Shown here one piece after another: positions 1 through 64,000 of a stretch of 64,000 nt of DNA. Where the stretch lies: contig JAIOPI010000004.1 in the NCBI GenBank assembly GCA_021413965.1, positions 124,001-188,000 of the forward strand, in the 5' to 3' direction. A model generated the notes under the pieces. The model saw only the letters and a program-made list of their open reading frames with translations. It ran no database searches and was not told where the DNA came from. Positions within the stretch are counted from its first letter, which is position 1, and each line of letters starts with the position of its first letter. A program made the translations under genes and the position numbers. The DNA comes from Lentisphaerota bacterium. Lineage in GTDB: Bacteria; Verrucomicrobiota; Kiritimatiellia; UBA8416; JAIOPI01.

Positions 1-151
1 GATCCGACGCCAAAGTCCACGTGATGCCGAATTGCGTGAGCGACGTGGCCGCGCAGGCGGCTTCCCCCAGCAGCACCAGCGCCAGCACGGCGGAACCGCG
101 GGCGGCGAGGGTCAACGGACGGCAGCAGGCGGTCCTCCAGCGAGTATTCAT
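1..151 (-). CDS. 5' part of secreted protein, paralog of the 19.0-20.4 kb gene (runs off left edge)
   Basis: Reading the minus strand from the ATG at 149-151 gives 50 residues: a basic N-terminus, a hydrophobic stretch (AVLALVLLG) and a likely signal-peptidase site near ACA-A, followed by ATSLTQFGITWTLASD. That last stretch closely matches the mature N-terminus of the gene at 19010-20398 (ATEISQYGITWTLSED), so this is a second member of the same secreted family. A weak ribosome site (AAGGTGGGG) precedes the ATG. The palindromic operator at 182-195 lies 31-44 bp upstream. The rest of the gene is outside the window and its function is unknown. Confidence 0.75.
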   Translation of the reverse strand, partial: MNTRWRTACCRPLTLAARGSAVLALVLLGEAACAATSLTQFGITWTLASD

Positions 152-181
152 ACCCCCACCTTAGCGCACACCAAACAGAAT

Positions 182-195
182 ATCAATGGTTTGAT
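182..195. promoter_or_regulatory. Putative LacI-family operator (ATCAATGGTTTGAT)
   Basis: This is a perfect match to ATCAANNNNTTGAT. Read on the minus strand it is ATCAAACCATTGAT, identical to the sites at 20503, 34568 and 39179. It lies between the divergent left-edge secreted gene and the GH94-like gene and could control either. No good -10/-35 pair in the shared register was found here, unlike the other copies. Confidence 0.65.
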
Positions 196-255
196 TGACA
201 AGTTTACGCGCTTATGCGACGAGTAAGCATGCCGCCAACCCCCAGGAGGTGCCGC

Positions 256-2598
256 ATGGGACGCTACGGACAATTTTCCCCCGATGGACTCGAGTACGTC
301 ATCACGACGCCCCACACGCCTCGCGACTGGTTCAACTTCTTCTGGAACCCCACCTACTTGGCCTGCGTCGGCAACAGCCTGAACGGCTGCTCACTCTATC
401 AGAACGAAGCCGGCGTGGTGACCAACCTCTTCGGCAAGCAGGACATGCGCGAGGACCCGCGCTGGGTCTACGTCCGCGACAACCGCACCGGCGAAGTCTG
501 GTCCGCCGGCTATCTCCCCTGCCACACCGCGCACGAGGCGTACGAAGTCCGCAACGGCCTCGGCTACACCATCCTGCGCACGTTGAAGAACGGCATCCGG
601 GTGACGTTCCGCGTCTTCGTGCCGCGCCATCACGCCGGCGAACTCTGGACCATCACGGTCGCCAACGAAGGCCGAACCGCGCGCGACCTGTCCGTCTTCA
701 CCGTCGCCAACGTCATGCTGGATGGCGTCAACATGCCCTATGGCTACGTGGGAGGACTCAGCGCCGAGTTCCTGCCGCGGGACAACCTGCTCTTCTACAA
801 GAACATGACCTTCACCGTCGTGAATGAAAAGTTCCGCGCCTTCATGTACGCGGACGCCCCCATCGCCCGCTGGGACGTCTCCCGCGACCACTTTCTCGGC
901 CGCACCCGCAACTACGCCTGCCCCCAGCGCGTCGTGGACGGCAAACTGGGCAACTCCATCGCCGCCGCCGAATACCTCGTCGGCGCCATGCAGCACAATC
1001 TGAAGCTGGGCGCCGGCCGCGCGCGCACCATCAACGTCGTGCTCGGGATTGTGCTGAATCTCAAGGAGGCGCGGGCCATGGTCCGCGCCTTCAACAGCAC
1101 GGCAAAGATCGAGGCCGAGCAGGCCGCCATCCGGAAGGCCAACGTCCGCCGCCTCGGCGGGCTGAAACTGACGACGCCCGACGGCGATTTCAACCGCCTG
1201 TTCAGCGTCTGGCTCAAGCACGAGCTGTACCTGATGGCCGACTGGGCGCGGTTCTACTTCAAGGGCTTTCGCGATACCTGCCAGGATGCCGCGGGCATGA
1301 GCGTCATCAACCCGGACCGCGCGCTGCAGATGCTGAAGAAGGCCCTGCAGAACCAGCGCAGCGACGGCTTCGCCCCGCGCGCCTTCCGCGTGGCCAGCAT
1401 GGACATCGCCGCCGCGGACAAGCACTACTGCGACAGCCCGTCCTGGATCGCCCATGCCACTGACGCGATCCTGGCCGAGACCGGCAACCTCGCCCTGCTC
1501 GACGACGTCGTCCCCTATTCGGACCAGGGCCGCGGCAGCATCTGGGAGCACAACCTGCGCGCCCTGGAATTCCTCTGGAACGACCGCGGCGCCAACGGGC
1601 TGTCGCGAATTCATTACGGCGACTGGTGCGACCTCATCGACAAGGCCGGCTACAAGGGCAAAGGCGTCAGCATCTGGATGAGCTTCGCCCTGGCCCGCGT
1701 GCTGACACTGGTCGGCAACATCGCCGCCGCGCGCGGCGAGGCGCGGCTGGCCGCCACCTGCCGGCGGCGCTATGCCACCCTCGCCAAGGCCATCCGCCAA
1801 CACGGCTGGGATGGCGATCACTTTCTCTACGCCATCAACGACGACGGCCTCCGCATCGGCGCCGCGGACGCCGCGGAAGGCAAGTACTTCATCAACCCGC
1901 AGAGCTGGGCGATGCTGTCAGGCGTCATCAGCCCCGCGGTCTATCTGGCCATCACCCGCAAGTACGAGCCCAAGGTGGACACGCCCGTAGGCCCAGTCGC
2001 CTGCTGGCCCGCCTTCACCGCATACCAGCCCGGCATCGGTCAGCTCACGGGAACGCCCGCGGGCTTCTTCACCAACGGCAACGTCTACTGCCACGCCGGC
2101 GGGTTCAAGGTGGCCGCCGATTTCGAAGCCGGCCGGACGGAAAAAGCCTTCGACACCTTCATGCGCATCCTGCCGTCGGAGGACAAATCCGAACCCTACA
2201 GCCAGGCCAACGGCTACGTCGGCCCCACCGCCATGCGCATGCGCCGCCACGTGTCCGACGATCCCTGGCGCACCGGCACGGTGGCCTGGAATTTCCTCAA
2301 TGGCGTGGACCGGCTGCTCGGCTTCCGCCGCGAACTCGCCGGCGTGCGCATCCGCCCCCTGATCCCCGCCCGGTGGTCGCACGTCGCCTACGAGCGCCCC
2401 TTCCGCGGCACGACCTTCGCGGTAGAAATCCGCCGCGGCGCGAAACCCGGCCTCACCGTCGACGGCGTTCCGATCGACGGCGACCTGATTCCCGTTGGCC
2501 CCGCCGGCTTGGGCGCGAAACGGGTGAAGGTGGTTTGCACGCTGAAAGCAGCTCGCGTGGACGCTCGCCCTCCACGAGATCGGACCGGTGCGGCGTGA
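256..2598 (+). CDS. GH94-family (glycosyltransferase 36-like) disaccharide phosphorylase
   Basis: The 780-residue product looks like a cellobiose/chitobiose phosphorylase-type enzyme, which would reversibly phosphorolyse a beta-linked disaccharide in the cytoplasm; no signal peptide is visible. An N-terminal beta-sandwich region is followed by an (alpha/alpha)6-barrel carrying the family hallmarks GFRDTCQD, HYCDSPSW and HYGDWCDL (family consensus types RDxxQD, YSDDHLW, YGDWND). The Asp of YCDSP, near residue 393, is the expected general acid. The start at 256 is chosen because AGGAGG at 244-249 sits six bases before it. The last 15-20 codons are encoded by the left arm of a palindromic repeat (2551-2630), so the natural C-terminus may have been altered. 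An operator lies 60 bp upstream. The exact substrate cannot be read from sequence. Confidence 0.8.
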   Translation: MGRYGQFSPDGLEYVITTPHTPRDWFNFFWNPTYLACVGNSLNGCSLYQNEAGVVTNLFGKQDMREDPRWVYVRDNRTGEVWSAGYLPCHTAHEAYEVRNGLGYTILRTLKNGIRVTFRVFVPRHHAGELWTITVANEGRTARDLSVFTVANVMLDGVNMPYGYVGGLSAEFLPRDNLLFYKNMTFTVVNEKFRAFMYADAPIARWDVSRDHFLGRTRNYACPQRVVDGKLGNSIAAAEYLVGAMQHNLKLGAGRARTINVVLGIVLNLKEARAMVRAFNSTAKIEAEQAAIRKANVRRLGGLKLTTPDGDFNRLFSVWLKHELYLMADWARFYFKGFRDTCQDAAGMSVINPDRALQMLKKALQNQRSDGFAPRAFRVASMDIAAADKHYCDSPSWIAHATDAILAETGNLALLDDVVPYSDQGRGSIWEHNLRALEFLWNDRGANGLSRIHYGDWCDLIDKAGYKGKGVSIWMSFALARVLTLVGNIAAARGEARLAATCRRRYATLAKAIRQHGWDGDHFLYAINDDGLRIGAADAAEGKYFINPQSWAMLSGVISPAVYLAITRKYEPKVDTPVGPVACWPAFTAYQPGIGQLTGTPAGFFTNGNVYCHAGGFKVAADFEAGRTEKAFDTFMRILPSEDKSEPYSQANGYVGPTAMRMRRHVSDDPWRTGTVAWNFLNGVDRLLGFRRELAGVRIRPLIPARWSHVAYERPFRGTTFAVEIRRGAKPGLTVDGVPIDGDLIPVGPAGLGAKRVKVVCTLKAARVDARPPRDRTGAA

Positions 2599-2630
2599 TT
2601 CAGCAACTGGAGGGCGGGCGTCCCTCGAGC
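2551..2630. repeat. Palindromic repeat, family A copy 1
   Basis: Imperfect inverted arms at 2551-2574 and 2608-2630 (left arm contains GGACGCTCGCCCTCCA, right arm TGGAGGGCGGGCGTCC) surround a 33-base centre. The same arms, apart from one inserted base, occur as a perfect 24-bp stem at 16254-16322. Here the left arm forms the 3' end of the GH94-like reading frame, whose stop codon lies in the loop. Confidence 0.8.
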
Positions 2631-2647
2631 CGCCTGGGCCTACAACG

Positions 2648-5600
2648 ATGAAGCGCACAACCATCTCCCTGAATGGCATCTGGACCATCGCCTTCGACCC
2701 GGCAAACACCGGCAAGGCCGCGCGCTGGCAGGAGCATTTTCCCGCCGGCGGCCAGGCGCTGCCGGTGCCCGGCGTCTGGGAACTGGTCCGGCCAAATTAT
2801 GACGGCGTGGCCTGGTACCGGCGCACCTTCACCGTGCGCCCCGCATGGCTGGCCGGCGTGGTGCGGCTCACCTTTGGCGCCGTGCACTACTTCAGCGAAA
2901 CCTATCTCAACGGCCGCCTCGTCGGAACCCATGAAGGCGGCGGCTCGCCGTTCGCCTTCGACGTGACCCAACACCTGGTGCCGGGCGAGAACGTGGTGAC
3001 GCTGCGCGTGATCGGGCCGCCGGGCGATCGCGCCATCGAGGGGTTTCGCGCAGGCGCGCCGCTGAACCAGAGCGACCTGCCCGTCGGCAAGGCCGCGTGG
3101 TATTTCAACTACGGCGGGATCTGGCAGGACGTCGCGCTGGTCATCACCCCCCGCTGCTACCTCGAGTCCATCTACATCAAACCGTTCCCGCGTCGGCGCC
3201 GCGCGCAGGTCATCGCCACCATCGTGAACCGGGGCCCGGCCGCGCGGTACACGCTGGACGTGGCCGTGGTCGAAGACGCTTCCGGCCGCCGCGTGCGACA
3301 GGTCCGCAAAACCGTCCGGCTCAAAACCGGCGTCAACGAGGTCTCCCTCCCGGTCGCGTTTCCGTCGGTCCGGTGCTGGAGCTGCGACGACCCGTTCCTG
3401 TACCGGGCCGTGGCCACGCTCGGCACAGATCGCCTCGCCGCGCGCTTCGGCATGCGCGAATTCACCATCCGCGGCGGCGCCTTCGTCCTCAACGGCCGGC
3501 GCATCACCCTCAAGGGCTTTCTGCACCAGGGCCTCTATCCCCGCACGCTCATCTTCCCCGCCGACCGCGCCATGGGCCGCCGGGAGCTCGCGCTCATCAA
3601 GGCGCGCGGCTTCAATTTCATCCGCGCCCATCTGCGCGCGCCAGATCCCTGGTGGCTCGACCTGTGCGACGAGCTCGGCCTCCTCGTCGAGGCCGAGCCC
3701 GGCATCGGCTGGATCTGCAACAGCGCCGAAACCGAGCGCCGCTGCTGGACGGAAATCGAAGCCCTGCTGCGGCACGATCGCAACCACCCCAGCATCGTCT
3801 TCTGGTGCCTGCTGAACGAGGCCTATCACTTCCTGGGCTTCACGATGCCCGAAATCAAGGCGATGACGGCGCGCCTCGCCGCCGCGGGCCGCAAGCTCGA
3901 CGATACGCGGTTGCTGATGGACACTTCGGGCGGCGGCGGCAACGGCAGCGCGGACGGTGGCGCGCTGGTGTGGCTGCCGCACGTGGCCCGCCGCGCGGCC
4001 ATGACCGACGACCACCCGTACTGCGAGCTGCCGCTGCAGGACGCCTCCATCGTCAAGTACCGCACGATGGGCAGGCGCGGCGTGCCGCTGCTGATCAGCG
4101 AATTTGGCGCGCCGCTCGCGCCGCCGGACTATCGCAAGGTGCTGGCCGCCTACAGCCCGGCCGAGCGCCGGCGCGGACTCGAGGATTATGTCCTGTACCG
4201 CGACTTCTGGGCTTCGCTCCAGGCGGGCTTTCGCCGGGCGGGCCTCAAGCGCGCGTTCGGCTCGCCCGATGCGTTCATCGCCGCGATCGACCGCGTGCGC
4301 GCCGATGAGATGCGCCTGGTGGTCGCGGCCCAGCGCTGCAATCCCGCGCTGGTCGGCACCACGTTCTGCCAGTTCGCCGACGCCAGCGGCGAGGAATTCG
4401 GCGCGACGGATTTCTTCCGCCGTCCCAAACAGATCCTGCAAGGGCTCACCGACGCCATCCAGACCCCGCTCATCGCACCCGAAATCCTGCCGCGCGTGCA
4501 GATCGCCGGACAGCGCTCCCGCGTGCGGCTCACGCTGGTGAACGAGAACCAGCTGGGCGCGGCCTACCGCTTTGACGCGGACATCTTCACGGCCGCCGGC
4601 AGGCGCGTGCGGCGCCTCGCCTCCGGCACGGTCCGCGCGACGCGCCATGTGCAAACTCTGCTGGTCCGCGCCATTGCGCCCGAGCTGAAACCCGGGGCCT
4701 ACGTGCTCCGCGCCACGCTCACCGCCGGCACGGCGCGCCAGCCGTTCCGCTCCGCCGCCGTGGCCTTCACGGTCCTCGCCGCCCCGGCGCCCACGCTGCG
4801 GGCGACCAGCGTCTGGGATCCCGACGGCGCGATCGCGCCCTTCTTCGCGCGCCACGGCGTGGCCTGCATCCCCTTCAGCAACAACTTCCGCGACAAGCGC
4901 ATGCCCGTCGTGATGGACATGCGCCGCTGGAACGCGCTCGACCGCTGGATGCTGTTCGAGGTCCACGCCCAGGTGAAGAAGATCGTCCAGACCGGCGGCG
5001 TGGCGATCCTGATCAACCCCGAGCCCCTGCTGCTCCAGGACTTCCTGATGGACTGCCGGCTTCGCCCCGCGCGCCACATGCGCACGCTCGGTTACATCCT
5101 GAAGCATCCTATTTTCAACGGCCTGCCGGCGGGCGGCGTCGCCGATTACGTCTACGCCGGAATCTTCCCGAGCTCGTTCGAGCGGGGCGAAGACGTGCGC
5201 GCCGCGGGTGGCGAGGTGCTTGCCGGCGGGTTGAGCGGACACATGTGGACGCGCCCCGCCGACTACGTCTGGGGGGCCGGCGTGTACCGCCTGCCGCTAG
5301 GGCGTGGCGAGCTGCTGTGCTGCCAGATGCGCATCCTCGACGACCTCGCGACCAACGCCACCAGCCAGACGCTCCTCGCCAACCTGGCCGACCACGCCGC
5401 CTCCCGGATCAAACCCGGCCTCGAACACCTGCTCTTCAGCCGCTGCATCGACCCCCTGCAGCCAGCCGATTACGCCCCTGCGAAGTCGGAAATCAGGAAG
5501 CCAGGAAGGCAGGAACGGACGGTCCTCAGCCATCTTTGCGACGACAGCTCGCGCCATCGACAAGCGCTCAACAACGCGATCCCCTCCCCCGGAGGGGTGC

Positions 5601-5674
5601 CCGCCAGGGCGGGGTGGGTTCCGCGGAACACCTTTCCGGCACGGCTTTCACGCAGAGCCCGCAATGCTACATAG
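2648..5674 (+). CDS. Glycoside hydrolase family 2 (beta-galactosidase/beta-glucuronidase type)
   Basis: The protein (1008 residues) begins with the GH2 jelly-roll sugar-binding domain (LNGIWTIAFDP, about 1-180), then an Ig-like domain, then a TIM barrel from about residue 285. The acid/base Glu is in FWCLLNEAY (about residue 391) and the nucleophile in LLISEFGAP (about residue 485). A further beta domain and a large alpha/beta C-terminal region without an assigned function follow. No clear signal peptide is present, so a cytoplasmic enzyme acting on imported oligosaccharides is likely. It is 49 bp downstream of the GH94-like gene, separated by a palindromic repeat. Roughly the last 35 codons run through an intergenic repeat (from 5567) and are probably not native. 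Substrate specificity is unknown. Confidence 0.87.
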   Translation: MKRTTISLNGIWTIAFDPANTGKAARWQEHFPAGGQALPVPGVWELVRPNYDGVAWYRRTFTVRPAWLAGVVRLTFGAVHYFSETYLNGRLVGTHEGGGSPFAFDVTQHLVPGENVVTLRVIGPPGDRAIEGFRAGAPLNQSDLPVGKAAWYFNYGGIWQDVALVITPRCYLESIYIKPFPRRRRAQVIATIVNRGPAARYTLDVAVVEDASGRRVRQVRKTVRLKTGVNEVSLPVAFPSVRCWSCDDPFLYRAVATLGTDRLAARFGMREFTIRGGAFVLNGRRITLKGFLHQGLYPRTLIFPADRAMGRRELALIKARGFNFIRAHLRAPDPWWLDLCDELGLLVEAEPGIGWICNSAETERRCWTEIEALLRHDRNHPSIVFWCLLNEAYHFLGFTMPEIKAMTARLAAAGRKLDDTRLLMDTSGGGGNGSADGGALVWLPHVARRAAMTDDHPYCELPLQDASIVKYRTMGRRGVPLLISEFGAPLAPPDYRKVLAAYSPAERRRGLEDYVLYRDFWASLQAGFRRAGLKRAFGSPDAFIAAIDRVRADEMRLVVAAQRCNPALVGTTFCQFADASGEEFGATDFFRRPKQILQGLTDAIQTPLIAPEILPRVQIAGQRSRVRLTLVNENQLGAAYRFDADIFTAAGRRVRRLASGTVRATRHVQTLLVRAIAPELKPGAYVLRATLTAGTARQPFRSAAVAFTVLAAPAPTLRATSVWDPDGAIAPFFARHGVACIPFSNNFRDKRMPVVMDMRRWNALDRWMLFEVHAQVKKIVQTGGVAILINPEPLLLQDFLMDCRLRPARHMRTLGYILKHPIFNGLPAGGVADYVYAGIFPSSFERGEDVRAAGGEVLAGGLSGHMWTRPADYVWGAGVYRLPLGRGELLCCQMRILDDLATNATSQTLLANLADHAASRIKPGLEHLLFSRCIDPLQPADYAPAKSEIRKPGRQERTVLSHLCDDSSRHRQALNNAIPSPGGVPARAGWVPRNTFPARLSRRARNAT

Positions 5675-5722
5675 CATTGCAGGCGGGCTGCGTGAACATT
5701 CCCCGCCGAACCGCCGCCCCCC
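5567..5722. repeat. Intergenic repeat family B, copy 1, with hairpin
   Basis: About 100 bases (5567-5665) are nearly identical to 8148-8245, including GGAGGGGTGCCCGCCAGGGC and the following TTCCGCGGAACACC segment. A hairpin follows (5649-5694) with a perfect inner stem, GCAATGCTA/TAGCATTGC, and outer arms CACGCA/TGCGTG. The shared end is CCGCCGCCCCCC. The GH2 frame terminates inside this repeat. Confidence 0.85.
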
Positions 5723-5837
5723 AGAACACCGGCAATTGTGCGCACGGACATCCGTCAAGACGTGTGTGAATTGCGTTGTGCGATGCTTCTGAGACGTGCT
5801 TTATACGTTGTGTTCACCATGCGCCGGCCGTGAACAC

Positions 5838-8105
5838 ATGAAGCCCACCATGACAAGCACCCGATTCTGGCTATGCCTGGTGACTGCACTGACTGGGTCT
5901 GTGACGGGATGGGCTCAGCGGGGCGCATTGCCCAACACGACGGGCGCAGCGACGAATAGCCCGTTCCTGTTTGCCCGGGCGCCGCAAGCAATCTCGTCGC
6001 TCGGGATGCTGAAACGTTTCAACGCGTATCAGCCGGGAACCAACCGCGGGATCATTCTGCTCACGCTGCCCTTTCAAGCGGACCCCGTGGCCAGCGAGGA
6101 GGCCCAACTCAAAGCCCACGCATTCAGCTTCACCGTCTCACTCGATGTGGACTGGCACCCCCTGACGGCAACCTCTCGTCACGCCTATTTCACCTACAAG
6201 CGGCGCCCCAAGTCGATGCTCGCCGCCGGGACCTCGCTGGCTTCCAACGACGTTGCGGACGTGATGGAGCACTGGGGCGCGACGCACGCCCTCGGGGGAC
6301 GATTGCATTGCCTGCCAAACGCAACCTACAGCGTCGAGTACACGCTCTTTGGTCCGTCCGCCACCGAGATGGGCCACGGCCGGACCGGGACGAATGCGTT
6401 CTTCGATGCCGTCGCGGACACCACGGTGGGCGCCCTGGAAGCGTTGGGCTATCGGGTATCGCCGGCCCTGGACGCGCACTTGCGGAAGCCGCGCGCGCGC
6501 GATCCGGAGTCGCTCCTCGATCTCGGGCGCGCCGCCCTCGCTGAAGAACGCTCCGGCGCGGAGTTTCAGCTCTATCGCGACATCATCGCGCGCGACCCGG
6601 AATTCGGCGAAGTCGCCTATTGGGCCGCCAATCAGCAGTACTGGGTCGATGACGACTTTGGCCGCATGGAGAGCGCCATCGCACAGAGCATGAACCACTA
6701 CGTGACGATGTCCGCGTTCAAGGAATGCCCCTGGCGCATCAACCCTCTCAAACCCGATGCGCCGCCGCCTCCTGTGTACAACCAGATTGTCGGGCTCGTG
6801 GGCGCCGCCCATCCCACCGTCGTGTTTGCGGACCTGAGAGCCGCAGTCGGCCGCACAATTCCAGGTGATCTGCTGCGCCGCGCAAAGCAAGCGATGGTGG
6901 ACAACCCGGACAACTTTAAACTGGGCATGACACTGTGCGATCGACTGGTGAGTGAATACCTCACGACGGACGTCGCGCTCGCCGGCAGTCTCGCGGAATC
7001 GCTCTTGACCAGTCCGGCAATTCCCAGCAACCGAGCGACGTGCTCGCTCCTCGAGAAAGTGGCGAGCGCGAACTACATGACCGGTTACAACGATCGCGCG
7101 CTTGCCCTGCTTGGCGCCCTATTGAGCCGAGCCAACGCCGATGCTTCCCTGGACCGCCTGGCCACATCCTCGTTGCGATACGTGTATGCGTGCCTGGCGC
7201 AAATGGGGCGATATGGCGACGCGGCGACTGTCGGGGTTGAACTGATCCGGCGCAAGGTCCTCAATGATCCGATTATCGTGGGCACGGTCGCCACCTGTGC
7301 GCTGCTGGGCGATCGGCAGGACCTGCTCCCGGAAATTTCCAATGCCTTGGACGCCAAGCAAGGGGTATGGAGCTACGACACCTTCCTGCTGGCGCAGAAC
7401 CTGCTCACAAACGGCCCCCTGCCGGAGCTCCCGCAGGACGCCATGAACTGGAGGGCTCAGGGCCTCATGGAGCAGGACACGGACGTCGCGCCCGGCTTGA
7501 AGGTCCTGATGTTGCAAGAGCTGGCGCGGCGGCACGGACAGGAGCAGCCGGCCATCGAGTTTCTGTCCGCGGTGCGGGACGCGCCCACGACCCGTGCCTT
7601 CTGGGTGATGCTGGATCAGTTGGATCGCGCGCATCCGGGAAAGCTCCAGTTGGGCCCATTCTACGAGGCGATTCACTGGCTTCACGCGGACGATGCCTGG
7701 GTTCGCTCCGCCTACCTGGAGTACGTGTCGCGCGGGGGACAGCAGCTTGGCGCACCGATTGAGCGCCACCGGATTGAGGCCTGGTACGCGCAATTCCCGG
7801 TTCTGGAGTGGCCAATCTACGGCAATGCGCCCAAGACGATCTACGCGACGATGGGGCGGGAAAAGCCCGAGTCGATTCCGATTTTCTCCGGCGTCTGGCT
7901 GGTCAAGACGCTGCTGTCGGAGCACCGATACCAGGAGGCGCGCGCAATCTGCCTGCGTTCTCTCGCCTGGGATTGCTACCCGACAAAACCGCGTGCCAAG
8001 GCGATGGACTTCGATCTGCTGTACCTGGTGGATGAGGCGGAACGTCGGAACTGTGGCGACAACATCCCCTGCCTGCTGCCGCTCCCCATGTTGGCGCAGG
8101 AGTAA
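5838..8105 (+). CDS. Secreted protein of unknown function, alpha-helical repeat (TPR-like)
   Basis: A 755-residue protein with an N-terminal signal peptide (RFWLCLVTALTGSVTGWA). The middle and C-terminal regions are rich in helix-turn-helix repeats resembling TPR units (for example ESLLDLGRAALAEER and NDRALALLGALLSRANAD), but no catalytic motif was recognised. ATG 5838 is preferred over the upstream ATG 5796 because it starts just before the signal peptide; ATG 5850 is also possible. It is flanked on both sides by family-B repeats and shows no clear operon partner. It may be a periplasmic scaffold or assembly factor, but that is a guess. Confidence 0.6.
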   Translation: MKPTMTSTRFWLCLVTALTGSVTGWAQRGALPNTTGAATNSPFLFARAPQAISSLGMLKRFNAYQPGTNRGIILLTLPFQADPVASEEAQLKAHAFSFTVSLDVDWHPLTATSRHAYFTYKRRPKSMLAAGTSLASNDVADVMEHWGATHALGGRLHCLPNATYSVEYTLFGPSATEMGHGRTGTNAFFDAVADTTVGALEALGYRVSPALDAHLRKPRARDPESLLDLGRAALAEERSGAEFQLYRDIIARDPEFGEVAYWAANQQYWVDDDFGRMESAIAQSMNHYVTMSAFKECPWRINPLKPDAPPPPVYNQIVGLVGAAHPTVVFADLRAAVGRTIPGDLLRRAKQAMVDNPDNFKLGMTLCDRLVSEYLTTDVALAGSLAESLLTSPAIPSNRATCSLLEKVASANYMTGYNDRALALLGALLSRANADASLDRLATSSLRYVYACLAQMGRYGDAATVGVELIRRKVLNDPIIVGTVATCALLGDRQDLLPEISNALDAKQGVWSYDTFLLAQNLLTNGPLPELPQDAMNWRAQGLMEQDTDVAPGLKVLMLQELARRHGQEQPAIEFLSAVRDAPTTRAFWVMLDQLDRAHPGKLQLGPFYEAIHWLHADDAWVRSAYLEYVSRGGQQLGAPIERHRIEAWYAQFPVLEWPIYGNAPKTIYATMGREKPESIPIFSGVWLVKTLLSEHRYQEARAICLRSLAWDCYPTKPRAKAMDFDLLYLVDEAERRNCGDNIPCLLPLPMLAQE

Positions 8106-8147
8106 TGGGTCAGGGGCGACGTGGCCCAGTCGCGCCATCTGCAAACA

Positions 8148-8340
8148 CTCAACAACGCGATCACCGCCCCCGGAGGGGTGCCCGCCAGGGCGGGGTGGGT
8201 TCCGCGGAACACCTTTCCGGCGCGGCTTTCACGCAGAGTCCGCAGAGATCGCCGAGCAGCCAGTCGGCTCGCACCGAAGGCCCCCCTCTGCGATCTCCGC
8301 GGGCTCTGCGTGAACACTCCCCGCCAAACCGCCGCCCCCC
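8148..8340. repeat. Intergenic repeat family B, copy 2
   Basis: Second copy of the 5567-5722 repeat. The first 98 bases are almost identical. The hairpin portion differs: arms beginning CACGCAGAG (from 8230) and ending CTCTGCGTG (to 8312) enclose a longer centre with an inner stem around AGAGATCG/CGATCTC. It ends with the same CCGCCGCCCCCC. The remaining gap to the next gene (8341-8468) shows nothing recognisable apart from possible promoter sequence. Confidence 0.85.
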
Positions 8341-8468
8341 ACCCTTCAACATTCACGAGGCCAGCCCCATGCGCCCGCATGTGGCTTTGCTCCAAGCAAC
8401 AGGTGCAGGTGCCCTTTCTGGACCATATCAAGTTTGCCGTTTCGCAGGAACTGGCGTAGTGTGTTCCC

Positions 8469-8792
8469 ATGACTCAGGCTCAATTGCGGCGCAGTATTCG
8501 GCAAGTGGTAGGCCAAATTGTGGCACTGGCTCACCCCAAGCAGATCATCTTGTTCGGATCAGCGGTATCGGGTCGCATGCGGAGCGACAGTGATCTCGAT
8601 TTTCTCGTGGTGGTGAGCGAAGGGGATCAGCCTGAAATGCTTACCGATCGCCTGAACCTGGGGATTCGGAATCGGCCGATGCCCTGCGATTTCATGGTGG
8701 TGCGGCAATCCACGCTGGAACGCCACCGTGACAACCCGGGGCTCATCTACAGCGCAATTCTCGACGAGGGCAAGGAAGTCTATGCCGCCTGA
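8469..8792 (+). CDS. MNT-type nucleotidyltransferase (MNT-HEPN pair)
   Basis: A small 107-residue protein with the minimal nucleotidyltransferase signature GSAVSGRMRSDSDLDFLVV (GSxxxG...SDxDxxV), where the two Asp residues would bind metal. The neighbouring HEPN gene overlaps it by 11 bases. In MNT-HEPN toxin-antitoxin systems the MNT protein is the antitoxin and modifies its HEPN partner; that role here is inferred from family and gene order. The codon usage is less GC-rich than in neighbouring genes, consistent with a mobile accessory cassette. Confidence 0.85.
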   Translation: MTQAQLRRSIRQVVGQIVALAHPKQIILFGSAVSGRMRSDSDLDFLVVVSEGDQPEMLTDRLNLGIRNRPMPCDFMVVRQSTLERHRDNPGLIYSAILDEGKEVYAA

Positions 8793-9192
8793 GGAGTTCC
8801 AAGTTGGTTCGCCTCAGGACTGGCTGCGACATGCCCACAGCGACTTAGTCCTGGCGGGCATGCGCAAGAGCAAGCGATTGCTGTACGAGCATCTCTGCTT
8901 TCATGCCCAGCAAGCCGCAGAGAAGTCCATCAAAGCTGTGTTGGTGCACCATGGCATTCAGATCCCACGAAGCCATGACCTGGCGTACCTGATGGGGATG
9001 CTGCCTGGAGCGGTCCGCATTCCGCCATCGCTCATTGAACTGCCCATCTTGACCAAGTACGCAGTCCAACAACGATATCCGGGGGAGGCGGCTCCCCTGA
9101 CGTCCAAGCATCGTTCCGCCGCGCTGCACTTGGCGCATGAAGCGGTTTCCTGGGCGACGCGAGCCTGCGGTCGCAAACCGCAGAACCGCTAA
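8782..9192 (+). CDS. HEPN-domain protein (partner of MNT nucleotidyltransferase)
   Basis: A 136-residue helical protein with HEPN family features: CFHAQQAAEKSIKAVL and IPRSHDLAYLMGML (the conserved 'A.EK..KA..' and 'RTHDL..L' blocks of the COG2250 type). The ATG at 8782 overlaps the end of the MNT gene, indicating translational coupling. HEPN proteins of this kind are RNases or degenerate relatives. A classical RX4HXY active site was not seen, so toxicity cannot be assumed. It lies just upstream of, and convergent with, the minus-strand SUMF1 cluster. Confidence 0.85.
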   Translation: MPPEEFQVGSPQDWLRHAHSDLVLAGMRKSKRLLYEHLCFHAQQAAEKSIKAVLVHHGIQIPRSHDLAYLMGMLPGAVRIPPSLIELPILTKYAVQQRYPGEAAPLTSKHRSAALHLAHEAVSWATRACGRKPQNR

Positions 9193-9218
9193 CCCTTGGT
9201 GCCCTACCCGTGAGGATT

Positions 9219-10097
9219 TCAGGGAACGGCCACCTGAACCCGGTAGAACCGAACCGCCCCCGTGTTGGTGTCGCTGAGGGACATCTGGCCTGGCGATCCG
9301 GCGGCCCAGGCTGCCCCCGGCAGGTTCGTCCACACCGATGTCACCAGATTGGTGGCGTACTGAAGGCGATAGATCCGGCTCGTGGAGGAAGGGCTGAAGA
9401 CAACCATCCGACTCGGCGGTTGGTTCGAGATCGCATCGACGGCGAAGAAGGAGGCCGGGTTCGTCGGGTCGGTGAGGGCGATCCATTCGGCCCGGTTGTC
9501 GTGCGGATCGCCGTCGGGATTGGCATCGGCGGCACCGTCAAAGTTGCGGACCCCGAACCAGTGCACCTGCCACGCGTCGGGAACTTGATCCCCCCCATAG
9601 ATGCCGAAGTTGTCTGGGCTCGCATCGCGCACCAGGAACATGCCGGAGCCGGTCACCCCCAGGTAAAGCCCCGTGACGCTGGCGGTAGTGTCCACATAGA
9701 CCGGCATCGTCTCCGCCATACCGGCGGCGGAGACGGAAAGGACCGGATGAGCGGGATTCGGCCAGGCGATTTCGGAACCCGCCAACGCGGTAACCGAGCC
9801 GTCATCCATGATCGCCAAGCCGGTGAGCTGCGCGTTATCCATCTCGTTAACCGCCGCGGGAACGGCGGTGATGGCCACATTGGTCACGTCGGTGAGTTGG
9901 CCGACGTAGCCGCTCTTGATGGCCACGCCGCCATCGGTTGCCACGGCACCGATGCCGCCGAGGCTGCCGTCGATAATGCAGTTGGCACTGGTGACATGCT
10001 GACCGCCCGCATCGAGCGTGTTCGGCGTATTGTCCCCAAGCACGGAGTCCGTGGTCAGAAGAGCAAGAATTCCGAGAACTGCTGTTATGAGTTTCAC
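9219..10097 (-). CDS. Secreted protein with calcium-type 'DPTNPASFF' linker and C-terminal beta domain
   Basis: A 292-residue protein with a signal peptide (KLITAVLGILALLTTDSVLG). The middle contains an asparagine/aspartate-rich stretch, NFDGAADANPDGDPHDNRAE, ending in ALTDPTNPASFF. This matches a segment common in Verrucomicrobiota extracellular proteins that resembles thrombospondin type-3 calcium sites. The final ~70 residues (YRLQYATNLVTSVWTNL ... RFYRVQV) form the typical terminal beta domain of such proteins. It starts 9 bp after the stop of the frameshifted SUMF1 paralog and is probably cotranscribed with it. Its role is unknown; it is likely exported or surface-associated. Confidence 0.65.
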   Translation of the reverse strand: MKLITAVLGILALLTTDSVLGDNTPNTLDAGGQHVTSANCIIDGSLGGIGAVATDGGVAIKSGYVGQLTDVTNVAITAVPAAVNEMDNAQLTGLAIMDDGSVTALAGSEIAWPNPAHPVLSVSAAGMAETMPVYVDTTASVTGLYLGVTGSGMFLVRDASPDNFGIYGGDQVPDAWQVHWFGVRNFDGAADANPDGDPHDNRAEWIALTDPTNPASFFAVDAISNQPPSRMVVFSPSSTSRIYRLQYATNLVTSVWTNLPGAAWAAGSPGQMSLSDTNTGAVRFYRVQVAVP

Positions 10098-10106
10098 GAT
10101 TCTCCT

Positions 10107-12070
10107 CTACGGTGAGTTTCTCGCACAACGTAGGCCGATGTAACGATCGGTGCGGGAGGCGTACCAGCCAAGATGCACGGCTGACTCGATGCCAGACGAG
10201 CTTACGCCCCAACAGCCTTGCCGGAAGGTGCGTTCGGTCCCGGAAGTAGGGCCAACTGGGTCGGTAACCGAATCGCTGGAGTACTTGGTGTACCAGTCCC
10301 AGCACCACTCGCCCACATTGCCACACATGTCGTAAATTCCGAGTTGGTTCCCTCGTTTCGTGCCAACAGGACGAGTCCCATTTCGGCTGTTCTCCCAGTA
10401 CCATGACACCTCGATGGAAGCGTTGGTATCTGTGTGTGGGCCGCCGGCCCCACTTGCGTAATTGCCCGGGGTCCAACTGTAACCGTCGATATGGCGTGCT
10501 GCGCATTCCCACTCCGCCTCAGTCGGCAAGCGGTATCCGTCGGAGTCTCGCTTGAAGACAGCGCTGTCGCAGGCGGTGGCGTTGGCGTCGCGGGAATCGC
10601 GTATGACTTGGTTGGTGTACGTATAGACCGGCGCGAGGGATTCCTTCTCCGAACGCGCGTTGCACCAGACAATGCAATCGCGCCAACTGACATAGGTTAC
10701 GGGTTCACCGCGAGCGGCCGTCGGCGCGGCGCCAGCAGTCCCATCGTTTCCCTCGCGACCGGCGTTCTGAAAGTTGTAGCCATTAGCCAGCGCCCACTGC
10801 CGCACCACGTACCATAGGGCGTAGGTCACTTCGTGCCTGGCGAGGAAGTAGGGGCTGATGGTCACTTCGTGCTCGGGGCTCGAATCGCCGAAGTCAATGT
10901 TGGTGCAGCCCATCATAAATGTCCCGCCAGGTACAAGTACCATGTTGGCGGGCGCAGGCATGGTGAGCGAAAGCCACTGCCCACCGTCGTATCCCTGAAA
11001 GTCCGTCCCCGTCCAGCGGATCATTCCGGCTGCTGGGGGTGGATTCACCGCATGTCCGAGCTTGATCGCCCCCGCCAGCGCCGCACTGCCGTCACTGGAG
11101 ACCCGCATCTTCTCGCTGAACGTGGCCCCATCCCACGAGCCAACGGACAGGTGCCCGCTGGCGTGTGTTCCAAAGTACAGGCTGTTCTCATAGCCGTTCC
11201 CGCTCATGTCCACGCCGAACCCGACCTTGTTGTCGGTGCGACCATCTTCGTAGGTCCGAATCTTGGCCCCGCTACCGGTACCCAGGTCGAGCCGCGATTG
11301 CGGAGTCGTCGTGCCCACACCAATATGCCCGCCGCTTGCCACCATGGCACCGCCGCTGACCTTGGCCAGCGATGCGGCATCGGCCGCCAATGCCTCCGAG
11401 TCGATGCTCCCATCGGACACGGTCGCGGCCATCATCGCGTATCCCACCGCCGCGATCCGCTGATCGGGGACTAGTAGCTGCATCCCGCGCCCGCCATCGA
11501 ACCACACGCGCAGCCGCACGTCGGGGTTGGCAAACACGGCGGTGGGATCGGTTCCATGGGCGCTTGGCCCAGTAGAACCGCATAAAGCCCCTTGCTCACA
11601 GACACACTTATCGCACCGGTTCCACTGTCCCAGAACGTGCGATAGGCTGGCGGCGGCGGATCGATCGTCACCGCGGGATCGGAGGTGTACCCTCCGCCGC
11701 CCTGCAGGACCTCGACACTCGTGACCGCGCCACCCACCACCACCGCCCGGGCAGCGGCCCCGGACCCGCCGCCCCCCGTGATGGTGACGCCGGGCGCCAC
11801 GACATACCCCGCCCCTCCGTCGGTCACTTCATACGACGTAACGACCGCCCCCGTCCTATGCGCAACCGCCGCGGCCCCCCGCGCCAGCACGTCACCCCCA
11901 TCCACCAGCGCGAACTTGAACAGCCCGTTGCCGGTGAGGTTAATCCCGTTGTCGTCGACGCGGCCCTGATAGTTGATAATGCCAAGGACTTGAGCCAAAG
12001 CGGCGCAAGGCACGACCATCGCCAGCAGCATAAGAGCCGCCTCCACTACACGCTCCCGCCTCCGCTTCAT
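10107..12070 (-). pseudogene. SUMF1-domain secreted protein, paralog 1, frameshifted
   Basis: Two overlapping frames together reconstruct one protein homologous to the intact genes at 13288-15537 and 16638-18533. The 5' part (12070 to about 11545) encodes a signal peptide, the INYQGRV domain and two glycine-rich GGxGY repeats up to [17 protein letters not shown]. The 3' part resumes in another frame at [13 protein letters not shown] and continues through a tail-fibre-like segment (VGVGTTTPQSRLDLG) to a SUMF1/FGE-like domain ([12 protein letters not shown] ... [10 protein letters not shown] ... NVGEWCWDW). A one-base indel near 11540-11548, within GATCCCACCGCCGTG, joins them. It could be a real mutation or a sequencing error. 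The SUMF1 domain lacks the paired catalytic cysteines of true formylglycine-generating enzymes, so a binding or structural role is more likely. Confidence 0.8.
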
Positions 12071-12265
12071 GGCTCCAGTCCTCAGCTTCGTTTTTCGGGC
12101 CAGGAAATCGAACGTAAGGCCATTTCCCGATGCCAGAAACCACTTATCCTGTTCCACCTCTAACACTTACCGTGGTCCGACCTCGATCACCCATCGCAAA
12201 AACACGTACTTTGAACTGTCCGATGCCGGTTTAGTTCGCACCAATCGCGTTTCATGGCGTCGGCG

Positions 12266-13114
12266 TCACAGGAGGGGAAACGAGCGGATGAAATCCGTTA
12301 TTGATCGGCGAAGCAGAATCCTCGCACGCAGCAACCCACAAATCTTTCCCGACAATGCCCCAAAGACCACAAAGGTAAATCCCACGACTGCCCATTCGTG
12401 AACAGATCTAGTGGGTGCATGTGAACTGGCCACCATATGGGCAATGAAGATTACGGAGGCACACAGAACGCCCAATTTGCCCTCCCTGCAACCGCATGCA
12501 ACCAAGTAGCGATCTATACTTCTCTGTAGTACCTGACAGTGCCCCTCGTCCAGATGCGGGAAGCAGAGTTGTACGGGTTCAGGAAACAGGCGATGCCACT
12601 TTACGATGTCCTCCAGCTGTTCGATGCTTGAGACCTTCACCACCGATTGTCGCACAAAGTTATAGCGTACAGACATTCCGGCATCGCCCCTACTCCCGGA
12701 CTTGGCAACTGATGTTGTTCTCGAAGCGGGGTGGCCGGCACTGTCCGATGTCATCGCGGATACTTCGGTGGTTACGGTGGTGTTTCCGCAGCTTCTGGCG
12801 CAATTGCTGATACAACTCGGCTTCCCAAAACATCCCATCCAACAGATTGTGGTGCAAAGAAGGCACAAGATGGTAAACACCGCGCAGACGAGAATGAACA
12901 CAATCGTGACGATTAGCCACACGATGACGGTTACGACGGCAACTATCACCAAGACTATCCAACACAGCCACTTGTTGCAGCACAAGCACCACCAATTGCA
13001 CTCTTGTTCCGCACAAACCGTCCACGTCTTCTGAACCCATGTCCATATATATTGCACAAACCAGTTGAAGATCGACGACACTACTGTCCAGCATCTGGTA
13101 CATCCTGAGTACAT
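12266..13114 (-). CDS. Trp/Cys-rich multi-pass membrane protein of unknown function
   Basis: About 282 residues with a striking N-terminal region: TRCWTVV, FVQYIWTWVQKTWTVC and ECNWWCLCCNKWLCW, followed by a long hydrophobic run (IVLVIVAVVTVIVWLIVTIV) and LLCTTICWMGCFG, giving over a dozen Cys and many Trp in about 90 residues. A polar Ser/Thr-rich linker follows, then a second domain with the motif LVACGCREGKLG and two more membrane segments. The start at 13114 is preferred over 13150 because GGGGAG lies nine bases upstream of it. The local base composition is visibly less GC-rich than the neighbours, suggesting transfer. It separates two SUMF1 paralogs on the same strand. No family was recognised with confidence. 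Confidence 0.55.
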   Translation of the reverse strand: MYSGCTRCWTVVSSIFNWFVQYIWTWVQKTWTVCAEQECNWWCLCCNKWLCWIVLVIVAVVTVIVWLIVTIVFILVCAVFTILCLLCTTICWMGCFGKPSCISNCARSCGNTTVTTEVSAMTSDSAGHPASRTTSVAKSGSRGDAGMSVRYNFVRQSVVKVSSIEQLEDIVKWHRLFPEPVQLCFPHLDEGHCQVLQRSIDRYLVACGCREGKLGVLCASVIFIAHMVASSHAPTRSVHEWAVVGFTFVVFGALSGKICGLLRARILLRRSITDFIRSFPLL

Positions 13115-13287
13115 AGTTACTTTCTCCCCTCCGTCGGCATCACAAGTCACATCACAAACCGTGAAAGTGGCGCCAGTGATCGCCGTTCTAGGTTCTTCTG
13201 TTGCTTCCTGTCATGCCGGACAAAACACACATAGTCTGCGTGTTGGCACTTGCGCGTCCGCCGGATTCGCCGCGTGTGCTTGCATAG

Positions 13288-15537
13288 TCAACTCGGATTT
13301 CGTACACAGCGGAACCCCATTTCATCATTTGCAAAGCCGGGCGAAACTGCCATCCGAAGGGCGCACTCAACCCCGAAAGCGATAAAGCCAAAATCCCCAC
13401 CACGGAATACACGGTACGCTCCTGTGGCCCGTCCCACAGGGTTCGTCATCGACTCGCTCGTGTAGGGCTCATTCCAGTTCCAGCACCATTCATTGATGTT
13501 TCCACTCATGTCGGATATACCCAGTTGGTTGGGCATTCGCGTGCCAACGGCGTGCGTTCGGTTGCTGCTATTGCCGTGGTACCAGGCGACGGCGTCGCAA
13601 GCAGGAACATTGACATAGGGCGCATCCCAGGGCCCGGCGCTGAAGCCACTGCCACTGGGGTAGTCGCCGGGGGGTTGGCTGATGCCGTCGGTGTAGCGTG
13701 CAGCGTATTCCCATTCGGCTTCGGTGGGGAGGCGATAGCCGTTGCGGTCGCGGTTGAAGACGGCATTGTCGCAGGCTGTGGCGTTGGCGTTGCGGGAGTC
13801 GCGGATGACAACGTTGGTGTATGTGTAGACGGGCTGGAGGTTCTCCTTTTCGGAGCGAGCGTTGCACCAGACAATGCAGTCGCGCCAACTAACTTCGGTC
13901 ACGGGCTGGGCCGATTCGCCTGTGGGGGCGGCTCCGCGCGTTCCACGGTTTCCCTCCTGGCCCGGGTTCTGGAAGCTGTACCCGTTGTTTGTTGCCCATT
14001 GCCGTACGGAATACCAGAGGCCGTAGGTGACCTCGTGGCGGGCAAGGTAAAAGCTGCTGAGAGTGACTTGATGCTCTGGAACCGGGTTGTCCTCTGCTTC
14101 GTATTCGACAACCGCCGCAGATCCCATGGTGAACGTGCCGCCGGGCACGAGCACCATGCCAGCGGGCGTGGGGACGGTGAGGGAGAGCCATTGCTGGCCG
14201 TTGTGGCCCTGGAAGTCGGTGCCGGTCCAGCGGATCGTGCCGGCGGCGGGGGTGGTGTTGGCGGTGTTGGCGAGTTTGACGGCGCCGGCGATGTCGAGGC
14301 GTTCGGCGGGGGCTGGGGACCCGATGCCGACGTTGCCGGCGGCGGTGATGCGCATCTTCTCTGAGTAGGTCGTGCCGTCGTAGGAGCCGATGGACTGCAG
14401 GCCTTGCGTGGTGGCGCCGACGGGGAAGTACAGGTCGTGCTCGTAGGGGTTGCCGCCCATGTCGGTGCCGAGGCCCATCCAGGCGATGGGGTTTTCGTCG
14501 AGGCCATAGGACTGCAGGCGCGGGCTGCCGCTATAGCCACCGCCGATCATGATGGCGGGGGCGGACGAGGTCTTCTGGACCACGAGGTTGTTTGATGGGG
14601 CCACGGTGCCGATGCCGACTCGGCCATCCGCACCGGCCATAAAGCCGCCGGCGCGCAGCGAGGTGGCCTCGAAATCGCCCAGGCAGCTCAGGTGATTGCT
14701 GCCGTCGTTGATCAGGCGGACGTTGAAGTCCTGGCTGGCGCCGACGCCGTAGTGGAAATCGATGAAGGGGACTGTGCCGGTTGACGACGAATCACCCAGT
14801 TCGAGGCTGCCGCCCTGATCGATGTTGAGCATGCCGCCAGCGCCCCAGCGGATGTTCCCCTCTGAAGCGACCGAGCCGGCCACCAGTGCGTAGCCGACGG
14901 CGGCGATGCGTTGGTCGGGGGCGAGTTGCTCAAGGGAACTCCCCTGCGGCGCGAACCAGACGCGGAGGCGTACATCGAGATTGGCGAAGACAACGGCGGG
15001 GACCGCCGTCTCCATGTTGGGGATGCTGGTGTCGCCGAGGAGGACCGAATAGAGGCCCTTGGTCACGGACACAGACACCGCCCCCGCCCCATTGCTCCAG
15101 AACGTCCTGTAGCTGGGCGGTGGCGGATCGAGGGTCACTTGCGGGTCGCTGGTGTAGCCGCCGCCGGCCTGGTCCATCTCGACGCTGGTCACGCTACCGG
15201 CGCTGATGACCGCATGCGCCGTGGCCCCGGAGCCGCCGCCGCCCGTGATGCTGACGGCGGGAGCGGACGCGTAGCCCGCGCCGCCGTCCGTGACGGTGTA
15301 GCTGGTTACCGCGGTCACGGTACGGTGTGCCACCGCCGTGGCGCGGCGGGCGAGCACATCGCCCCCGTCGACGAGGGCGAATTTGAACTGGCCGGTGCCC
15401 GTGAAGTTCGTGCCGTTGACGACGACCCGGCCCTGGTAGTTGAGGAGGCCGGGGACTTGGGCGGGGGAAGGAGAAGGAAGAAGGATGAACGATGAAGTCA
15501 GAATGAAGACGACCGCAGGCGGTGCCCACCCATTCAT
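13288..15537 (-). CDS. SUMF1-domain secreted protein, paralog 2 (intact)
   Basis: A 749-residue secreted protein. Order: signal peptide (ending near SPSPAQ), LLNYQGRV domain (about 27-110), two [13 protein letters not shown] glycine-rich repeats, a DVRLRVWF...[10 protein letters not shown] segment, tail-fibre-like blocks (GIGTVAPSNNLVVQ, GIGSPAPAERLDIAGAV), then a SUMF1/C-type-lectin-fold domain from [14 protein letters not shown] (about residue 480) to GFRCVRN. Conserved SUMF1 blocks include [15 protein letters not shown] and GISDMSGNINEWCW. Only one cysteine is present where FGE has its catalytic pair, so oxidation of sulfatases is unlikely. It may be a surface adhesin or binding protein. 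It is longer than paralog 3 by an extra tail-fibre-like section. Confidence 0.8.
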   Translation of the reverse strand: MNGWAPPAVVFILTSSFILLPSPSPAQVPGLLNYQGRVVVNGTNFTGTGQFKFALVDGGDVLARRATAVAHRTVTAVTSYTVTDGGAGYASAPAVSITGGGGSGATAHAVISAGSVTSVEMDQAGGGYTSDPQVTLDPPPPSYRTFWSNGAGAVSVSVTKGLYSVLLGDTSIPNMETAVPAVVFANLDVRLRVWFAPQGSSLEQLAPDQRIAAVGYALVAGSVASEGNIRWGAGGMLNIDQGGSLELGDSSSTGTVPFIDFHYGVGASQDFNVRLINDGSNHLSCLGDFEATSLRAGGFMAGADGRVGIGTVAPSNNLVVQKTSSAPAIMIGGGYSGSPRLQSYGLDENPIAWMGLGTDMGGNPYEHDLYFPVGATTQGLQSIGSYDGTTYSEKMRITAAGNVGIGSPAPAERLDIAGAVKLANTANTTPAAGTIRWTGTDFQGHNGQQWLSLTVPTPAGMVLVPGGTFTMGSAAVVEYEAEDNPVPEHQVTLSSFYLARHEVTYGLWYSVRQWATNNGYSFQNPGQEGNRGTRGAAPTGESAQPVTEVSWRDCIVWCNARSEKENLQPVYTYTNVVIRDSRNANATACDNAVFNRDRNGYRLPTEAEWEYAARYTDGISQPPGDYPSGSGFSAGPWDAPYVNVPACDAVAWYHGNSSNRTHAVGTRMPNQLGISDMSGNINEWCWNWNEPYTSESMTNPVGRATGAYRVFRGGDFGFIAFGVECALRMAVSPGFANDEMGFRCVRNPS

Positions 15538-15669
15538 CTAACGCTTGCCTCCCATCAGGAATGCAACTTTGTCCAGCGTCGGCGGCATGTTCCGCTGCGT
15601 CCAGACATGGGACAAGAAGTTAGATTTAGCCTAGGGCTAAGTGCGCGACATGGAGCGTGAAGCGGATTT

Positions 15670-15877
15670 ACCACGGAGACTTAGCGCGGCGTAGCCGCAA
15701 CCAAAGGAAGAATGACCGCGGATTGCGCGGATTCGCGCGGATGAGGACGGACATTTAGGCGCCGATCCGCGGTATCCGCGCCATCCGCGGTAGAATCTTC
15801 TCAAGAAGACAAGAAGCTGCAGGATAGTACTACGGAGGTGCGGAGAGACCGTCTCCGTTACTCCGTGTCTCCGTGGT
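15670..15877. repeat. Nested palindromic repeat (family C)
   Basis: Outer 11-bp perfect arms ACCACGGAGAC (15670-15680) and GTCTCCGTGGT (15867-15877) enclose inner arms built of repeated CGCGGAT units: 15714-15742 (starting GACCGCGGATTGCGCGG) and 15764-15791 (GATCCGCGGTATCCGCG and on to CCGCGGT). It occupies most of the gap between paralog 2 and the XRE gene. The last codons of the XRE gene (…THHGDTE) are read from its right arm. Confidence 0.75.
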
Positions 15878-16133
15878 GAGTCTTCCCGTCGCCCTGTACG
15901 AAGTATGGGCACTGCGCAGGATCTGTGCAGAAGAGGTGGCAGAGCGGCTTGCGGTAGACTTTGGCCATCCGGAAGAGGTGCTCGCCGGAGGGGAACCGCA
16001 GGGCATGCTCCCACTGGCTGATGGTGGGTATGGAGACATGCAATCGGCGACTGGCGTCGATGAGGCGCCAGTGGCGATCCTGACGCCATTCTTTCAGGCG
16101 CTTGCCCACGAGCTTTGCCTGCGCGGAGGGCAT
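15858..16133 (-). CDS. Small XRE-family DNA-binding protein with cysteine-containing tail (1)
   Basis: About 91 residues with a helix-turn-helix of the XRE/Cro type (LVGKRLKEWRQDRHWRLIDASRRLHVSIPTISQWEHALRFPSGEHL; recognition region around SIPTISQWE). After the HTH comes a Cys-containing tail, PLCHLFCTDPAQCPYF, also present in the second copy at 16351-16614. The ATG at 16131-16133 is chosen because the paralog starts at the equivalent MPT; ATG 16148 is an alternative. The extreme C-terminus (GKTHHGDTE) is encoded by a palindromic repeat and is probably non-native. It lies between SUMF1 paralogs 2 and 3 on their strand, so it may regulate them. Confidence 0.75.
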   Translation of the reverse strand: MPSAQAKLVGKRLKEWRQDRHWRLIDASRRLHVSIPTISQWEHALRFPSGEHLFRMAKVYRKPLCHLFCTDPAQCPYFVQGDGKTHHGDTE

Positions 16134-16253
16134 TGTGCGTACCCCCATTTGCAGGACAGACTACGCGTTCTCCGCTGACGATGACAAAGCCGATGATTCA
16201 ACACAGGGCTAAAGCCGAGTGCGGGGCGGCGCATGGCGCTCACGAAAGACTTC

Positions 16254-16322
16254 GGCTCGCGGGACGCTCGCCCTCCAGCGGATGGAGATGCCTGCGATTG
16301 GAGGGCGAGCGTCCCGCGAGCC
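16254..16322. repeat. Palindromic repeat, family A copy 2 (24-bp perfect stem)
   Basis: Arms 16254-16277 (GGCTCGCGGGACGCTCGCCC...) and 16299-16322 are perfect reverse complements over 24 bases, with a 21-base loop. This is the better-preserved relative of the element at 2551-2630. It lies in the 200-bp gap between the two XRE genes. Confidence 0.9.
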
Positions 16323-16350
16323 GTTCCTGGGAACGCCCGGATTTAGTACG

Positions 16351-16614
16351 TCAGATTCGATCCACGCAAGGATAGGACGGACAGACGCCCTTGCCGGCGC
16401 AGAGCAATTTGCAGACGGAAGTCTCGTGGAGTTTGGCAAGGTTGAGCAGGTGGTCGCCCGACGGAAACCGCGTGCCGCGCTCCCAGTCGCTGACCGTGGT
16501 CACGGATACGCGCAATTCGGCGGCGACCTCCTTCAACGCCCACTTGCGGCCTTTCCTCAGACTGCGCAGACGCCAGCCGATGAGCTGCTCGTATTGGCGG
16601 GGGCGGGTGGGCAT
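16351..16614 (-). CDS. Small XRE-family DNA-binding protein with cysteine-containing tail (2)
   Basis: An 87-residue paralog of the gene at 15858-16133. It carries LIGWRLRSLRKGRKWALKEVAAELRVSVTTVSDWERGTRFPSGDHLLNLAKL, with the HTH in the middle, then a tail SVCKLLCAGKGVCPSYPC. Cysteine spacing C-x3-C-x6-CP is shared between the two copies (CHLFCTDPAQCP and CKLLCAGKGVCP). It starts 23 bp after the stop of SUMF1 paralog 3 and is probably cotranscribed. The tail could bind metal or sense redox state, which is inference only. Confidence 0.8.
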   Translation of the reverse strand: MPTRPRQYEQLIGWRLRSLRKGRKWALKEVAAELRVSVTTVSDWERGTRFPSGDHLLNLAKLHETSVCKLLCAGKGVCPSYPCVDRI

Positions 16615-16637
16615 GAGATTCCTTGTTTGTTCTCTGG

Positions 16638-18533
16638 CTATTGGGCTTTGCGACCACAGCGGAAGCCCCAGTACGACCGAAGAGCTGTCGGCCAATTTGC
16701 GTCGCGTTCGGAGCAGGCGAGGCCCCGCGGCGCGTAGTTCACAGACCCGCCGCGCAGGGAACGGTCTCCCCATGGACTGCTGGCCGGGCCAACCGGATTT
16801 GTGGCAGACTCAGCCGTGTAATCCGCCACCCAATCCCAGCACCATTCGCAAACGCTGCCACTCATATCGGAGATTCCGAGTTCATTCGGCAATTTCGATC
16901 CCACGACGCGAGTTGCCCCGGTACTGTTGTCGTGATACCATCCCACGGCGTCACATGACGCCGCATTAGAGTAGTTAAGGCCGGCGCCACTCGCATAGTC
17001 GCCCGGTGTCCAACTCCAGCCATCAAGGTAGCGCGCCGCATACTCCCACTCGGCCTCTGTCGGAAGGCGGTAGCCTGACCGGGTGGTGTTGAAGACGGCA
17101 TTGTTACAGGCCGTGCCGTTGGCGTCGCGTGAATCCCGGATCACTTGGTTCGTGTAGGTATAGACAGGTTCAAGGCCATCCTGTTCAGACCGGGCATTGC
17201 ACCAGACCACGGCGTCGCGCCAGTTGATGTAGGTTACCGGTTCGCCACTCGCGGAAGTTGGTGCAGCGCCGATGACCCCGTCATTGCCTTCCCGGCCCGC
17301 ATTCTGGAAGTTGTAGCCGTTGGTCAGCGCCCATTGCCGCACCGCGTACCAGAGCGCATAGGTGACTTCTGTCTTGGCGAGGTAGAATCTGCTAAGCGAG
17401 ACCTGATGCTCAGGAACGCTGTACTCAAGTGCGGCAGATCCCATCGTAAACGTGCCGCCGGGGACGAGAACCATGCCGGCGGGCGGATCGAGAATCAGGC
17501 GCCCCCAGCGCGAGCCGTCATAGCCCTCGAAGGCGGTGCCTGACCAGCGGATCGTGCCAGCGGCCGGGGTGGGGTTGGCGGAGGTGCCGAGTTTCAACGC
17601 GCCGGCCACATCCAGTTGTTCAACTGGGGCGTTAGTGCCAATGCCGACGTGACCGTCGTTGGCGATGGACAGACGCGGTTCCTGGGCGACCGGATAGCGG
17701 GTATAGAAATCCAACCCAAACTGGTTGGCGCCCGCGGCGCGCCGTGAGGCAATGCCCTCGCCGCTGGGGAAGCCGAAGATGATGCCATTCTCCAGGCCGC
17801 CGTCATCGGCGTTGTCCGGGCCGATCACGACGGTTCTAGTCAACCGCGCATCCGGAATCGCGCCGCTGATCCCGGCGCCAGGGACGGCCATGGCATAGCC
17901 GACAGCGGCGATGCGCTGATCCGGGGCGAGTTGCTGGAAGGCTGTTACACCGTCGCTGAACCAGACCCGCAGCCTCACATCGGAATGGGCGAAGACCGAA
18001 GGCGGTAACGACTCCATGGGCGGATTGCCGAGCAGGATCGCATACAGCCCCTTGTTCACGGGGACGGAGACCGCTTCGCTGCCGTTGCTCCAGAAGACGC
18101 GGTACGCAGGCGGGGGCGCGGCAATGCTGATGGTGGGATCTGACGTATAACCGCCGCCACCCTGATCGATCACGATATCCGTTACGGCTCCGCCGGACAC
18201 CACGGCGTGCGCGGTGCCGCCAGACCCGCCGCCACCGGTGATAGTGACGCTCGGTGCGGCATCATAACCGGCCCCCCCGTCTGTCACCGTGATCGACGTT
18301 ACGATCAGGCCCGTGCGGTGCGCCACGGCAGCGGCCGGCCGGGCGAGAACATCGCCACCATCGACGAGGGCGAACTTGAACTGGCCGGTGCCCGTGAAGG
18401 TCGTGCCGTTGACGACGACACGCCCCTGGTAGTTGAGAATGCCAGGTACTTGCGCGAGCAAAGGATGGGTGAATAGACCTGCCGTGGCGAACATGAGCGA
18501 GAGGACAACGAACCGACGACAGTGACCGTGCAC
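16638..18533 (-). CDS. SUMF1-domain secreted protein, paralog 3
   Basis: A 631-residue protein with a GTG start preceded by AAGGAGG. Signal peptide ([20 protein letters not shown]), ILNYQGRV domain, two glycine-rich [13 protein letters not shown] repeats, [11 protein letters not shown]...[11 protein letters not shown], a short tail-fibre-like block ([20 protein letters not shown]), then the SUMF1-like domain from [14 protein letters not shown] to WGFRCGR. Conserved [15 protein letters not shown] and [16 protein letters not shown] blocks are present. The final ~35 residues after RSLRGGS differ strongly from the other two paralogs. It lacks the FGE cysteine pair. It is followed directly by an XRE gene. 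Confidence 0.8.
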
Positions 18534-19009
18534 GGCGCCTCCTTGCTGAAGGTGCCTCCCATACGTTCACCCACTCGCCCCACCTATTGTCGCATTCCAG
18601 CAAACACACTAATGGTTCGCAAGAGGAAATGGGGATCTGAAGTGTCGGCGGCGACGACCACGGGCGACGGCAAGCGGCGCCCCTACAGAACGCATGGCGT
18701 TCGAAGGAAGGCTTCACGTACGGTTTGGCGCAACGCCACCAGCCGGAGGCCTTTGGGGTGTCATGCCGCGTCCACAAGGCGCACGTCCATGGCGCGATCG
18801 CCTGTCGCATGACCAGTCGTCTTCGTCATCAGGCAGCGATCCTCGTCCGCGAGGTATTCGCCTTGAAACAGGCCGCTTAGAACGCGAGTACGACGTCGAC
18901 GACGAGTGGAAAGACAGAGCGGTCACGGTTTGGGTGAACGTTTCATGAGCCACGCCCGACGCCCTGCGGGACTGCAACGCCCCGGCATGGCCTGCGGCGC
19001 TGGCGGCGG
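18534..19009. other. Intergenic region, no gene recognised
   Basis: 476 bp separate paralog 3 from the next minus-strand gene. Only short open frames with no recognisable similarity are present. The part nearest 18534 should hold the promoter of SUMF1 paralog 3. No palindromic repeat of the families listed here was seen. Confidence 0.5.
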
Positions 19010-20398
19010 TTAGTTGGCCGCGGCCGCCGAGCGCGGGGCCGTGCCCCGATACGCCTTCCACATCTCCGCCACAAAGGGCTGGATGCTGTTGACGCCGGTG
19101 GAAATGTTGCCCTTCTCGACGCCTTCTTTCTGCCAGTAGCGGTCGTAATAGTCGAAGGTCGCCGGGTGGTTCCAGACCGCCTCGAGGCCCATGAGGCGCG
19201 CCGCCAGCACGCTGCCGATCAGCGAGCTGCCGTTGACGTCCCGATAGATCGTGTTCCACTGCGAGCCCGCCGTGCTGTGATCCCAGGCGCCAAACCACTC
19301 CGGCGTGCCGATCATGGCGGGCGTGTAGGGCTCCATTGGCGGACGCGTGGCGGCAATGCCCTCGGTGTTGTGCACGGCGCGCTGCGCGTTCTGATCGACA
19401 TCATTCTGGCTGACATAGGCGTGGGCCACATCTTCCTGAAAGTTGTGCTCGCCCGCCCTGGCCTTGATGTCGGCGTCGTCCAGCATCACGCCCGCAAACA
19501 CCACGGGAAACTTCCGCCCATGGTTGTGGCCGCCGTCCGCCCACCAGCCCCCGCCCGCGGCCAGCACGCCATAGAAATCGATCCCGCGCTGCACCAGCCG
19601 GATCACCAGGGTTTCCTTCTCCGCATCGGGGTAATTCAGATTCAACATCAGCGCCGCGGCCGAGACTTTGTGCGAGGTCTCCCGCCCATAGCTTGGGAAC
19701 TCCGCGGTTTTCGGCGAGAGGTAGTTGCTCATGAACGCCGGGCCCAACGTGATGAATGCACGCTCAAACGATGGCTCCAGCTCCGCGAACGTGGGCGCGC
19801 CCGGCACGGGGGCGAGCTTCCTCAGGCGGTCATACCGCAGCTGGCGCTTGTTCCAGCGCACGTGCTTGTCGACGCCGCCGATGTAGGGCGGACGAAAACT
19901 GCCGGGGGGCGGCGCCGTCTCCAGCACGGTCAGGATCGCCACGGTCTCCAGCTGCTGGTCGTCACCCGGCGCATTCTCCACAAAGCTCTTGGCGGACATC
20001 ACGGACGAACCCGCCGGCACCGCGCAGGGCAGGCGCTTGGCCACGTTCAAGGCCTCGTCGTACTTCGGGCCACACGCCTTCCACTCCAGCCGGCCGTCCC
20101 ACCCTTGGTTGGGAATGGAACTCTGCGGGGGAATGCTGAACGTCGGATTGATCATCGTGCCGTTGATGTCCTTGTCGCTGACAACCGCCGCTGCGGGGTC
20201 GATGCGGATGATGGTCACCGGCCCCACGACCCACCAGTCACCGTTGGCAAACTGGCCGACCGGTCGATCCTCGCTCAACGTCCACGTGATCCCATACTGG
20301 GAGATCTCGGTAGCCCCGACGGCCACGCGAGCGAGACCACACAGCCACACCACGGCCGTGGCGCGCAGCAGAACATGCATGTTGGTTGTCGGCATCAT
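19010..20398 (-). CDS. Secreted protein of unknown function (family with members at 1-151 and 34642)
   Basis: A 462-residue protein with a signal peptide (LLRATAVVWLCGLARVAVG) and mature start ATEISQYGITWTLSED. Later features are QFANGDWWVVGPVTI near the N-terminus, ETSHKVSAAALMLNLNY, GGGWWADGGHNHGRKFPVVFAG in the second half and GVNSIQPFVAEMWKAY at the C-terminus. The helical, Trp/His/Asn-rich second half could suggest an (alpha/alpha) toroid of the polysaccharide-lyase type, but no catalytic set was identified. The start at 20398 follows GAGGG by five bases. It is divergent from the ABC importer, with the operator at 20503-20516 between them, so a role in the same carbohydrate pathway is likely. 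Confidence 0.6.
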   Translation of the reverse strand: MMPTTNMHVLLRATAVVWLCGLARVAVGATEISQYGITWTLSEDRPVGQFANGDWWVVGPVTIIRIDPAAAVVSDKDINGTMINPTFSIPPQSSIPNQGWDGRLEWKACGPKYDEALNVAKRLPCAVPAGSSVMSAKSFVENAPGDDQQLETVAILTVLETAPPPGSFRPPYIGGVDKHVRWNKRQLRYDRLRKLAPVPGAPTFAELEPSFERAFITLGPAFMSNYLSPKTAEFPSYGRETSHKVSAAALMLNLNYPDAEKETLVIRLVQRGIDFYGVLAAGGGWWADGGHNHGRKFPVVFAGVMLDDADIKARAGEHNFQEDVAHAYVSQNDVDQNAQRAVHNTEGIAATRPPMEPYTPAMIGTPEWFGAWDHSTAGSQWNTIYRDVNGSSLIGSVLAARLMGLEAVWNHPATFDYYDRYWQKEGVEKGNISTGVNSIQPFVAEMWKAYRGTAPRSAAAAN

Positions 20399-20474
20399 CG
20401 CGTCCCTCTTTTGGAATTCCCCCTGCGATCGGGGGGCGGCGCACCGGCACGGGCTGCCGCACATGATATCGAGC

Positions 20475-20516
20475 TTGCCTTTTCTACCCCGCAAACCGTA
20501 TCATCAAACCATTGAT
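20475..20516 (+). promoter_or_regulatory. Promoter with overlapping LacI-type operator, ABC importer operon
   Basis: TTGCCT (20475-20480), an 18-bp spacer, TATCAT (20499-20504) and the operator ATCAAACCATTGAT (20503-20516). The operator covers the expected transcription start. It directs transcription toward the fused importer gene at 20675, and its symmetric operator could also affect the divergent gene ending at 20398. The 158 bp between operator and importer start contain no recognised gene. Confidence 0.65.
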
Positions 20517-20674
20517 GCCGCAATCGTGACTTTGCGGAAGGCGGGGACGCCATGAACCGGATCGCGAGCGAGACCGTGCCGTTCAGCGGCGGGCGGGCAT
20601 CAGGGATGACGATTAGAGTTCCAGGAAATCGACAAAGGCGCCACGCTGTCCCGAAGTAGCGAAGAAGGATTGCG

Positions 20675-23329
20675 ATGTCCAGAACCCACCTGTGCCTGAT
20701 GGCGATCGCGACTCTCGCCGCGTCTCTTGCCGCGGCGGCCGCCCCCCCGGACGGTCGCCCGCCCCCCGTTTGCGTCAACTCGTTCTTCAACCCGAACACC
20801 CCCGAGTACGGCACGACCCGGCGGTTGATTGAGCTGATGGCGGAGGATCCGAGCATCCGCATCGTCGGTTGGGGCGGCATCCAACTTCCGGGCGCCGGTG
20901 GCAAGGCCCCGCTGATGATGGCCATCGCCGGCCGCACCGCACCCGACATTGGCGAGTCCTGGTTCCACATCATCCGCAATGAAATCCGCCAGGGCTTTCT
21001 ATACCCGCTGAACGAATGGATCGGTGAGGATCGCAACGGTGACGGGCAGATCGGAGACGACGAGGCGATCTGGGACGGGTGGAAACGGGTGCCACCGCTG
21101 TGGCGGCAGGTGGCGACCGTCGATGGCAAGGTCTACGGCATCCCGCAAGCCGAGGGCTACAGCCTCGGCGTTGTCTTCCGAACGGACCTCGTGCGCGCGG
21201 CCGGGCTGAACCCGAACCAGCCCCCCGAAACCTGGGACGAGCTGGTCCGCTGGTGCCAGAAGCTCACCGACCCCAACCGCAACGTGCCCGGTGCGCCGGT
21301 GGGCAGTGGCCAGCGCGGCATTGTGCTGCTCCCCCACTCCTTCATGTGGCTGCCGTGGGTGCAGTCCGCCGGCGGCTCGCCGATCGTCCAGAACCGCAAG
21401 AGCCCGCGCACGGGGCTGGATTATGCGTTCGCTCCCGAGGCGACGGCGTTCGTCACCCCGGACGGCGAGGACCTGTCCGATGTCACGCCCGAGTGGCGCG
21501 CCCAGTTTGCCTCCCCGGAGGCGCTGGCGGCGGCGGAACTCTACCATCGGCTGCACTGGATGCGCTGGCTGCCGGACCCCGCCACCGGCGAACCGGTCAA
21601 TCTCAGCACGCAGGACGTCAGCCGCGGCTGGACCATGGTCGGCGAGCGGCGCCTCTCCTTCCAGCCGGCGGAGGTGGTGCGCGGGGTCGCGCGCGGCTAT
21701 CCCGGCCAGCGCGGCGGCGACGTGTTTGCGCTGCTGGCACGGGGCGAGGTCGCCATGCTGACCTGGTTCGTGTCCGACCTCAGCTCGTTCGGCGCGACGG
21801 TTGGCATCAATGCGCAATTGCTCAGCTGGTTCCCCTTCCCCGCCGGTCCCGGCCCCAAGGGGCGCCGCGTGGTGCAGGTCCAGCATCACTACATCGTGTC
21901 CTACGAGGCGACCGGAGGAAAATCCAAGGAGGAGCGCGACCGGATCTGGAAGACGATGACGGCCATTGGGGACGAAGCCGCCCGCGACCACGCCATCCGC
22001 GAGCGCGTCATCGGCGGGCTGGCGCGCTTCGTCAACCCGCGCGACCTTGAACGGTTGGGCTACGGCGAGTACCTGCGCGATCTGCCGGAATCCATCCGGC
22101 GCACGTATCGCGAAATGGACGAGGGCCTGATCCAGGAATTCACGGAACCCTGGATGGGCTTCTGGGTGACGGCGGGGGCCGCCCTCGACGCCCACGTGAC
22201 TGGGCTCCTGGCGTCCGGCACAAGCGAATCCCTGGACTACGCGGCCGGCTTGCGGGAAGTCGAGCGGCAGGCGAATTCCGGCCTGATGTTCGACACGCCC
22301 AGGGCCACGCTCGACCGGCATCGGCCGGTCGCCCGCGTCGTGTTCAGCGCCGTCGTCGGATTCATGGCGTTCCTCGTGTTTCGCATGGTGCGGGCGCAGC
22401 TCAAACGCAGCCGCAGCGCCGCCTCCGCCCGCAGCGTCTTCAACCCGTGGTTCGCCTGGGGGCTCGTGATGCCGGCCATCCTGTTGATCGGCCTGTGGAG
22501 CTACTACCCGCTTGCCCGCGGCATGGTGATGGCCTTTCAGGACTACCACATCACCGGCCACTCGCCCTTCGTGGGGCTGGACAACTTCATCAACCTGGCC
22601 CTCGACGCCAGCTTCTGGCGCAGCCTGGGCCGCACCGCCTATTTCGTGTTCCTCAACATGTGCCTGGCCTTCTGCGCCCCCATTGTGCTGGCCATCCTGC
22701 TGACCGAGGTGCCGCGCGGAAAGATCTTCTACCGCACGCTGTTCTTCCTGCCGCAGATGACCAGCGGCCTGGTCATCGCCCTCCTTTGGAAACTCATGTA
22801 CGAGCCGACTCCGCAGGGATTCTTCAACCAGATCCTGGCGCTCGTTAACCGCCTGCCCTTTGTCGAGATCGGCCCCCAGACCTGGCTGCAGGACCCCAAA
22901 CTCGCCATGATCTGCTGCGTGTTGCCGACCGTCTGGGCCAGCATGGGAATGGCCAGCCTGATCTACCTCGCCGCGCTGCACTCCGTCCCCCCCGACTTCT
23001 ACGAAGCGGCGGACATCGACGGCGCCGGCATCGTCGCCAAGCTGACCCGCATCACGCTCCCGAGCATCCTGCCCCTGATCATCATCAACTTCGTGGGCAC
23101 CTTCATCGGCACCTTCCAGAACATGGGCAGCATCTTCCTGCTGACGTTCGGCGGCCCGGGTGAAGCCACGACGGTCGCGGGCCTGCGCATCTGGATCGAG
23201 GCTTACAACAACCTGCGTTTCAGCATGGCCACCTCCATGGCCTGGGTCCTCGGCAGCCTCCTGATCGGCCTCACCTATTTTCAGATCCAGTTTCTCAGCA
23301 AAGTGGAATATCGCCGCGCGCAGGAGTGA
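20675..23329 (+). CDS. ABC sugar importer: solute-binding protein fused to MalF-type permease
   Basis: An 884-residue fusion. Residues 1-22 are a signal sequence. About 25-530 form a family-1 extracellular solute-binding domain (GKVYGIPQAEGYSLGVVFRTDLVRAAGLNP...ETWDELV is typical). A membrane segment (VVFSAVVGFMAFLVF) then leads into a MalF/UgpA-type permease (PAILLIGLWSYYPLARGMVMAFQDY) with the cytoplasmic EAA loop EAADIDGAGIVAKLTRITLP near residue 777. Binding protein and permease are normally separate polypeptides; here they are tethered. The partner permease follows at 23527. No ATPase gene is present in the window, so a shared MsmX-like ATPase encoded elsewhere is presumed. The substrate is unknown, but the context of fucosidases and GH2 suggests an oligosaccharide. 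Confidence 0.87.
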   Translation: MSRTHLCLMAIATLAASLAAAAAPPDGRPPPVCVNSFFNPNTPEYGTTRRLIELMAEDPSIRIVGWGGIQLPGAGGKAPLMMAIAGRTAPDIGESWFHIIRNEIRQGFLYPLNEWIGEDRNGDGQIGDDEAIWDGWKRVPPLWRQVATVDGKVYGIPQAEGYSLGVVFRTDLVRAAGLNPNQPPETWDELVRWCQKLTDPNRNVPGAPVGSGQRGIVLLPHSFMWLPWVQSAGGSPIVQNRKSPRTGLDYAFAPEATAFVTPDGEDLSDVTPEWRAQFASPEALAAAELYHRLHWMRWLPDPATGEPVNLSTQDVSRGWTMVGERRLSFQPAEVVRGVARGYPGQRGGDVFALLARGEVAMLTWFVSDLSSFGATVGINAQLLSWFPFPAGPGPKGRRVVQVQHHYIVSYEATGGKSKEERDRIWKTMTAIGDEAARDHAIRERVIGGLARFVNPRDLERLGYGEYLRDLPESIRRTYREMDEGLIQEFTEPWMGFWVTAGAALDAHVTGLLASGTSESLDYAAGLREVERQANSGLMFDTPRATLDRHRPVARVVFSAVVGFMAFLVFRMVRAQLKRSRSAASARSVFNPWFAWGLVMPAILLIGLWSYYPLARGMVMAFQDYHITGHSPFVGLDNFINLALDASFWRSLGRTAYFVFLNMCLAFCAPIVLAILLTEVPRGKIFYRTLFFLPQMTSGLVIALLWKLMYEPTPQGFFNQILALVNRLPFVEIGPQTWLQDPKLAMICCVLPTVWASMGMASLIYLAALHSVPPDFYEAADIDGAGIVAKLTRITLPSILPLIIINFVGTFIGTFQNMGSIFLLTFGGPGEATTVAGLRIWIEAYNNLRFSMATSMAWVLGSLLIGLTYFQIQFLSKVEYRRAQE

Positions 23330-23377
23330 AGGAATATGTCCGTTTCAACACGACGCTGGGTCGGGGTTCGGGCGGAA

Positions 23378-23489
23378 TCTCCCGCAGAGTCGCAGAGTCG
23401 ACGGAGCCCGACGCACGTTACTTACAGAACCCAAACCGCCCTCTCAGCGGTTTGGGTTCCCTCCTCTTGCTCTGCGTCTCTGCGGGAGA
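23378..23489. repeat. Nested palindromic repeat (family D) between the two permease genes
   Basis: Outer arms TCTCCCGCAGAGTCGCAGAG (23378-23397) and CTCTGCGTCTCTGCGGGAGA (23470-23489) pair with one mismatch. Inside them lies a second perfect 13-bp hairpin, GAACCCAAACCGC (23427-23439) and GCGGTTTGGGTTC (23447-23459). It fills the 197-bp gap between the two importer genes and could act as a processing or attenuation site. Confidence 0.85.
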
Positions 23490-23526
23490 AATCCGTTCCG
23501 GGTCCGCTCCGCCTTGCAGGGTCCCT

Positions 23527-25716
23527 ATGTCACTAGTTCCGCAAGTCGGTCGCAAGTCGTTCGTCAACCGCGCGTTCATCGCGGCGGTGTACGTGATCCT
23601 GAGCGTGCTCGGGGTCACGATGGTGACGCCGTTCCTGATCACGCTCACGGGCAGCGTGACCAACGACTTTGACTACGACCGCTTTTCTCCCGTGCCACGC
23701 AGCGCGTGGTCGCCGCCGGACCGTTTCACAAAGGGGCTGGTTTACTATTTCAACGGTTACCGCGGCTGGACCGAGCAGATGCATTGCATGTTGCCGGACA
23801 TGCCGGAGCACTGGTCAGGCTGGAGCAGCATCGGCCGGGACCTGGACCGCGTGGACCGCCTGGCCGCCCCCTATCTCGCGGCCGCGCCGGACGCGCTGGC
23901 CCGCCGGGCGGTCATCGCCGCCGACTACGCCGCCTTCACCGACACCTACCCGCTGTCGGACACCGTGGTCACCATCCTCAATCCGCAGGCCGTGAACTTC
24001 CTGGAAGCGTACTACGTGGGCCTTGCCGTGCGGGACGAGCCGGCTCTGGCCAACGCCTCGCGCCGGACGCGGCGCGAGGCCGCCCTGCAGCGGCTGAGCA
24101 CCGCCTGGGGGCTGCCGTTCGACACGTTCTACAGCGTGAACTTCGACACCGAGCGCAATGCGCCCATGACCTTCCAGGGCTGGTTCCCGGCCTACTCCAA
24201 TCCCAAGTACCAGGACTTCCTGCACCTCAAGGCCGCCTACCGCGCGCAGCAATTCACGCCCGGCGTACGCGCGGACTGGCTGCGCCACCTGGCGCGCCGC
24301 GGCATGCGCATCGACGATCCCGACGCTGTCTTCCCGGTGCTGGACGATGCCCCGGCCGCCCTGCGCCAGCAGTGGGCCGCCTTCAAGTCACAAACGTGCC
24401 CGGCCTCGCCCTGCGTGCCGCTCGCCCTGCGCGCCGCCTGGTACGACTTTCTGCGCGGTGAGGAAGCGGCGCGGTTGCTGGCCCTGCCGGCCGGTGCATC
24501 CTTCACGATCGCCGTCTTCAACGCCGCGGCCGGGACCGACTACGCAAGCCTTGAGCGGACCCCCTTCCCCATTCCCGCGTCCTTCGGCGCCGATATCCAG
24601 CGCGTGTGGACGCAGTACGTCGCCACCGCCTGGCCGCTGCGGCTGACGACCGTAGCCGTCGACAGGGACACGCGGAAGGCCTACCAGGACTACCTGCGCA
24701 ACACCATCGTACATCTGCGCGTCGCGAACGAACTCCTCGGGACGCAGCACGCCGATTGGGCGGGATTTGAACTCGTGCCCACCGCGCCGGAGGGCGATGC
24801 CGAGATCGATCGCAATCGCCGCAGCGTGTGGGCCGGATTCGTCCAGCAACTGCCAGCCGACAAGCGCCAGGTCTCCTCCTCGGAAATGGCCTACCAGCGC
24901 TTCCTGCTGGACCGGTACGGCTCGCTCGACCAGGTCAACGCGGCATATGGCTGGCGCCTGCGGCACATCGAAGAGGCGTTCCCGCCGTTCATGGACGCCT
25001 ACGCGGTCACGTTTGCCCATCACGAGTGGGCCTTCACCATCCTGCCGGTCCTGCGCAACTACCGGGTCATCGCCGAGTACCTGACCATGAACGCCAACGC
25101 CGTGCCCGTCACGCTCCTGCTCATTGCCATGGCGGTCCTGTGCACGCTGACCATCAACCCGCTCGCGGCCTATTCCATGTCACGGTTCAAGCTGCGGGGC
25201 CAGCAGCTGATCATGCTGTACCTGCTGGCCACCATGGCGTTTCCGGCCATGGTCAGCGCCATTCCCGCCTACCTGCTGATGCGCGATATGAACCTGCTGA
25301 ACACGTTCTTCGCGCTGGTGTTGCCGGGCGCCGCCAACGGCATGGCCATCTTCGTCCTCAAGGGCTTCTTTGACAGCCTGCCGCAGGAGTTATTCGAAGC
25401 CGCCACCATCGACGGCGCCAGCGAGGCCCAGATTTTCCGCATCGTCGCCATGCCCCTCATCAAGCCCATTCTGGCCATCAACAGCCTCGGCGCCTTCATC
25501 GCCGCCTACAACGGCTGGGAGTGGGCCCTGATCGTCTGCCAGGATCAGCGCATGTGGACCATCGCGGTCTGGCTTTACCAGGCCAACCAATGGTGGAAGG
25601 GCATGCCCTGGATTGTCAGCGCCGGCTTCGTGGTCGCCTCCATCCCCACGCTGCTGATCTTCCTCTCCTGCCAGAAGATCATCCTGCGCGGCATCATCAT
25701 CCCCTCCATGAAATAG
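23527..25716 (+). CDS. ABC sugar importer MalG-type permease with ~475-residue external insert
   Basis: A 729-residue protein. An N-terminal membrane segment (FIAAVYVILSVLGVTMVTPFLITLTGS) is followed by a very large insertion, about residues 40-515, before the remaining membrane segments (VTLLLIAMAVLCTLTINPLAAYSMSRF ... IPTLLIFLSC). The EAA loop, EAATIDGASEAQIFRIVAMP, is near residue 624. MalG-type permeases are usually about 280 residues. The insert contains FLLDRYGSLDQVNAAYGW, resembling segments of GH42-like glycosidases, but no catalytic residues were assigned. ATG 23527 is used because everything upstream in frame is palindromic repeat. It forms an operon with the fused importer gene and the SGNH hydrolase, whose start is 4 bp downstream. 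Confidence 0.85.
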   Translation: MSLVPQVGRKSFVNRAFIAAVYVILSVLGVTMVTPFLITLTGSVTNDFDYDRFSPVPRSAWSPPDRFTKGLVYYFNGYRGWTEQMHCMLPDMPEHWSGWSSIGRDLDRVDRLAAPYLAAAPDALARRAVIAADYAAFTDTYPLSDTVVTILNPQAVNFLEAYYVGLAVRDEPALANASRRTRREAALQRLSTAWGLPFDTFYSVNFDTERNAPMTFQGWFPAYSNPKYQDFLHLKAAYRAQQFTPGVRADWLRHLARRGMRIDDPDAVFPVLDDAPAALRQQWAAFKSQTCPASPCVPLALRAAWYDFLRGEEAARLLALPAGASFTIAVFNAAAGTDYASLERTPFPIPASFGADIQRVWTQYVATAWPLRLTTVAVDRDTRKAYQDYLRNTIVHLRVANELLGTQHADWAGFELVPTAPEGDAEIDRNRRSVWAGFVQQLPADKRQVSSSEMAYQRFLLDRYGSLDQVNAAYGWRLRHIEEAFPPFMDAYAVTFAHHEWAFTILPVLRNYRVIAEYLTMNANAVPVTLLLIAMAVLCTLTINPLAAYSMSRFKLRGQQLIMLYLLATMAFPAMVSAIPAYLLMRDMNLLNTFFALVLPGAANGMAIFVLKGFFDSLPQELFEAATIDGASEAQIFRIVAMPLIKPILAINSLGAFIAAYNGWEWALIVCQDQRMWTIAVWLYQANQWWKGMPWIVSAGFVVASIPTLLIFLSCQKIILRGIIIPSMK

Positions 25717-25720
25717 GACC

Positions 25721-26731
25721 ATGAAGACGAGGCCAAGCCCCATGACGCCCGGGCATCCCACGGGCCAGACGGTTCAGGGCGAGAGTCTCGTTCTCGCCGA
25801 CACCACGCCGGGCCGGCTGTGCTTCGACCAGGTGGTCCCTGGGAGCGTGACGGTCCGCAGCACCTACCGGCCTGACCGGGCGGGGAGCGTCGCGTACGAC
25901 GAGGGGCGCGACTATGTGGTGGACTATGCGCACGGCACCGTGGCGCGCACCGCCCAGTCGCGCTTGCCGAACCATGCCATGCACCCGCTGTTCGGGCTGA
26001 AGGACTTCGATCACACCCGGATCCCGGACACCAGCAACCTCCCCTACTTCGCCTGGGTGGACTACACGACCACCAACGGGCGCCCATGGGCGACGGAGAG
26101 CGTGCCACTCGGCGCACTCGCGGGCATGCAAGCCGTCCTGGCCGCCGGAGGGCCGTACCGCGTGGTCGGCTATGGCGACAGCATCATGTGCGGGGGCGAA
26201 GCATCGGAGCCGGACCTCCGCTTTGCCAACCGGTACGGCCGCTACCTGCAGCGCCAATTCCCCCAGACGCAGGTGACCGTTGAAGACGCCTCCATTCCCG
26301 GCTACACCTCCACCCACGGCATCATGTGCTGGGACCAATATCTGGGCAAGACCAGCCCCGACCTGGTGCTGCTCGGGTGGGGCATGAACGACCACAACAC
26401 CGTGGATGGAAACGAACCGGCTGCCTTCCGGCGCAATCTGGTCACGCTCGTAAACATGGTGCACGAGCGCCTGGGCGCCGACGCAATCCTCCTCTCGGCC
26501 TGCCCCCCGCACGACGACTGGCACTACGGAACGCACCGCATGCCACTCTATGCCGAGATGACGCGCCTCGCCGCGGCGGAAACCGGAGTCGCCTATGCGG
26601 ATGTCTGGGGCGTGTGGCAGCGGGTGCTGCAGCGCAAGGACCAGTCGTCCCTCCTCGCCAACAACATCAATCATCCGAATGATTTCGGCCACTGGCTCTA
26701 TCTGCAGGCATTCATCGCCATGCACGCCTAA
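25721..26731 (+). CDS. SGNH/GDSL-type hydrolase
   Basis: A 336-residue protein with an N-terminal beta-rich region (about 1-140) and a C-terminal SGNH hydrolase domain. It shows block I VVGYGDSIMCGG (nucleophile Ser), block III LLGWGMNDHN and block V NHPNDFGHW (catalytic Asp/His). Such enzymes remove acyl groups, often acetyl esters from polysaccharides. No signal peptide is evident, suggesting cytoplasmic deacetylation of an imported oligosaccharide, which is inference. It begins 4 bp after the permease stop, so it is part of the importer operon. Confidence 0.82.
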   Translation: MKTRPSPMTPGHPTGQTVQGESLVLADTTPGRLCFDQVVPGSVTVRSTYRPDRAGSVAYDEGRDYVVDYAHGTVARTAQSRLPNHAMHPLFGLKDFDHTRIPDTSNLPYFAWVDYTTTNGRPWATESVPLGALAGMQAVLAAGGPYRVVGYGDSIMCGGEASEPDLRFANRYGRYLQRQFPQTQVTVEDASIPGYTSTHGIMCWDQYLGKTSPDLVLLGWGMNDHNTVDGNEPAAFRRNLVTLVNMVHERLGADAILLSACPPHDDWHYGTHRMPLYAEMTRLAAAETGVAYADVWGVWQRVLQRKDQSSLLANNINHPNDFGHWLYLQAFIAMHA

Positions 26732-26752
26732 GGCGCAATCGCAAAAATAGCC

Positions 26753-29104
26753 ATGACGACGCACGCCCCACCGCCTCTCGTCGCCGGCTTCGCCCGGACG
26801 GACATCACGCCGTCCGCGCCGAAAGGCCTGAACCTCTTCGGCATGCCGCGCCGCGTTCACGGCGCCCTCGGCGTGCTCGACCGCTTGTGCGCCCGCGCCT
26901 GCTACCTCCAGTCGGGCCGCCGGACGTTCCTCCTGATCGAACTCGATCTCTGCCTCATCCAGCACGAGTTCATGCACGCCACGCTCGATGTGCTCGCGGA
27001 CACCGGCCCCGTCCTCGACGCACTCGTCCGCGCCACCGGCGTGGCGCGCAAGCACATCTGGCTCTGCGCTACGCATTGCCATTCATCCGTCGGCGAAGAG
27101 CGGGCCACCACCCGCCCCGCCATGATCCGCGTGCTGAACCGCTACCGCGCGCGGCTCGAACGGAAGCTCGTCGCCCTGGGCCGGGCGGCGGTCCGCGCGC
27201 GGCAGCCGGTGGAATTCGGACACGCGCAGGGGCCGGTGACCGGCGTGGCCGCCAACCGCCGCGTCAAACTGTCGGACGGGACCGTGGTGACCGGCTGGGC
27301 CGACGGCCCTTCGCCTCCTCCAGGGCTGCGCATCGTCGACCGTGGTCCCATCGATCCGCAGGTGGGCGCGGTGGTCTTCCGGACGCTGGACCATCGCCCC
27401 CTCGGCGCCATCGTCAACTACAACTCGCACATCCATCTCTACCCCATCCGGTATTTCTCCTCCGAACTGGCCGGTGCCGTGGCCCGCGGCCTCGAGCGCC
27501 GCCTGCCGGGACTCACCGCCGTTTACACCAACGGCGCGGATGGCAACGTCTCGCTCTGCGCCAACCTGCCCCCGCAGCCGTCGGACGCGCGGCAGTGGAA
27601 CCGCCTCTATCGCCGCGAGCGCGATCGCCTCAGCACCGCCCTGGTCGACAAGGTCCTCGAGCTGTACCGGCACATGACCTTCGCGCGCGACGTCCGCCTG
27701 CAGCTGTCCGAGACGACCCTGGCCATCCCCTTCGGGCCGGGCCGGCACGCGCGCGAACGGTTGACCGCCGTCACGCTCAACGATCTGGCCCTGGTTGGTG
27801 AAGTCGAAGAGATGTTTGTCGAGTTTGCGCTGGCCCTGAAGACCCAATCGCCCTTCGCCTCGACCTTCGTCATCGGCCTCAACGGCAAACGCAATTTCTA
27901 CTTCCCCACGACGCTGGCCGTCGAGGAAGGCGGCTACGAGACGGATACGTGGATCGTGCCCGGCAGCTTTGAGCGCACCACGGCGGCCGCCCTGCGCCTG
28001 CTGCGCCAGATGCATGGCACGCCGGCGAAGCCGTCCAGCCGCAACAGGCGACTCGCGCCACGCGACGAGGGTGCCCCCCGCCCAACGGCGAGCGCGTCCC
28101 CCCGCGCAACCGGCCGTTCGTCGGCGGCCTGCCGCCGGCTGCTGCGCGCGAGCCTGCGCCAGCCGGAACCGTTCGTGCGGGCCGAGGGGGCGCGGCTGCT
28201 CGGCGAGCTGCGCGATCGCGGCGCCGTGCCGGCGCTGAGCGCCATGCTGCGGCGCGACCGCTGGTACTCGAAGATCGCGGCCATCTACGCGCTCGGCGAC
28301 ATCGGCGACCCGCGTAGCCTGCCAGTGCTCGCGTCCATCGCCTCCGACCCGCGGGTGTTCGATTTCCCCGGCATGTACAACCACAGCATGATCCGCGTCG
28401 CGGCCGCCATCGCCATGCTCAAGCTGGGCGACGCCCGCGGCTTGCGCCGCATCGCCGACCTGCTGCGCCAGCCGCACCTGCCGGCCCTGGTCGAGCTCGC
28501 CGCACCGATCCTGGCACTGCCCGACACCCCGCAAACCCGCCCCCTGAGATCCACGATCACCCTGGACCTGCTGCGGCAGGCTTCGGGCGAGTTCCAGAGC
28601 GCGCGGCATGTGCGTGTGCTGAAGGCCTTGCCGCTGGTCGCCGCCCCGCCCGCGCGTGCGATGGCCCTGACGTATCTGAACCACTTCAGCCAGTGCGTGC
28701 GGGCGGCCGCCGCCGAAGCGCTGCTCGCCATCGATCCGCCGCGCGCGCGCGACGAGCTCATGCGCCTGTGGCGCCGGGAGCGTGCCCCCTTTGTGCAGAT
28801 CGCGCTCGCGCGGCTACTGCGCCGGCCGGCGTGGCTTAAGCGCATCGCCCGCCATCTCGTGCACGCCGACTACTTCGTGCGCGCCACCGCCGCCGAGGCC
28901 CTCGCCAGCACCGGCGATGCAAAATGGGCCTCCGCCATGATCCCGCTGCTGGCCGATGGCCACTTCTACGTCCGCCTCTGCACCGTGGCCGCCCTGGAGT
29001 CCATGCGAGTCCGCCTCACCGCCGCGCAACGTGAGCGCCTGCGGCGGGACCATCACCCGCGCGTCCGCCTGCAAGCCGCAAAATATGTGGCAAGCATGAC
29101 GTAG
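26753..29104 (+). CDS. Neutral-ceramidase-like protein with C-terminal HEAT repeats
   Basis: A 783-residue protein. Residues 1-420 resemble the neutral/alkaline non-lysosomal ceramidase family: AGFARTDITPSAP, HIWLCATHCHSSVGEER (metal-binding His region), VNYNSHIHLYPIRYFSSELAGA and VYTNGADGNVSLCANLP. After a Pro/Arg-rich linker (about 425-460), the C-terminal 320 residues consist of HEAT-like repeats (for example SKIAAIYALGDIGDPRSLPVLASIA and FVRATAAEALASTGDAKWASAMIPLL). It begins 21 bp after the SGNH gene. In PVC bacteria this fold is common in sugar loci and need not hydrolyse ceramide. No signal peptide was seen. Confidence 0.78.
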   Translation: MTTHAPPPLVAGFARTDITPSAPKGLNLFGMPRRVHGALGVLDRLCARACYLQSGRRTFLLIELDLCLIQHEFMHATLDVLADTGPVLDALVRATGVARKHIWLCATHCHSSVGEERATTRPAMIRVLNRYRARLERKLVALGRAAVRARQPVEFGHAQGPVTGVAANRRVKLSDGTVVTGWADGPSPPPGLRIVDRGPIDPQVGAVVFRTLDHRPLGAIVNYNSHIHLYPIRYFSSELAGAVARGLERRLPGLTAVYTNGADGNVSLCANLPPQPSDARQWNRLYRRERDRLSTALVDKVLELYRHMTFARDVRLQLSETTLAIPFGPGRHARERLTAVTLNDLALVGEVEEMFVEFALALKTQSPFASTFVIGLNGKRNFYFPTTLAVEEGGYETDTWIVPGSFERTTAAALRLLRQMHGTPAKPSSRNRRLAPRDEGAPRPTASASPRATGRSSAACRRLLRASLRQPEPFVRAEGARLLGELRDRGAVPALSAMLRRDRWYSKIAAIYALGDIGDPRSLPVLASIASDPRVFDFPGMYNHSMIRVAAAIAMLKLGDARGLRRIADLLRQPHLPALVELAAPILALPDTPQTRPLRSTITLDLLRQASGEFQSARHVRVLKALPLVAAPPARAMALTYLNHFSQCVRAAAAEALLAIDPPRARDELMRLWRRERAPFVQIALARLLRRPAWLKRIARHLVHADYFVRATAAEALASTGDAKWASAMIPLLADGHFYVRLCTVAALESMRVRLTAAQRERLRRDHHPRVRLQAAKYVASMT

Positions 29105-29173
29105 ACGCCCTACGGTATCCGCTCGCTAACGCCGGTCCGAACCGTGAAGCGGCCACACCACGATGACATCCGA

Positions 29174-29255
29174 GGTGGCCCGCGACCTCCGGGCGTGGGC
29201 GGCATTGACTTGGCACGTGACGTCAGGAACCCGCGCCCGGAGGTCGCGGGCCACC
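29174..29255. repeat. Palindromic repeat, family E (22-bp perfect arms)
   Basis: GGTGGCCCGCGACCTCCGGG... at 29174-29195 and its exact reverse complement at 29234-29255 enclose a 38-base centre. It lies in the 359-bp gap between two convergent genes, where it could terminate transcription from either side. Confidence 0.85.
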
Positions 29256-29325
29256 GTCGGCGATGCGCGCTTGCGCGAGGCCGGCGCCCACGGATCCAAC
29301 GTGCTGTGTGAAAACCGCGCCGTAG

Positions 29326-29454
29326 GAATTGGCCGTCGCGGCGTTCCCCCCGGAGCGCATCGTGACGGAGCCGCAGGGCGACGACGCGCTGATCTGGGTG
29401 CGCAATGGGGGCGAGCGCTTGATCGCGGCGTACGACAAGGACGCGCGGCCATAG
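29326..29454 (+). pseudogene. Possible decayed C-terminal gene fragment
   Basis: An open stretch without a good start codon encodes PERIVTEPQGDDALIWV then RNGGERLIAAYDKDARP and stops at 29454. It has the look of a genuine protein C-terminus rather than random sequence, but no match within the window was found. Low-confidence remnant. Confidence 0.25.
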
Positions 29455-29463
29455 GCGCCGCGC

Positions 29464-30087
29464 TCAGCGGCCGCCCGCGGCGCCGGCCAGGGCATGGCTC
29501 ACGCCCTGCAGAATCATCTGCGCCGCCAGCGCCGCCAGCACCAGCCCCGTCAGCTTGCTGAGGATGTTGATGCCGCGCTTGCCGAGCAGGCGCTCGACGT
29601 GGGCGCCGATCAGCAGCACCCCGGCCACCGACGCGATCGCGAGAAACAGCCCGAGGCAGCCCACGATCTTCTCCGCGGAAGAGGTGACGTCTACGCCCAT
29701 CACCAGCAACGTCCCGATGGTGGCGGGCCCGGCGATCACCGGCACCGCCATGGGCACGACGGCGATATCTTCCTCCGCAACCGGGGCCACCCCCGGCGGC
29801 GTCCGCTGCACCATCGCCGCGGCGGACAGGAACAGCAAGGCCCCGGCCCCGACGCGAAACGCATCCACCGTGATGCCAAACGCGGCGAAAAGCACGTTCC
29901 CGAAGAAGTAGAGGAGCAGGCACACCGTCGCCAGTGCCAGCGCGATCCGCAGGACGAGCCGCCGGCGCTGCCCCTCGGTATAGGCCGTGGTCAGGCTGAG
30001 AAACATCGACAGCGCAAAGAACGGCGTGAACAGGAAGAACAGCTTCATCCACACCGACAGCAGGAACGCCAACCACGTTGTCATCAT
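29464..30087 (-). CDS. MarC-family integral membrane protein
   Basis: A 207-residue protein of the usual MarC length, with six hydrophobic segments: LFFLFTPFFALSMFLSLT, LALATVCLLLYFFGNVLFAAFGI, ALLFLSAAAM, a central AVPVIAGPATIGTLLVMG motif typical of the family, LFLAIASVAGVLLIGA and LVLAALAAQMILQGV. It lies in the inner membrane; function is poorly understood. The start at 30087 gives MMTTW before the first membrane segment. It sits convergent to the ceramidase-like gene and 84 bp downstream of the first fucosidase, on the same strand. Confidence 0.85.
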   Translation of the reverse strand: MMTTWLAFLLSVWMKLFFLFTPFFALSMFLSLTTAYTEGQRRRLVLRIALALATVCLLLYFFGNVLFAAFGITVDAFRVGAGALLFLSAAAMVQRTPPGVAPVAEEDIAVVPMAVPVIAGPATIGTLLVMGVDVTSSAEKIVGCLGLFLAIASVAGVLLIGAHVERLLGKRGINILSKLTGLVLAALAAQMILQGVSHALAGAAGGR

Positions 30088-30171
30088 GCACCACGCTCCA
30101 CCGGCCACATCCTTGTCATCACCGGGAACGCGACTTGACGCGCATCCTGCGCCCATCCAACGCCTGCCGGC

Positions 30172-31677
30172 TCAGCGCAGGTCGCACACGTTTCGGAAGG
30201 CCGCGCCCGCCGCCGTGGGTGGATCCGCCTGGACGAAGCGGAACACCGTCGCCGCATCCATGGCGCGGCCCAGGACGCGGACTTCCGGCAGGGCGAGCGC
30301 ACACTGGTCATCCGTCGCACCGCCCTCCGCCGCGCGCGTAATGCGCACGACTCGCCCGCGCACGCCGGGCGGCAGATCCACGGTCAGCGTCGCCGGTTCG
30401 TTTCCATTGTATTCGGCCGGCCCCCCGCCCAGAACGTTGCCGGGGTTCAACACCTCTGACGTGTACACGGCCTGCAGACTGTCGTCCAGCACCGCGATGG
30501 TGATGTCGCGCAGGCGGCCGGCATAGCCTGGCCGGTTATCGATGATGACGCGCGCGATGACGCTCGCCTGATCCAACTGCACCCGCCACCAGGGCGCCGT
30601 GTCCCCCGCATCCGTGTGCGCCATGTTGAGCGTGCTGATGAGGCCGTCGACGGCCTGGCCGGCGGTGAGATTCAATCCGTCGCGAGTCCAGGTCGAGCTC
30701 AGCATCGCGGGCCGGTCCAGCGCCAGGTTGACGTCCTGTCCGGCCACGCCCAGCGCGGAGAGAACAGCCACCTGGCTGTCGGGAATCAAGCCGCGTGTAT
30801 CCGGCGTCACGTCCAGCAGGTACGCCGCGAGCCGCGCGTTGGCGACATCGCGCTGCCCCAGCACCAGGTCGACGCTCTTGGTTGCGTCAGCGCCGGCGCT
30901 CCAGAACCACTTGCCGTCCGCGCGGATGGTCGCGCACAACTCCGCCGGAAATGCATTGCCCGCCGGGGGAAGCGGCGTTTGCTCGTACGTGCGGATATCC
31001 GTGTTGACCGCCGTGTGGTTGTTCTCCACCAGCAGCGTGGTCGGCGACAGCGCTTTGATGTGGTCGTAAACTTCCTGGTAAATCACGTACGCGTGCCAGG
31101 CCTTCCAGCCCCAGCCATCCGTCCAGATCACGTGGATCGGACCGTAATGACTGAGGAGATCCGTCAGCTCGGCCTTGACGTAATCGGTCGCCTGCCGGCT
31201 GGACAGCGTGCTGCCGTCGATCCCGTTGGACCGGTCCCAGATCGAGTAGTAGAGGCCGACCTTCAAGCCTCGCGCACGGTAGGCGTCGGCAAAGCGACGG
31301 ACGATGTCCCCCCGGCCTGCCGGCTGGCTGCCGAACCAGACCGTGCTCGCCACGTCGTAGCTGGACAGCGCCGTATCCCACAGGGCGAAGCCATCGTGGT
31401 GCTTGGCTGTCAGGACGCCGTAGGTCATGCCGGCCGACTGGGCTGCCGCCGCCCACTGATCCGGGTCCAGCGCGGTGGGGGCAAACGTGTTGATCGGCCG
31501 GTTCGGCGAGGCCCATTCTTCGCCCGTGAACGTGCCCATGTTGAAATGCACGAACTGGCCGAATTTGTGGTCCACATAATCCTGCTGTAACTCGGGCAGC
31601 GTCTGGGCCTGCGCCTGCGCTCCCAGGACGAACGCGGCGACGACGCCGATCAGCAGATCCCCGGACGCGATCCTCAT
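30172..31677 (-). CDS. GH29 alpha-L-fucosidase with C-terminal F5/8-type carbohydrate-binding domain (1)
   Basis: A 501-residue secreted enzyme that would release alpha-L-fucose. Signal peptide LLIGVVAAFVLGAQAQAQ, then the GH29 barrel: MGTFTGEEWASPNRPINTFAP, YGVLTAKHHDGFALWD, KVGLYYSIWDRS and VIWTDGWGWKAW, whose Asp near residue 187 is the expected nucleophile. From about residue 350, NLALDRPAMLSSTW...WWRVQLDQASVIARVIIDNR...GRLRDITI is a discoidin/CBM32-47-type lectin domain. The start at 31677 follows AGGAGG (complement of 31683-31688) by five bases. It is divergent from the isomerase gene with an operator between them. A close paralog lies at 32673-34370. Confidence 0.9.
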   Translation of the reverse strand: MRIASGDLLIGVVAAFVLGAQAQAQTLPELQQDYVDHKFGQFVHFNMGTFTGEEWASPNRPINTFAPTALDPDQWAAAAQSAGMTYGVLTAKHHDGFALWDTALSSYDVASTVWFGSQPAGRGDIVRRFADAYRARGLKVGLYYSIWDRSNGIDGSTLSSRQATDYVKAELTDLLSHYGPIHVIWTDGWGWKAWHAYVIYQEVYDHIKALSPTTLLVENNHTAVNTDIRTYEQTPLPPAGNAFPAELCATIRADGKWFWSAGADATKSVDLVLGQRDVANARLAAYLLDVTPDTRGLIPDSQVAVLSALGVAGQDVNLALDRPAMLSSTWTRDGLNLTAGQAVDGLISTLNMAHTDAGDTAPWWRVQLDQASVIARVIIDNRPGYAGRLRDITIAVLDDSLQAVYTSEVLNPGNVLGGGPAEYNGNEPATLTVDLPPGVRGRVVRITRAAEGGATDDQCALALPEVRVLGRAMDAATVFRFVQADPPTAAGAAFRNVCDLR

Positions 31678-31770
31678 ACGCCCCTCCTGCGGCCTAAACA
31701 CGCACCTGCCGTCTGTCCCCCAGGCCAAGCTGGCCCGATGGCCGCGCGTGTCACACGGCGCCGAATGCGC

Positions 31771-31812
31771 TTGCGCCGACGGCGGCGATACGCCTATCAT
31801 CAAACGATTGAC
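31771..31812 (+). promoter_or_regulatory. Promoter with overlapping LacI-type operator, isomerase gene
   Basis: TTGCGC (31771-31776), an 18-bp spacer, TATCAT (31795-31800) and operator ATCAAACGATTGAC (31799-31812), one mismatch from the palindrome. It ends 18 bp before the isomerase start at 31831. It may also influence the divergent fucosidase gene, whose start is about 120 bp away. Confidence 0.6.
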
Positions 31813-31830
31813 CACTCACTCGGGAGCCAT

Positions 31831-32607
31831 ATGAACACACCCCCCATTGCGCTGCAACTTTATTCCGTCCGCGACGCCATCGCCCGGCAGGGCTACGACG
31901 CGGTTGTCCGCCAGGTGGCGGCCATGGGGTATGCGGGAGTCGAAACGGCGGGCTTCCCGGGCACGACGCCCCTGGCGGCCGGCCGGCTCTTTCACGACCT
32001 GGGCTTGACCGTGTGCAGCATCCATTCCTTCCCGATCCCCACCGATGCGCACCAGGCCGAGATCCTCGACACGCTGGCGGCGCTCGGCTGCCGGGTGGTC
32101 GTCACCGGCGCCGGCCCCGAGGACTTCTCGACGCAGGCCAGCACCATGGCCACCTGCGAGAAGCTCAACGCCGCCGCCGCCCTCTTCAGGCCTGCCGGGG
32201 TCCGGCTGGGGGTGCACAACCATTGGTGGGAGTTTCTGCCGGTCGACAGCGGCAAGCGCGCCTACGAACACATGCTCGAGTGCCTGTCCCCCGATGTCTT
32301 CTTCGAGATCGACACGTACTGGGTGAAGACCGGCGGCGCCGATCCTGCACAGGTGGTGCGGCAGCTCGGCCCGCGCGCCCCCTTCCTGCACATCAAGGAC
32401 GGCCCGGCGCAGCGCGGCGTACCCCAGCTTCCGGCCGGCTCAGGCGTGCTGGACTTCCCCGCCGTGGCCAATGCCGCCGAGCACACCGAGTGGATGATCG
32501 TGGAGTTCGATTCCTGCGCCACCGACATGCTCGACGCCGTTCACGCCAGCTACGCCTACCTGACAGGCGCAGGGCTGGCGCACGGAGCCGCGCAGGTTAT
32601 TCGGTGA
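31831..32607 (+). CDS. Sugar phosphate isomerase/epimerase (xylose isomerase-like TIM barrel)
   Basis: A 258-residue cytoplasmic TIM-barrel protein: IALQLYSVRDAIARQGYDAVVRQVAAMGYAGVE at the N-terminus, GVRLGVHNHWWEF (metal-site His/Glu), CLSPDVFFEIDTYWVKTGG, PFLHIKDG and MIVEFDS. These are the hallmark blocks of the COG1082/AP-endonuclease-2 fold sugar isomerases. GGGAG precedes the ATG by four bases. Divergent from fucosidase 1 and convergent with fucosidase 2, under an operator. It probably processes a sugar released by the island's glycosidases, though the exact substrate is unknown. Confidence 0.83.
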   Translation: MNTPPIALQLYSVRDAIARQGYDAVVRQVAAMGYAGVETAGFPGTTPLAAGRLFHDLGLTVCSIHSFPIPTDAHQAEILDTLAALGCRVVVTGAGPEDFSTQASTMATCEKLNAAAALFRPAGVRLGVHNHWWEFLPVDSGKRAYEHMLECLSPDVFFEIDTYWVKTGGADPAQVVRQLGPRAPFLHIKDGPAQRGVPQLPAGSGVLDFPAVANAAEHTEWMIVEFDSCATDMLDAVHASYAYLTGAGLAHGAAQVIR

Positions 32608-32672
32608 CGTGAGGATGGGGTCGCGCCCGGCAAAGCGTGGATGGAACGCCTGTCACCCCTGGCCCGCGTCGG

Positions 32673-34370
32673 CTACGGGACACGTTCGGCGCGGATGAAC
32701 AGAACGCCGGCAAGCCCGAGTTCGAGCCGGACCGCGGCGACCCCGTTGACATCCGTCACCACGGCATCGCCCTCCGGACTGATGTCCCCGGGATCGCCGC
32801 CGGGGTTCGCTTGCCAGAGCCCCGTGACGCGCCGCGCCGCCGCGAAATCGGGCGTCGCGCTGTGCATCAGCCGATACGCCGTGTCGGCCTCGCCCTGGAG
32901 CGTCAGCTCCGCAGCCCCGGTGGCCGGATCGTGGCGAAGCGCCGTCACCTTCAGCCCGGACTCAAGCGCCAGGACGCGCACTTCGGGCAGGGTCAGCACG
33001 TACTGGTCCTCGGCGTCGGCGCCTTCCGCCGCCCGGCTGATGCGCACGTATTGCCCCCGGATTCCCTCCGGCAGTTGCAGGCGAAGCGTTGCCGGTTCGT
33101 CGCCGCGGTAGGAGTCCGCGCCACCCCCCAGAACATTGCCGGGATTCAGCAGCCCGGACGTATAGACGGCTTGCGTGCTCGCGTTCAGGACTTCGATCGT
33201 GAGGTCGCGCAGCCGGCCCGCGAATCCGGCACGGTTATAGATGACCACGCGGTCAATTCGGCTCTGTCGCTGCAAGTCCACCCGCCACCACGGCGCGAGG
33301 TCCCCCACCCCCGTGTGGGCCATGGTGGCCGCGTCGAGCGCGCCGTCCACCGCTTGATCGGCCGTGAGCGTGACGCTGGCGGACGTCCAGGTCGAACTCT
33401 GCACCGCCGGCCGATCCAGCGCGAGATTGCGATACCGGACCGCGGCGCCGATCTCGGCCAGCACGGCCAGCTGCGAATCGGGAATCAGCCCGCGCGCGTC
33501 GGGGGTGACATCCAGCAGGTAGGCCGCCCGGCGCGCGTTGGCCACGTCCCGCTGCCCCACCAGCATGTCCACGCTCTTGGTGCGGTCGGCGCCGGCGCTC
33601 CAGAACCACATGCCGTCCGCCCGGATCGTCGCGCACAGCTCCGCGGGAAACGTATTCCCGGCCGGCGGCAGCGGCGTCTGCTCGTAGGTGCGGATGTCTG
33701 TGTTGACGGCCGTGTGGTTGTTCTCCACCAGCAGCGTGGTCGGCGACAGCGCTTTGATGTGGTCGTAAACTTCCTGGTAGATCACGTACGCATGCCAGTT
33801 CTTCCAGCCCCACCCGTCCGTCCAGATCACGTGGATCGGGCCGTAATGACTGAGCAGATCCGTCAGCTCGGCCTTGACGTAATCGGTCGCCTGCCGGCTG
33901 GTCAGCGTGTGGCCGTCGATCCCGTTGGACCGGTCCCAGATCGAATAGTAGAAACCGACCTTCAAACCGCTCGCCCGAAAGGCGTCAGCAAAGCGCCGGA
34001 CGATGTCCCCCTGTCCGGGAGGCTGCTGGCTGAACCAGGTCGTCGCGCTCACATCGTAGCCGGACTGCGCGGTGTCCCAGAGTGCAAAGCCGTCGTGGTG
34101 CTTGGTCGTCAGGACGCCATACGTCATGCCGGCGGACTTGGCGGCAGCCGCCCATTGCTCGGGATCCAGCGCCGTTGGGGCGAAGGTGTCGACCGGCCGG
34201 TTCGGCGACGCCCACTCTTCGCCCGTGTAGGTGCCCATGCTGTAATGCAGGAACAGGCCGAGTCCCTGATCGACGTAGGCCTGCTGCAGGTCCGCGAGGG
34301 TCTGAGCCTGCACCGACGCGCCCAGCGCCATCCCGGCGATCGCCACCAGCCGTACCCATAACCGCCCCAT
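32673..34370 (-). CDS. GH29 alpha-L-fucosidase with C-terminal F5/8-type carbohydrate-binding domain (2)
   Basis: A 565-residue paralog of the enzyme at 30172-31677, with the same order: signal peptide (LVAIAGMALGASVQAQ), GH29 barrel (MGTYTGEEWASPNRPVDTFAP, HHDGFALWD, VIWTDGWGWKNW) and lectin-type domain (NLALDRPAVQSSTW...WWRVDLQRQSRIDRVVIYNR). It has an extra C-terminal stretch of about 65 residues (ELTLQGEADTAYRLMHSATPDF...ELGLAGVLFIRAERVP) resembling the terminal beta domain of Verrucomicrobiota exoproteins. Start 34370 is placed before the signal peptide. An operator lies 53-66 bp upstream. Confidence 0.9.
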   Translation of the reverse strand: MGRLWVRLVAIAGMALGASVQAQTLADLQQAYVDQGLGLFLHYSMGTYTGEEWASPNRPVDTFAPTALDPEQWAAAAKSAGMTYGVLTTKHHDGFALWDTAQSGYDVSATTWFSQQPPGQGDIVRRFADAFRASGLKVGFYYSIWDRSNGIDGHTLTSRQATDYVKAELTDLLSHYGPIHVIWTDGWGWKNWHAYVIYQEVYDHIKALSPTTLLVENNHTAVNTDIRTYEQTPLPPAGNTFPAELCATIRADGMWFWSAGADRTKSVDMLVGQRDVANARRAAYLLDVTPDARGLIPDSQLAVLAEIGAAVRYRNLALDRPAVQSSTWTSASVTLTADQAVDGALDAATMAHTGVGDLAPWWRVDLQRQSRIDRVVIYNRAGFAGRLRDLTIEVLNASTQAVYTSGLLNPGNVLGGGADSYRGDEPATLRLQLPEGIRGQYVRISRAAEGADAEDQYVLTLPEVRVLALESGLKVTALRHDPATGAAELTLQGEADTAYRLMHSATPDFAAARRVTGLWQANPGGDPGDISPEGDAVVTDVNGVAAVRLELGLAGVLFIRAERVP

Positions 34371-34422
34371 GATCAGTCCATCCGGAGTCCCATCCACCCG
34401 CCGCCACGCCGCCAAATCACGA

Positions 34423-34466
34423 ATCAAGCGATTGATTATCGTACCTGCCGGCACCACGCATCACAA
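34423..34466 (-). promoter_or_regulatory. Promoter with overlapping LacI-type operator, fucosidase 2
   Basis: On the minus strand: TTGTGA (34466-34461), a long 20-bp spacer, GATAAT (34440-34435), and operator ATCAATCGCTTGAT (34436-34423), a perfect match to ATCAANNNNTTGAT. The -10 box overlaps the operator by two bases, as at the other sites. The -35 assignment is weak. Confidence 0.55.
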
Positions 34467-34540
34467 GCCTGTTCGCCTCCAGGTGCCGGCCTTTCACACG
34501 AACCCGCCATGCCTCCCGGCGCATGGCCCGCACAATCCGC

Positions 34541-34581
34541 TTGCAACAGGTGTTGCCATGTCTTAACATCAAACCATTGAT
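34541..34581 (+). promoter_or_regulatory. Promoter with overlapping LacI-type operator, upstream of deleted remnant and CBM protein
   Basis: TTGCAA (34541-34546), a 17-bp spacer, TAACAT (34564-34569) and operator ATCAAACCATTGAT (34568-34581). Transcription runs through the remnant gene at 34642 and on to the CBM protein at 34847. Confidence 0.65.
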
Positions 34582-34641
34582 CCGGCTATTTCGCCCCCCG
34601 GCGGCCGCCCGGCTGGGGGGGCGACAGGAGGCGCGCTGACC

Positions 34642-34789
34642 ATGACATGGGGCCTGATGGCATTGTTGACCCTGGTGGGATCAACCGCCGGCGTACAACG
34701 GCAATGCCAACGGCATCCAGCCCTTCGTTCGCGATATGTGGGACGCGTACGTGTCCACGTTGGACCCGTCGCCGATTGTGCAGCCGTGA
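34642..34789 (+). pseudogene. Internally deleted remnant of the 19.0-20.4 kb secreted family
   Basis: AGGAGG (34627-34632) precedes an ATG at 34642 that encodes a signal-peptide-like start (MTWGLMALLTLVGSTAG). About 50 bases later a different frame encodes NANGIQPFVRDMWDAYVSTL and then DPSPIVQP, stopping at 34789. That tail aligns with NSIQPFVAEMWKAYRGTAP, the C-terminus of the gene at 19010-20398. So only the beginning and end of a family member remain, with the middle lost and the frame broken. It keeps its operator-promoter, which now drives the downstream CBM protein. Confidence 0.6.
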
Positions 34790-34846
34790 CTCCGCAGCCG
34801 CACAACCGTATCATGATGGAGCGTCCGGAATGCCATGGAGGTCGCA

Positions 34847-37800
34847 ATGAAGCGGGTGGCGTTGTTGGCGGTGCTGCTGCTGGCCGGGGCCCATGGGGCA
34901 TGGTGCGTCGAAGTGCTCAATGGCAGCTTTGAGGACGGGACGAACAGCTGGACCGTGTCAGCCAGCGATACCAACCCGCCCGCCTGCGCGGTGGGCGACA
35001 GCGAGGGCTGCACCGACGGCACGTATGCGATGGCGCTCAGCGGCCTCAACCTGGCCGGCAATGCCGTGCTGGAGCAGACACTGGCCACCGTGTCGGGCGC
35101 CGTGTACGCGGTCAGGTTCGACCACGGGGCTTTCGCCAACGCCGGCCGGGCCCAGGTGCTGCGAGCGGAGGCGCTGGACGGCGCCACGCTGTTGGCCGGC
35201 CTGACCGTAACAGCCTTCGGACCGGGCAGTGCCAGCGCCGCCTTCACCACCCGAACAAACACCTTCACCGCCGCCTCCGCCTTCACCACCATCCGCTTCA
35301 TTGACCAGACCACGCTCGCCAACAGCCAGAACTGTGATGGCCTGCTGGATCGCGTGCGCGCCAGCGGCACCGTCGCGGTTCCCGTGATCGCTCCCTACGG
35401 CGGCCTGCATGCCGGCCCGGTTGAGGTCACGCTCAGCTGCGCCACCGAGGGCGCCCAGATCGCCTACACGCTGGACGGCCTGACGCCCACCACCAACAGC
35501 CCCGCATACGGCACCCCGTTTACCCTCTCGTCGAACGCCACCGTCAAAGCCCTTGCCTGGATGGACGGCCTGGATGACAGTGCGGTGGCCAGCGCCGTCT
35601 TCACCATCAGCGATCTGCCGCTGGTCGCCACGCCCACCATCGCCCCCAACGGCGGCGAATACCTTGAGGAGGTCGACGTCACGCTCGCCTGCGCCACCGC
35701 GGGCGCCGCCATCCGCTACACGACCGACGGCAGCGCGCCCGCCACCAACAGCGCCACCTACAGCGCCCCGCTTGTCCTCACGTCGGACGCCACCGTCAAG
35801 GCCATCGCCTCGATGGCCGGAATGGCCGACAGCGACTTGGCCAGCGCGGCGTTCCGCGTGCTTCCGCCCGGAAGCGTCCGCAACGGCAGCTTCGAATCTG
35901 GCACCAATGGCTGGACCGTGACGGCCACCGACGCCAACCCGCCCGCCTGCGCCGTGGACAGCAGCGCCGGTGCGAGCGATGGCACCAACGCGATGGTCTT
36001 CGGCAGGCTCAACGCGCCGGGCAACGGCGTGATCGAGCAGGCGCTCACCACCGTGTCCGGGGCCGTGTACACGGTGTGGTTTGACTACGCCGTCTTCGGC
36101 CTCAGGAACAAGACGCAGGCGCTGCGCGCAGAGGCGCTCGACGGCGCCACCGTGCTGGCCGCGCGTGACGCCACAGCCGTTAGCGCCGTCGATGTGCTCG
36201 ACCCCGCCGCCGTCGTGTTTCGCCCGCAGTCCAACACCTTCAGCGCCGTCTCAGCCTCAACCCTCATCCGCTTCACCGACCAAACCACGCCGGCGAACGG
36301 CACCAGCGGCGACGGGGCGCTGGACGCCGTGCACATCACCGGCATGGTGGCGGCGCCGGCGATGTCGCCGGACGGCGGCATGCATGTCGGCAGCGTGGAC
36401 GTCACGCTGACCTGCGCCACCGATGGAGCCACCATCGCCTACACCACCGATGGCAGCGCGCCCGGCACCAACAGCACCCCCTACACCGCGCCCTTCACGC
36501 TCACCTCAAACACCACGGTCAAGGCCGTGGCCTGGCGAACGGGCCTCGCCGACAGCGCCGTCTCCAGCGCGACCTTCACCGTCACCCCGATGCCCCTGGT
36601 GGCCACCCCAACCATCACGCCGGACGGCGGCGCCTTCCTGGACCTGGTTGACGTCACCCTGGCTTGCGACACGCCGGACGCCACCATCGCCTACACCACC
36701 GATGACAGCACGCCCACCACCAACAGCGCCGCCTACAGCGCGCCGCTGTCCCTGACCTCGAACACCACGATCCGCGCCATGGCCTGGAAAGCCGCCATGA
36801 GCGACAGCGCGGTCACCAGCGCCACGTTCGCGATCTTCTCCGACGTCCTCACGCCCACGATCTCGCCCGACGGCGGCCCGATCACCGGGAGCGTCACGGT
36901 CACCCTCGCCTGCGACACCCCGGGCAGCACGATCCGCTATACCAGCGACGGCAGCGACCCCGGCTCCGTCGCCGGCACGTACCTGGCCTACTCCGCGCCG
37001 TTCCGAATGGGCAGCGGCACCGTGAAGGCCTACAGCACCCACGGCGGCTACACCAACAGCGCCGTGGTCAGCGCCACCTTCTCCAACAGCGTGGACGAGA
37101 GCTGGGCCGGGATCGCCCTCCCCGGCCGCGTGGAGGCCGAACACTATCGCGCCGGCGAGGAAGGCAGCGCCTACCACGACGTGGATCCCGCCAACAACGG
37201 GCACGTCTACCGCGCCGACGGCGTCGACCTCCAGCCCTGCGACGATGCCGGCGGCGGCTACAACGTCGGCTGGACCGTCTTCACTGAATGGATGGAATAC
37301 GACATCCACGTGACCCATGCCGGCGATTACGACTTCATCTTCCGGCTCGCCTCCGCCGCGGCCGGAATCAAAACCGTCAGCGCCCTGGTCGACTCCGTCA
37401 CGGTCGCCACGGTCGACATCCCCTACACCAACGGCTACGAGCACTACCACGATGCGATGATCGCCGGGGTCCCCCTGGCGGCCGGCGACCACGTGTTGCG
37501 CGTCTACTTCAACACGCCGAACCTGACGTTCAACTACCTCGACATCACCACCCGGACGGCGCGGATCGCCGTGCCGGGCCGCATCGAGGCCGAGAACTTC
37601 AAACCCGGCGGGCAGGGCGTCGGCTACTTCGAGAACCTGCCCCACCGCAACGTCAACCTCGGCGGCGCCTACCGTCTCGCCGAGGGCGTCGACATCGAGA
37701 CCTGCCGCGACAGCGGCGGCGGCTACAATGTCGGCCATACCGACCTGGCCGGCGAATGGCTGGCCTACAACATCCGCGTCGCTCGCGGCGTCCCGCATGA

Positions 37801-38050
37801 CATCACCTTCCGCGTCGCCTCGGCCACCGAAGGCATCAAGACGCTCCGCGCCGAAGTGGACGGCTTGCCCGTGGCCACGGGGACGTTCGACTTTGCCGAT
37901 GGCTGGCAGGCCTTCCACGATGTGACCATCCGGGGTGTCCAGCTGGCGGCGGGCGACCACGAACTGAAAATCCTCTTTGACACCGAGAGCATCAACCTCA
38001 ACTATGTGGACATCACCGAGTACTCCGGCATGATGATTGTGATCAGATAG
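34847..38050 (+). CDS. Large secreted multi-domain carbohydrate-binding protein (1)
   Basis: A 1067-residue exported protein: signal peptide (VALLAVLLLAGAHGAWC), a 'NGSFEDGTNSWT' beta-sandwich (DUF642/CBM4-like), two chitobiase/beta-hexosaminidase C-terminal repeats (type TPTIAPNGGEYLEEVDVTL...IRYTTDGSAP), a second NGSFESGTNGWT domain, three more chitobiase-type repeats, then two CBM6/35-like domains (LPGRVEAEHYRAGEEG... and VPGRIEAENFKPGGQG...). No catalytic domain is seen, so it probably binds polysaccharide at the cell surface. GGAGG (34837-34841) fixes the start. The LacI gene follows 9 bp downstream. The paralog at 39284 has the same architecture with more repeats. Confidence 0.83.
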   Translation: MKRVALLAVLLLAGAHGAWCVEVLNGSFEDGTNSWTVSASDTNPPACAVGDSEGCTDGTYAMALSGLNLAGNAVLEQTLATVSGAVYAVRFDHGAFANAGRAQVLRAEALDGATLLAGLTVTAFGPGSASAAFTTRTNTFTAASAFTTIRFIDQTTLANSQNCDGLLDRVRASGTVAVPVIAPYGGLHAGPVEVTLSCATEGAQIAYTLDGLTPTTNSPAYGTPFTLSSNATVKALAWMDGLDDSAVASAVFTISDLPLVATPTIAPNGGEYLEEVDVTLACATAGAAIRYTTDGSAPATNSATYSAPLVLTSDATVKAIASMAGMADSDLASAAFRVLPPGSVRNGSFESGTNGWTVTATDANPPACAVDSSAGASDGTNAMVFGRLNAPGNGVIEQALTTVSGAVYTVWFDYAVFGLRNKTQALRAEALDGATVLAARDATAVSAVDVLDPAAVVFRPQSNTFSAVSASTLIRFTDQTTPANGTSGDGALDAVHITGMVAAPAMSPDGGMHVGSVDVTLTCATDGATIAYTTDGSAPGTNSTPYTAPFTLTSNTTVKAVAWRTGLADSAVSSATFTVTPMPLVATPTITPDGGAFLDLVDVTLACDTPDATIAYTTDDSTPTTNSAAYSAPLSLTSNTTIRAMAWKAAMSDSAVTSATFAIFSDVLTPTISPDGGPITGSVTVTLACDTPGSTIRYTSDGSDPGSVAGTYLAYSAPFRMGSGTVKAYSTHGGYTNSAVVSATFSNSVDESWAGIALPGRVEAEHYRAGEEGSAYHDVDPANNGHVYRADGVDLQPCDDAGGGYNVGWTVFTEWMEYDIHVTHAGDYDFIFRLASAAAGIKTVSALVDSVTVATVDIPYTNGYEHYHDAMIAGVPLAAGDHVLRVYFNTPNLTFNYLDITTRTARIAVPGRIEAENFKPGGQGVGYFENLPHRNVNLGGAYRLAEGVDIETCRDSGGGYNVGHTDLAGEWLAYNIRVARGVPHDITFRVASATEGIKTLRAEVDGLPVATGTFDFADGWQAFHDVTIRGVQLAAGDHELKILFDTESINLNYVDITEYSGMMIVIR

Positions 38051-38059
38051 AAGGCACCC

Positions 38060-39067
38060 ATGGTGGCCCTGCGGGATATAGCGAAAGCAGTTGGCGTGTC
38101 CGTGTCGCTAGTCTCGAAAGTGCTCAACAACCGCCTTGGCACGACCGGGGTGAGCGCCGACACCATCGCCACGGTGCGCCTCACGGCCGAGAAGATGGGC
38201 TACCGCAAGAACGCCTCGGCCGTCGCCCTTCTGGCCGGCCGCCACAACATCGTCGGCGTCTACATCCACTGCCTCGGCATGGCTGGCAGCGGCATTCTCG
38301 AGGAGCTGCTGGGGGGCATCTCCACCGCGGCCCACCAGAACCATCAGCGCCTGCAGCTGAATTTCTTCATCACCGCGGATGAGTTCCATGCGCTCTGCGA
38401 GGGCGCCCACAAGGGCGCGATCGATGGCCTCGTGGTCGGCGGCGTGCTCCACGAGGACCTCGCCGGCCGGCTGAGCGACATCCGCGCGACCGGCCTGCCC
38501 GTGGTCACCATTTACGACAAGTCGGCCGCCCCTTCGCTGACCAACGTGGGGCTGGACCAGGTCCGCGTCGCGCAGCTGGCCACGTCCCACCTGATCGAAC
38601 GCGGATCGCGCCGGATCGCCCATATCCGCAACATGGACGACCGCTACGATGGCTACCGGCGGGCGCTGGCCGCCGCCGATATCCCCTATGACGCGTCGCG
38701 GGTTTTCGATGCCCGCACTCTCGACTACGGCCACGTCACGGGCGAACAGGCGGTGGAGGCGTTCCTGGGACGCGGCGTGGTCTTCGACGGACTCGTGGCC
38801 CAATCCGACCAGGAGGCCATGGGCGCCATGAACCTGCTGTTCCGGCGCGGTTTCAACGTGCCCGATGACGTCCGGTTGATCGGCATCGACAACGCGCCCT
38901 ACTGCGACTTTGCCCGCGTGCCCCTCAGTTCGGTGTCTCAGAACTACCGGCTCAGGGGCGAGGAAGCCATGCGCCTGGTCCTGGATATGATCGCCGGCAA
39001 GCGCGTGCGCTCCACCGCCGTGAAACCCCTGCTGGTCGCGCGCGAATCGTCCCGGGCCGCCGAGTAG
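38060..39067 (+). CDS. LacI-family transcriptional regulator (1)
   Basis: 335 residues with the LacI helix-turn-helix at the N-terminus (LRDIAKAVGVSVSLVSKVLNNRLGTTGVS), hinge region (GYRKNASAVALLAGRHN) and periplasmic-binding-protein-like effector domain (IVGVYIHCLGMAGSGILEELLGGI ... DGLVAQSDQEAMGAMNLLFRRG ... VRLIGIDNAPYCDFARVPLSSVSQNY). It would bind a palindromic operator as a dimer, with DNA release or binding set by a sugar. It lies 9 bp after the CBM protein. The ATCAANNNNTTGAT sites in this island are its natural candidates. It may start at the GTG one codon later, matching the second paralog. Confidence 0.92.
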   Translation: MVALRDIAKAVGVSVSLVSKVLNNRLGTTGVSADTIATVRLTAEKMGYRKNASAVALLAGRHNIVGVYIHCLGMAGSGILEELLGGISTAAHQNHQRLQLNFFITADEFHALCEGAHKGAIDGLVVGGVLHEDLAGRLSDIRATGLPVVTIYDKSAAPSLTNVGLDQVRVAQLATSHLIERGSRRIAHIRNMDDRYDGYRRALAAADIPYDASRVFDARTLDYGHVTGEQAVEAFLGRGVVFDGLVAQSDQEAMGAMNLLFRRGFNVPDDVRLIGIDNAPYCDFARVPLSSVSQNYRLRGEEAMRLVLDMIAGKRVRSTAVKPLLVARESSRAAE

Positions 39068-39151
39068 CAACACCGCCGGCCGGCGCGCACGGCCACCCGG
39101 GACCCGCCCCCCCTGCCACATCGAAACCGCGCACATTTACACAAATTTCAC

Positions 39152-39192
39152 TTGCACCCCCTGGTCAATGACACTATCATCAAACCATTGAT
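39152..39192 (+). promoter_or_regulatory. Promoter with overlapping LacI-type operator, second CBM protein
   Basis: TTGCAC (39152-39157), an ideal 17-bp spacer, TATCAT (39175-39180) and operator ATCAAACCATTGAT (39179-39192). This is the clearest example of the shared architecture. The transcription start would fall inside the operator, consistent with repression. The CBM gene starts 91 bp downstream. Confidence 0.72.
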
Positions 39193-39283
39193 TAGCGAAT
39201 ATGCCGGTCAAACCGCGGCGGCGCGGCCTTTTTTTCGGACACTGGTGGCGGGTGGGACGATCCGGGGAAGCAGGAGGTACAGG

Positions 39284-42200
39284 ATGAAGCAGGTGTGGAT
39301 TCTGGCGGCACTCTTGTTGGCAAGCGCGAGTGGAACCTTGGCCCAGGAATTGATCAGCAACACCGACTTCGAAGCCAACCTGACCGGCTGGGTCCGCAAT
39401 GGAGCCGGCACGCTTGCGCGATACAATTCGGGGCACACCGGGAGCTGGTCCTGCCGGCACACGGGGCGGACCGCGGGCAACAACGGGCCCTATCAGATTA
39501 TCAAGCCCGTTCTCGATGCCAATCTGCAGGGCCACTACCTCGCGACCGCCTGGCTCTACCAGGGCTCGGGCAGCGCCATCACCGGCCAGCTTCAAGTGGG
39601 TCTCCGCGTTTCAGGCGTCTGGACCTGGACCACCATCCCCGCCAATGTTCCCCACGACAGTTGGACCAAACTGTCCGCGCTCGTGCCGCTCAACTGGTCC
39701 GGCACGCTGGACGACGCCTGGTTCATCGTCAACACCGAGTCGTCGACGACGACCATTTACGTGGACGACAGCAGCCTTCAAAAGGCCGTCACCCTCCCCA
39801 CCTTCACGCCCGCCGCAGGCACCTACAACACCCCCCAATCGGTGACCATCAGCTCGGCGACGCCCGGTGGTGCCACCATCCGCTACACGACCGACGGCAG
39901 CGACCCCACCTCCGGCACTGGGACCTTGTACAGCGGACCCGTCGACGTCACGGCCACGACCACCCTCAAGGCCATTGCCTACAACGGCAGTGCGCCCGAT
40001 AGCGCCGTCGCCAGCGGGGCCTTCACCATCGCCGCGGCAACCCCCACCATCTCCCCCGGCAGCGGCGAGTTTGTCGGCAGTCTCCCCGTCACGCTGACAT
40101 GCGCCACCCTCGGGGCATCCATCTACTACACCACCGACAACAGCACCCCGACCGCCGGCAGCACCCTGTACAGCACGCCGTTTTCCCTGTCCGCGGACGC
40201 CACCGTCCGCGCGATCGCGGTGAAGAGCGGGCTGAACGACAGTGCCGTGGCCAGTGCCAGCTTTGTCAAACTCCCGGCGGGCAGCGTCCTCAACGGCAGC
40301 TTCGAGTATGGCACCAATGCCTGGACCATCGCGGGCACCGCCTATGCCATCCTGGGCAACCAGGGACTGACCGACGGCGCAAAGGCCCTGACGCTCAACA
40401 GCGCCAACCTGCAGGGCGATGCCGTGTTCCAGCAGACGGTGGGCACCGTCGCGGGCGCCGCGTACGCCCTGCAATTCGATTTCTGGGCCTACGGGCCAAA
40501 GTATCATCAGATGAATGCCGCGGTGCTCAACGGCGCGTCCGTCATCACCAGTACGACGGCATCGCAGACCGGAGCGGGGGATTACAGCTTCACATATCTG
40601 CCATACACGCTCACCTTCACCGCGCTGTCGGGCGCCACGGCCATTCGGTTCACCGATCAGACGACGGCCCTCAACAGCATCGATTCCGATAGCGGTCTCG
40701 ATCACATTCGGCTCAGCGGCACGGCCGCCCCCCCCGTTATCTCGCCCAATGGCGGCTCGCACGTCAGCAGCGTCGAGGTCACCTTGACCTGCCCCACGGA
40801 CGGCGCCACGATCCACTACACGACCAATGGCGACACGCCGACCACCGCCAGCACCACCTACAGCACCCCGTTCGCGCTGAACGCCAGCGCCACCGTCAAG
40901 GCCATCGCCGCGCACAGCGACCTCGCCGATAGCGCGGTGACCAGCGCAACCTTCACACTGGGCGTCGCCACGCCCACCATCACCCCCAATGGTGGCACTT
41001 ACGACGACAGCGTCGACGTGACCCTGGCCTCCGCCACCCCGGGCACGACCTTCTACTACACCACCGACGGCACGCCCCCGACCACGGGCAGCACACTGTA
41101 TGGCGGCCCCTTCGCCCTCACCGCCGACGCCAACATCCAGGTTCTCGCCGTGAAGAGCGGCCTGAGCGACAGCGCCGTGGCCAGCGCCAGTTTCACCGTC
41201 ACGTCCAATCCGCAGGTCGCCACCCCCGCCATTTCGCCAGGCGGCGGCGAATTCATTGGCAGCACGCCCGTGTCGATGTCCTGCATCACCGCGGGCGCCG
41301 CCATCCACTACACCACCGACGGGTCCCCGCCCACGGCCGCCAGCACGCTCTACAGCGGGCCGTTTGCCCATAGCACAACGGCCACGATCCAGGCCATCGG
41401 CGTGAAGAGCGGCAAGCTCGATAGCGCCGTCGCCAGCGCCAGCCTCGTCAAGCTGCCCGCCGGCAGCGTCCTGAACGGCAGCTTCGAGTACGGCACGAAT
41501 GGGTGGATCATTTCATCCACCGACGCCAACCCGGCCAACTACGCCGTGCTCAACAGCGAAGGCCGCACCGATGGCGCCTATGCCGCCGCGTTCGGCAGCG
41601 TCGTCAACGTGGCCGCCGGCAATGCCATGTTTGCCCAAACGCTGACCACCGTGCCGGGCGCCGTCTATACCATTCTGTTCGATCACGGGGCCTTCGGCAA
41701 CAATGCCCAGGTCCAGCGCCTGCTGGCGGAAGCTCTCGATGGGGCCACGGTCCTGGCCAGCCGGGAGGTCACGGATGTCAATGCCATCGCCGTTTTCGAC
41801 CCGGATCTCGTCACCTTCAACGCCCATACGCTCTGCTTCACCGGCACGAGCACGTCGGCCTCGATCCGCTTCACCGACGTGACGACGCTCGGCGGCATCA
41901 ACTGCGACGGGATTCTGGATCACGTGCGCGCCACCAGTGCCGTCGCCACCCCGACGATTTCGCCCGATGGCGGGGCGCACATCCTCAGCGTTCAGGTCAC
42001 CCTGGCCTGCGGCACGCAAGGCGCCGTGATCCATTACACCACGAACGGCGGCACCCCCACTGCCGCCAGCCCCGTCTACAGCGCCCCCATCACGTTGATC
42101 GCCAGCGCCACCGTTAAAGCCATCGCCATTGCCAGCGGCCTGTCCGACAGCGCTGTCGCCAGCGCTGACTTCACGATCACCGCACAGCCGCAGGTGGCCT

Positions 42201-43387
42201 CCCCGACCCTCTCGCCCGCCGGCGGCACGTTCGTCGATAGCGTCGACGTGACCCTGACGAGCGCCACCCCGGGGGCCAGCATCTACTACACGACAGACGG
42301 CAGCGCACCAAGCGCCGCCAGCATCCCGTACGCGACCCCCTTCACCCTCACGGCCAATGCCGTGGTGAAGGCCATCGCCGTCAAGGCCTCGATGCTGGAC
42401 AGTGCCGTAGCCGTCGGGACCTTCACGAAGAGCGGTTCGGAGTCGTGGGTCCTGATCCACGTGCCGGGCCGCGTCGAGGCCGAAGACTACCGCCCCGGCG
42501 GCGAAGGCGTCGCCTACCATGACACGACGGCGGGCAACAGCGGCGGCGCGTATCGCAGCGACAACGTCGATCTCCAAGTCTGCCCCGACAGCGGCGGCGG
42601 CTATAACGTGGGTGCGTCCGTCAATACCGAATGGCTGGAATACAACATCGACGTGGCGGCCACCGGTTCGTACGACTTCAACTTCCGCTTCGCCTCCGCC
42701 TTCGCCGGCACCAAGACGGTCGTCGCCCTGATCGACGGCGTCGCCGTGTCCACCAACGACTACAAGCAGAGCGACAGCTACTCGGTCTACCACGACTCGA
42801 TGATTCCGGCGATCCCCCTGACCGCGGGCCCCCACATCCTGCGGGTGTACTTCTACGAGGCCAATCTCAACTTCAACTACCTGGACATCACCCCCAGCCC
42901 GGTCGTGCACCCCGTCCCGGGACGCGTCGAGGCCGAGGCCTTCAAACCCGGCGGCCAGGGGGTCGGCTACTTCGACAACACCTCGCTCTACAACGGGGGC
43001 AACGCCTACCGCCTCGGCGAGGGCGTCGATATCGAACTCTGCTACGACACCGGCGGCGGGTACAACGTGGGCAACATCCAGCTGGCCGGCGAATGGCTGG
43101 CGTACAACGTGAACGTGGCTCGCGGCACCTACCACGAGTTGGTGCTCCGCGTCGCCTCCGCCAGCGCAGGGACCAAGACGCTGCACGCCCAGGTTGACGG
43201 CGTCACCGTCGCGACCGGCAGCTTTACGCACGCCGACGGCTGGCAGACCTTCCATGATCTGGCCATGGGGCGCTTCGGCCTGACGCCCGGCAACCACGAA
43301 CTGAAGATCTTCTTCGACTCCGAGAACATCAACCTGAACTACCTCAACCTCACGGAGTCTCCCACCACCGTGTTCACCTGGCGGTAA
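39284..43387 (+). CDS. Large secreted multi-domain carbohydrate-binding protein (2)
   Basis: A 1367-residue paralog of the 34847-38050 protein. Signal peptide (VWILAALLLASASGTLAQ), a CBM4/9-like N-terminal domain (ELISNTDFEANLTGWVRNG), seven chitobiase-type repeats (signature YYTTDGSxPT or HYTTNGxTPT) interspersed with two NGSFEYGTN domains, then two CBM6/35-like domains (VPGRVEAEDYRPGGEG and VPGRVEAEAFKPGGQG). No catalytic residues are seen. AGGAGG at 39272-39277 sets the start. It is followed by the second LacI gene. Repeat number differs from paralog 1 (seven versus five), consistent with expansion by recombination. Confidence 0.83.
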   Translation: MKQVWILAALLLASASGTLAQELISNTDFEANLTGWVRNGAGTLARYNSGHTGSWSCRHTGRTAGNNGPYQIIKPVLDANLQGHYLATAWLYQGSGSAITGQLQVGLRVSGVWTWTTIPANVPHDSWTKLSALVPLNWSGTLDDAWFIVNTESSTTTIYVDDSSLQKAVTLPTFTPAAGTYNTPQSVTISSATPGGATIRYTTDGSDPTSGTGTLYSGPVDVTATTTLKAIAYNGSAPDSAVASGAFTIAAATPTISPGSGEFVGSLPVTLTCATLGASIYYTTDNSTPTAGSTLYSTPFSLSADATVRAIAVKSGLNDSAVASASFVKLPAGSVLNGSFEYGTNAWTIAGTAYAILGNQGLTDGAKALTLNSANLQGDAVFQQTVGTVAGAAYALQFDFWAYGPKYHQMNAAVLNGASVITSTTASQTGAGDYSFTYLPYTLTFTALSGATAIRFTDQTTALNSIDSDSGLDHIRLSGTAAPPVISPNGGSHVSSVEVTLTCPTDGATIHYTTNGDTPTTASTTYSTPFALNASATVKAIAAHSDLADSAVTSATFTLGVATPTITPNGGTYDDSVDVTLASATPGTTFYYTTDGTPPTTGSTLYGGPFALTADANIQVLAVKSGLSDSAVASASFTVTSNPQVATPAISPGGGEFIGSTPVSMSCITAGAAIHYTTDGSPPTAASTLYSGPFAHSTTATIQAIGVKSGKLDSAVASASLVKLPAGSVLNGSFEYGTNGWIISSTDANPANYAVLNSEGRTDGAYAAAFGSVVNVAAGNAMFAQTLTTVPGAVYTILFDHGAFGNNAQVQRLLAEALDGATVLASREVTDVNAIAVFDPDLVTFNAHTLCFTGTSTSASIRFTDVTTLGGINCDGILDHVRATSAVATPTISPDGGAHILSVQVTLACGTQGAVIHYTTNGGTPTAASPVYSAPITLIASATVKAIAIASGLSDSAVASADFTITAQPQVASPTLSPAGGTFVDSVDVTLTSATPGASIYYTTDGSAPSAASIPYATPFTLTANAVVKAIAVKASMLDSAVAVGTFTKSGSESWVLIHVPGRVEAEDYRPGGEGVAYHDTTAGNSGGAYRSDNVDLQVCPDSGGGYNVGASVNTEWLEYNIDVAATGSYDFNFRFASAFAGTKTVVALIDGVAVSTNDYKQSDSYSVYHDSMIPAIPLTAGPHILRVYFYEANLNFNYLDITPSPVVHPVPGRVEAEAFKPGGQGVGYFDNTSLYNGGNAYRLGEGVDIELCYDTGGGYNVGNIQLAGEWLAYNVNVARGTYHELVLRVASASAGTKTLHAQVDGVTVATGSFTHADGWQTFHDLAMGRFGLTPGNHELKIFFDSENINLNYLNLTESPTTVFTWR

Positions 43388-43400
43388 TGGCATACCCATT

Positions 43401-44531
43401 GTGGCCTTACGGGATATAGCGAAGGATGTGGGCGTATCCGTCTCGCTCGTTTCGAAGGTGCTCAACCAGAGACTCGGGACGACGGGCGTCAGTGCCGCAA
43501 CCAACGCGGCCGTGCTGAGCGCCGCCGAGCAGCGGGGCTACCGCAAGAATGCCTCCGCCGTCGCCCTCTTGGCGGGGCGGCATAACATCCTTGGCGTCTA
43601 CCTCCACAGCCCTGGCATGGCCGGCAGCGGCATCCTGGAGGAGTTGCTGGAGGGAATCTCCGATGCCGCCTTTGCGCACCATCAGCGCCTCCAGCTGAAT
43701 TTCTTCAGCACACCGGCGGAGTTTCAGGAACTCTGTGCGGACGCGCATCAGGGCGACCTTGACGGACTTGTCGTCGGAGGCATCGCCAACACGGTCTCGG
43801 TCGATCGCCTCCGCGCCATCCGGGCCGGCGGCCTGCCCGTCGTCACCCTGTACGACCACCCGATCCACCCGTCGCTTTTCAATGTCGGCATTGATCACGC
43901 CCGGGTCACCCGGCTCGCCACCGCCCATCTGATTGCGCAGGGGGCGCGCCGTATTGCCCATATCTGCAACATGGAAGCCCGCCACGACGGATACCGCCAG
44001 GCGCTCGCCGCCGCCGGTATCCCCTATGACGCCGCGCGGGTCTATGATGCCCACGCCCTCGACTTCGGCCATATCACGGGGGAACAGGCCGTGGCGTTCT
44101 TCATGCGGCGCCGGGTGCCCTTCGACGGCATCGTCGCCCAATCCGACCAGGAGGCGATGGGTTGTCTGAACATGCTGTTCCAACGGGGCTGCCGCGTTCC
44201 TGATGACGTCCTGGTGATTGGTATTGACGATGCCCCCTACTGCGCCTTCGCCCGCGTCCCGCTGAGCTCAGTGTCGCAGAACTACCGCCGGCAGGGCCAG
44301 GAGGCGATACGCCTCGTTCTGGCCGTGATCGCCGGCCAGCGTGTGCGCTCCACCAAGGTTGAGCCCCTGCTCGTCGTGCGCGACTCTTCGCACCGGACAC
44401 CCGCGCTCGACCGCCCGCGGGACGTGCCCGTCACCGTCGCGCGCGGTCGTCAGCCCGCACGTCGGGCGCGGGACCGGCACTCCCGGATTCACGCGATCCC
44501 GTCACCTTGCCCCTCGCAACGGCATGATTGA
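43401..44531 (+). CDS. LacI-family transcriptional regulator (2)
   Basis: 376 residues, close paralog of the regulator at 38060-39067; starts with GTG. HTH LRDIAKDVGVSVSLVSKVLNQRLGTTGVS is identical to the first regulator except for a few positions outside the recognition helix, and the hinge (GYRKNASAVALLAGRHN) is identical. The two therefore probably bind the same operator. The effector domain is more divergent. The protein has about 40 extra basic residues at the C-terminus after VVRDSS, possibly a lost stop codon. It lies 13 bp downstream of the second CBM protein. Confidence 0.92.
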   Translation: MALRDIAKDVGVSVSLVSKVLNQRLGTTGVSAATNAAVLSAAEQRGYRKNASAVALLAGRHNILGVYLHSPGMAGSGILEELLEGISDAAFAHHQRLQLNFFSTPAEFQELCADAHQGDLDGLVVGGIANTVSVDRLRAIRAGGLPVVTLYDHPIHPSLFNVGIDHARVTRLATAHLIAQGARRIAHICNMEARHDGYRQALAAAGIPYDAARVYDAHALDFGHITGEQAVAFFMRRRVPFDGIVAQSDQEAMGCLNMLFQRGCRVPDDVLVIGIDDAPYCAFARVPLSSVSQNYRRQGQEAIRLVLAVIAGQRVRSTKVEPLLVVRDSSHRTPALDRPRDVPVTVARGRQPARRARDRHSRIHAIPSPCPSQRHD

Positions 44532-44638
44532 ATCGCTGGACCTGCTCGTCAACTTGCGGCATGATCACGCCTTCGATCAGCGGGCGTAAGCCGGGCGCGG
44601 GAGGCGCCGGACGATCGCCTCACAAGGAGACGACCATC

Positions 44639-45832
44639 ATGTTTGAGTCCATTGCACCTGCTCCGGCCGATGCCATCCTCGGATTGACCGCCGCCTTTCA
44701 AAAAGACCCCAGTCCCACCAAGGTGAACCTGGGGGTCGGCGTCTACAAGGACGCGGCCGGAACCACCCCCATTCTGGCGAGCGTCAAGACGGCTGAAGGC
44801 CGGATCCTGGAATCCGCCAAGACGAAGTCCTACATGCCCATCGGCGGCGACCCGGCCTACGGCAAGCTCGTCCAGGACATGATCCTCGGTGAGGGCCACG
44901 AGGCCATCACGGCCGGCCGCGTACGCACGGCCCATACCCCCGGCGGCACGGGCGCCCTGCGCGTCGGCGCGGACTTCCTGAAAAAATTCTTCCCCAACGC
45001 CACCGTCTGGATCAGCAAGCCGACGTGGGCCAACCACCGCGGCATTTTCCAGGCCGCCGGCTTCAAGGTGGAGGAGTATCCCTACTACGATCCCAAGACC
45101 AAGGGCCTGGATTTCCCCGCCATGCGCACCGCGCTCGGGCAGATCAAGGCAGGCGACATCGTGCTGCTGCACGTCTGCTGCCACAACCCCACGGGCGTCG
45201 ACCTCGATCAGGCTCAGTGGAAAGAAGTCGCGGCCCTGGGCGGCCGCCAGGGCTGGATCCCGTTCCTGGATTTCGCCTACCAGGGGCTCGGCGACAGCGT
45301 CGAGGCCGATCGCCAGGGCCTGCTGGCCATGGCCGCCACGTGCCCGGAAATGCTGGTCTCCAGCTCGTTCTCCAAGAACTTCGGGCTCTACCAGGACCGC
45401 ACCGGCGCGCTGTCGCTCTTCGCGCGCGATGCCAAGCAGGCCGAAGCCTGTTTCAGCAACCTGGAGATTGTGGTCCGCGTGAATTACTCGAACCCGGCCG
45501 CGCACGGCGGGCTGATCGTGACCACGATTCTGTCCGACCCGGCGCTGAAGGCGCAGTGGCGCGGGGAACTCGACGCCATGCGCAATCGCATTGCGAGCGT
45601 GCGCGCCGAACTGGTTCGCGCGCTGCAGCAATCGGGCATCGCGCAGGACTTCAGCTTCATCGAGCGGCAGAAGGGCATGTTCTCCTTCAGCGGGCTGTCC
45701 GACGCGCAGGTTCAGTTCCTGCGCGAGAAGAAGGCCGTGTACGTCGTGGGCGGTGGCCGCATCAACGTGGCCGGCATCACCCCGAAGAACATCGGCTACC
45801 TCTGCGCCTCGATCCGCGAAGCGCTTGGCTGA
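44639..45832 (+). CDS. aspC: Aspartate/aromatic aminotransferase (class I, AspC/TyrB type)
   Basis: 397 residues, collinear with E. coli AspC/TyrB: MFESIAPAPADAILGLTAAF, KVNLGVGVYKDAAGTTPIL, TPGGTGALRVGADF, CCHNPTG and SSSFSKNFGLYQDRTGALS, with the PLP-binding Lys at about residue 246. It transfers amino groups between aspartate or aromatic amino acids and 2-oxoglutarate in the cytoplasm. AAGGAG at 44624-44629 precedes the ATG. It stands alone, not obviously connected to the sugar island. The aspartate versus tyrosine preference cannot be decided here. Confidence 0.93.
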   Translation: MFESIAPAPADAILGLTAAFQKDPSPTKVNLGVGVYKDAAGTTPILASVKTAEGRILESAKTKSYMPIGGDPAYGKLVQDMILGEGHEAITAGRVRTAHTPGGTGALRVGADFLKKFFPNATVWISKPTWANHRGIFQAAGFKVEEYPYYDPKTKGLDFPAMRTALGQIKAGDIVLLHVCCHNPTGVDLDQAQWKEVAALGGRQGWIPFLDFAYQGLGDSVEADRQGLLAMAATCPEMLVSSSFSKNFGLYQDRTGALSLFARDAKQAEACFSNLEIVVRVNYSNPAAHGGLIVTTILSDPALKAQWRGELDAMRNRIASVRAELVRALQQSGIAQDFSFIERQKGMFSFSGLSDAQVQFLREKKAVYVVGGGRINVAGITPKNIGYLCASIREALG

Positions 45833-46268
45833 CAAGGCGCGCTCCGCCGAACACCGATCCGCCGCCGCCCATGCGGCGCAAGCACAGATTGCCGGATTGG
45901 GATCTGGCGCCTGGCCCGCGGCGAGAGCGTCTGCCTCGCGCCACGAAGCGGTTGGTGAGCCGAGTCGTGTCTGTGCCCTTTGCGCCCTTCTTGTGGCCGG
46001 TTCGAAATCCCGTCTGATCGATCCGGCTTAGGGCGGCCGATGCATGCCTTGGCGGCGACAAGGCAACCGTCGAATGGCTCAACGCCAGCCACTTCCTCCG
46101 ACCCCAACAGCCACAATATCGGGCTTGCAGCCTGTTTTAGACGCCTATAAATGGCATCTAAGGTATATTTCGCAGCCCAAGTATGCCGCAACTAATTATC
46201 TATTCGACACTTGTAGACGGTAGTCGTCGCCTGGTGTGCCGCTTTCTAATCGGTGAATACTTGATCGT
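45833..46268. other. Intergenic gap between convergent genes, with a possible terminator hairpin
   Basis: 436 bp without a recognised gene. TTAGACGCC (46137-46145) and GGCATCTAA (46153-46161) can pair with one mismatch around a seven-base loop. The 46130-46260 stretch is clearly more AT-rich than its surroundings. A weak bidirectional terminator is possible. Confidence 0.35.
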
Positions 46269-47306
46269 TCAAAAGTCCGCGATGCGTTGGATGACCCAGA
46301 ACATGGCCATGGCGCCGATGGCGTAAGGTGGGATGAGCTTGGACCACTGGGGCGTGGGAAGACGCACGCGCCGCGCCAACGCGAAGAGCGAGAGGACGGC
46401 ACCAATGAACAGGAAGTGGCCCAGTTCCACTCCGATGCTGAAGAATAGCAGCGCCGTGGGAATATGTCCGTCCGGCAAGCCGGCATCGCTCAGCCCACTG
46501 GCAAATCCCAGGCCGTGCATCAATCCGAACGTCAGTGCTACAATCCACGGCGCCCGGGAAGTAAGGCCCATCCGCCCCCGCTGGCCGTGCACAATCTCGG
46601 CCGCCACGAAGACGATGCTCAAGGCGATGGAGGCTTCGACCGGTCGCTGCGGGATGTGGACGTAGCCGAGCGTTGCCAGCGTGAGGGTGATGCTGTGGGA
46701 AATGGTGAAGGCGGTCACGGTCTTGAGAAGTGTCCAGTGGCGAGTGTCGAGTGAGAGGCGCAGAACCTCGGTCCGCGCCGTGGCCCCAGGCCCCAAGCAG
46801 ATGAAAATCAGCGCGAGCACAAACAAGAGATGATCGATGCCCGATAGGATGTGTTCGACGCCGAGTACGATGTACGTCCGGGCGACCTCCGACTGGCGTG
46901 GCGCGGCTTCCACCAGCAGCGAAGGCGCGGACGGTGTGAGGCGGGTGACTTGCGCCGTGCCGTCCAGCCGCTCCAGGCGCACGAGCACGTCGACCACGGT
47001 TCCGCTGAGCCCGGCGATATGGATCGTACCGCCGCTGAGTCCGCCTGGGCACTGCACCGTCCAGCGCTCGGTATAAGCGTTGTTCAGCATGGAACCGCGC
47101 GGAGGCGTCAGGTTGGTGCAGGCCACCGGGAATTCCACATACAGCCCGAAGCGCAAGGTCTCCCCCTGGCCCGGCACCTTCCACAACACGTCGTACGTCT
47201 CTGGCGCGGTCTGGCGCAGTTCCAAGTACGCAGGCCGGATCTCGTGCGCGAATCCACCCGTTGCGGAGGCGGCAAATAGAGCCAAGATGCAAAGTACGCG
47301 TCTCAT
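46269..47306 (-). CDS. HupE/UreJ-family membrane protein with extended N-terminal domain
   Basis: 345 residues: signal peptide (CILALFAASATGGFA), an N-terminal periplasmic domain of about 140 residues starting HEIRPAYLELRQ, then a HupE/UreJ-like membrane domain with GVEHILSGIDHLLFVLALIF, TAFTISHSITLTLA and LTFGLMHGLGFASGL, whose His residues resemble metal-transport sites. HupE/UreJ proteins are linked to nickel or other metal uptake. The long variant with the N-terminal domain occurs near PpiC-type isomerase and DUF3604 genes in other bacteria (established association, recalled rather than searched). It overlaps the preceding gene by four bases (ATGA). Confidence 0.82.
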   Translation of the reverse strand: MRRVLCILALFAASATGGFAHEIRPAYLELRQTAPETYDVLWKVPGQGETLRFGLYVEFPVACTNLTPPRGSMLNNAYTERWTVQCPGGLSGGTIHIAGLSGTVVDVLVRLERLDGTAQVTRLTPSAPSLLVEAAPRQSEVARTYIVLGVEHILSGIDHLLFVLALIFICLGPGATARTEVLRLSLDTRHWTLLKTVTAFTISHSITLTLATLGYVHIPQRPVEASIALSIVFVAAEIVHGQRGRMGLTSRAPWIVALTFGLMHGLGFASGLSDAGLPDGHIPTALLFFSIGVELGHFLFIGAVLSLFALARRVRLPTPQWSKLIPPYAIGAMAMFWVIQRIADF

Positions 47307-47803
47307 CGTGCCCTCTGTGAAAGGCCGAAGCGTCCAAACGAGAGTCTGAACAACCCGTTCTCCCAGAGATTGCCCAGCAGGTTACCCATGCGGATCAGAT
47401 GCAGGATGATGTGGATGGCTTCGGCCTTCTCCTCCCCGTAGGCCTCCACCAGCTTCTCGCGCACCACGGGATCCGGATGGGCGTCGGATTCCGCCCAATG
47501 TTGGGCATAGGTCAACGCGAGCAACTCCGCTGGCGGCGTATCGGCCGGGATGGAGCCCGACAGCAGTTGGCGGAGATCCTCCTGCGAAGCTCCCGCGCTG
47601 AGCGCCAGGCGGGCGTGGGCATAGCTGCAAATCCGACAGCCGTTGACTTCCGTGACCGTCAGCATCAGGCGTTCGCGGAAGGCGGCGGGGATCAGCTCCC
47701 GAAGGGTCCGGACCACCAGGGTGCGCCGTTTCCAGATGAAGCGGAAATCCTCGGCGAACTCCGCCGGGTGACGATAGGCTCGGCGACTGGATGGCACGTT
47801 CAT
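47303..47803 (-). CDS. AhpD-like (carboxymuconolactone decarboxylase-fold) protein
   Basis: 166 residues, all-helical, with EVNGCRICSYAHARLAL in the position of the AhpD-fold CxxC-His redox motif. It may be a peroxidase or decarboxylase-like enzyme; the substrate is unknown. The MRMGNLLGN... C-terminal region is helical. It overlaps both neighbours by four bases (ATGA at each end), showing tight translational coupling with the PpiC-type and HupE genes. Confidence 0.75.
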   Translation of the reverse strand: MNVPSSRRAYRHPAEFAEDFRFIWKRRTLVVRTLRELIPAAFRERLMLTVTEVNGCRICSYAHARLALSAGASQEDLRQLLSGSIPADTPPAELLALTYAQHWAESDAHPDPVVREKLVEAYGEEKAEAIHIILHLIRMGNLLGNLWENGLFRLSFGRFGLSQRAR

Positions 47804-48672
47804 TTTGCCTGCGCCACCTTTATCTGCGCCCCCGCCGCCGCTGGCTCCTCGACGGTCACGGTGTAATGCTTGAGCAGTTCCTGGTAAAAAGTCTCGTTCG
47901 CTTTCCGCCGCTGCACATCGTCCCATTCCCGGCGCACGGCGTCGCGCACCTCCGCCAGCGCAGGCCGGCGGCCCTCTGTGCGTTCGCTGACGCAGACCAG
48001 GTGCATGCCGAAGCCGGACTCGATGGGCCCTTGCCAATGACCGGGTTGAAGGCCGCCCAGTTTCACCGCAAACTCCTGCCCAAACTGTCTGGCCACCTCG
48101 CTGGCCGGTGCCGACGTGAAAGCATTGTCCAGCATGAACGGGTCTCCAAGCCCTGCAACATTGGTCTCGCCACCAAACTGGTTCAGCTTCGCGATCAATT
48201 GCGCGGCATCAAGGGCCAGATTCTCGCCATGCTTCGCCGGGTCGAGATACAACTGACGGAAGGTGAACTGCGGCTCCACGCGAAACGAGTCGCGATGTGC
48301 CGCGAGATACGCCTCCAACTCGGCGTCGGTCGGCTGAATCTGGGCAGCCATGTCGTCGGAGATGAATTTCATCTTCTGACGCAGCCGGCGGCGGATGACG
48401 GTGTCGTCCTTGTCCAGCCCCAGCGCCATGGCCTCGCGGCAATAGACCTCCTCCCGGACCCGGTCCTTGATCAGCCCATTGAACTCCTCACGGGTGGGGG
48501 CACGCTGCCGCGTGCGGGTGAAGGTTTCCAGCATGGACGCCAGCTGGCCTTGCGAGATCACGATCCGCCCGGGCGGTGGCGCGGCGTTGCGGTTCAGCGC
48601 GCCATAGCCGGCGAAAAGCAGCGCTCCAAGTACGAGAAAATGGACCAGTGGTTCTTGGAGTATCCGTTTCAT
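47800..48672 (-). CDS. Membrane-anchored PpiC-type peptidyl-prolyl cis-trans isomerase
   Basis: 290 residues. N-terminal hydrophobic anchor (FLVLGALLFAGYGAL), a SurA-N-like helical region (LIKDRVREEVYCREAMALGLDKDDTVIRRRLRQKM) and a parvulin-like domain (FTFRQLYLDP ... WQGPIESGFGMHLVCVSER). It would assist folding of exported proteins, plausibly those encoded upstream. It overlaps the preceding secreted-protein gene and the following AhpD-like gene by four bases each. Confidence 0.85.
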   Translation of the reverse strand: MKRILQEPLVHFLVLGALLFAGYGALNRNAAPPPGRIVISQGQLASMLETFTRTRQRAPTREEFNGLIKDRVREEVYCREAMALGLDKDDTVIRRRLRQKMKFISDDMAAQIQPTDAELEAYLAAHRDSFRVEPQFTFRQLYLDPAKHGENLALDAAQLIAKLNQFGGETNVAGLGDPFMLDNAFTSAPASEVARQFGQEFAVKLGGLQPGHWQGPIESGFGMHLVCVSERTEGRRPALAEVRDAVRREWDDVQRRKANETFYQELLKHYTVTVEEPAAAGAQIKVAQAK

Positions 48673-49349
48673 GGTGTTTGTGGCGCCGACACGGGCGCCG
48701 TGCGGCTGGCGCTGGTATCGTCACTGATGTGCCGCGTGTCGTTGGTGCCGCCGAAGGCGTCGCGCATCACGCTCAGCATCAGTTGCGCGTCGGCCTGTGC
48801 GGGGTTCATCAGCCAGGCACCCAGCTTTTCGCCATCCACGTGTTGCGCCGTGAGCACGCGGTACGGTGCGCGCGCCCATTCGGTCAGGGCGCTGCGGGCC
48901 AGGCGCGGATCGGAATCCCCGAGATACGGCCGGAAGCGCTCCAGTCGCTCATACCATTCGGCATCGGTCGCGGGCGGAGTCGCGGGAAGACCGAGGACGA
49001 CATGGACGAAACCGTCGAGTGGCCCTCCCGCAGCACCCAGGCTGGCCCACGGCGCATGGGTGGACGTGCGGCATAGGATGCGCGGTCCCGCATCATGGAT
49101 GTCAGACGCGTTCACATGGTCGCCCTTCAGCACCGCGTCACCTTTGTAAACCGCGGCGATCTCAAGGGTGTCGGGTTCCCCTGTGCCGTTGGCCACCACA
49201 ACATCGTGCGCGTCCCGCACGTCGTCGGCCAGCGTGGGCTCCAGCCGGCTTGAGCCAAAACAGAGCGGGCAGCCCCGGACCGGTATCGCGCTGCACACGG
49301 CAATTAGCACGAGGGCACAGACAAGCGGTTCATTGGACATTCGCTTCAT
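48669..49349 (-). CDS. Secreted protein of unknown function
   Basis: 226 residues with a signal peptide (VCALVLIAVCSAIPVRG) and an early Cys pair, GCPLCFGSS. The rest is mixed alpha/beta with no recognised family: VVVANGTGEPDTLEIAAVYKG, HVVLGLPATPP, ERFRPYLGDSDPRLARSALTEWA. Its stop overlaps the start of the PpiC-type gene. It lies between DUF3604 and the isomerase, so it probably belongs to the same exported complex or pathway. Confidence 0.65.
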   Translation of the reverse strand: MKRMSNEPLVCALVLIAVCSAIPVRGCPLCFGSSRLEPTLADDVRDAHDVVVANGTGEPDTLEIAAVYKGDAVLKGDHVNASDIHDAGPRILCRTSTHAPWASLGAAGGPLDGFVHVVLGLPATPPATDAEWYERLERFRPYLGDSDPRLARSALTEWARAPYRVLTAQHVDGEKLGAWLMNPAQADAQLMLSVMRDAFGGTNDTRHISDDTSASRTAPVSAPQTP

Positions 49350-49378
49350 GGGACTTAAACAGGAATCAACACGAGGGA

Positions 49379-49419
49379 CAACGGAGGGACAAGGGCGGCT
49401 TTCCGGGCTCCCTCCGTTG
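49379..49419. terminator. Hairpin between DUF3604 gene and next gene
   Basis: CAACGGAGGGA (49379-49389) and TCCCTCCGTTG (49409-49419) are perfect 11-bp arms with a 19-base loop. It lies in the 81-bp gap downstream of the DUF3604 gene. No U-run follows, so it may be an mRNA-processing or attenuation hairpin rather than a full terminator. Confidence 0.45.
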
Positions 49420-49430
49420 CCTTCGTTGAA

Positions 49431-51380
49431 TCACGTTCCCGGCGTGTACCAGACGGGCGAGGTGTAGGCACGGTCGGTGACCGTCATCGGCACATAGTCG
49501 GGCATCGTAACGCCGTAACGCTTGGCATCGTAGGCCGTCCAGCGCGGCGACGGGATTTGGATGACGCGCACATAGTAGAACGCGAGTTGCCCGGCATCGA
49601 ACTCCGGGTCCTTCCAGAACGCCGACAAGGTCGGGGCGCCAATCGAGTTGCTGTAGGTCGCATTGGGCACATCCACCGTATTCCCCACGGAGGTCTTGCA
49701 GCGGCCATCGCGTCCGATCTTCCGCCCGCCGGACACGGCCACATCGAAGATGCGCTCCTGCGCCTTGCCGTCTTTGCCGAGCCAGCCTTTGATGACCTGG
49801 ATGCGGTCGAGGTTGGGGCCGTCCGGATCGCGCATGGCATAGACCAGGAAGACCGGCTGCTTGCCGGCCGGCGCCGCGGCGAGATCCCCGCCCATGGGCA
49901 CACCGTGCGCGTAGCCGTTCGCCACGTAATCGGCCCGGTCGAGGTCCGCCTTGGCGAAGTCCCAGCCCGCGAACAGGCGTACGGTCGGCCGGTCGCCCGT
50001 GGTGGCATAGCATTCCTTGCGCTTGAGCGCGTCCCAGATTCCCTCGCGGGTGTTCTCGCGCGCCCACACGCCGCCAAGGCCTGCGGCTTGCTCGCCCCAG
50101 ACGGACACCAGTGGCCCCTGCTTCGGGTCATTGTGCTTCATCACGAGCGGGGTCTTCCAGCGCTCCGGCGAGGGCAATCCGTTGGCAAACTCACCGAAGA
50201 AGTTGTCTTCCGGCGTGGTGACCACGCCGAGATGCGCATCGTTGCCGCCGATCAGGCCGGACTTGTAGGGGTTGGCTCCCAACGCGGCCTGGAGTTCCAG
50301 GCCGGTCTTGAGCGCCGAACGGACGTAGTTGGCGTTGAGCGTGCTTTTGTCCGCAGGCTCCATCTTCTGAAAATTCATGTCCCACCATTTCTCAAAGTCA
50401 GCGAACTCGTCGTTCGGTGAAAGGTAAGGATGGGCTTCGCCGTCACCCTTGATCTGCGTCGCCTCGAAGAGCGGCTCGTGACTGGCGCGAAACTCCGCAT
50501 AGGCCCGGTCCATGGGTTTCCCGTCAAAGGTTTCCGCATCGTACATCTGACCGTTGCTCATGTTGCCGTTGTGCGGAATGGCGAGCACCTGCCCGCCGGT
50601 CTTCTTCGCATAGGCATCCATGTACGTCCAGAGGTCAGCCGGGTCCTGGCTGTCGAAGGTGGAGAACGGAACCACCTGGCCCACGCGGTCCCCGCCATCG
50701 CGGAACACGACCGTGCGATGCAAGTTGTTGCCGCCGGGCGCGCAGGTCCATTCGAAACCGTGGAGCGTGGTGAACACGCCCGGTTGGTTCCACTTCTCGC
50801 AGGCCGACACGGCGTGCGCCCAGGCGCCGGCCGTAATCTTGCTCGCGTCGAACACCGGCTTGCCGGTCTGCATGGAGACGACGGCCTCAATGGCGGCTTC
50901 GACGCCTTTCTGAGGGCTCTCCTTGGACATTTCGTACCAGCGCTTGCCCTGCGGATTGGCGAGGAGCGCCGGGTCGCCGACGCGCAGCAGATCGGAGATG
51001 CCCATATACTCCGCATGGTCAGTGATGGACACCCAGTCCAGCGGCCGGTCCTGTTTGAAGCGCGTGCCGTTGTCGAGGATAACTTCCCCGCCGGTGGCCA
51101 CCCGGAAGAGGTCGTCGGGGGTCGTTGTGACGCCGAACATGCCCGAGTCGAAGGAATATCCCGTGTGGACGTGCGCCACGCCCCAATAGACGCGGTTAGG
51201 AAACTGCTGATCCGGGTAGGGCGCGTAGTCGGGCTTCACGGCTGCGGGTGGTTGGCGGGCGGCGGCAGGCGCATCCGTTTGGGCCATGGCGAGCTGGCCA
51301 AAGCCACCGGTCACCAGCGCCAGGCTCATGGCCGCCAGTCTCGTGCGCGCGGCGCTATGCTTGCGTGTGTTCATCTTCAT
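49431..51380 (-). CDS. DUF3604 (PHP-like) secreted protein
   Basis: 649 residues with a signal peptide (RLAAMSLALVTGGFGQLAMAQ). It matches the DUF3604 architecture: NRVYWGVAHVHTGYSFDSGMFG (His-x-His metal motif), WVSITDHAEYMGISDLLRVGD, FTTLHGFEWTCAPGGNNLHRTVVF, GGNDAHLGVVTTPEDNFFG, and the C-terminal RIQVIKGWLGKDGKAQERIFDVA. PHP-like folds are metal-dependent phosphoesterases, so a secreted hydrolase is plausible but unproven. The start at 51380 precedes the signal peptide. It lies 46 bp downstream of the outer-membrane barrel gene. Confidence 0.88.
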   Translation of the reverse strand: MKMNTRKHSAARTRLAAMSLALVTGGFGQLAMAQTDAPAAARQPPAAVKPDYAPYPDQQFPNRVYWGVAHVHTGYSFDSGMFGVTTTPDDLFRVATGGEVILDNGTRFKQDRPLDWVSITDHAEYMGISDLLRVGDPALLANPQGKRWYEMSKESPQKGVEAAIEAVVSMQTGKPVFDASKITAGAWAHAVSACEKWNQPGVFTTLHGFEWTCAPGGNNLHRTVVFRDGGDRVGQVVPFSTFDSQDPADLWTYMDAYAKKTGGQVLAIPHNGNMSNGQMYDAETFDGKPMDRAYAEFRASHEPLFEATQIKGDGEAHPYLSPNDEFADFEKWWDMNFQKMEPADKSTLNANYVRSALKTGLELQAALGANPYKSGLIGGNDAHLGVVTTPEDNFFGEFANGLPSPERWKTPLVMKHNDPKQGPLVSVWGEQAAGLGGVWARENTREGIWDALKRKECYATTGDRPTVRLFAGWDFAKADLDRADYVANGYAHGVPMGGDLAAAPAGKQPVFLVYAMRDPDGPNLDRIQVIKGWLGKDGKAQERIFDVAVSGGRKIGRDGRCKTSVGNTVDVPNATYSNSIGAPTLSAFWKDPEFDAGQLAFYYVRVIQIPSPRWTAYDAKRYGVTMPDYVPMTVTDRAYTSPVWYTPGT

Positions 51381-51426
51381 GTTTGTGTCCTCGCTGTTGC
51401 CTTTCCAACTTCTCCGTGCGCGCCTT

Positions 51427-52749
51427 TCAAAGCAGAATTCGCGCGCCAACGACAAATCCCGAAAGCGTCATATCGAGAGCGAAACTCTCATTTTCGTAGT
51501 CCACGTCCAAACAACGCCAGCCGGCCTCAAGGTCGATCCTCGAGGTCGCGTGAAAACCCGCGCCGCCAAATAGCTGCCAGGTCAGCCTGCTCCCCACGTC
51601 AAAGCCGCCGATATCGGCACGCGCCCCAAGGTAGGTGCGCGTTGTCAGATTCAGACGCGCGCGCCCCCCTACATAGGGGTCCACCCAGTCCTGATCCGCA
51701 GAGATGTCGGTGGCCGCGGCTTTCTCCATCCCGTCCTGGATCGTGCCCGCCAGTTGGCGTTGGGCCCTGTCCAGCGCGGCCTGCACCTGCTTCGACGCGC
51801 CCTTCTTCAGGTCATTGATGGATTCATCGGCGGCCGCGCGGATTTCCGCCGCGAGCGCCTGTGCCTTGTCCTTGCTTTGATTGATGGCCGTGATGCGGGC
51901 ATCGATGCGGGTCTTGACGGCATCCGCGATCGCATCGCGAATGGCACGGCCCACATCATCCACCTTCTCCTGGATGCGGTCCTGAATTTCCCCGCGGATC
52001 GCGTCACCAACCGTGCCGCGGTTGTCGCCCAGCGCAAGCGCGGTGGCCCCTTCTCCGGGGCGGCTGGGGGGAGCCACGGAGTCGATCCGGCCGAGGATGT
52101 CGTCGACGGTCTCCCCAACGCGACCCGACACCTCCTCGCGCACCATGTCCCGCGCGGCGTCGCCCACGTCGGTCTTGATGGCGGCCAGGTTCTGCGCCAT
52201 GTCATCCGCCTTGCTGCTCACGCGGTCGCCGACTTTATCGCCGGCGGCCTTGACGGTTTTATTCATCACGCCGCTGCTGATCGTGTCCACCGCCGCGTAG
52301 TCGGGATTCATGTCCATTTCGATTGACGCATTGTAATAGCGAGCGCCCACCAGCAGATCCATCCACCCGCGCTCCCCGGCCACCACACGGTAGGCCAGCG
52401 CCAGGTCCAGCACCCCCATTTCCAGCGTGGTGTCGATGGTGTTGAAGAACGGCCCGGGGGTCTCGATGTCCGTGCTGTACTTGCCATACAGGCCATCCAG
52501 CAGCACGCCCCAGCGGTTCTTGCGGGCTTCCCCGCTGAGCATGCCCGCCATGTCCAGACCCGACAGGATATCCGCGGTCGACAAATTGACGTCGGTGCGG
52601 AGGTCTCCGACGCCGGCCTTGGCGTCGAGGGCCCCCGCCCACGCGTAGGGACAGATACTGAATTCCCATCCGGCGTCCGGTGCAGGCTCCGCGGCGCCCG
52701 CGCTGAGCGCCAACACCAGAAACACGGCCATCCCTATACACGCTCGCAT
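51427..52749 (-). CDS. Outer-membrane beta-barrel-like protein with ~195-residue helical insert
   Basis: 440 residues. Signal peptide (IGMAVFLVLALSAGA), then amphipathic beta strands of a porin/autotransporter-like barrel (WEFSICPYAWAGALDAK, WGVLLDGLYGKYST, MDLLVGARYYNASIEMD), interrupted at about residues 150-345 by a Lys/Asp/Ala-rich helical, probably coiled-coil segment (for example VGDAARDMVREEVSGRVGET), then the barrel resumes (VDPYVGGRARLNLT ... FVVGARILL, ending in a terminal strand). The helical segment probably protrudes as a stalk from the barrel. It is first after the regulators, followed by the DUF3604 gene. Confidence 0.72.
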   Translation of the reverse strand: MRACIGMAVFLVLALSAGAAEPAPDAGWEFSICPYAWAGALDAKAGVGDLRTDVNLSTADILSGLDMAGMLSGEARKNRWGVLLDGLYGKYSTDIETPGPFFNTIDTTLEMGVLDLALAYRVVAGERGWMDLLVGARYYNASIEMDMNPDYAAVDTISSGVMNKTVKAAGDKVGDRVSSKADDMAQNLAAIKTDVGDAARDMVREEVSGRVGETVDDILGRIDSVAPPSRPGEGATALALGDNRGTVGDAIRGEIQDRIQEKVDDVGRAIRDAIADAVKTRIDARITAINQSKDKAQALAAEIRAAADESINDLKKGASKQVQAALDRAQRQLAGTIQDGMEKAAATDISADQDWVDPYVGGRARLNLTTRTYLGARADIGGFDVGSRLTWQLFGGAGFHATSRIDLEAGWRCLDVDYENESFALDMTLSGFVVGARILL

Positions 52750-52822
52750 CTCTTGTTCTCGCTTCCTTCCGACGCTCCGGCACTGCCGCACCGCGCATCG
52801 GTCTTCGATACAGTTCGCGTCG

Positions 52823-53209
52823 TCAGTGCTTCGCATGCGCGGGCGCAAGAGCGGCGTCGAGGGCGGCAAGCAGCACTTCCCGCTCGACAGGTTTCCTCAA
52901 GTACGCGGAAGCCCCGAGGGCCCGCACACGCTCCGCGGTGCCGGGCTCGTCGTGGGCGGTAATCACGATGACCGGCAGGATGATCCGGCGTGATCGGATG
53001 CCCTCCAGCACATCGAAGCCGTTGACGGCTTCCATGTGGAGGTCCAGCAGGAGGCAATCGGGGACCCGCGAGTCCAACGCGCCAAGCAGGTCGCTCCCGC
53101 GCGCGTATTCCTCGACGCCGAACCCCCGGCCAGTGAGCAACCGGCGCAGCGCCTTGCGCATGTCCGGCTCATCATCCAGTACGGCCAGCATCGGCTTGGA
53201 AGCGTGCAT
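52823..53209 (-). CDS. Stand-alone response-regulator receiver domain (1)
   Basis: A 128-residue CheY-like receiver: AVLDDEPDMRKALRRLL (acidic pocket), DCLLLDLHMEAVNGFDVL (phospho-acceptor Asp), VIVITAHDE and SAYLRKPVE (conserved Lys). There is no output domain. It lies after the FixJ-type regulator and before the outer-membrane barrel, matching the position of the receiver at 59145 in the mirror-image cluster. Confidence 0.9.
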   Translation of the reverse strand: MHASKPMLAVLDDEPDMRKALRRLLTGRGFGVEEYARGSDLLGALDSRVPDCLLLDLHMEAVNGFDVLEGIRSRRIILPVIVITAHDEPGTAERVRALGASAYLRKPVEREVLLAALDAALAPAHAKH

Positions 53210-53321
53210 GTGGCGGCTACCGTAGCAGGAGGCAGCCGCCGGGAACCACTAGACCTTGGTTAAGTAGGGAATGGCGCAGGGTGGCGGGATGGTGATCGGT
53301 GATCCGTAATCGGCGAGGCGC

Positions 53322-53957
53322 TCACCGCTCACCGCTTCTCCCCACGCCCAGTCGCTCGGCCGCGCGCACAAGATCGGCGAGGGACGCGACGGCCATCTTC
53401 TGCATGAGATGCGCGCGGTGCAACTTGATGTTCTGCTCACCGGTGCCCAGGTCGGCCGCAATTTGCTTGTTGAGTCTGCCGGCCACGACGTGCTCCATGA
53501 CCTCGCGCTCGCGGGGCGTGAGGGTGGCGAGACGCGCCGCCAACGCGGCGATCCCCGCACGGGCTTCGTGCCGGGTGTGCGCGGTCTGCAGGGCGGCCCT
53601 CACGGCCCGCAGCAGTTCGGCCCCGTCCACGGGCTTCGTCAAGAAGTCGGTCGCGCCGGCTTTGATGGCGCGCACACTCATGGGGATGTCACCGTGGCCA
53701 GTGAGAAAGATGATGGGAATGGCCATCCCCCGATGGGTGAGGCGCTGCTGCAACTCCAAGCCGTCCAACTCCGGCATCGCGACATCCAGGACGAGGCAGG
53801 CCAGTTCCTGTGGCTGACAGGCTTCCAGAAAGGCACGGACCGATGTGAACCCGCGCACCTCAAACTGATTGGCGCGCAGCAGTCGGGTTAGCGCCTTGAC
53901 CATCTCAGGCTCGTCGTCGAGGAGGAAGACGGTGCCGGGGGGTGGATCATTGGCCAT
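53322..53957 (-). CDS. FixJ/NarL-type response regulator (1)
   Basis: 211 residues. Receiver domain (VFLLDDEPEMVKALTRLL, LACLVLDVAMPELDG, IIFLTGHGDIPMSVRAIKAGATDFLTKPV) and C-terminal LuxR HTH (LTPREREVMEHVVAGRLNKQIAADLGTGEQNIKLHRAHLMQKM). The start at 53957 overlaps the end of the kinase gene by 11 bases. Phosphorylation would come from that kinase, and the likely targets are the downstream barrel/DUF3604 genes. Confidence 0.92.
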   Translation of the reverse strand: MANDPPPGTVFLLDDEPEMVKALTRLLRANQFEVRGFTSVRAFLEACQPQELACLVLDVAMPELDGLELQQRLTHRGMAIPIIFLTGHGDIPMSVRAIKAGATDFLTKPVDGAELLRAVRAALQTAHTRHEARAGIAALAARLATLTPREREVMEHVVAGRLNKQIAADLGTGEQNIKLHRAHLMQKMAVASLADLVRAAERLGVGRSGER

Positions 53958-55818
53958 AGGCAGGCGCCTCCTCTCGAGCGTCCCTCGCCCCTCGTTCCCT
54001 CCCCGCGCCCTCCTCCGCCACCGGCAGTTCGAAGTGGAAGATGGCGCCCTGTGCCGGGTGCGGTTCCGCCCACAGGCGGCCTTGGTGGGCGGCGACGATC
54101 GTGCGGCAGATGGCCAGCCCCATACCCAGGCCATGTGGCTTGGTGGTGAAAAACGGCTGAAAAAGGACCTCCGAGTCGGCCGGCAGACCGGGCCCCTCAT
54201 CCCGCACGGTGGCGCGCACGGCGTTCGGCTGGCGCGACGTGGTGATATGCAGCCTGCGCGTGCCGGGCGCATTGACGGCCATGGCATCGGCGGCGTTGAG
54301 AATCAGGTTGAGCGCGAGCTGCTGAAGCTGCACCCGATCCCCCGTGATGGGGGGCAGATCCGGCGCCAGGTCGCAGACGGACGTGATGCCCCGGTCGATG
54401 AGGTCGACCCGGACGAGGCGAAGCACCACGTCGAGGATTTCGTTGAGCGAGAGCGGCTGCCGGGACGTCTCGTCGCGTTTCAGCAGGGCGCGCAACCGCT
54501 GGATGATCTCGGCCGCGCGGCGGTCCGCGGCCACGATATCCGCGAGGATTTCACGCACGTCCGTCAGAACCGGCGGGTCCTGCTGGAGCAGTTCCTGCGC
54601 GGCCTGGGCATTGCTCAGGATGATGCCGAGGGGTTGGTTCAACTCGTGCGCCAGCGAACCCGACAACGCGCTCACCGTCGTGACGCGGGACAGATGCGCC
54701 AGTTCGTTGCGCTGCTGCAGAAGGTCCTGTTCCGCCTGCTTGCGCTCCGTGATGTCAACGGCCGCCCCCAGCATGCGGGCCGGTTTTCCGCCGGCGGCCG
54801 CATACAGCCGGCCAAGGGCGGCGATCCAGCGCACGGAACGATCCGGCAGCACGACGCGGTAATCGACCCCGTAGCCGGCTCGGGTTTCCATGGCGAGACG
54901 GATCGCGCTCTTGACCCGCTCGCGATCATCCGGGTGTATCCTCTGGATAGCTTGCTCGAAGCTGACGTTCGCATCGGGTGCAAACCCAAACAGGCGCAGC
55001 CATCGCTCCGAGCCCCAGACGGTGTTTGTGTCGACGGTCCACATCCAAACGCCAAAGCCCGCGGCTTCTGCGGCCAGGGTCAGACGCGCTTCGCTATCGC
55101 GGAGCTCTTCGGACAATCGCGCCGCCCGCAGTGTCTCGCGGCTCAACTCGTAGCCCATCGCCACAACCAGGACCGTGAAGGAGAGGCTGGCTGTGATTGG
55201 CGCATGGACCACACCCCAAAACCGAAGCACGCCCTGCGACAGTCCGACGAGCGCAACGAACACAATGCCCCCGCCCACCGTCAGCGCCAGACGTCGATTG
55301 CCGCGGCGCCAGACCGTGATAGCTGCATCCACCGTGAAAATCACGATCAGGACCATGCCGAACTGGGCGACGAGCATGCAGGGATTGGGCACGCCCTCGG
55401 CGATGGAGACGGATTCGCCGAAAAGCCGAATAGACCGCAGCCCCTCGACGCTGCGAAAATTGAGATTATCGCCCACGGTAAAGTTGAGGAACAAGGCGAC
55501 GGTCCGCAGGGCGCAAACACTCCACGCCAGCCAGGGCCGTCCGGCCTCGAGAAAGAGACGCACGAAGGCAACCACCGCCACGATGATGACCCAGCCGGGC
55601 AGATGGAACCAGCGCAGGGCTGTGGCGAATTGTCCGGGAGTCTCGGCCCGCATCATCGCCAATTCGCAGAACGCCAGTCCGGCCGTTCCGGTTGCCGCCA
55701 GGGCAAAAAGCAGATCGGCCCACACCGCGCGCCGTTGGCACCAGACCAGCAGATGGATCGCCGCCAACGTGAGGCAGGCCGACGCGGTCATAGACCAGAT
55801 GATAGTGACCCAACTCAT
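53947..55818 (-). CDS. Sensor histidine kinase with membrane sensor and PAS domain (1)
   Basis: 623 residues. N-terminal ~210 residues contain about six membrane segments (SACLTLAAIHLLVW, LLFALAATGTAGLAF, WVIIVAVVAFVRLFL, FGMVLIVIFTVDAAI, GGGIVFVALVGLS, SLSFTVLVVAMG). Then a PAS domain (AAGFGVWMWTVDTNTVWGSERWLRLFGF ... AAVDITERKQAEQD), the dimerisation domain with LAHELNQPLGIILSNAQAAQ (His391) and an HATPase domain (NLILNAADAM, DEGPGLP, GLGMGLAICRTIVAAHQGRL). FixL/DctB-like transmitter. Divergent from the second kinase at 56051. Confidence 0.92.
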   Translation of the reverse strand: MSWVTIIWSMTASACLTLAAIHLLVWCQRRAVWADLLFALAATGTAGLAFCELAMMRAETPGQFATALRWFHLPGWVIIVAVVAFVRLFLEAGRPWLAWSVCALRTVALFLNFTVGDNLNFRSVEGLRSIRLFGESVSIAEGVPNPCMLVAQFGMVLIVIFTVDAAITVWRRGNRRLALTVGGGIVFVALVGLSQGVLRFWGVVHAPITASLSFTVLVVAMGYELSRETLRAARLSEELRDSEARLTLAAEAAGFGVWMWTVDTNTVWGSERWLRLFGFAPDANVSFEQAIQRIHPDDRERVKSAIRLAMETRAGYGVDYRVVLPDRSVRWIAALGRLYAAAGGKPARMLGAAVDITERKQAEQDLLQQRNELAHLSRVTTVSALSGSLAHELNQPLGIILSNAQAAQELLQQDPPVLTDVREILADIVAADRRAAEIIQRLRALLKRDETSRQPLSLNEILDVVLRLVRVDLIDRGITSVCDLAPDLPPITGDRVQLQQLALNLILNAADAMAVNAPGTRRLHITTSRQPNAVRATVRDEGPGLPADSEVLFQPFFTTKPHGLGMGLAICRTIVAAHQGRLWAEPHPAQGAIFHFELPVAEEGAGRERGARDAREEAPAYGQ

Positions 55819-56050
55819 AGAGACCGGGGCCTGAACCGCTGGCCACCTGACTCAGTATGTACTGGAATCATCGCCAATTGGCGAGCGCTTCTCCCCGCGG
55901 CATTCGAGCGCTCAACGTTGGGTGGCGATCTGCGGCCGGCCGCTGACCTTGCAAATCCCCCTCCGTATGCCTCCCTCAGTCTCATGATTCAATTCATAGT
56001 CCGCTTATAGGGTTGCTTGCAGCCGTTCTGTTGGTAGACTCGCTATCGCT

Positions 56051-58333
56051 ATGCGTTTGCAGGCGCGATGCAGGGTGATGGTAGCGGTGTTGATGCTCGC
56101 CGGATCAGCAGACGCCCCGGCGGTCGCGGACGAGCCAAGGCGCGTGCTGATTCTGGAATCGTTCAGCCGCGATGCATCCCCCTGGGGCGCGATCCCGCCG
56201 GCCTTTAAGACGGAATTGGCCCAACAGCTGCCGGCGCCCCTCGAGTTCCACGAGGCCGCGCTGGACACCGCCCGGGCTGAAGCCCCCGAGGCCGAGGCGG
56301 CATTCGCGGCGTATCTCCACACCCTGTACGCCAAGCGGGAACCGAATCTGGTCGCGCTGATCGGGGGACCGGCGGCGCAGTACTGGTGGCGCCATCGCGC
56401 CAACCTGTTTCCAACGACACCCGTCGTCCTTGGCGGGATCGATCAGCGCCAGCTGCGGGCCCTGGCCCTCTCGTCGAACGACACCGCCGTCGCCAGCCAT
56501 TACGACCTGCGGGCGGTCACCGAGATCGTCGTGAGGCTCTTTCCCGCCACCACCAACCTCGCGATCGTGCTGGGCAACTCCCCGATGGAACAGTTCTGGA
56601 TGGCGGAGTGCCGGCAGGCCTGGCAACCGTTCACCAACCGGATTGACTTTCTCTGGCTCAACGATTTGCCGTTCCCTGACATGTGCCGCCGCGTGGCACA
56701 CCTGCCGCCCGGCACGGCCATCGGCTACGGCGCGCTTCAGGTCGACGCGGCCGGCGTGCCCCACGGCGGCTTGGAAACGCTGGAGCAACTCTGCGCGGTC
56801 GCGAACGCCCCGGTGTTCGGCTTGTCGGAGGAGCAACTGGGGCGTGGGATCGTCGGGGGCTGGCTGGTGTCCGGTGCCACCCAAGGCCGCGCCATGGCCA
56901 GGGCCGCCGGTCGCATCCTCCGCGGCGAATTGCCCGAAAGCCTGCCCGCGCCGGCCATCGGTCCGGTGCCCATGTTCGACTGGCGCGAACTGCAGCGGTG
57001 GCAAGTCGACGAGCGCCAGCTGCCGGCCGGCAGCGTGGTGCGATTCCGGCAGCCGTCGGTCTGGGCACAGTATCACCTGCAGATCCTGGCGGCGCTGGGT
57101 GTTATCCTGATGCAAGCCGCAACCATTGTCGCACTGCTCGTACATCGCGCGCGGCGGCGGCGGGCCGAGGCGGACCTGCGGGCAAACCAGCAGTTCATGG
57201 AGCTGGCGACTTCCGCGGGCGAACTCGGTCTGTGGGTGCACCACGTGCCGCCGGGCACCATGCGCGCAAGTCCCCGCTTTTGCTCCATTTTCGGATTCCC
57301 GCCCGACAGCCTGGTCCGATTCGAGGACGTGATCGCGCGCATCCATCCCGCGGATCGTTCGCAGGCGGAAGCGGTGCTCCAAGGGGCCGCGCGACCGGGA
57401 CAGGCCTTCGAACGCGAAAGCCGGTTACTCATGCCTGACGGCACGGAGCGGTGGATATCGATCAAGGGCATGGCGCTGCTTGACGACCGTGGCCAACCGC
57501 TTCGCACCCAGGGCGTCGTCCTCGATCGCACCGCCTGGCACGAAGCCGAGATGGCGGCGCAGCGGCATCGCAACGAACTTCGCCATGTCGGACGGGTTCA
57601 TGTTCTCGGCCAGCTATCGTCCGCCCTCGCCCATGAGCTGAACCAGCCACTCGGGGCGATTCTGAGCAACGCCGAGGCCGCGGAACTGTTTCTCCGGAAC
57701 GGTCCGGCGGCGCTGGATGAAGTGCGCGCTATCCTCGCGGACATCCGCCGGGACGATCAGCGCGCCAGCGACGTCATTCACCGGATGCGAGCGCTGCTGC
57801 AGCGGCACGAGATGGACCCGACCCTGCTCTCGCCTGGCAGCCTGATCGAGAGCTGCATGGCCCTGACCCGCCCCGACGCGATCGAGCGGCGCGTCACGAT
57901 CGCGTGCGTGGTTGCGCCCGCGCTGCCCCGGGTGCGCGGCGATCGCGTCCACCTTCAGCAGGTGCTGCTCAACCTGCTGCTGAACGGGATGGACGCCATG
58001 AAGGATTGTCCCGTGGAGACGCGCCGGCTGGCCATTGAGGCCAGGCGCGACGGACACCAGACGGTGGAATTCACGGTTTCCGACGCCGGATACGGCATTC
58101 CGCCGGACCGGCTCGAACGCGTTTTTGAATCCTTCTTCACGACCAAGCCCACCGGGCTGGGCCTCGGCCTGTCCATCAGCCGCACCATCATTGAGGCGCA
58201 TCACGGCCGCATCTGGGCCGTGAACAATCCCGGCGGCGGAGCCACCATTCACTTCACCCTTCCCGCCGAAGAGCCGGGCGAAGTACCCAACCGGGAGGGA
58301 GAGGCGCGCCATGAGTCTGCCATCTGCGGTTGA
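56051..58333 (+). CDS. Sensor histidine kinase with ABC-type periplasmic ligand domain and PAS domain (2)
   Basis: 760 residues. Signal-like N-terminus (VAVLMLAGSADAPAVA), a periplasmic domain of about 300 residues resembling the ABC substrate-binding (PF04392-type) fold (RVLILESFSRDASPWGAIPPAFKTEL ... GAALQ...VFGLSEEQLGRGIVGGWLVS), a membrane segment (ILAALGVILMQAATIVALLVH), PAS domain (ELGLWVHHVPPGTMRASPRFCSIFGF), HisKA with LAHELNQPLGAILSNAEAAE (His528) and HATPase (GLGLGLSISRTIIEAHHGRI). The transmitter is closely related to kinase 1, but the sensor is different. Confidence 0.92.
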   Translation: MRLQARCRVMVAVLMLAGSADAPAVADEPRRVLILESFSRDASPWGAIPPAFKTELAQQLPAPLEFHEAALDTARAEAPEAEAAFAAYLHTLYAKREPNLVALIGGPAAQYWWRHRANLFPTTPVVLGGIDQRQLRALALSSNDTAVASHYDLRAVTEIVVRLFPATTNLAIVLGNSPMEQFWMAECRQAWQPFTNRIDFLWLNDLPFPDMCRRVAHLPPGTAIGYGALQVDAAGVPHGGLETLEQLCAVANAPVFGLSEEQLGRGIVGGWLVSGATQGRAMARAAGRILRGELPESLPAPAIGPVPMFDWRELQRWQVDERQLPAGSVVRFRQPSVWAQYHLQILAALGVILMQAATIVALLVHRARRRRAEADLRANQQFMELATSAGELGLWVHHVPPGTMRASPRFCSIFGFPPDSLVRFEDVIARIHPADRSQAEAVLQGAARPGQAFERESRLLMPDGTERWISIKGMALLDDRGQPLRTQGVVLDRTAWHEAEMAAQRHRNELRHVGRVHVLGQLSSALAHELNQPLGAILSNAEAAELFLRNGPAALDEVRAILADIRRDDQRASDVIHRMRALLQRHEMDPTLLSPGSLIESCMALTRPDAIERRVTIACVVAPALPRVRGDRVHLQQVLLNLLLNGMDAMKDCPVETRRLAIEARRDGHQTVEFTVSDAGYGIPPDRLERVFESFFTTKPTGLGLGLSISRTIIEAHHGRIWAVNNPGGGATIHFTLPAEEPGEVPNREGEARHESAICG

Positions 58334-58988
58334 CGTCCCGGTCGGCCATCCTTGCACGGCCCCACGGGCGGTTGTCCACATGGTCGATGACGATGCGCCC
58401 TTCCTCATGGCCGTCTCGCGGCTCCTGCGAGCAGGCGGCTACGACGTCAGGACGTACGCATCAGCGGCCGACTTCCTCGCGCGCAGGACGCCCGAGGCCG
58501 CCGGCTGCGTCGTGCTTGACCTCCGGCTGCCCGGCACCGGGGGCTTGGAGATTCAGACCGCCGTCACGGACGGAGACGACCCGCTGCCCGTCATTTTCCT
58601 CACCGGACACGGCGACATCCCCACGTCGGTCGCCGCGATGCGCAAGGGTGCGGTTGACTTCCTGACCAAGCCAGTCAGGAAGGAGGCGTTGTATGCCGCC
58701 GTGTCCCGCGCGCTCGAGCAGGATGCCGTCGCGCGCAGGCAGCGCACCCGGCGGCGCGAGTTGCAGGCGCGCTACGACGCGCTCACGCCACGCGAGCGGG
58801 AGGTGTTGGCGCATGTGATCTCCGGCCAGCTGAACAAGCAGATCGCCGACGACCTCGGCACGTGCGAACGCACCGTCAAGGCCCATCGCGCCGCCATCAT
58901 GTCCAAGCTGACCGTCGCGTCCGTGGCCGAACTGGTCGGCTTCGCCAGGGAATTGGGTGTCCAGCCGGCTGGCGCCACGTGCCCGTGA
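58311..58988 (+). CDS. FixJ/NarL-type response regulator (2)
   Basis: 225 residues. Receiver (VVHMVDDDAPFLMAVSRLL, CVVLDLRLPGTGG, VIFLTGHGDIPTSVAAMRKGAVDFLTKPVR) and LuxR HTH (LTPREREVLAHVISGQLNKQIADDLGTCERTVKAHRAAIMSKL). It overlaps the kinase gene by 23 bases. It is close to regulator 1, with a different recognition helix (CERTVKAHR against GEQNIKLHR), so it should recognise different targets. Confidence 0.93.
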   Translation: MSLPSAVDVPVGHPCTAPRAVVHMVDDDAPFLMAVSRLLRAGGYDVRTYASAADFLARRTPEAAGCVVLDLRLPGTGGLEIQTAVTDGDDPLPVIFLTGHGDIPTSVAAMRKGAVDFLTKPVRKEALYAAVSRALEQDAVARRQRTRRRELQARYDALTPREREVLAHVISGQLNKQIADDLGTCERTVKAHRAAIMSKLTVASVAELVGFARELGVQPAGATCP

Positions 58989-59144
58989 CCCCGCCCCAGC
59001 GTCCTGTCGGCAGCTGATCACCGGCCCCATCCACCCGCGAAACACCCACCCTCCCCGTCCCTCTCTTTCACCAAAGTACAATGGGCAGGCGCCGTGCGAT
59101 CGCCCTACGCTGCGTTCAAGATCTGAAACCCGGGGGCGTGCCCG

Positions 59145-59533
59145 ATGACCGTGAAGCCGATCAGGGTCGCCGTGGTGGACGACGACAGCAGTTTCCTGCG
59201 CGCGCTGGAGCGCTTGTTGCGCGCCGCGGATTACGAACCGTTATGCTATGCCTCCGCCGAAGCGTTCCTCCAGGAGTCCCCCCATCCGCCGATGGATTGC
59301 CTGATCCTGGACATTCGCCTCGGCGTCGTGACCGGATTTGACCTGGCGCACCAACTGGCCGCGGAGGGCTCGAGCCTGCCCGTGATCTTCATCACGGCGC
59401 ACGACGAGCCGGCAATCCAGGAGCAGGCCCGGCAGGCGGGCGGCGTGGCGTACCTGCATAAGCCTTTCTCAGCCGACGCGTTGATGGAGGCGATTCGCCG
59501 CGCCGTGGCGATCGGGCGGACAAGCGAGGACAT

Positions 59534-59537
<4 letters not shown>
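59145..59537 (+). CDS. Stand-alone response-regulator receiver domain (2)
   Basis: A 130-residue receiver (VAVVDDDSSFLRALERLL, DCLILDIRLGVVTGFDLA, VIFITAHDE, VAYLHKPF) with no output domain. Its stop codon overlaps the MoxR start by four bases (ATGA), so it is translationally coupled to the MoxR/Bat operon. It mirrors the receiver at 52823. Confidence 0.92.
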
Positions 59538-60498
<961 letters not shown>

Positions 60499-60502
<4 letters not shown>

Positions 60503-61503
60503 ATCTCTCCGTCCTGCCGGCATACGACCAGGACGCGGCGCGCAGGCGCGAGGCGGGCCGCGGCGTCCCCGGCGTCTATGCGGATCTCACCGGCCTGATG
60601 AAGCTCGAGTTCATGGCGCACGGGTTCACGCTGCTGCCCACGCAGCCGCAGCATTCGGCGCTCGCCGGCCGGCACGCCTCGCGGCTGCGCGGGCGCGGGC
60701 TGAACTTCGAGGAAATTCGCGGCTACCGGCCGGGCGACGACATCCGCAGCATGGACTGGCGCGCCACCGCCCGCTTGCGAAAGCCACACGTCCGTGTCTA
60801 TACGGAAGAACGCGACCGCCCAACGCTGCTTCTCGTGGACCAGCGGCAGAGCATGTTCTTCGGCAGCCGGCGCTGCATGAAATCCGTCGTCGCGGCGGGT
60901 GCGGCCGCCGTGGCGGCCTGGCGCGTGCTCCAGGCCGGCGACCGTGTCGGCGCGCTCGTGTTCAACGACACCGAGCTCATCGCCTTCGAACCGCACCGCA
61001 GCCGCCAGCGCATCATGCGGATTCTGGAGGCCATCGAACGGCTCAACCGCCAATTGTCGGCGGGCGCCGGCCCGCCGCCGAATCCCGGAATGCTGAACCA
61101 GGCGCTCCGCCGCGCCGCGCGTGTCGCCAAGCATGACTTCCTCGTCTGCACCGTGAGCGACGGCTTTGGCGTGGACGACGAAACCGGGCGCCTCGGCACG
61201 GAGATCGCCGCCCATAACGACGTGCTGGTCCTCTTCATTTACGACCCGCTGGAAGAGGAGCTGCCGCGGGCGGGCCGGCTCGTCTTCACCCACGGCGGCC
61301 GGCAACTGGAGGTCGACACACGATCGGCCGGGTTGCGTCGCGACTTCGCCGTGGATTTTCAGCAGCGGCAGTCAGCCATTGACCACTTCTGCCGCCAGCG
61401 CCAGGTGCCTCGCCTGCGCATTGGCACCCATCGCGACCCGGCCGAGCAGGTCCGGGAACAACTGGGCGGCCTGCCCGGCGCGGCGGCAAGGAGGACGGCG
61501 TGA
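60499..61503 (+). CDS. DUF58 protein (MoxR/Bat operon)
   Basis: 334 residues with the DUF58 signature RGLNFEEIRGYRPGDDIRSMDWRATARLRKPHVRVYTEERDRPTLLLVDQRQSM, followed by a VWA-like fold. It overlaps MoxR and the next gene by four bases at each end. DUF58 proteins are typical MoxR partners. Confidence 0.93.
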
Positions 61504-61985
61504 ACGACGACCCCGCCAGCCTCGACCGTCTCCACGACATCGTCGCGCCCGGTCCCGTCCCGTGGTGGCCCCCCGCGCCGGGCGTGTATCTCGCGCTGAG
61601 CCTCGTCTGCGCCTGCCTCCTCGCCCTGGCGGGGCGGGCGCTCTGGCGCCATCTGCGCCGGGCGTACCGGCGCGAAGCGCTTGCCGCCATGTCCCGTGCC
61701 ACACCGACCGTCGTCGATCTTGCCACGTTGCTCAAACGCGTCGCGCTCACGGCCTATCCGCGCGCGCAGGTTGCGGGTGTCACGGGCCGGGCCTGGCTGC
61801 TGTGGCTCGCCCGGACCGGCGGGTGCGCGGTGCCCCCCGCCGTGGCAGACCTCTTGACCGCCGCCGTGTACAAGGACGATGGCGCCCGGGACACAGCCGC
61901 CCTGACGTCCTTCGCCCGGCAGTGGATCCGTCGACACCACGCCCGCCCCCCCCCGACCCCTGAACCCCGAACCCCACATCCCTGA
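61500..61985 (+). CDS. DUF4381-type membrane protein (MoxR/Bat operon)
   Basis: 161 residues with the start LDRLHDIVAPGPVPWWPPAPGVYLALSLVCACLLALAGRALW (short periplasmic start, one membrane helix) and a helical cytoplasmic tail. Length, membrane topology and position between DUF58 and the first VWA gene match DUF4381 proteins of such operons. Confidence 0.85.
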   Translation: MNDDPASLDRLHDIVAPGPVPWWPPAPGVYLALSLVCACLLALAGRALWRHLRRAYRREALAAMSRATPTVVDLATLLKRVALTAYPRAQVAGVTGRAWLLWLARTGGCAVPPAVADLLTAAVYKDDGARDTAALTSFARQWIRRHHARPPPTPEPRTPHP

Positions 61986-61988
61986 TCC

Positions 61989-63041
61989 ATGTACACACTC
62001 GCGCATCCATGGGTGCTGCTGGCACTCCCGCTGCCGCTGCTGGTGCGCCGGCTCGCGCCGCCGTATCGCGCCGCGCGGAACGGGCTCCAGGTGCCGTTCC
62101 TTGACCGGCTGGCGCGGCTGACCGGCCGGGAACCCGACACGGGCGCGGTGGTGCGCCAGAGCAGCGCGCTCCATCGCGCCCTGCTCATCGCGACTTGGAG
62201 CTGCCTCCTGGCGGCGCTGGCGCGGCCGCAATTCCTTGAGCCCCCCATCACCCGAACGGTTCCCGTGCGCGACATCCTGTTGGCCGTGGACTTGTCCGGC
62301 TCGATGGAGACGAAGGATTTTACCGGCGCCCGGGGCGAGACCGTGGACCGGCTGTCGGCCGTGAAGGACGTGCTCGATGATTTTCTCGCACGCCGTGCGG
62401 GTGATCGGGTGGGCCTGATCGTCTTCGGCAGCGCGCCCTTCGTGCAGGCGCCGTTCACCGAAGACCTGGAGGTCTGCCGTGCCCTGCTCGCGGAAGCGCA
62501 GGTGCGCATGGCGGGACCCAAGACCGCGCTCGGTGACGCGCTCGGTTTGGCCATCACCTTGTTCGACCGCAGCAACGTGCGGGAGCGCGTCCTGATCGTG
62601 CTGACAGATGGTAACGATACCGCCAGCCAGGTGCCTCCTGCCCGGGCCGCCGAGATCGCGCGCGACAGGGGGATCGTCGTCCATGCCGTCGCCGTGGGCG
62701 ATCCGCGGGCGGCGGGCGAGGAGGCGCTCGACGAGGAGACGCTGAAGACACTCTCGACCACCACCGGCGGGCTCTATTCGTACGCCGCCGACCTCGCGCA
62801 GCTGAGCGCGATCTATGCCCGTCTCGACGCGCTCCAGACGCGCCAGGCAAGCACGGTCAGCCACCGGCCGCGTCGCGACGTCTACGCGTGGCCGCTCGGC
62901 GCCGCGCTCGCCATGTCGATACTGTATCACGCGGCCTGCGCACTCGCCTCCGGACGTCGGCCCCACGGCGCGGTGCGCGTTCACCACGCCGGCATCCGCC
63001 TGCCCAGTGGCCTCCCGCACGTCCAACCCACCGGAGCGTGA
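61989..63041 (+). CDS. batA: BatA-like VWA-domain membrane protein
   Basis: 350 residues. N-terminal membrane segments (WVLLALPLPLLVR; LLIATWSCLLAALARPQFL), a VWA domain with intact MIDAS (LLAVDLSGSM ... LTDGND) and a C-terminal helix (PLGAALAMSILYHAACALA). BatA proteins take part in aerotolerance or envelope stress in some bacteria. It starts 4 bp after the DUF4381 gene. Confidence 0.9.
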   Translation: MYTLAHPWVLLALPLPLLVRRLAPPYRAARNGLQVPFLDRLARLTGREPDTGAVVRQSSALHRALLIATWSCLLAALARPQFLEPPITRTVPVRDILLAVDLSGSMETKDFTGARGETVDRLSAVKDVLDDFLARRAGDRVGLIVFGSAPFVQAPFTEDLEVCRALLAEAQVRMAGPKTALGDALGLAITLFDRSNVRERVLIVLTDGNDTASQVPPARAAEIARDRGIVVHAVAVGDPRAAGEEALDEETLKTLSTTTGGLYSYAADLAQLSAIYARLDALQTRQASTVSHRPRRDVYAWPLGAALAMSILYHAACALASGRRPHGAVRVHHAGIRLPSGLPHVQPTGA

Positions 63042-63043
63042 CG

Positions 63044-63958
63044 ATGGTGACGTTTCATTTTCTGCGTCCACTGTGGCTGGCGGCCCTGCTGCCGGCGGGG
63101 CTGCTCGTGTGGCGCCTGGCGAGGATGCACGACGGCACCCGCGACTGGCGCGGCATCGTCGACGAACACCTGCTGCGGCATCTGCTCGCGCGCGGGCCGG
63201 AACGCGCACGAGGCGGCCCGTTGGCGTGGCTGGCGTTGTGGTGGACGCTGTGCGTGGTGGCGCTTGCCGGGCCGACATGGCGGCGCGAGCCCTCCCCCTT
63301 TGCGGCAGACACCGCCGCGCTGGCGATCGTGGTGAACGTCGCGCCATCCATGCGGACCGGGGATGTGCCGCCCGACCGGCTGGCGCGCTCGGTCCAGAAA
63401 ATCCACGACCTGATCGCGCAACGGGCCGGGGCAAAGTCGGCGCTCATCGCGTATGCCGGCCACGCGCACCTGGTCATGCCCCTGACGCGCGACGGCGAGA
63501 TGCTGAACACGTTTGCGGCGGCGCTCGACCCGCAGATCATGCCGGGAGAGGGCTCTGCAGCGGTGGAAGCACTGCGGCTGGCGGAGCAGGTGCTGACAGC
63601 CTCCGGGCAGCCCGGCTCCATTCTGTGGATCACAGACGGGGTCGCGCCGGAAACTCGCGCTGCGCTGACGGCATACAAGCAGACGGCCTCCATGCCGCTC
63701 CGGGTGCTCGCTCCCCTGCTGCCGGGCGCCGAGGCGACGGCACTGAAGCAGGCGGTCGGTGACGTCCTGTTCGTCACGCCGGACGACGGCGATGTCCGCA
63801 CCCTGGCGCGGCAGACGAGATTCGCCGCCGCGAGCGGCGACCGGAGCGAGCGGTGGCAGGACGCGGGCTGGTGGTTCACCCCGCTGATCGCGCTCCTGGC
63901 ACTGCTGTGGAGCCGGCCGGGCTGGATAGCGGCAGAAATCCATCGAGGAGCGGCATGA
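63044..63958 (+). CDS. batB: BatB-like VWA-domain membrane protein with degenerate MIDAS
   Basis: 304 residues. N-terminal segment (FLRPLWLAALLPAGLLVWRLAR), a second helix (WLALWWTLCVVALAGPTW), a VWA domain and a C-terminal helix (PLIALLALLWSRPG). The MIDAS line reads VVNVAPSM where DxSxS is normal, so the first Asp is replaced by Asn and the first Ser by Ala; ITDG is kept. Metal binding may be lost. It starts 3 bp after the batA stop and overlaps the next gene by four bases. Confidence 0.88.
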   Translation: MVTFHFLRPLWLAALLPAGLLVWRLARMHDGTRDWRGIVDEHLLRHLLARGPERARGGPLAWLALWWTLCVVALAGPTWRREPSPFAADTAALAIVVNVAPSMRTGDVPPDRLARSVQKIHDLIAQRAGAKSALIAYAGHAHLVMPLTRDGEMLNTFAAALDPQIMPGEGSAAVEALRLAEQVLTASGQPGSILWITDGVAPETRAALTAYKQTASMPLRVLAPLLPGAEATALKQAVGDVLFVTPDDGDVRTLARQTRFAAASGDRSERWQDAGWWFTPLIALLALLWSRPGWIAAEIHRGAA

Positions 63959-64000
63959 GTCGAAGCACCCAGAGGGCGATCGTGCTGGGCGCGGCAGCGA
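63955..64000 (+). CDS. 5' end of next Bat-operon gene (runs off right edge)
   Basis: ATG 63955 overlaps the batB stop (ATGA) and is preceded by GAGGAG (63945-63950). The readable start, MSRSTQRAIVLGAAA, looks like a signal peptide or membrane anchor. In Bat operons a TPR protein (BatC) or BatD often follows; this cannot be decided here. Confidence 0.6.
   Translation, partial: MSRSTQRAIVLGAAA

Follow-up and report, generated by a model that had tools for sequence, protein, structure and literature searches.

Are the short palindromes that recur between the genes of this locus the operators of a local regulator, and if so, which protein reads them? Six such palindromes had been claimed for the window, i.e., the whole stretch of 64,000 nucleotides analyzed here (C29:124001-188000), and all six were found at the named positions, five as exact matches and one, at 31799-31812, with a single mismatch. 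As read from sequence, they are likely (with a probability of approximately 0.85) the operators of a local pair of LacI-family repressors that are themselves encoded within the predicted target island.

Dinucleotide shuffles of the window (n = 100) contained on average 0.62 matches, and none reached 6. Three further sites, at C29:94290, 111478, and 116959, lie beyond the window, yielding a cluster of 9 sites on C29:94290-163192 (69 kb) that reaches 30 kb upstream of it. The sequence ATCAAACCATTGAT is present 6 times in the genome (5.43 Mb), always within C29:111478-163192, and has no one-mismatch copies. In a scan of 164 kb with a weight matrix trained on these same sites, the 9 sites scored 22-26 and the next best place 12.2. 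Exact ATCAANNNNTTGAT matches 13 places genome-wide (0 for the reversed-pattern control), 8 of which are in the 69-kb island, and none of the 5 places outside has a CC or CG center. With one mismatch allowed, ATCAAWCSNTTGAT is found at only 5 genome places beyond the 9 island sites. The sites are better described by a refined motif, ATCAA-N-C[C/G]-N-TTGAT, than by the first pattern, the center being CC at 6 and CG at 3 of the 9. The clustering P value of 8e-13 is optimistic because the 69-kb interval was fixed after the sites were known. Rather than occurring at chance frequency in coding sequence genome-wide, the C[C/G]-centered motif is limited to one island, beside gene starts, and recurs in relatives. 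The sites at C29:94290 and 116959 overlap the first codons of heuristic gene calls, whose start calls are probably wrong.

Within the window, the first operator (ATCAAACCATTGAT, 182..195, minus strand) is located between the divergent genes C29:122829-124151 (minus strand, starting at window position 151) and 256..2598 (plus strand). The latter, ~60 bp downstream, encodes a cellobiose-phosphorylase-like GH94 glycoside phosphorylase and likely shares a transcription unit with the GH2 family glycoside hydrolase gene at 2648..5674 (plus). The plus-strand copies of ATCAAACCATTGAT at 20503..20516, 34568..34581, and 39179..39192 are each backed by the pattern match, the genome-wide count, and the weight matrix. 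Across the first of these, a likely secreted protein of an uncharacterized family (19010..20398, minus) diverges from a sugar ABC importer, consisting of a solute-binding protein fused to a MalF/UgpA-like permease (20675..23329, plus) and a protein with a C-terminal MalG-like permease (residues 546-721; 23527..25716, plus); a GDSL-type esterase (25742..26731, plus) and a HEAT-repeat protein (26753..29104, plus) are likely part of the importer unit. The CG-centered operator ATCAAACGATTGAC (31799..31812, plus), identified by pattern match and weight matrix, separates a GH29 alpha-L-fucosidase-like gene (30172..31677, minus) from a divergent gene for a sugar isomerase/epimerase-type TIM barrel (31831..32607, plus), which lies downstream of the site. 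A second GH29 alpha-L-fucosidase-like gene (32673..34331, minus), 74% identical to the first, is predicted to be served by ATCAATCGCTTGAT (34423..34436, minus), also with a CG center. The operators at 34568 and 39179 precede 2 large proteins, the first of which (34847..38050, plus) is likely secreted and carries CBM6/CBM35 and CHB_HEX_C_1 repeats; the second CBM/CHB_HEX_C_1 protein (39284..43387, plus) is 56% identical to it over 477 aa. The island holds a further duplicated pair, of apiosidase-like proteins (64%). Approximately 10 kb from the first site of the cluster lies a regulator-like gene, C29:84023-84769, by eye a candidate of the IclR type.

Most of the window operators display a fixed relationship to predicted promoters. 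At 5 of the 6 window sites, the last two bases of a -10-like hexamer are the first two of the operator, in agreement with the original prediction, which had also placed a TTG-type -35 element at 17-20 bp; the measured spacers are 18, 18, 20, 17, and 17. The corresponding promoters are TTGCCT-18-TATCAT (20475..20504, plus; hexamer at 20499-20504, its final AT opening the operator), TTGCGC-18-TATCAT (31771..31800, plus; hexamer at 31795-31800), TTGTGA-20-GATAAT (34435..34466, minus; hexamer at 34435-34440), TTGCAA-17-TAACAT (34541..34569, plus; hexamer at 34564-34569), and TTGCAC-17-TATCAT (39152..39180, plus; hexamer at 39175-39180). At site 182-195, the -10 register is absent in both directions (GAATAT and GTCAAT). 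When only the four non-operator bases are counted, at least 3 of TATA are present at 5 of the 9 island sites, namely, four window sites plus C29:111478 (TAACAT scores 2 of 4); other tested -10 offsets gave at most 2 of 9, and none of 20,000 composition shuffles reached 5. The overlap is also found in some relatives. With this two-base overlap between -10-like box and operator at five of the six window sites, a bound repressor would cover the promoter.

Two LacI-family regulators are encoded next to these sites, LacI-1 (38060..39067, plus), the likely island repressor according to its helix-turn-helix (HTH) and core profile matches and structure model, and its paralogue LacI-2 (43401..44531, plus), which probably belongs to the unit that follows the last site. 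The claim of identical hinges and near-identical recognition helices is borne out in full: although the proteins share 71% identity overall, the recognition helix (11/11) and hinge (14/14) are identical, whereas 85 of 269 sensor-core positions differ (184/269 identical). Among positions conserved to at least 80% across the subfamily, only two differ between the pair, residue 1 aside. Both proteins exceed the curated cut-offs for PF00356, the N-terminal LacI HTH (36.0 and 38.3 bits versus 27), and PF13377, the periplasmic-binding-protein-like sensor core (97.8 and, for LacI-1, 98.7 bits versus 26.5). Four LacI HTH domains pass the cut-off in the genome (91.7% complete), and 2 of these lie within the cluster or immediately past its final site. 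As modeled by AlphaFold (pLDDT 93.7), LacI-1 contains the HTH and hinge helices, the hinge being a predicted helix at residues 52-58, and matches repressor-DNA complexes of CcpA (1zvv, E 2.9e-23), PurR, and LacI. With these, LacI-1 shares the HTH, hinge helix, and periplasmic-binding-protein core, but its identity to the DNA-bound structures is only 22-27%, and in the alignment it has three more residues after the recognition helix than Lactococcus lactis CcpA. Each LacI gene directly follows one of the large CBM-protein genes with an operator (34568 and 39179) in front, so both repressors are predicted to be autoregulated; co-transcription of large gene and LacI gene is inferred from their spacing.

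Footprinting covered 14 further genomes from the class that encode members of this LacI subfamily, together holding 20 subfamily LacI genes and 23 places with the refined motif. Six of the 23 lie within 10 kb of a subfamily LacI gene, versus 0.16 expected (Poisson P 2e-8, with the 10-kb limit chosen once the sites were known). Nine, in other genera and families, flank homologues of genes from this region: LacI (3), 31831-32607 (1), C29:99030-101726 (1), C29:119324-121297 (1), the isomerase-like C29:87424-88893 (2), and C29:84793-87378 (1). By contrast, none of 10 sites that match only in the arms, lacking the C[C/G] center, does so (Fisher 0.02); counting only homologues of the genes that bear operators here, or only non-LacI homologues, the comparison is in both cases 6/23 versus 0/10 (Fisher 0.09). 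In relative G094, a LacI gene, a site, and a large-protein gene follow one another as do 38060/39179/39284 in the window, and the site overlaps TTGACA-16-TATAAT, the hexamer's last AT being the first AT of the operator; the large protein has Ig/cadherin-like domains, and a homology search against the giants of the window gave no match. In G152, a GH94 stretch 65% identical to 256..2598 adjoins a LacI relative, and in G032, a 44% homologue of 31831-32607 has a refined-motif site ~50 bp upstream. An exact refined site lies no more than 10 kb from only 4 of the 20 subfamily LacI genes and is absent near the other 16, including those of G070 (C111), G343 (C34), and G087, which encode nearly the same recognition helix; the refined-motif search returned no site in 5 of the 14 genomes. 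Homologues of the isomerase-like C29:87424-88893 bear a site in G070 and G343, and the gene itself has no operator in this genome. LacI proteins of 60-72% identity also include P0124, P0125, and P0127-P0131. Collectively, footprinting across relatives appears to tie the even 14-bp palindrome to this LacI subfamily.

The predicted regulon would likely be of a well-known type, local and controlled by an autoregulated LacI. In the survey by Ravcheev et al. (2014, PMC4052901), 1173 of 1303 LacI-family transcription factors have a CG operator center (49 have a different and 29 a degenerate one) and 72% are autoregulated. As in the local sugar regulons described there, the island combines an even palindrome upstream of genes, a regulator within the controlled locus, carbohydrate targets, and, as predicted here, autoregulation. 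Unlike these, it has a CC center at 6 of 9 sites, a 14-bp core, 9 sites over 69 kb, and a paralogous regulator pair with one operator set; the CC center and the pair sharing one predicted operator set are its unusual features. ThuR and AglR of Rhizobiales, also treated in the survey, are likewise local regulators of the LacI family that are related and have similar targets, but both motif and ligand have changed between them, whereas the DNA-reading parts of the island pair are unchanged.

We infer binding, repression, operon structure, autoregulation, and a sugar effector along the following lines. The two sister LacI proteins would occupy the operators and keep the sugar-breakdown genes off until a sugar freed from the target glycan binds the repressor core and lifts repression, so that the importer, fucosidases, phosphorylase, isomerase, esterases, and large binding proteins would be derepressed together. 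Two GH29 genes, along with an arabinose/fucose-isomerase-like gene that is site-linked in two relatives, prompt the guess that the effector is a fucose-type sugar.

Given the differences between the sensor cores of the two repressors, two related signals are possible, and as a variant of the repressor-pair reading, the proteins might form a two-input gate, sharing operators through their identical DNA-reading parts while binding different sugars or giving mixed-response heterodimers. Nevertheless, both retain nearly all subfamily-conserved residues, which makes a shared ligand at least as likely, and we regard such a gate as tentative. Doubtful, too, is a more elaborate scenario, in which an operator, a giant binding protein, and a repressor were duplicated in tandem, yielding LacI sisters that read the same 9 operators and sense different sugars or heterodimerize, making the 69 kb a two-input switch whose operators also mark the uncharacterized family as new carbohydrate-acting enzymes.

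The duplicated gene pairs of the island also raise the idea that the 14-mers are recent copies, spread as part of tandem duplications or by a repeat element and not kept by selection. This is highly improbable: pairwise, the flanks of the 6 identical 14-mers have 4-17 of 30 bases in common upstream and 6-19 of 30 downstream, so identity ends at the 14-mer, and the same kind of motif stands beside homologous genes in genomes of other families. That the palindromes belong to another regulator, such as the IclR-type-looking protein or one encoded elsewhere, while the LacI pair binds something else, would fit the second regulator-like gene near the first site and the 16 relatives' LacI genes without an exact site nearby. 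We consider it unlikely, as in relatives the motif turns up near LacI genes of this subfamily well above expectation, and PMC4052901 describes LacI-family operators as even palindromes located upstream of genes.

A search of a limited literature collection found no paper joining Kiritimatiell- with "LacI family", and the titles shown by wider searches included no such regulon. The repressor-pair reading would provide an operator, a regulator pair, and a promoter architecture for glycan use in this class (likely Kiritimatiellia), all open to experiment. Furthermore, the operator offers a hint as to which genes work jointly, and may thereby point to a function for proteins that are otherwise unassigned.

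All six putative operator sites that the original prediction placed in the window (C29:124001-188000) are present where claimed (starts 182, 20503, 31799, 34423, 34568 and 39179), and with 3 sites upstream on the same contig, C29 (C29:94290, 111478 and 116959), they form an island of 69 kb (C29:94290-163192). In the studied genome (5.43 Mb, 42 contigs, 91.7% complete), ATCAANNNNTTGAT occurs at 13 exact places, 8 of them within the island, and its reversed control pattern at none. The complete 14-mer ATCAAACCATTGAT has 6 exact places genome-wide, all in the island, none at 1 mismatch and 13 at 2 mismatches, including 3 island sites; ATCAAWCSNTTGAT with 1 mismatch allowed gains site 31799 plus 5 places outside the island. 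In a weight-matrix scan of 164 kb, the 9 island sites scored 22–26 bits and the tenth-best match 12.2; because the matrix was built from the island's and relatives' sites, and hence trained on sites it scores, the evidence is this gap rather than the rank. The flanks of the 6 identical 14-mer copies show no likeness.

The predicted register, in which the last 2 bases of the −10 element are the first 2 of the operator, was borne out. Among offsets −30 to +24 at own and relatives' sites, the 4 bases preceding the operator plus its AT form the hexamer nearest TATAAT. Since 2 of the 6 letters belong to the operator, the fair test concerns the 4 free bases only: at least 3 of TATA are found at 5 of 9 island sites, a count that 20,000 shuffles never reached, and at no more than 2 of 9 at any other offset. 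At 5 of 9 sites a TTG lies upstream with a 17–18 spacer. In relatives, sampled as 13 orientations of 11 places rather than all 23 (9 beside homologues and 2 one-mismatch sites beside LacI), 6 orientations have at least 3 of the 4 free bases, 3 of them with a perfect TATAAT (G094, G137 and G032:C79), and 7 fall short. From what is generally known of LacI-type repressors, the overlap with the −10 predicts that repression would be steric. The −35 elements of 5 operator-linked promoters (20475, 31771, 34541, 39152 and C29:116959) share CTTGC, more than the likeness expected of a generic TTGACA, which may reflect either what the local −35 favours or the binding of a second factor.

A PF00356 search of the genome returned 5 matches, 4 above cut-off, including LacI-1 (38060..39067, +), between the last 2 sites, and LacI-2 (43401..44531, +), 4 kb behind the last. 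They are 71% identical overall (core, 184/269), and their DNA-reading parts, claimed to be alike, are identical at residues 13–23 and 49–62; in an alignment of 43 members, the positions of the signature VS.SLVSKV...R.G are either invariant or conserved in 90% or more. The predicted structure of LacI-1 matches CcpA–DNA and PurR–DNA complexes. The giant proteins ahead of the 2 genes are 56% identical over 477 aa, and the sister repressors apparently arose by duplication of a giant-protein-plus-LacI unit.

Among 345 genomes of the class, including this one, the LacI subfamily (E ≤ 1e-45) comprises 20 genes in 14 other genomes, none labelled as the same order or closer; because the 3 nearest genomes are only 73–83% complete, loss, missing data and transfer are indistinguishable. 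The refined motif (operator arms plus a C[C/G] centre), ATCAANCSNTTGAT, has 23 places in those 14 genomes, 6 of them no more than 10 kb from a LacI gene of the subfamily (G070 and G343, 2 each; G094 and G137, 1 each), where 0.16 are expected with genome sizes rounded and the distance picked after the fact. Such a site accompanies 4 of the 20 LacI genes, and 3 further genes have a one-mismatch site (G032:C79, G070:C11 and G343:C187).

Nine of the 23 places flank homologues of this region's genes: LacI (3 cases), isomerase/epimerase 31831-32607 (G032, 44%), heparinase-like C29:99030-101726 (G032, 44%), C29:119324-121297 (G343, 32%), C29:87424-88893 (G070 and G343, about 60–63%) and C29:84793-87378 (G094, 35%). 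The last 2 genes, the former L-arabinose/L-fucose-isomerase-like and outside the window, lack an operator in the studied genome. At least 10 of the remaining 14 places lie inside ORFs of at least 150 codons, as chance matches would. None of the 10 arm-only sites (arms without that centre) whose loci were fetched flanks the genes so counted; their matches (C29:77523-79868, 5 genes in C29:176823-182988, and C29:194441-195679) all fall outside the cluster. The difference gives a Fisher P of 0.02, or 0.09 when restricted to the 6 cases of genes that bear an operator in the studied genome. This comparison supports the operator reading without being decisive by itself. In G152, a LacI relative adjoins a GH94 stretch 65% identical to 256-2598, the contig ending before its promoter.

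Gene context was taken from heuristic gene calls with a Pfam scan of 31 genes of the region, and operons from strand and spacing. Upstream of the window, site C29:94290 separates divergent genes for a CBM6-bearing protein and one without Pfam match, C29:111478 precedes an apiosidase-like/GDSL protein and a same-strand gene row including a heparinase-II/III-like protein, and C29:116959 is flanked by a second apiosidase-like giant on one side and a beta-helix protein on the other. Site 182 lies between an uncharacterised-family protein and GH94-GH2, 20503 between another such protein and a sugar ABC importer, esterase and HEAT protein, and 31799 between a fucosidase and the isomerase/epimerase; 34423 precedes a second fucosidase, 34568 the first giant CBM protein (34847..38050) and then LacI-1, and 39179 the second giant (39284..43387) and then LacI-2. 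In the importer (20675-25716), one protein of 884 aa joins the binding protein to a MalF/UgpA-like permease, and a second, a MalG-like permease of 729 aa, has no Pfam match in its first 500 residues; no ABC ATPase was found among the 31 scanned genes. Three related minus-strand proteins (10107-18494, 48–60% identical) lie inside the island without an operator site.

The uncharacterised family has 6 paralogues, likely secreted (19010-20398, −, and C29:82707-84026, 92068-94209, 104516-106642, 121511-122806 and 122829-124151), 5 of which likely sit in operator-controlled units. Pfam matched no family in 19010-20398 or C29:122829-124151, and only appended CBM6 or CHB_HEX_C/Fn3-type domains in 2 other scanned members; 568 homologues were found at E ≤ 1e-3 among scored candidates. 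A confident structure model matches no fold in the PDB at E ≤ 1e-3, its helical half only faintly resembling polysaccharide-lyase barrels.

Judged by family names only, the island is a putative locus acting on a branched glycan that ends in fucose-type sugars. Its predicted control follows the pattern of the local LacI-family regulons described in PMC4052901; it departs from them in an operator centre that is CC at 6 of 9 sites and in having 2 sister repressors whose DNA-reading parts are identical.
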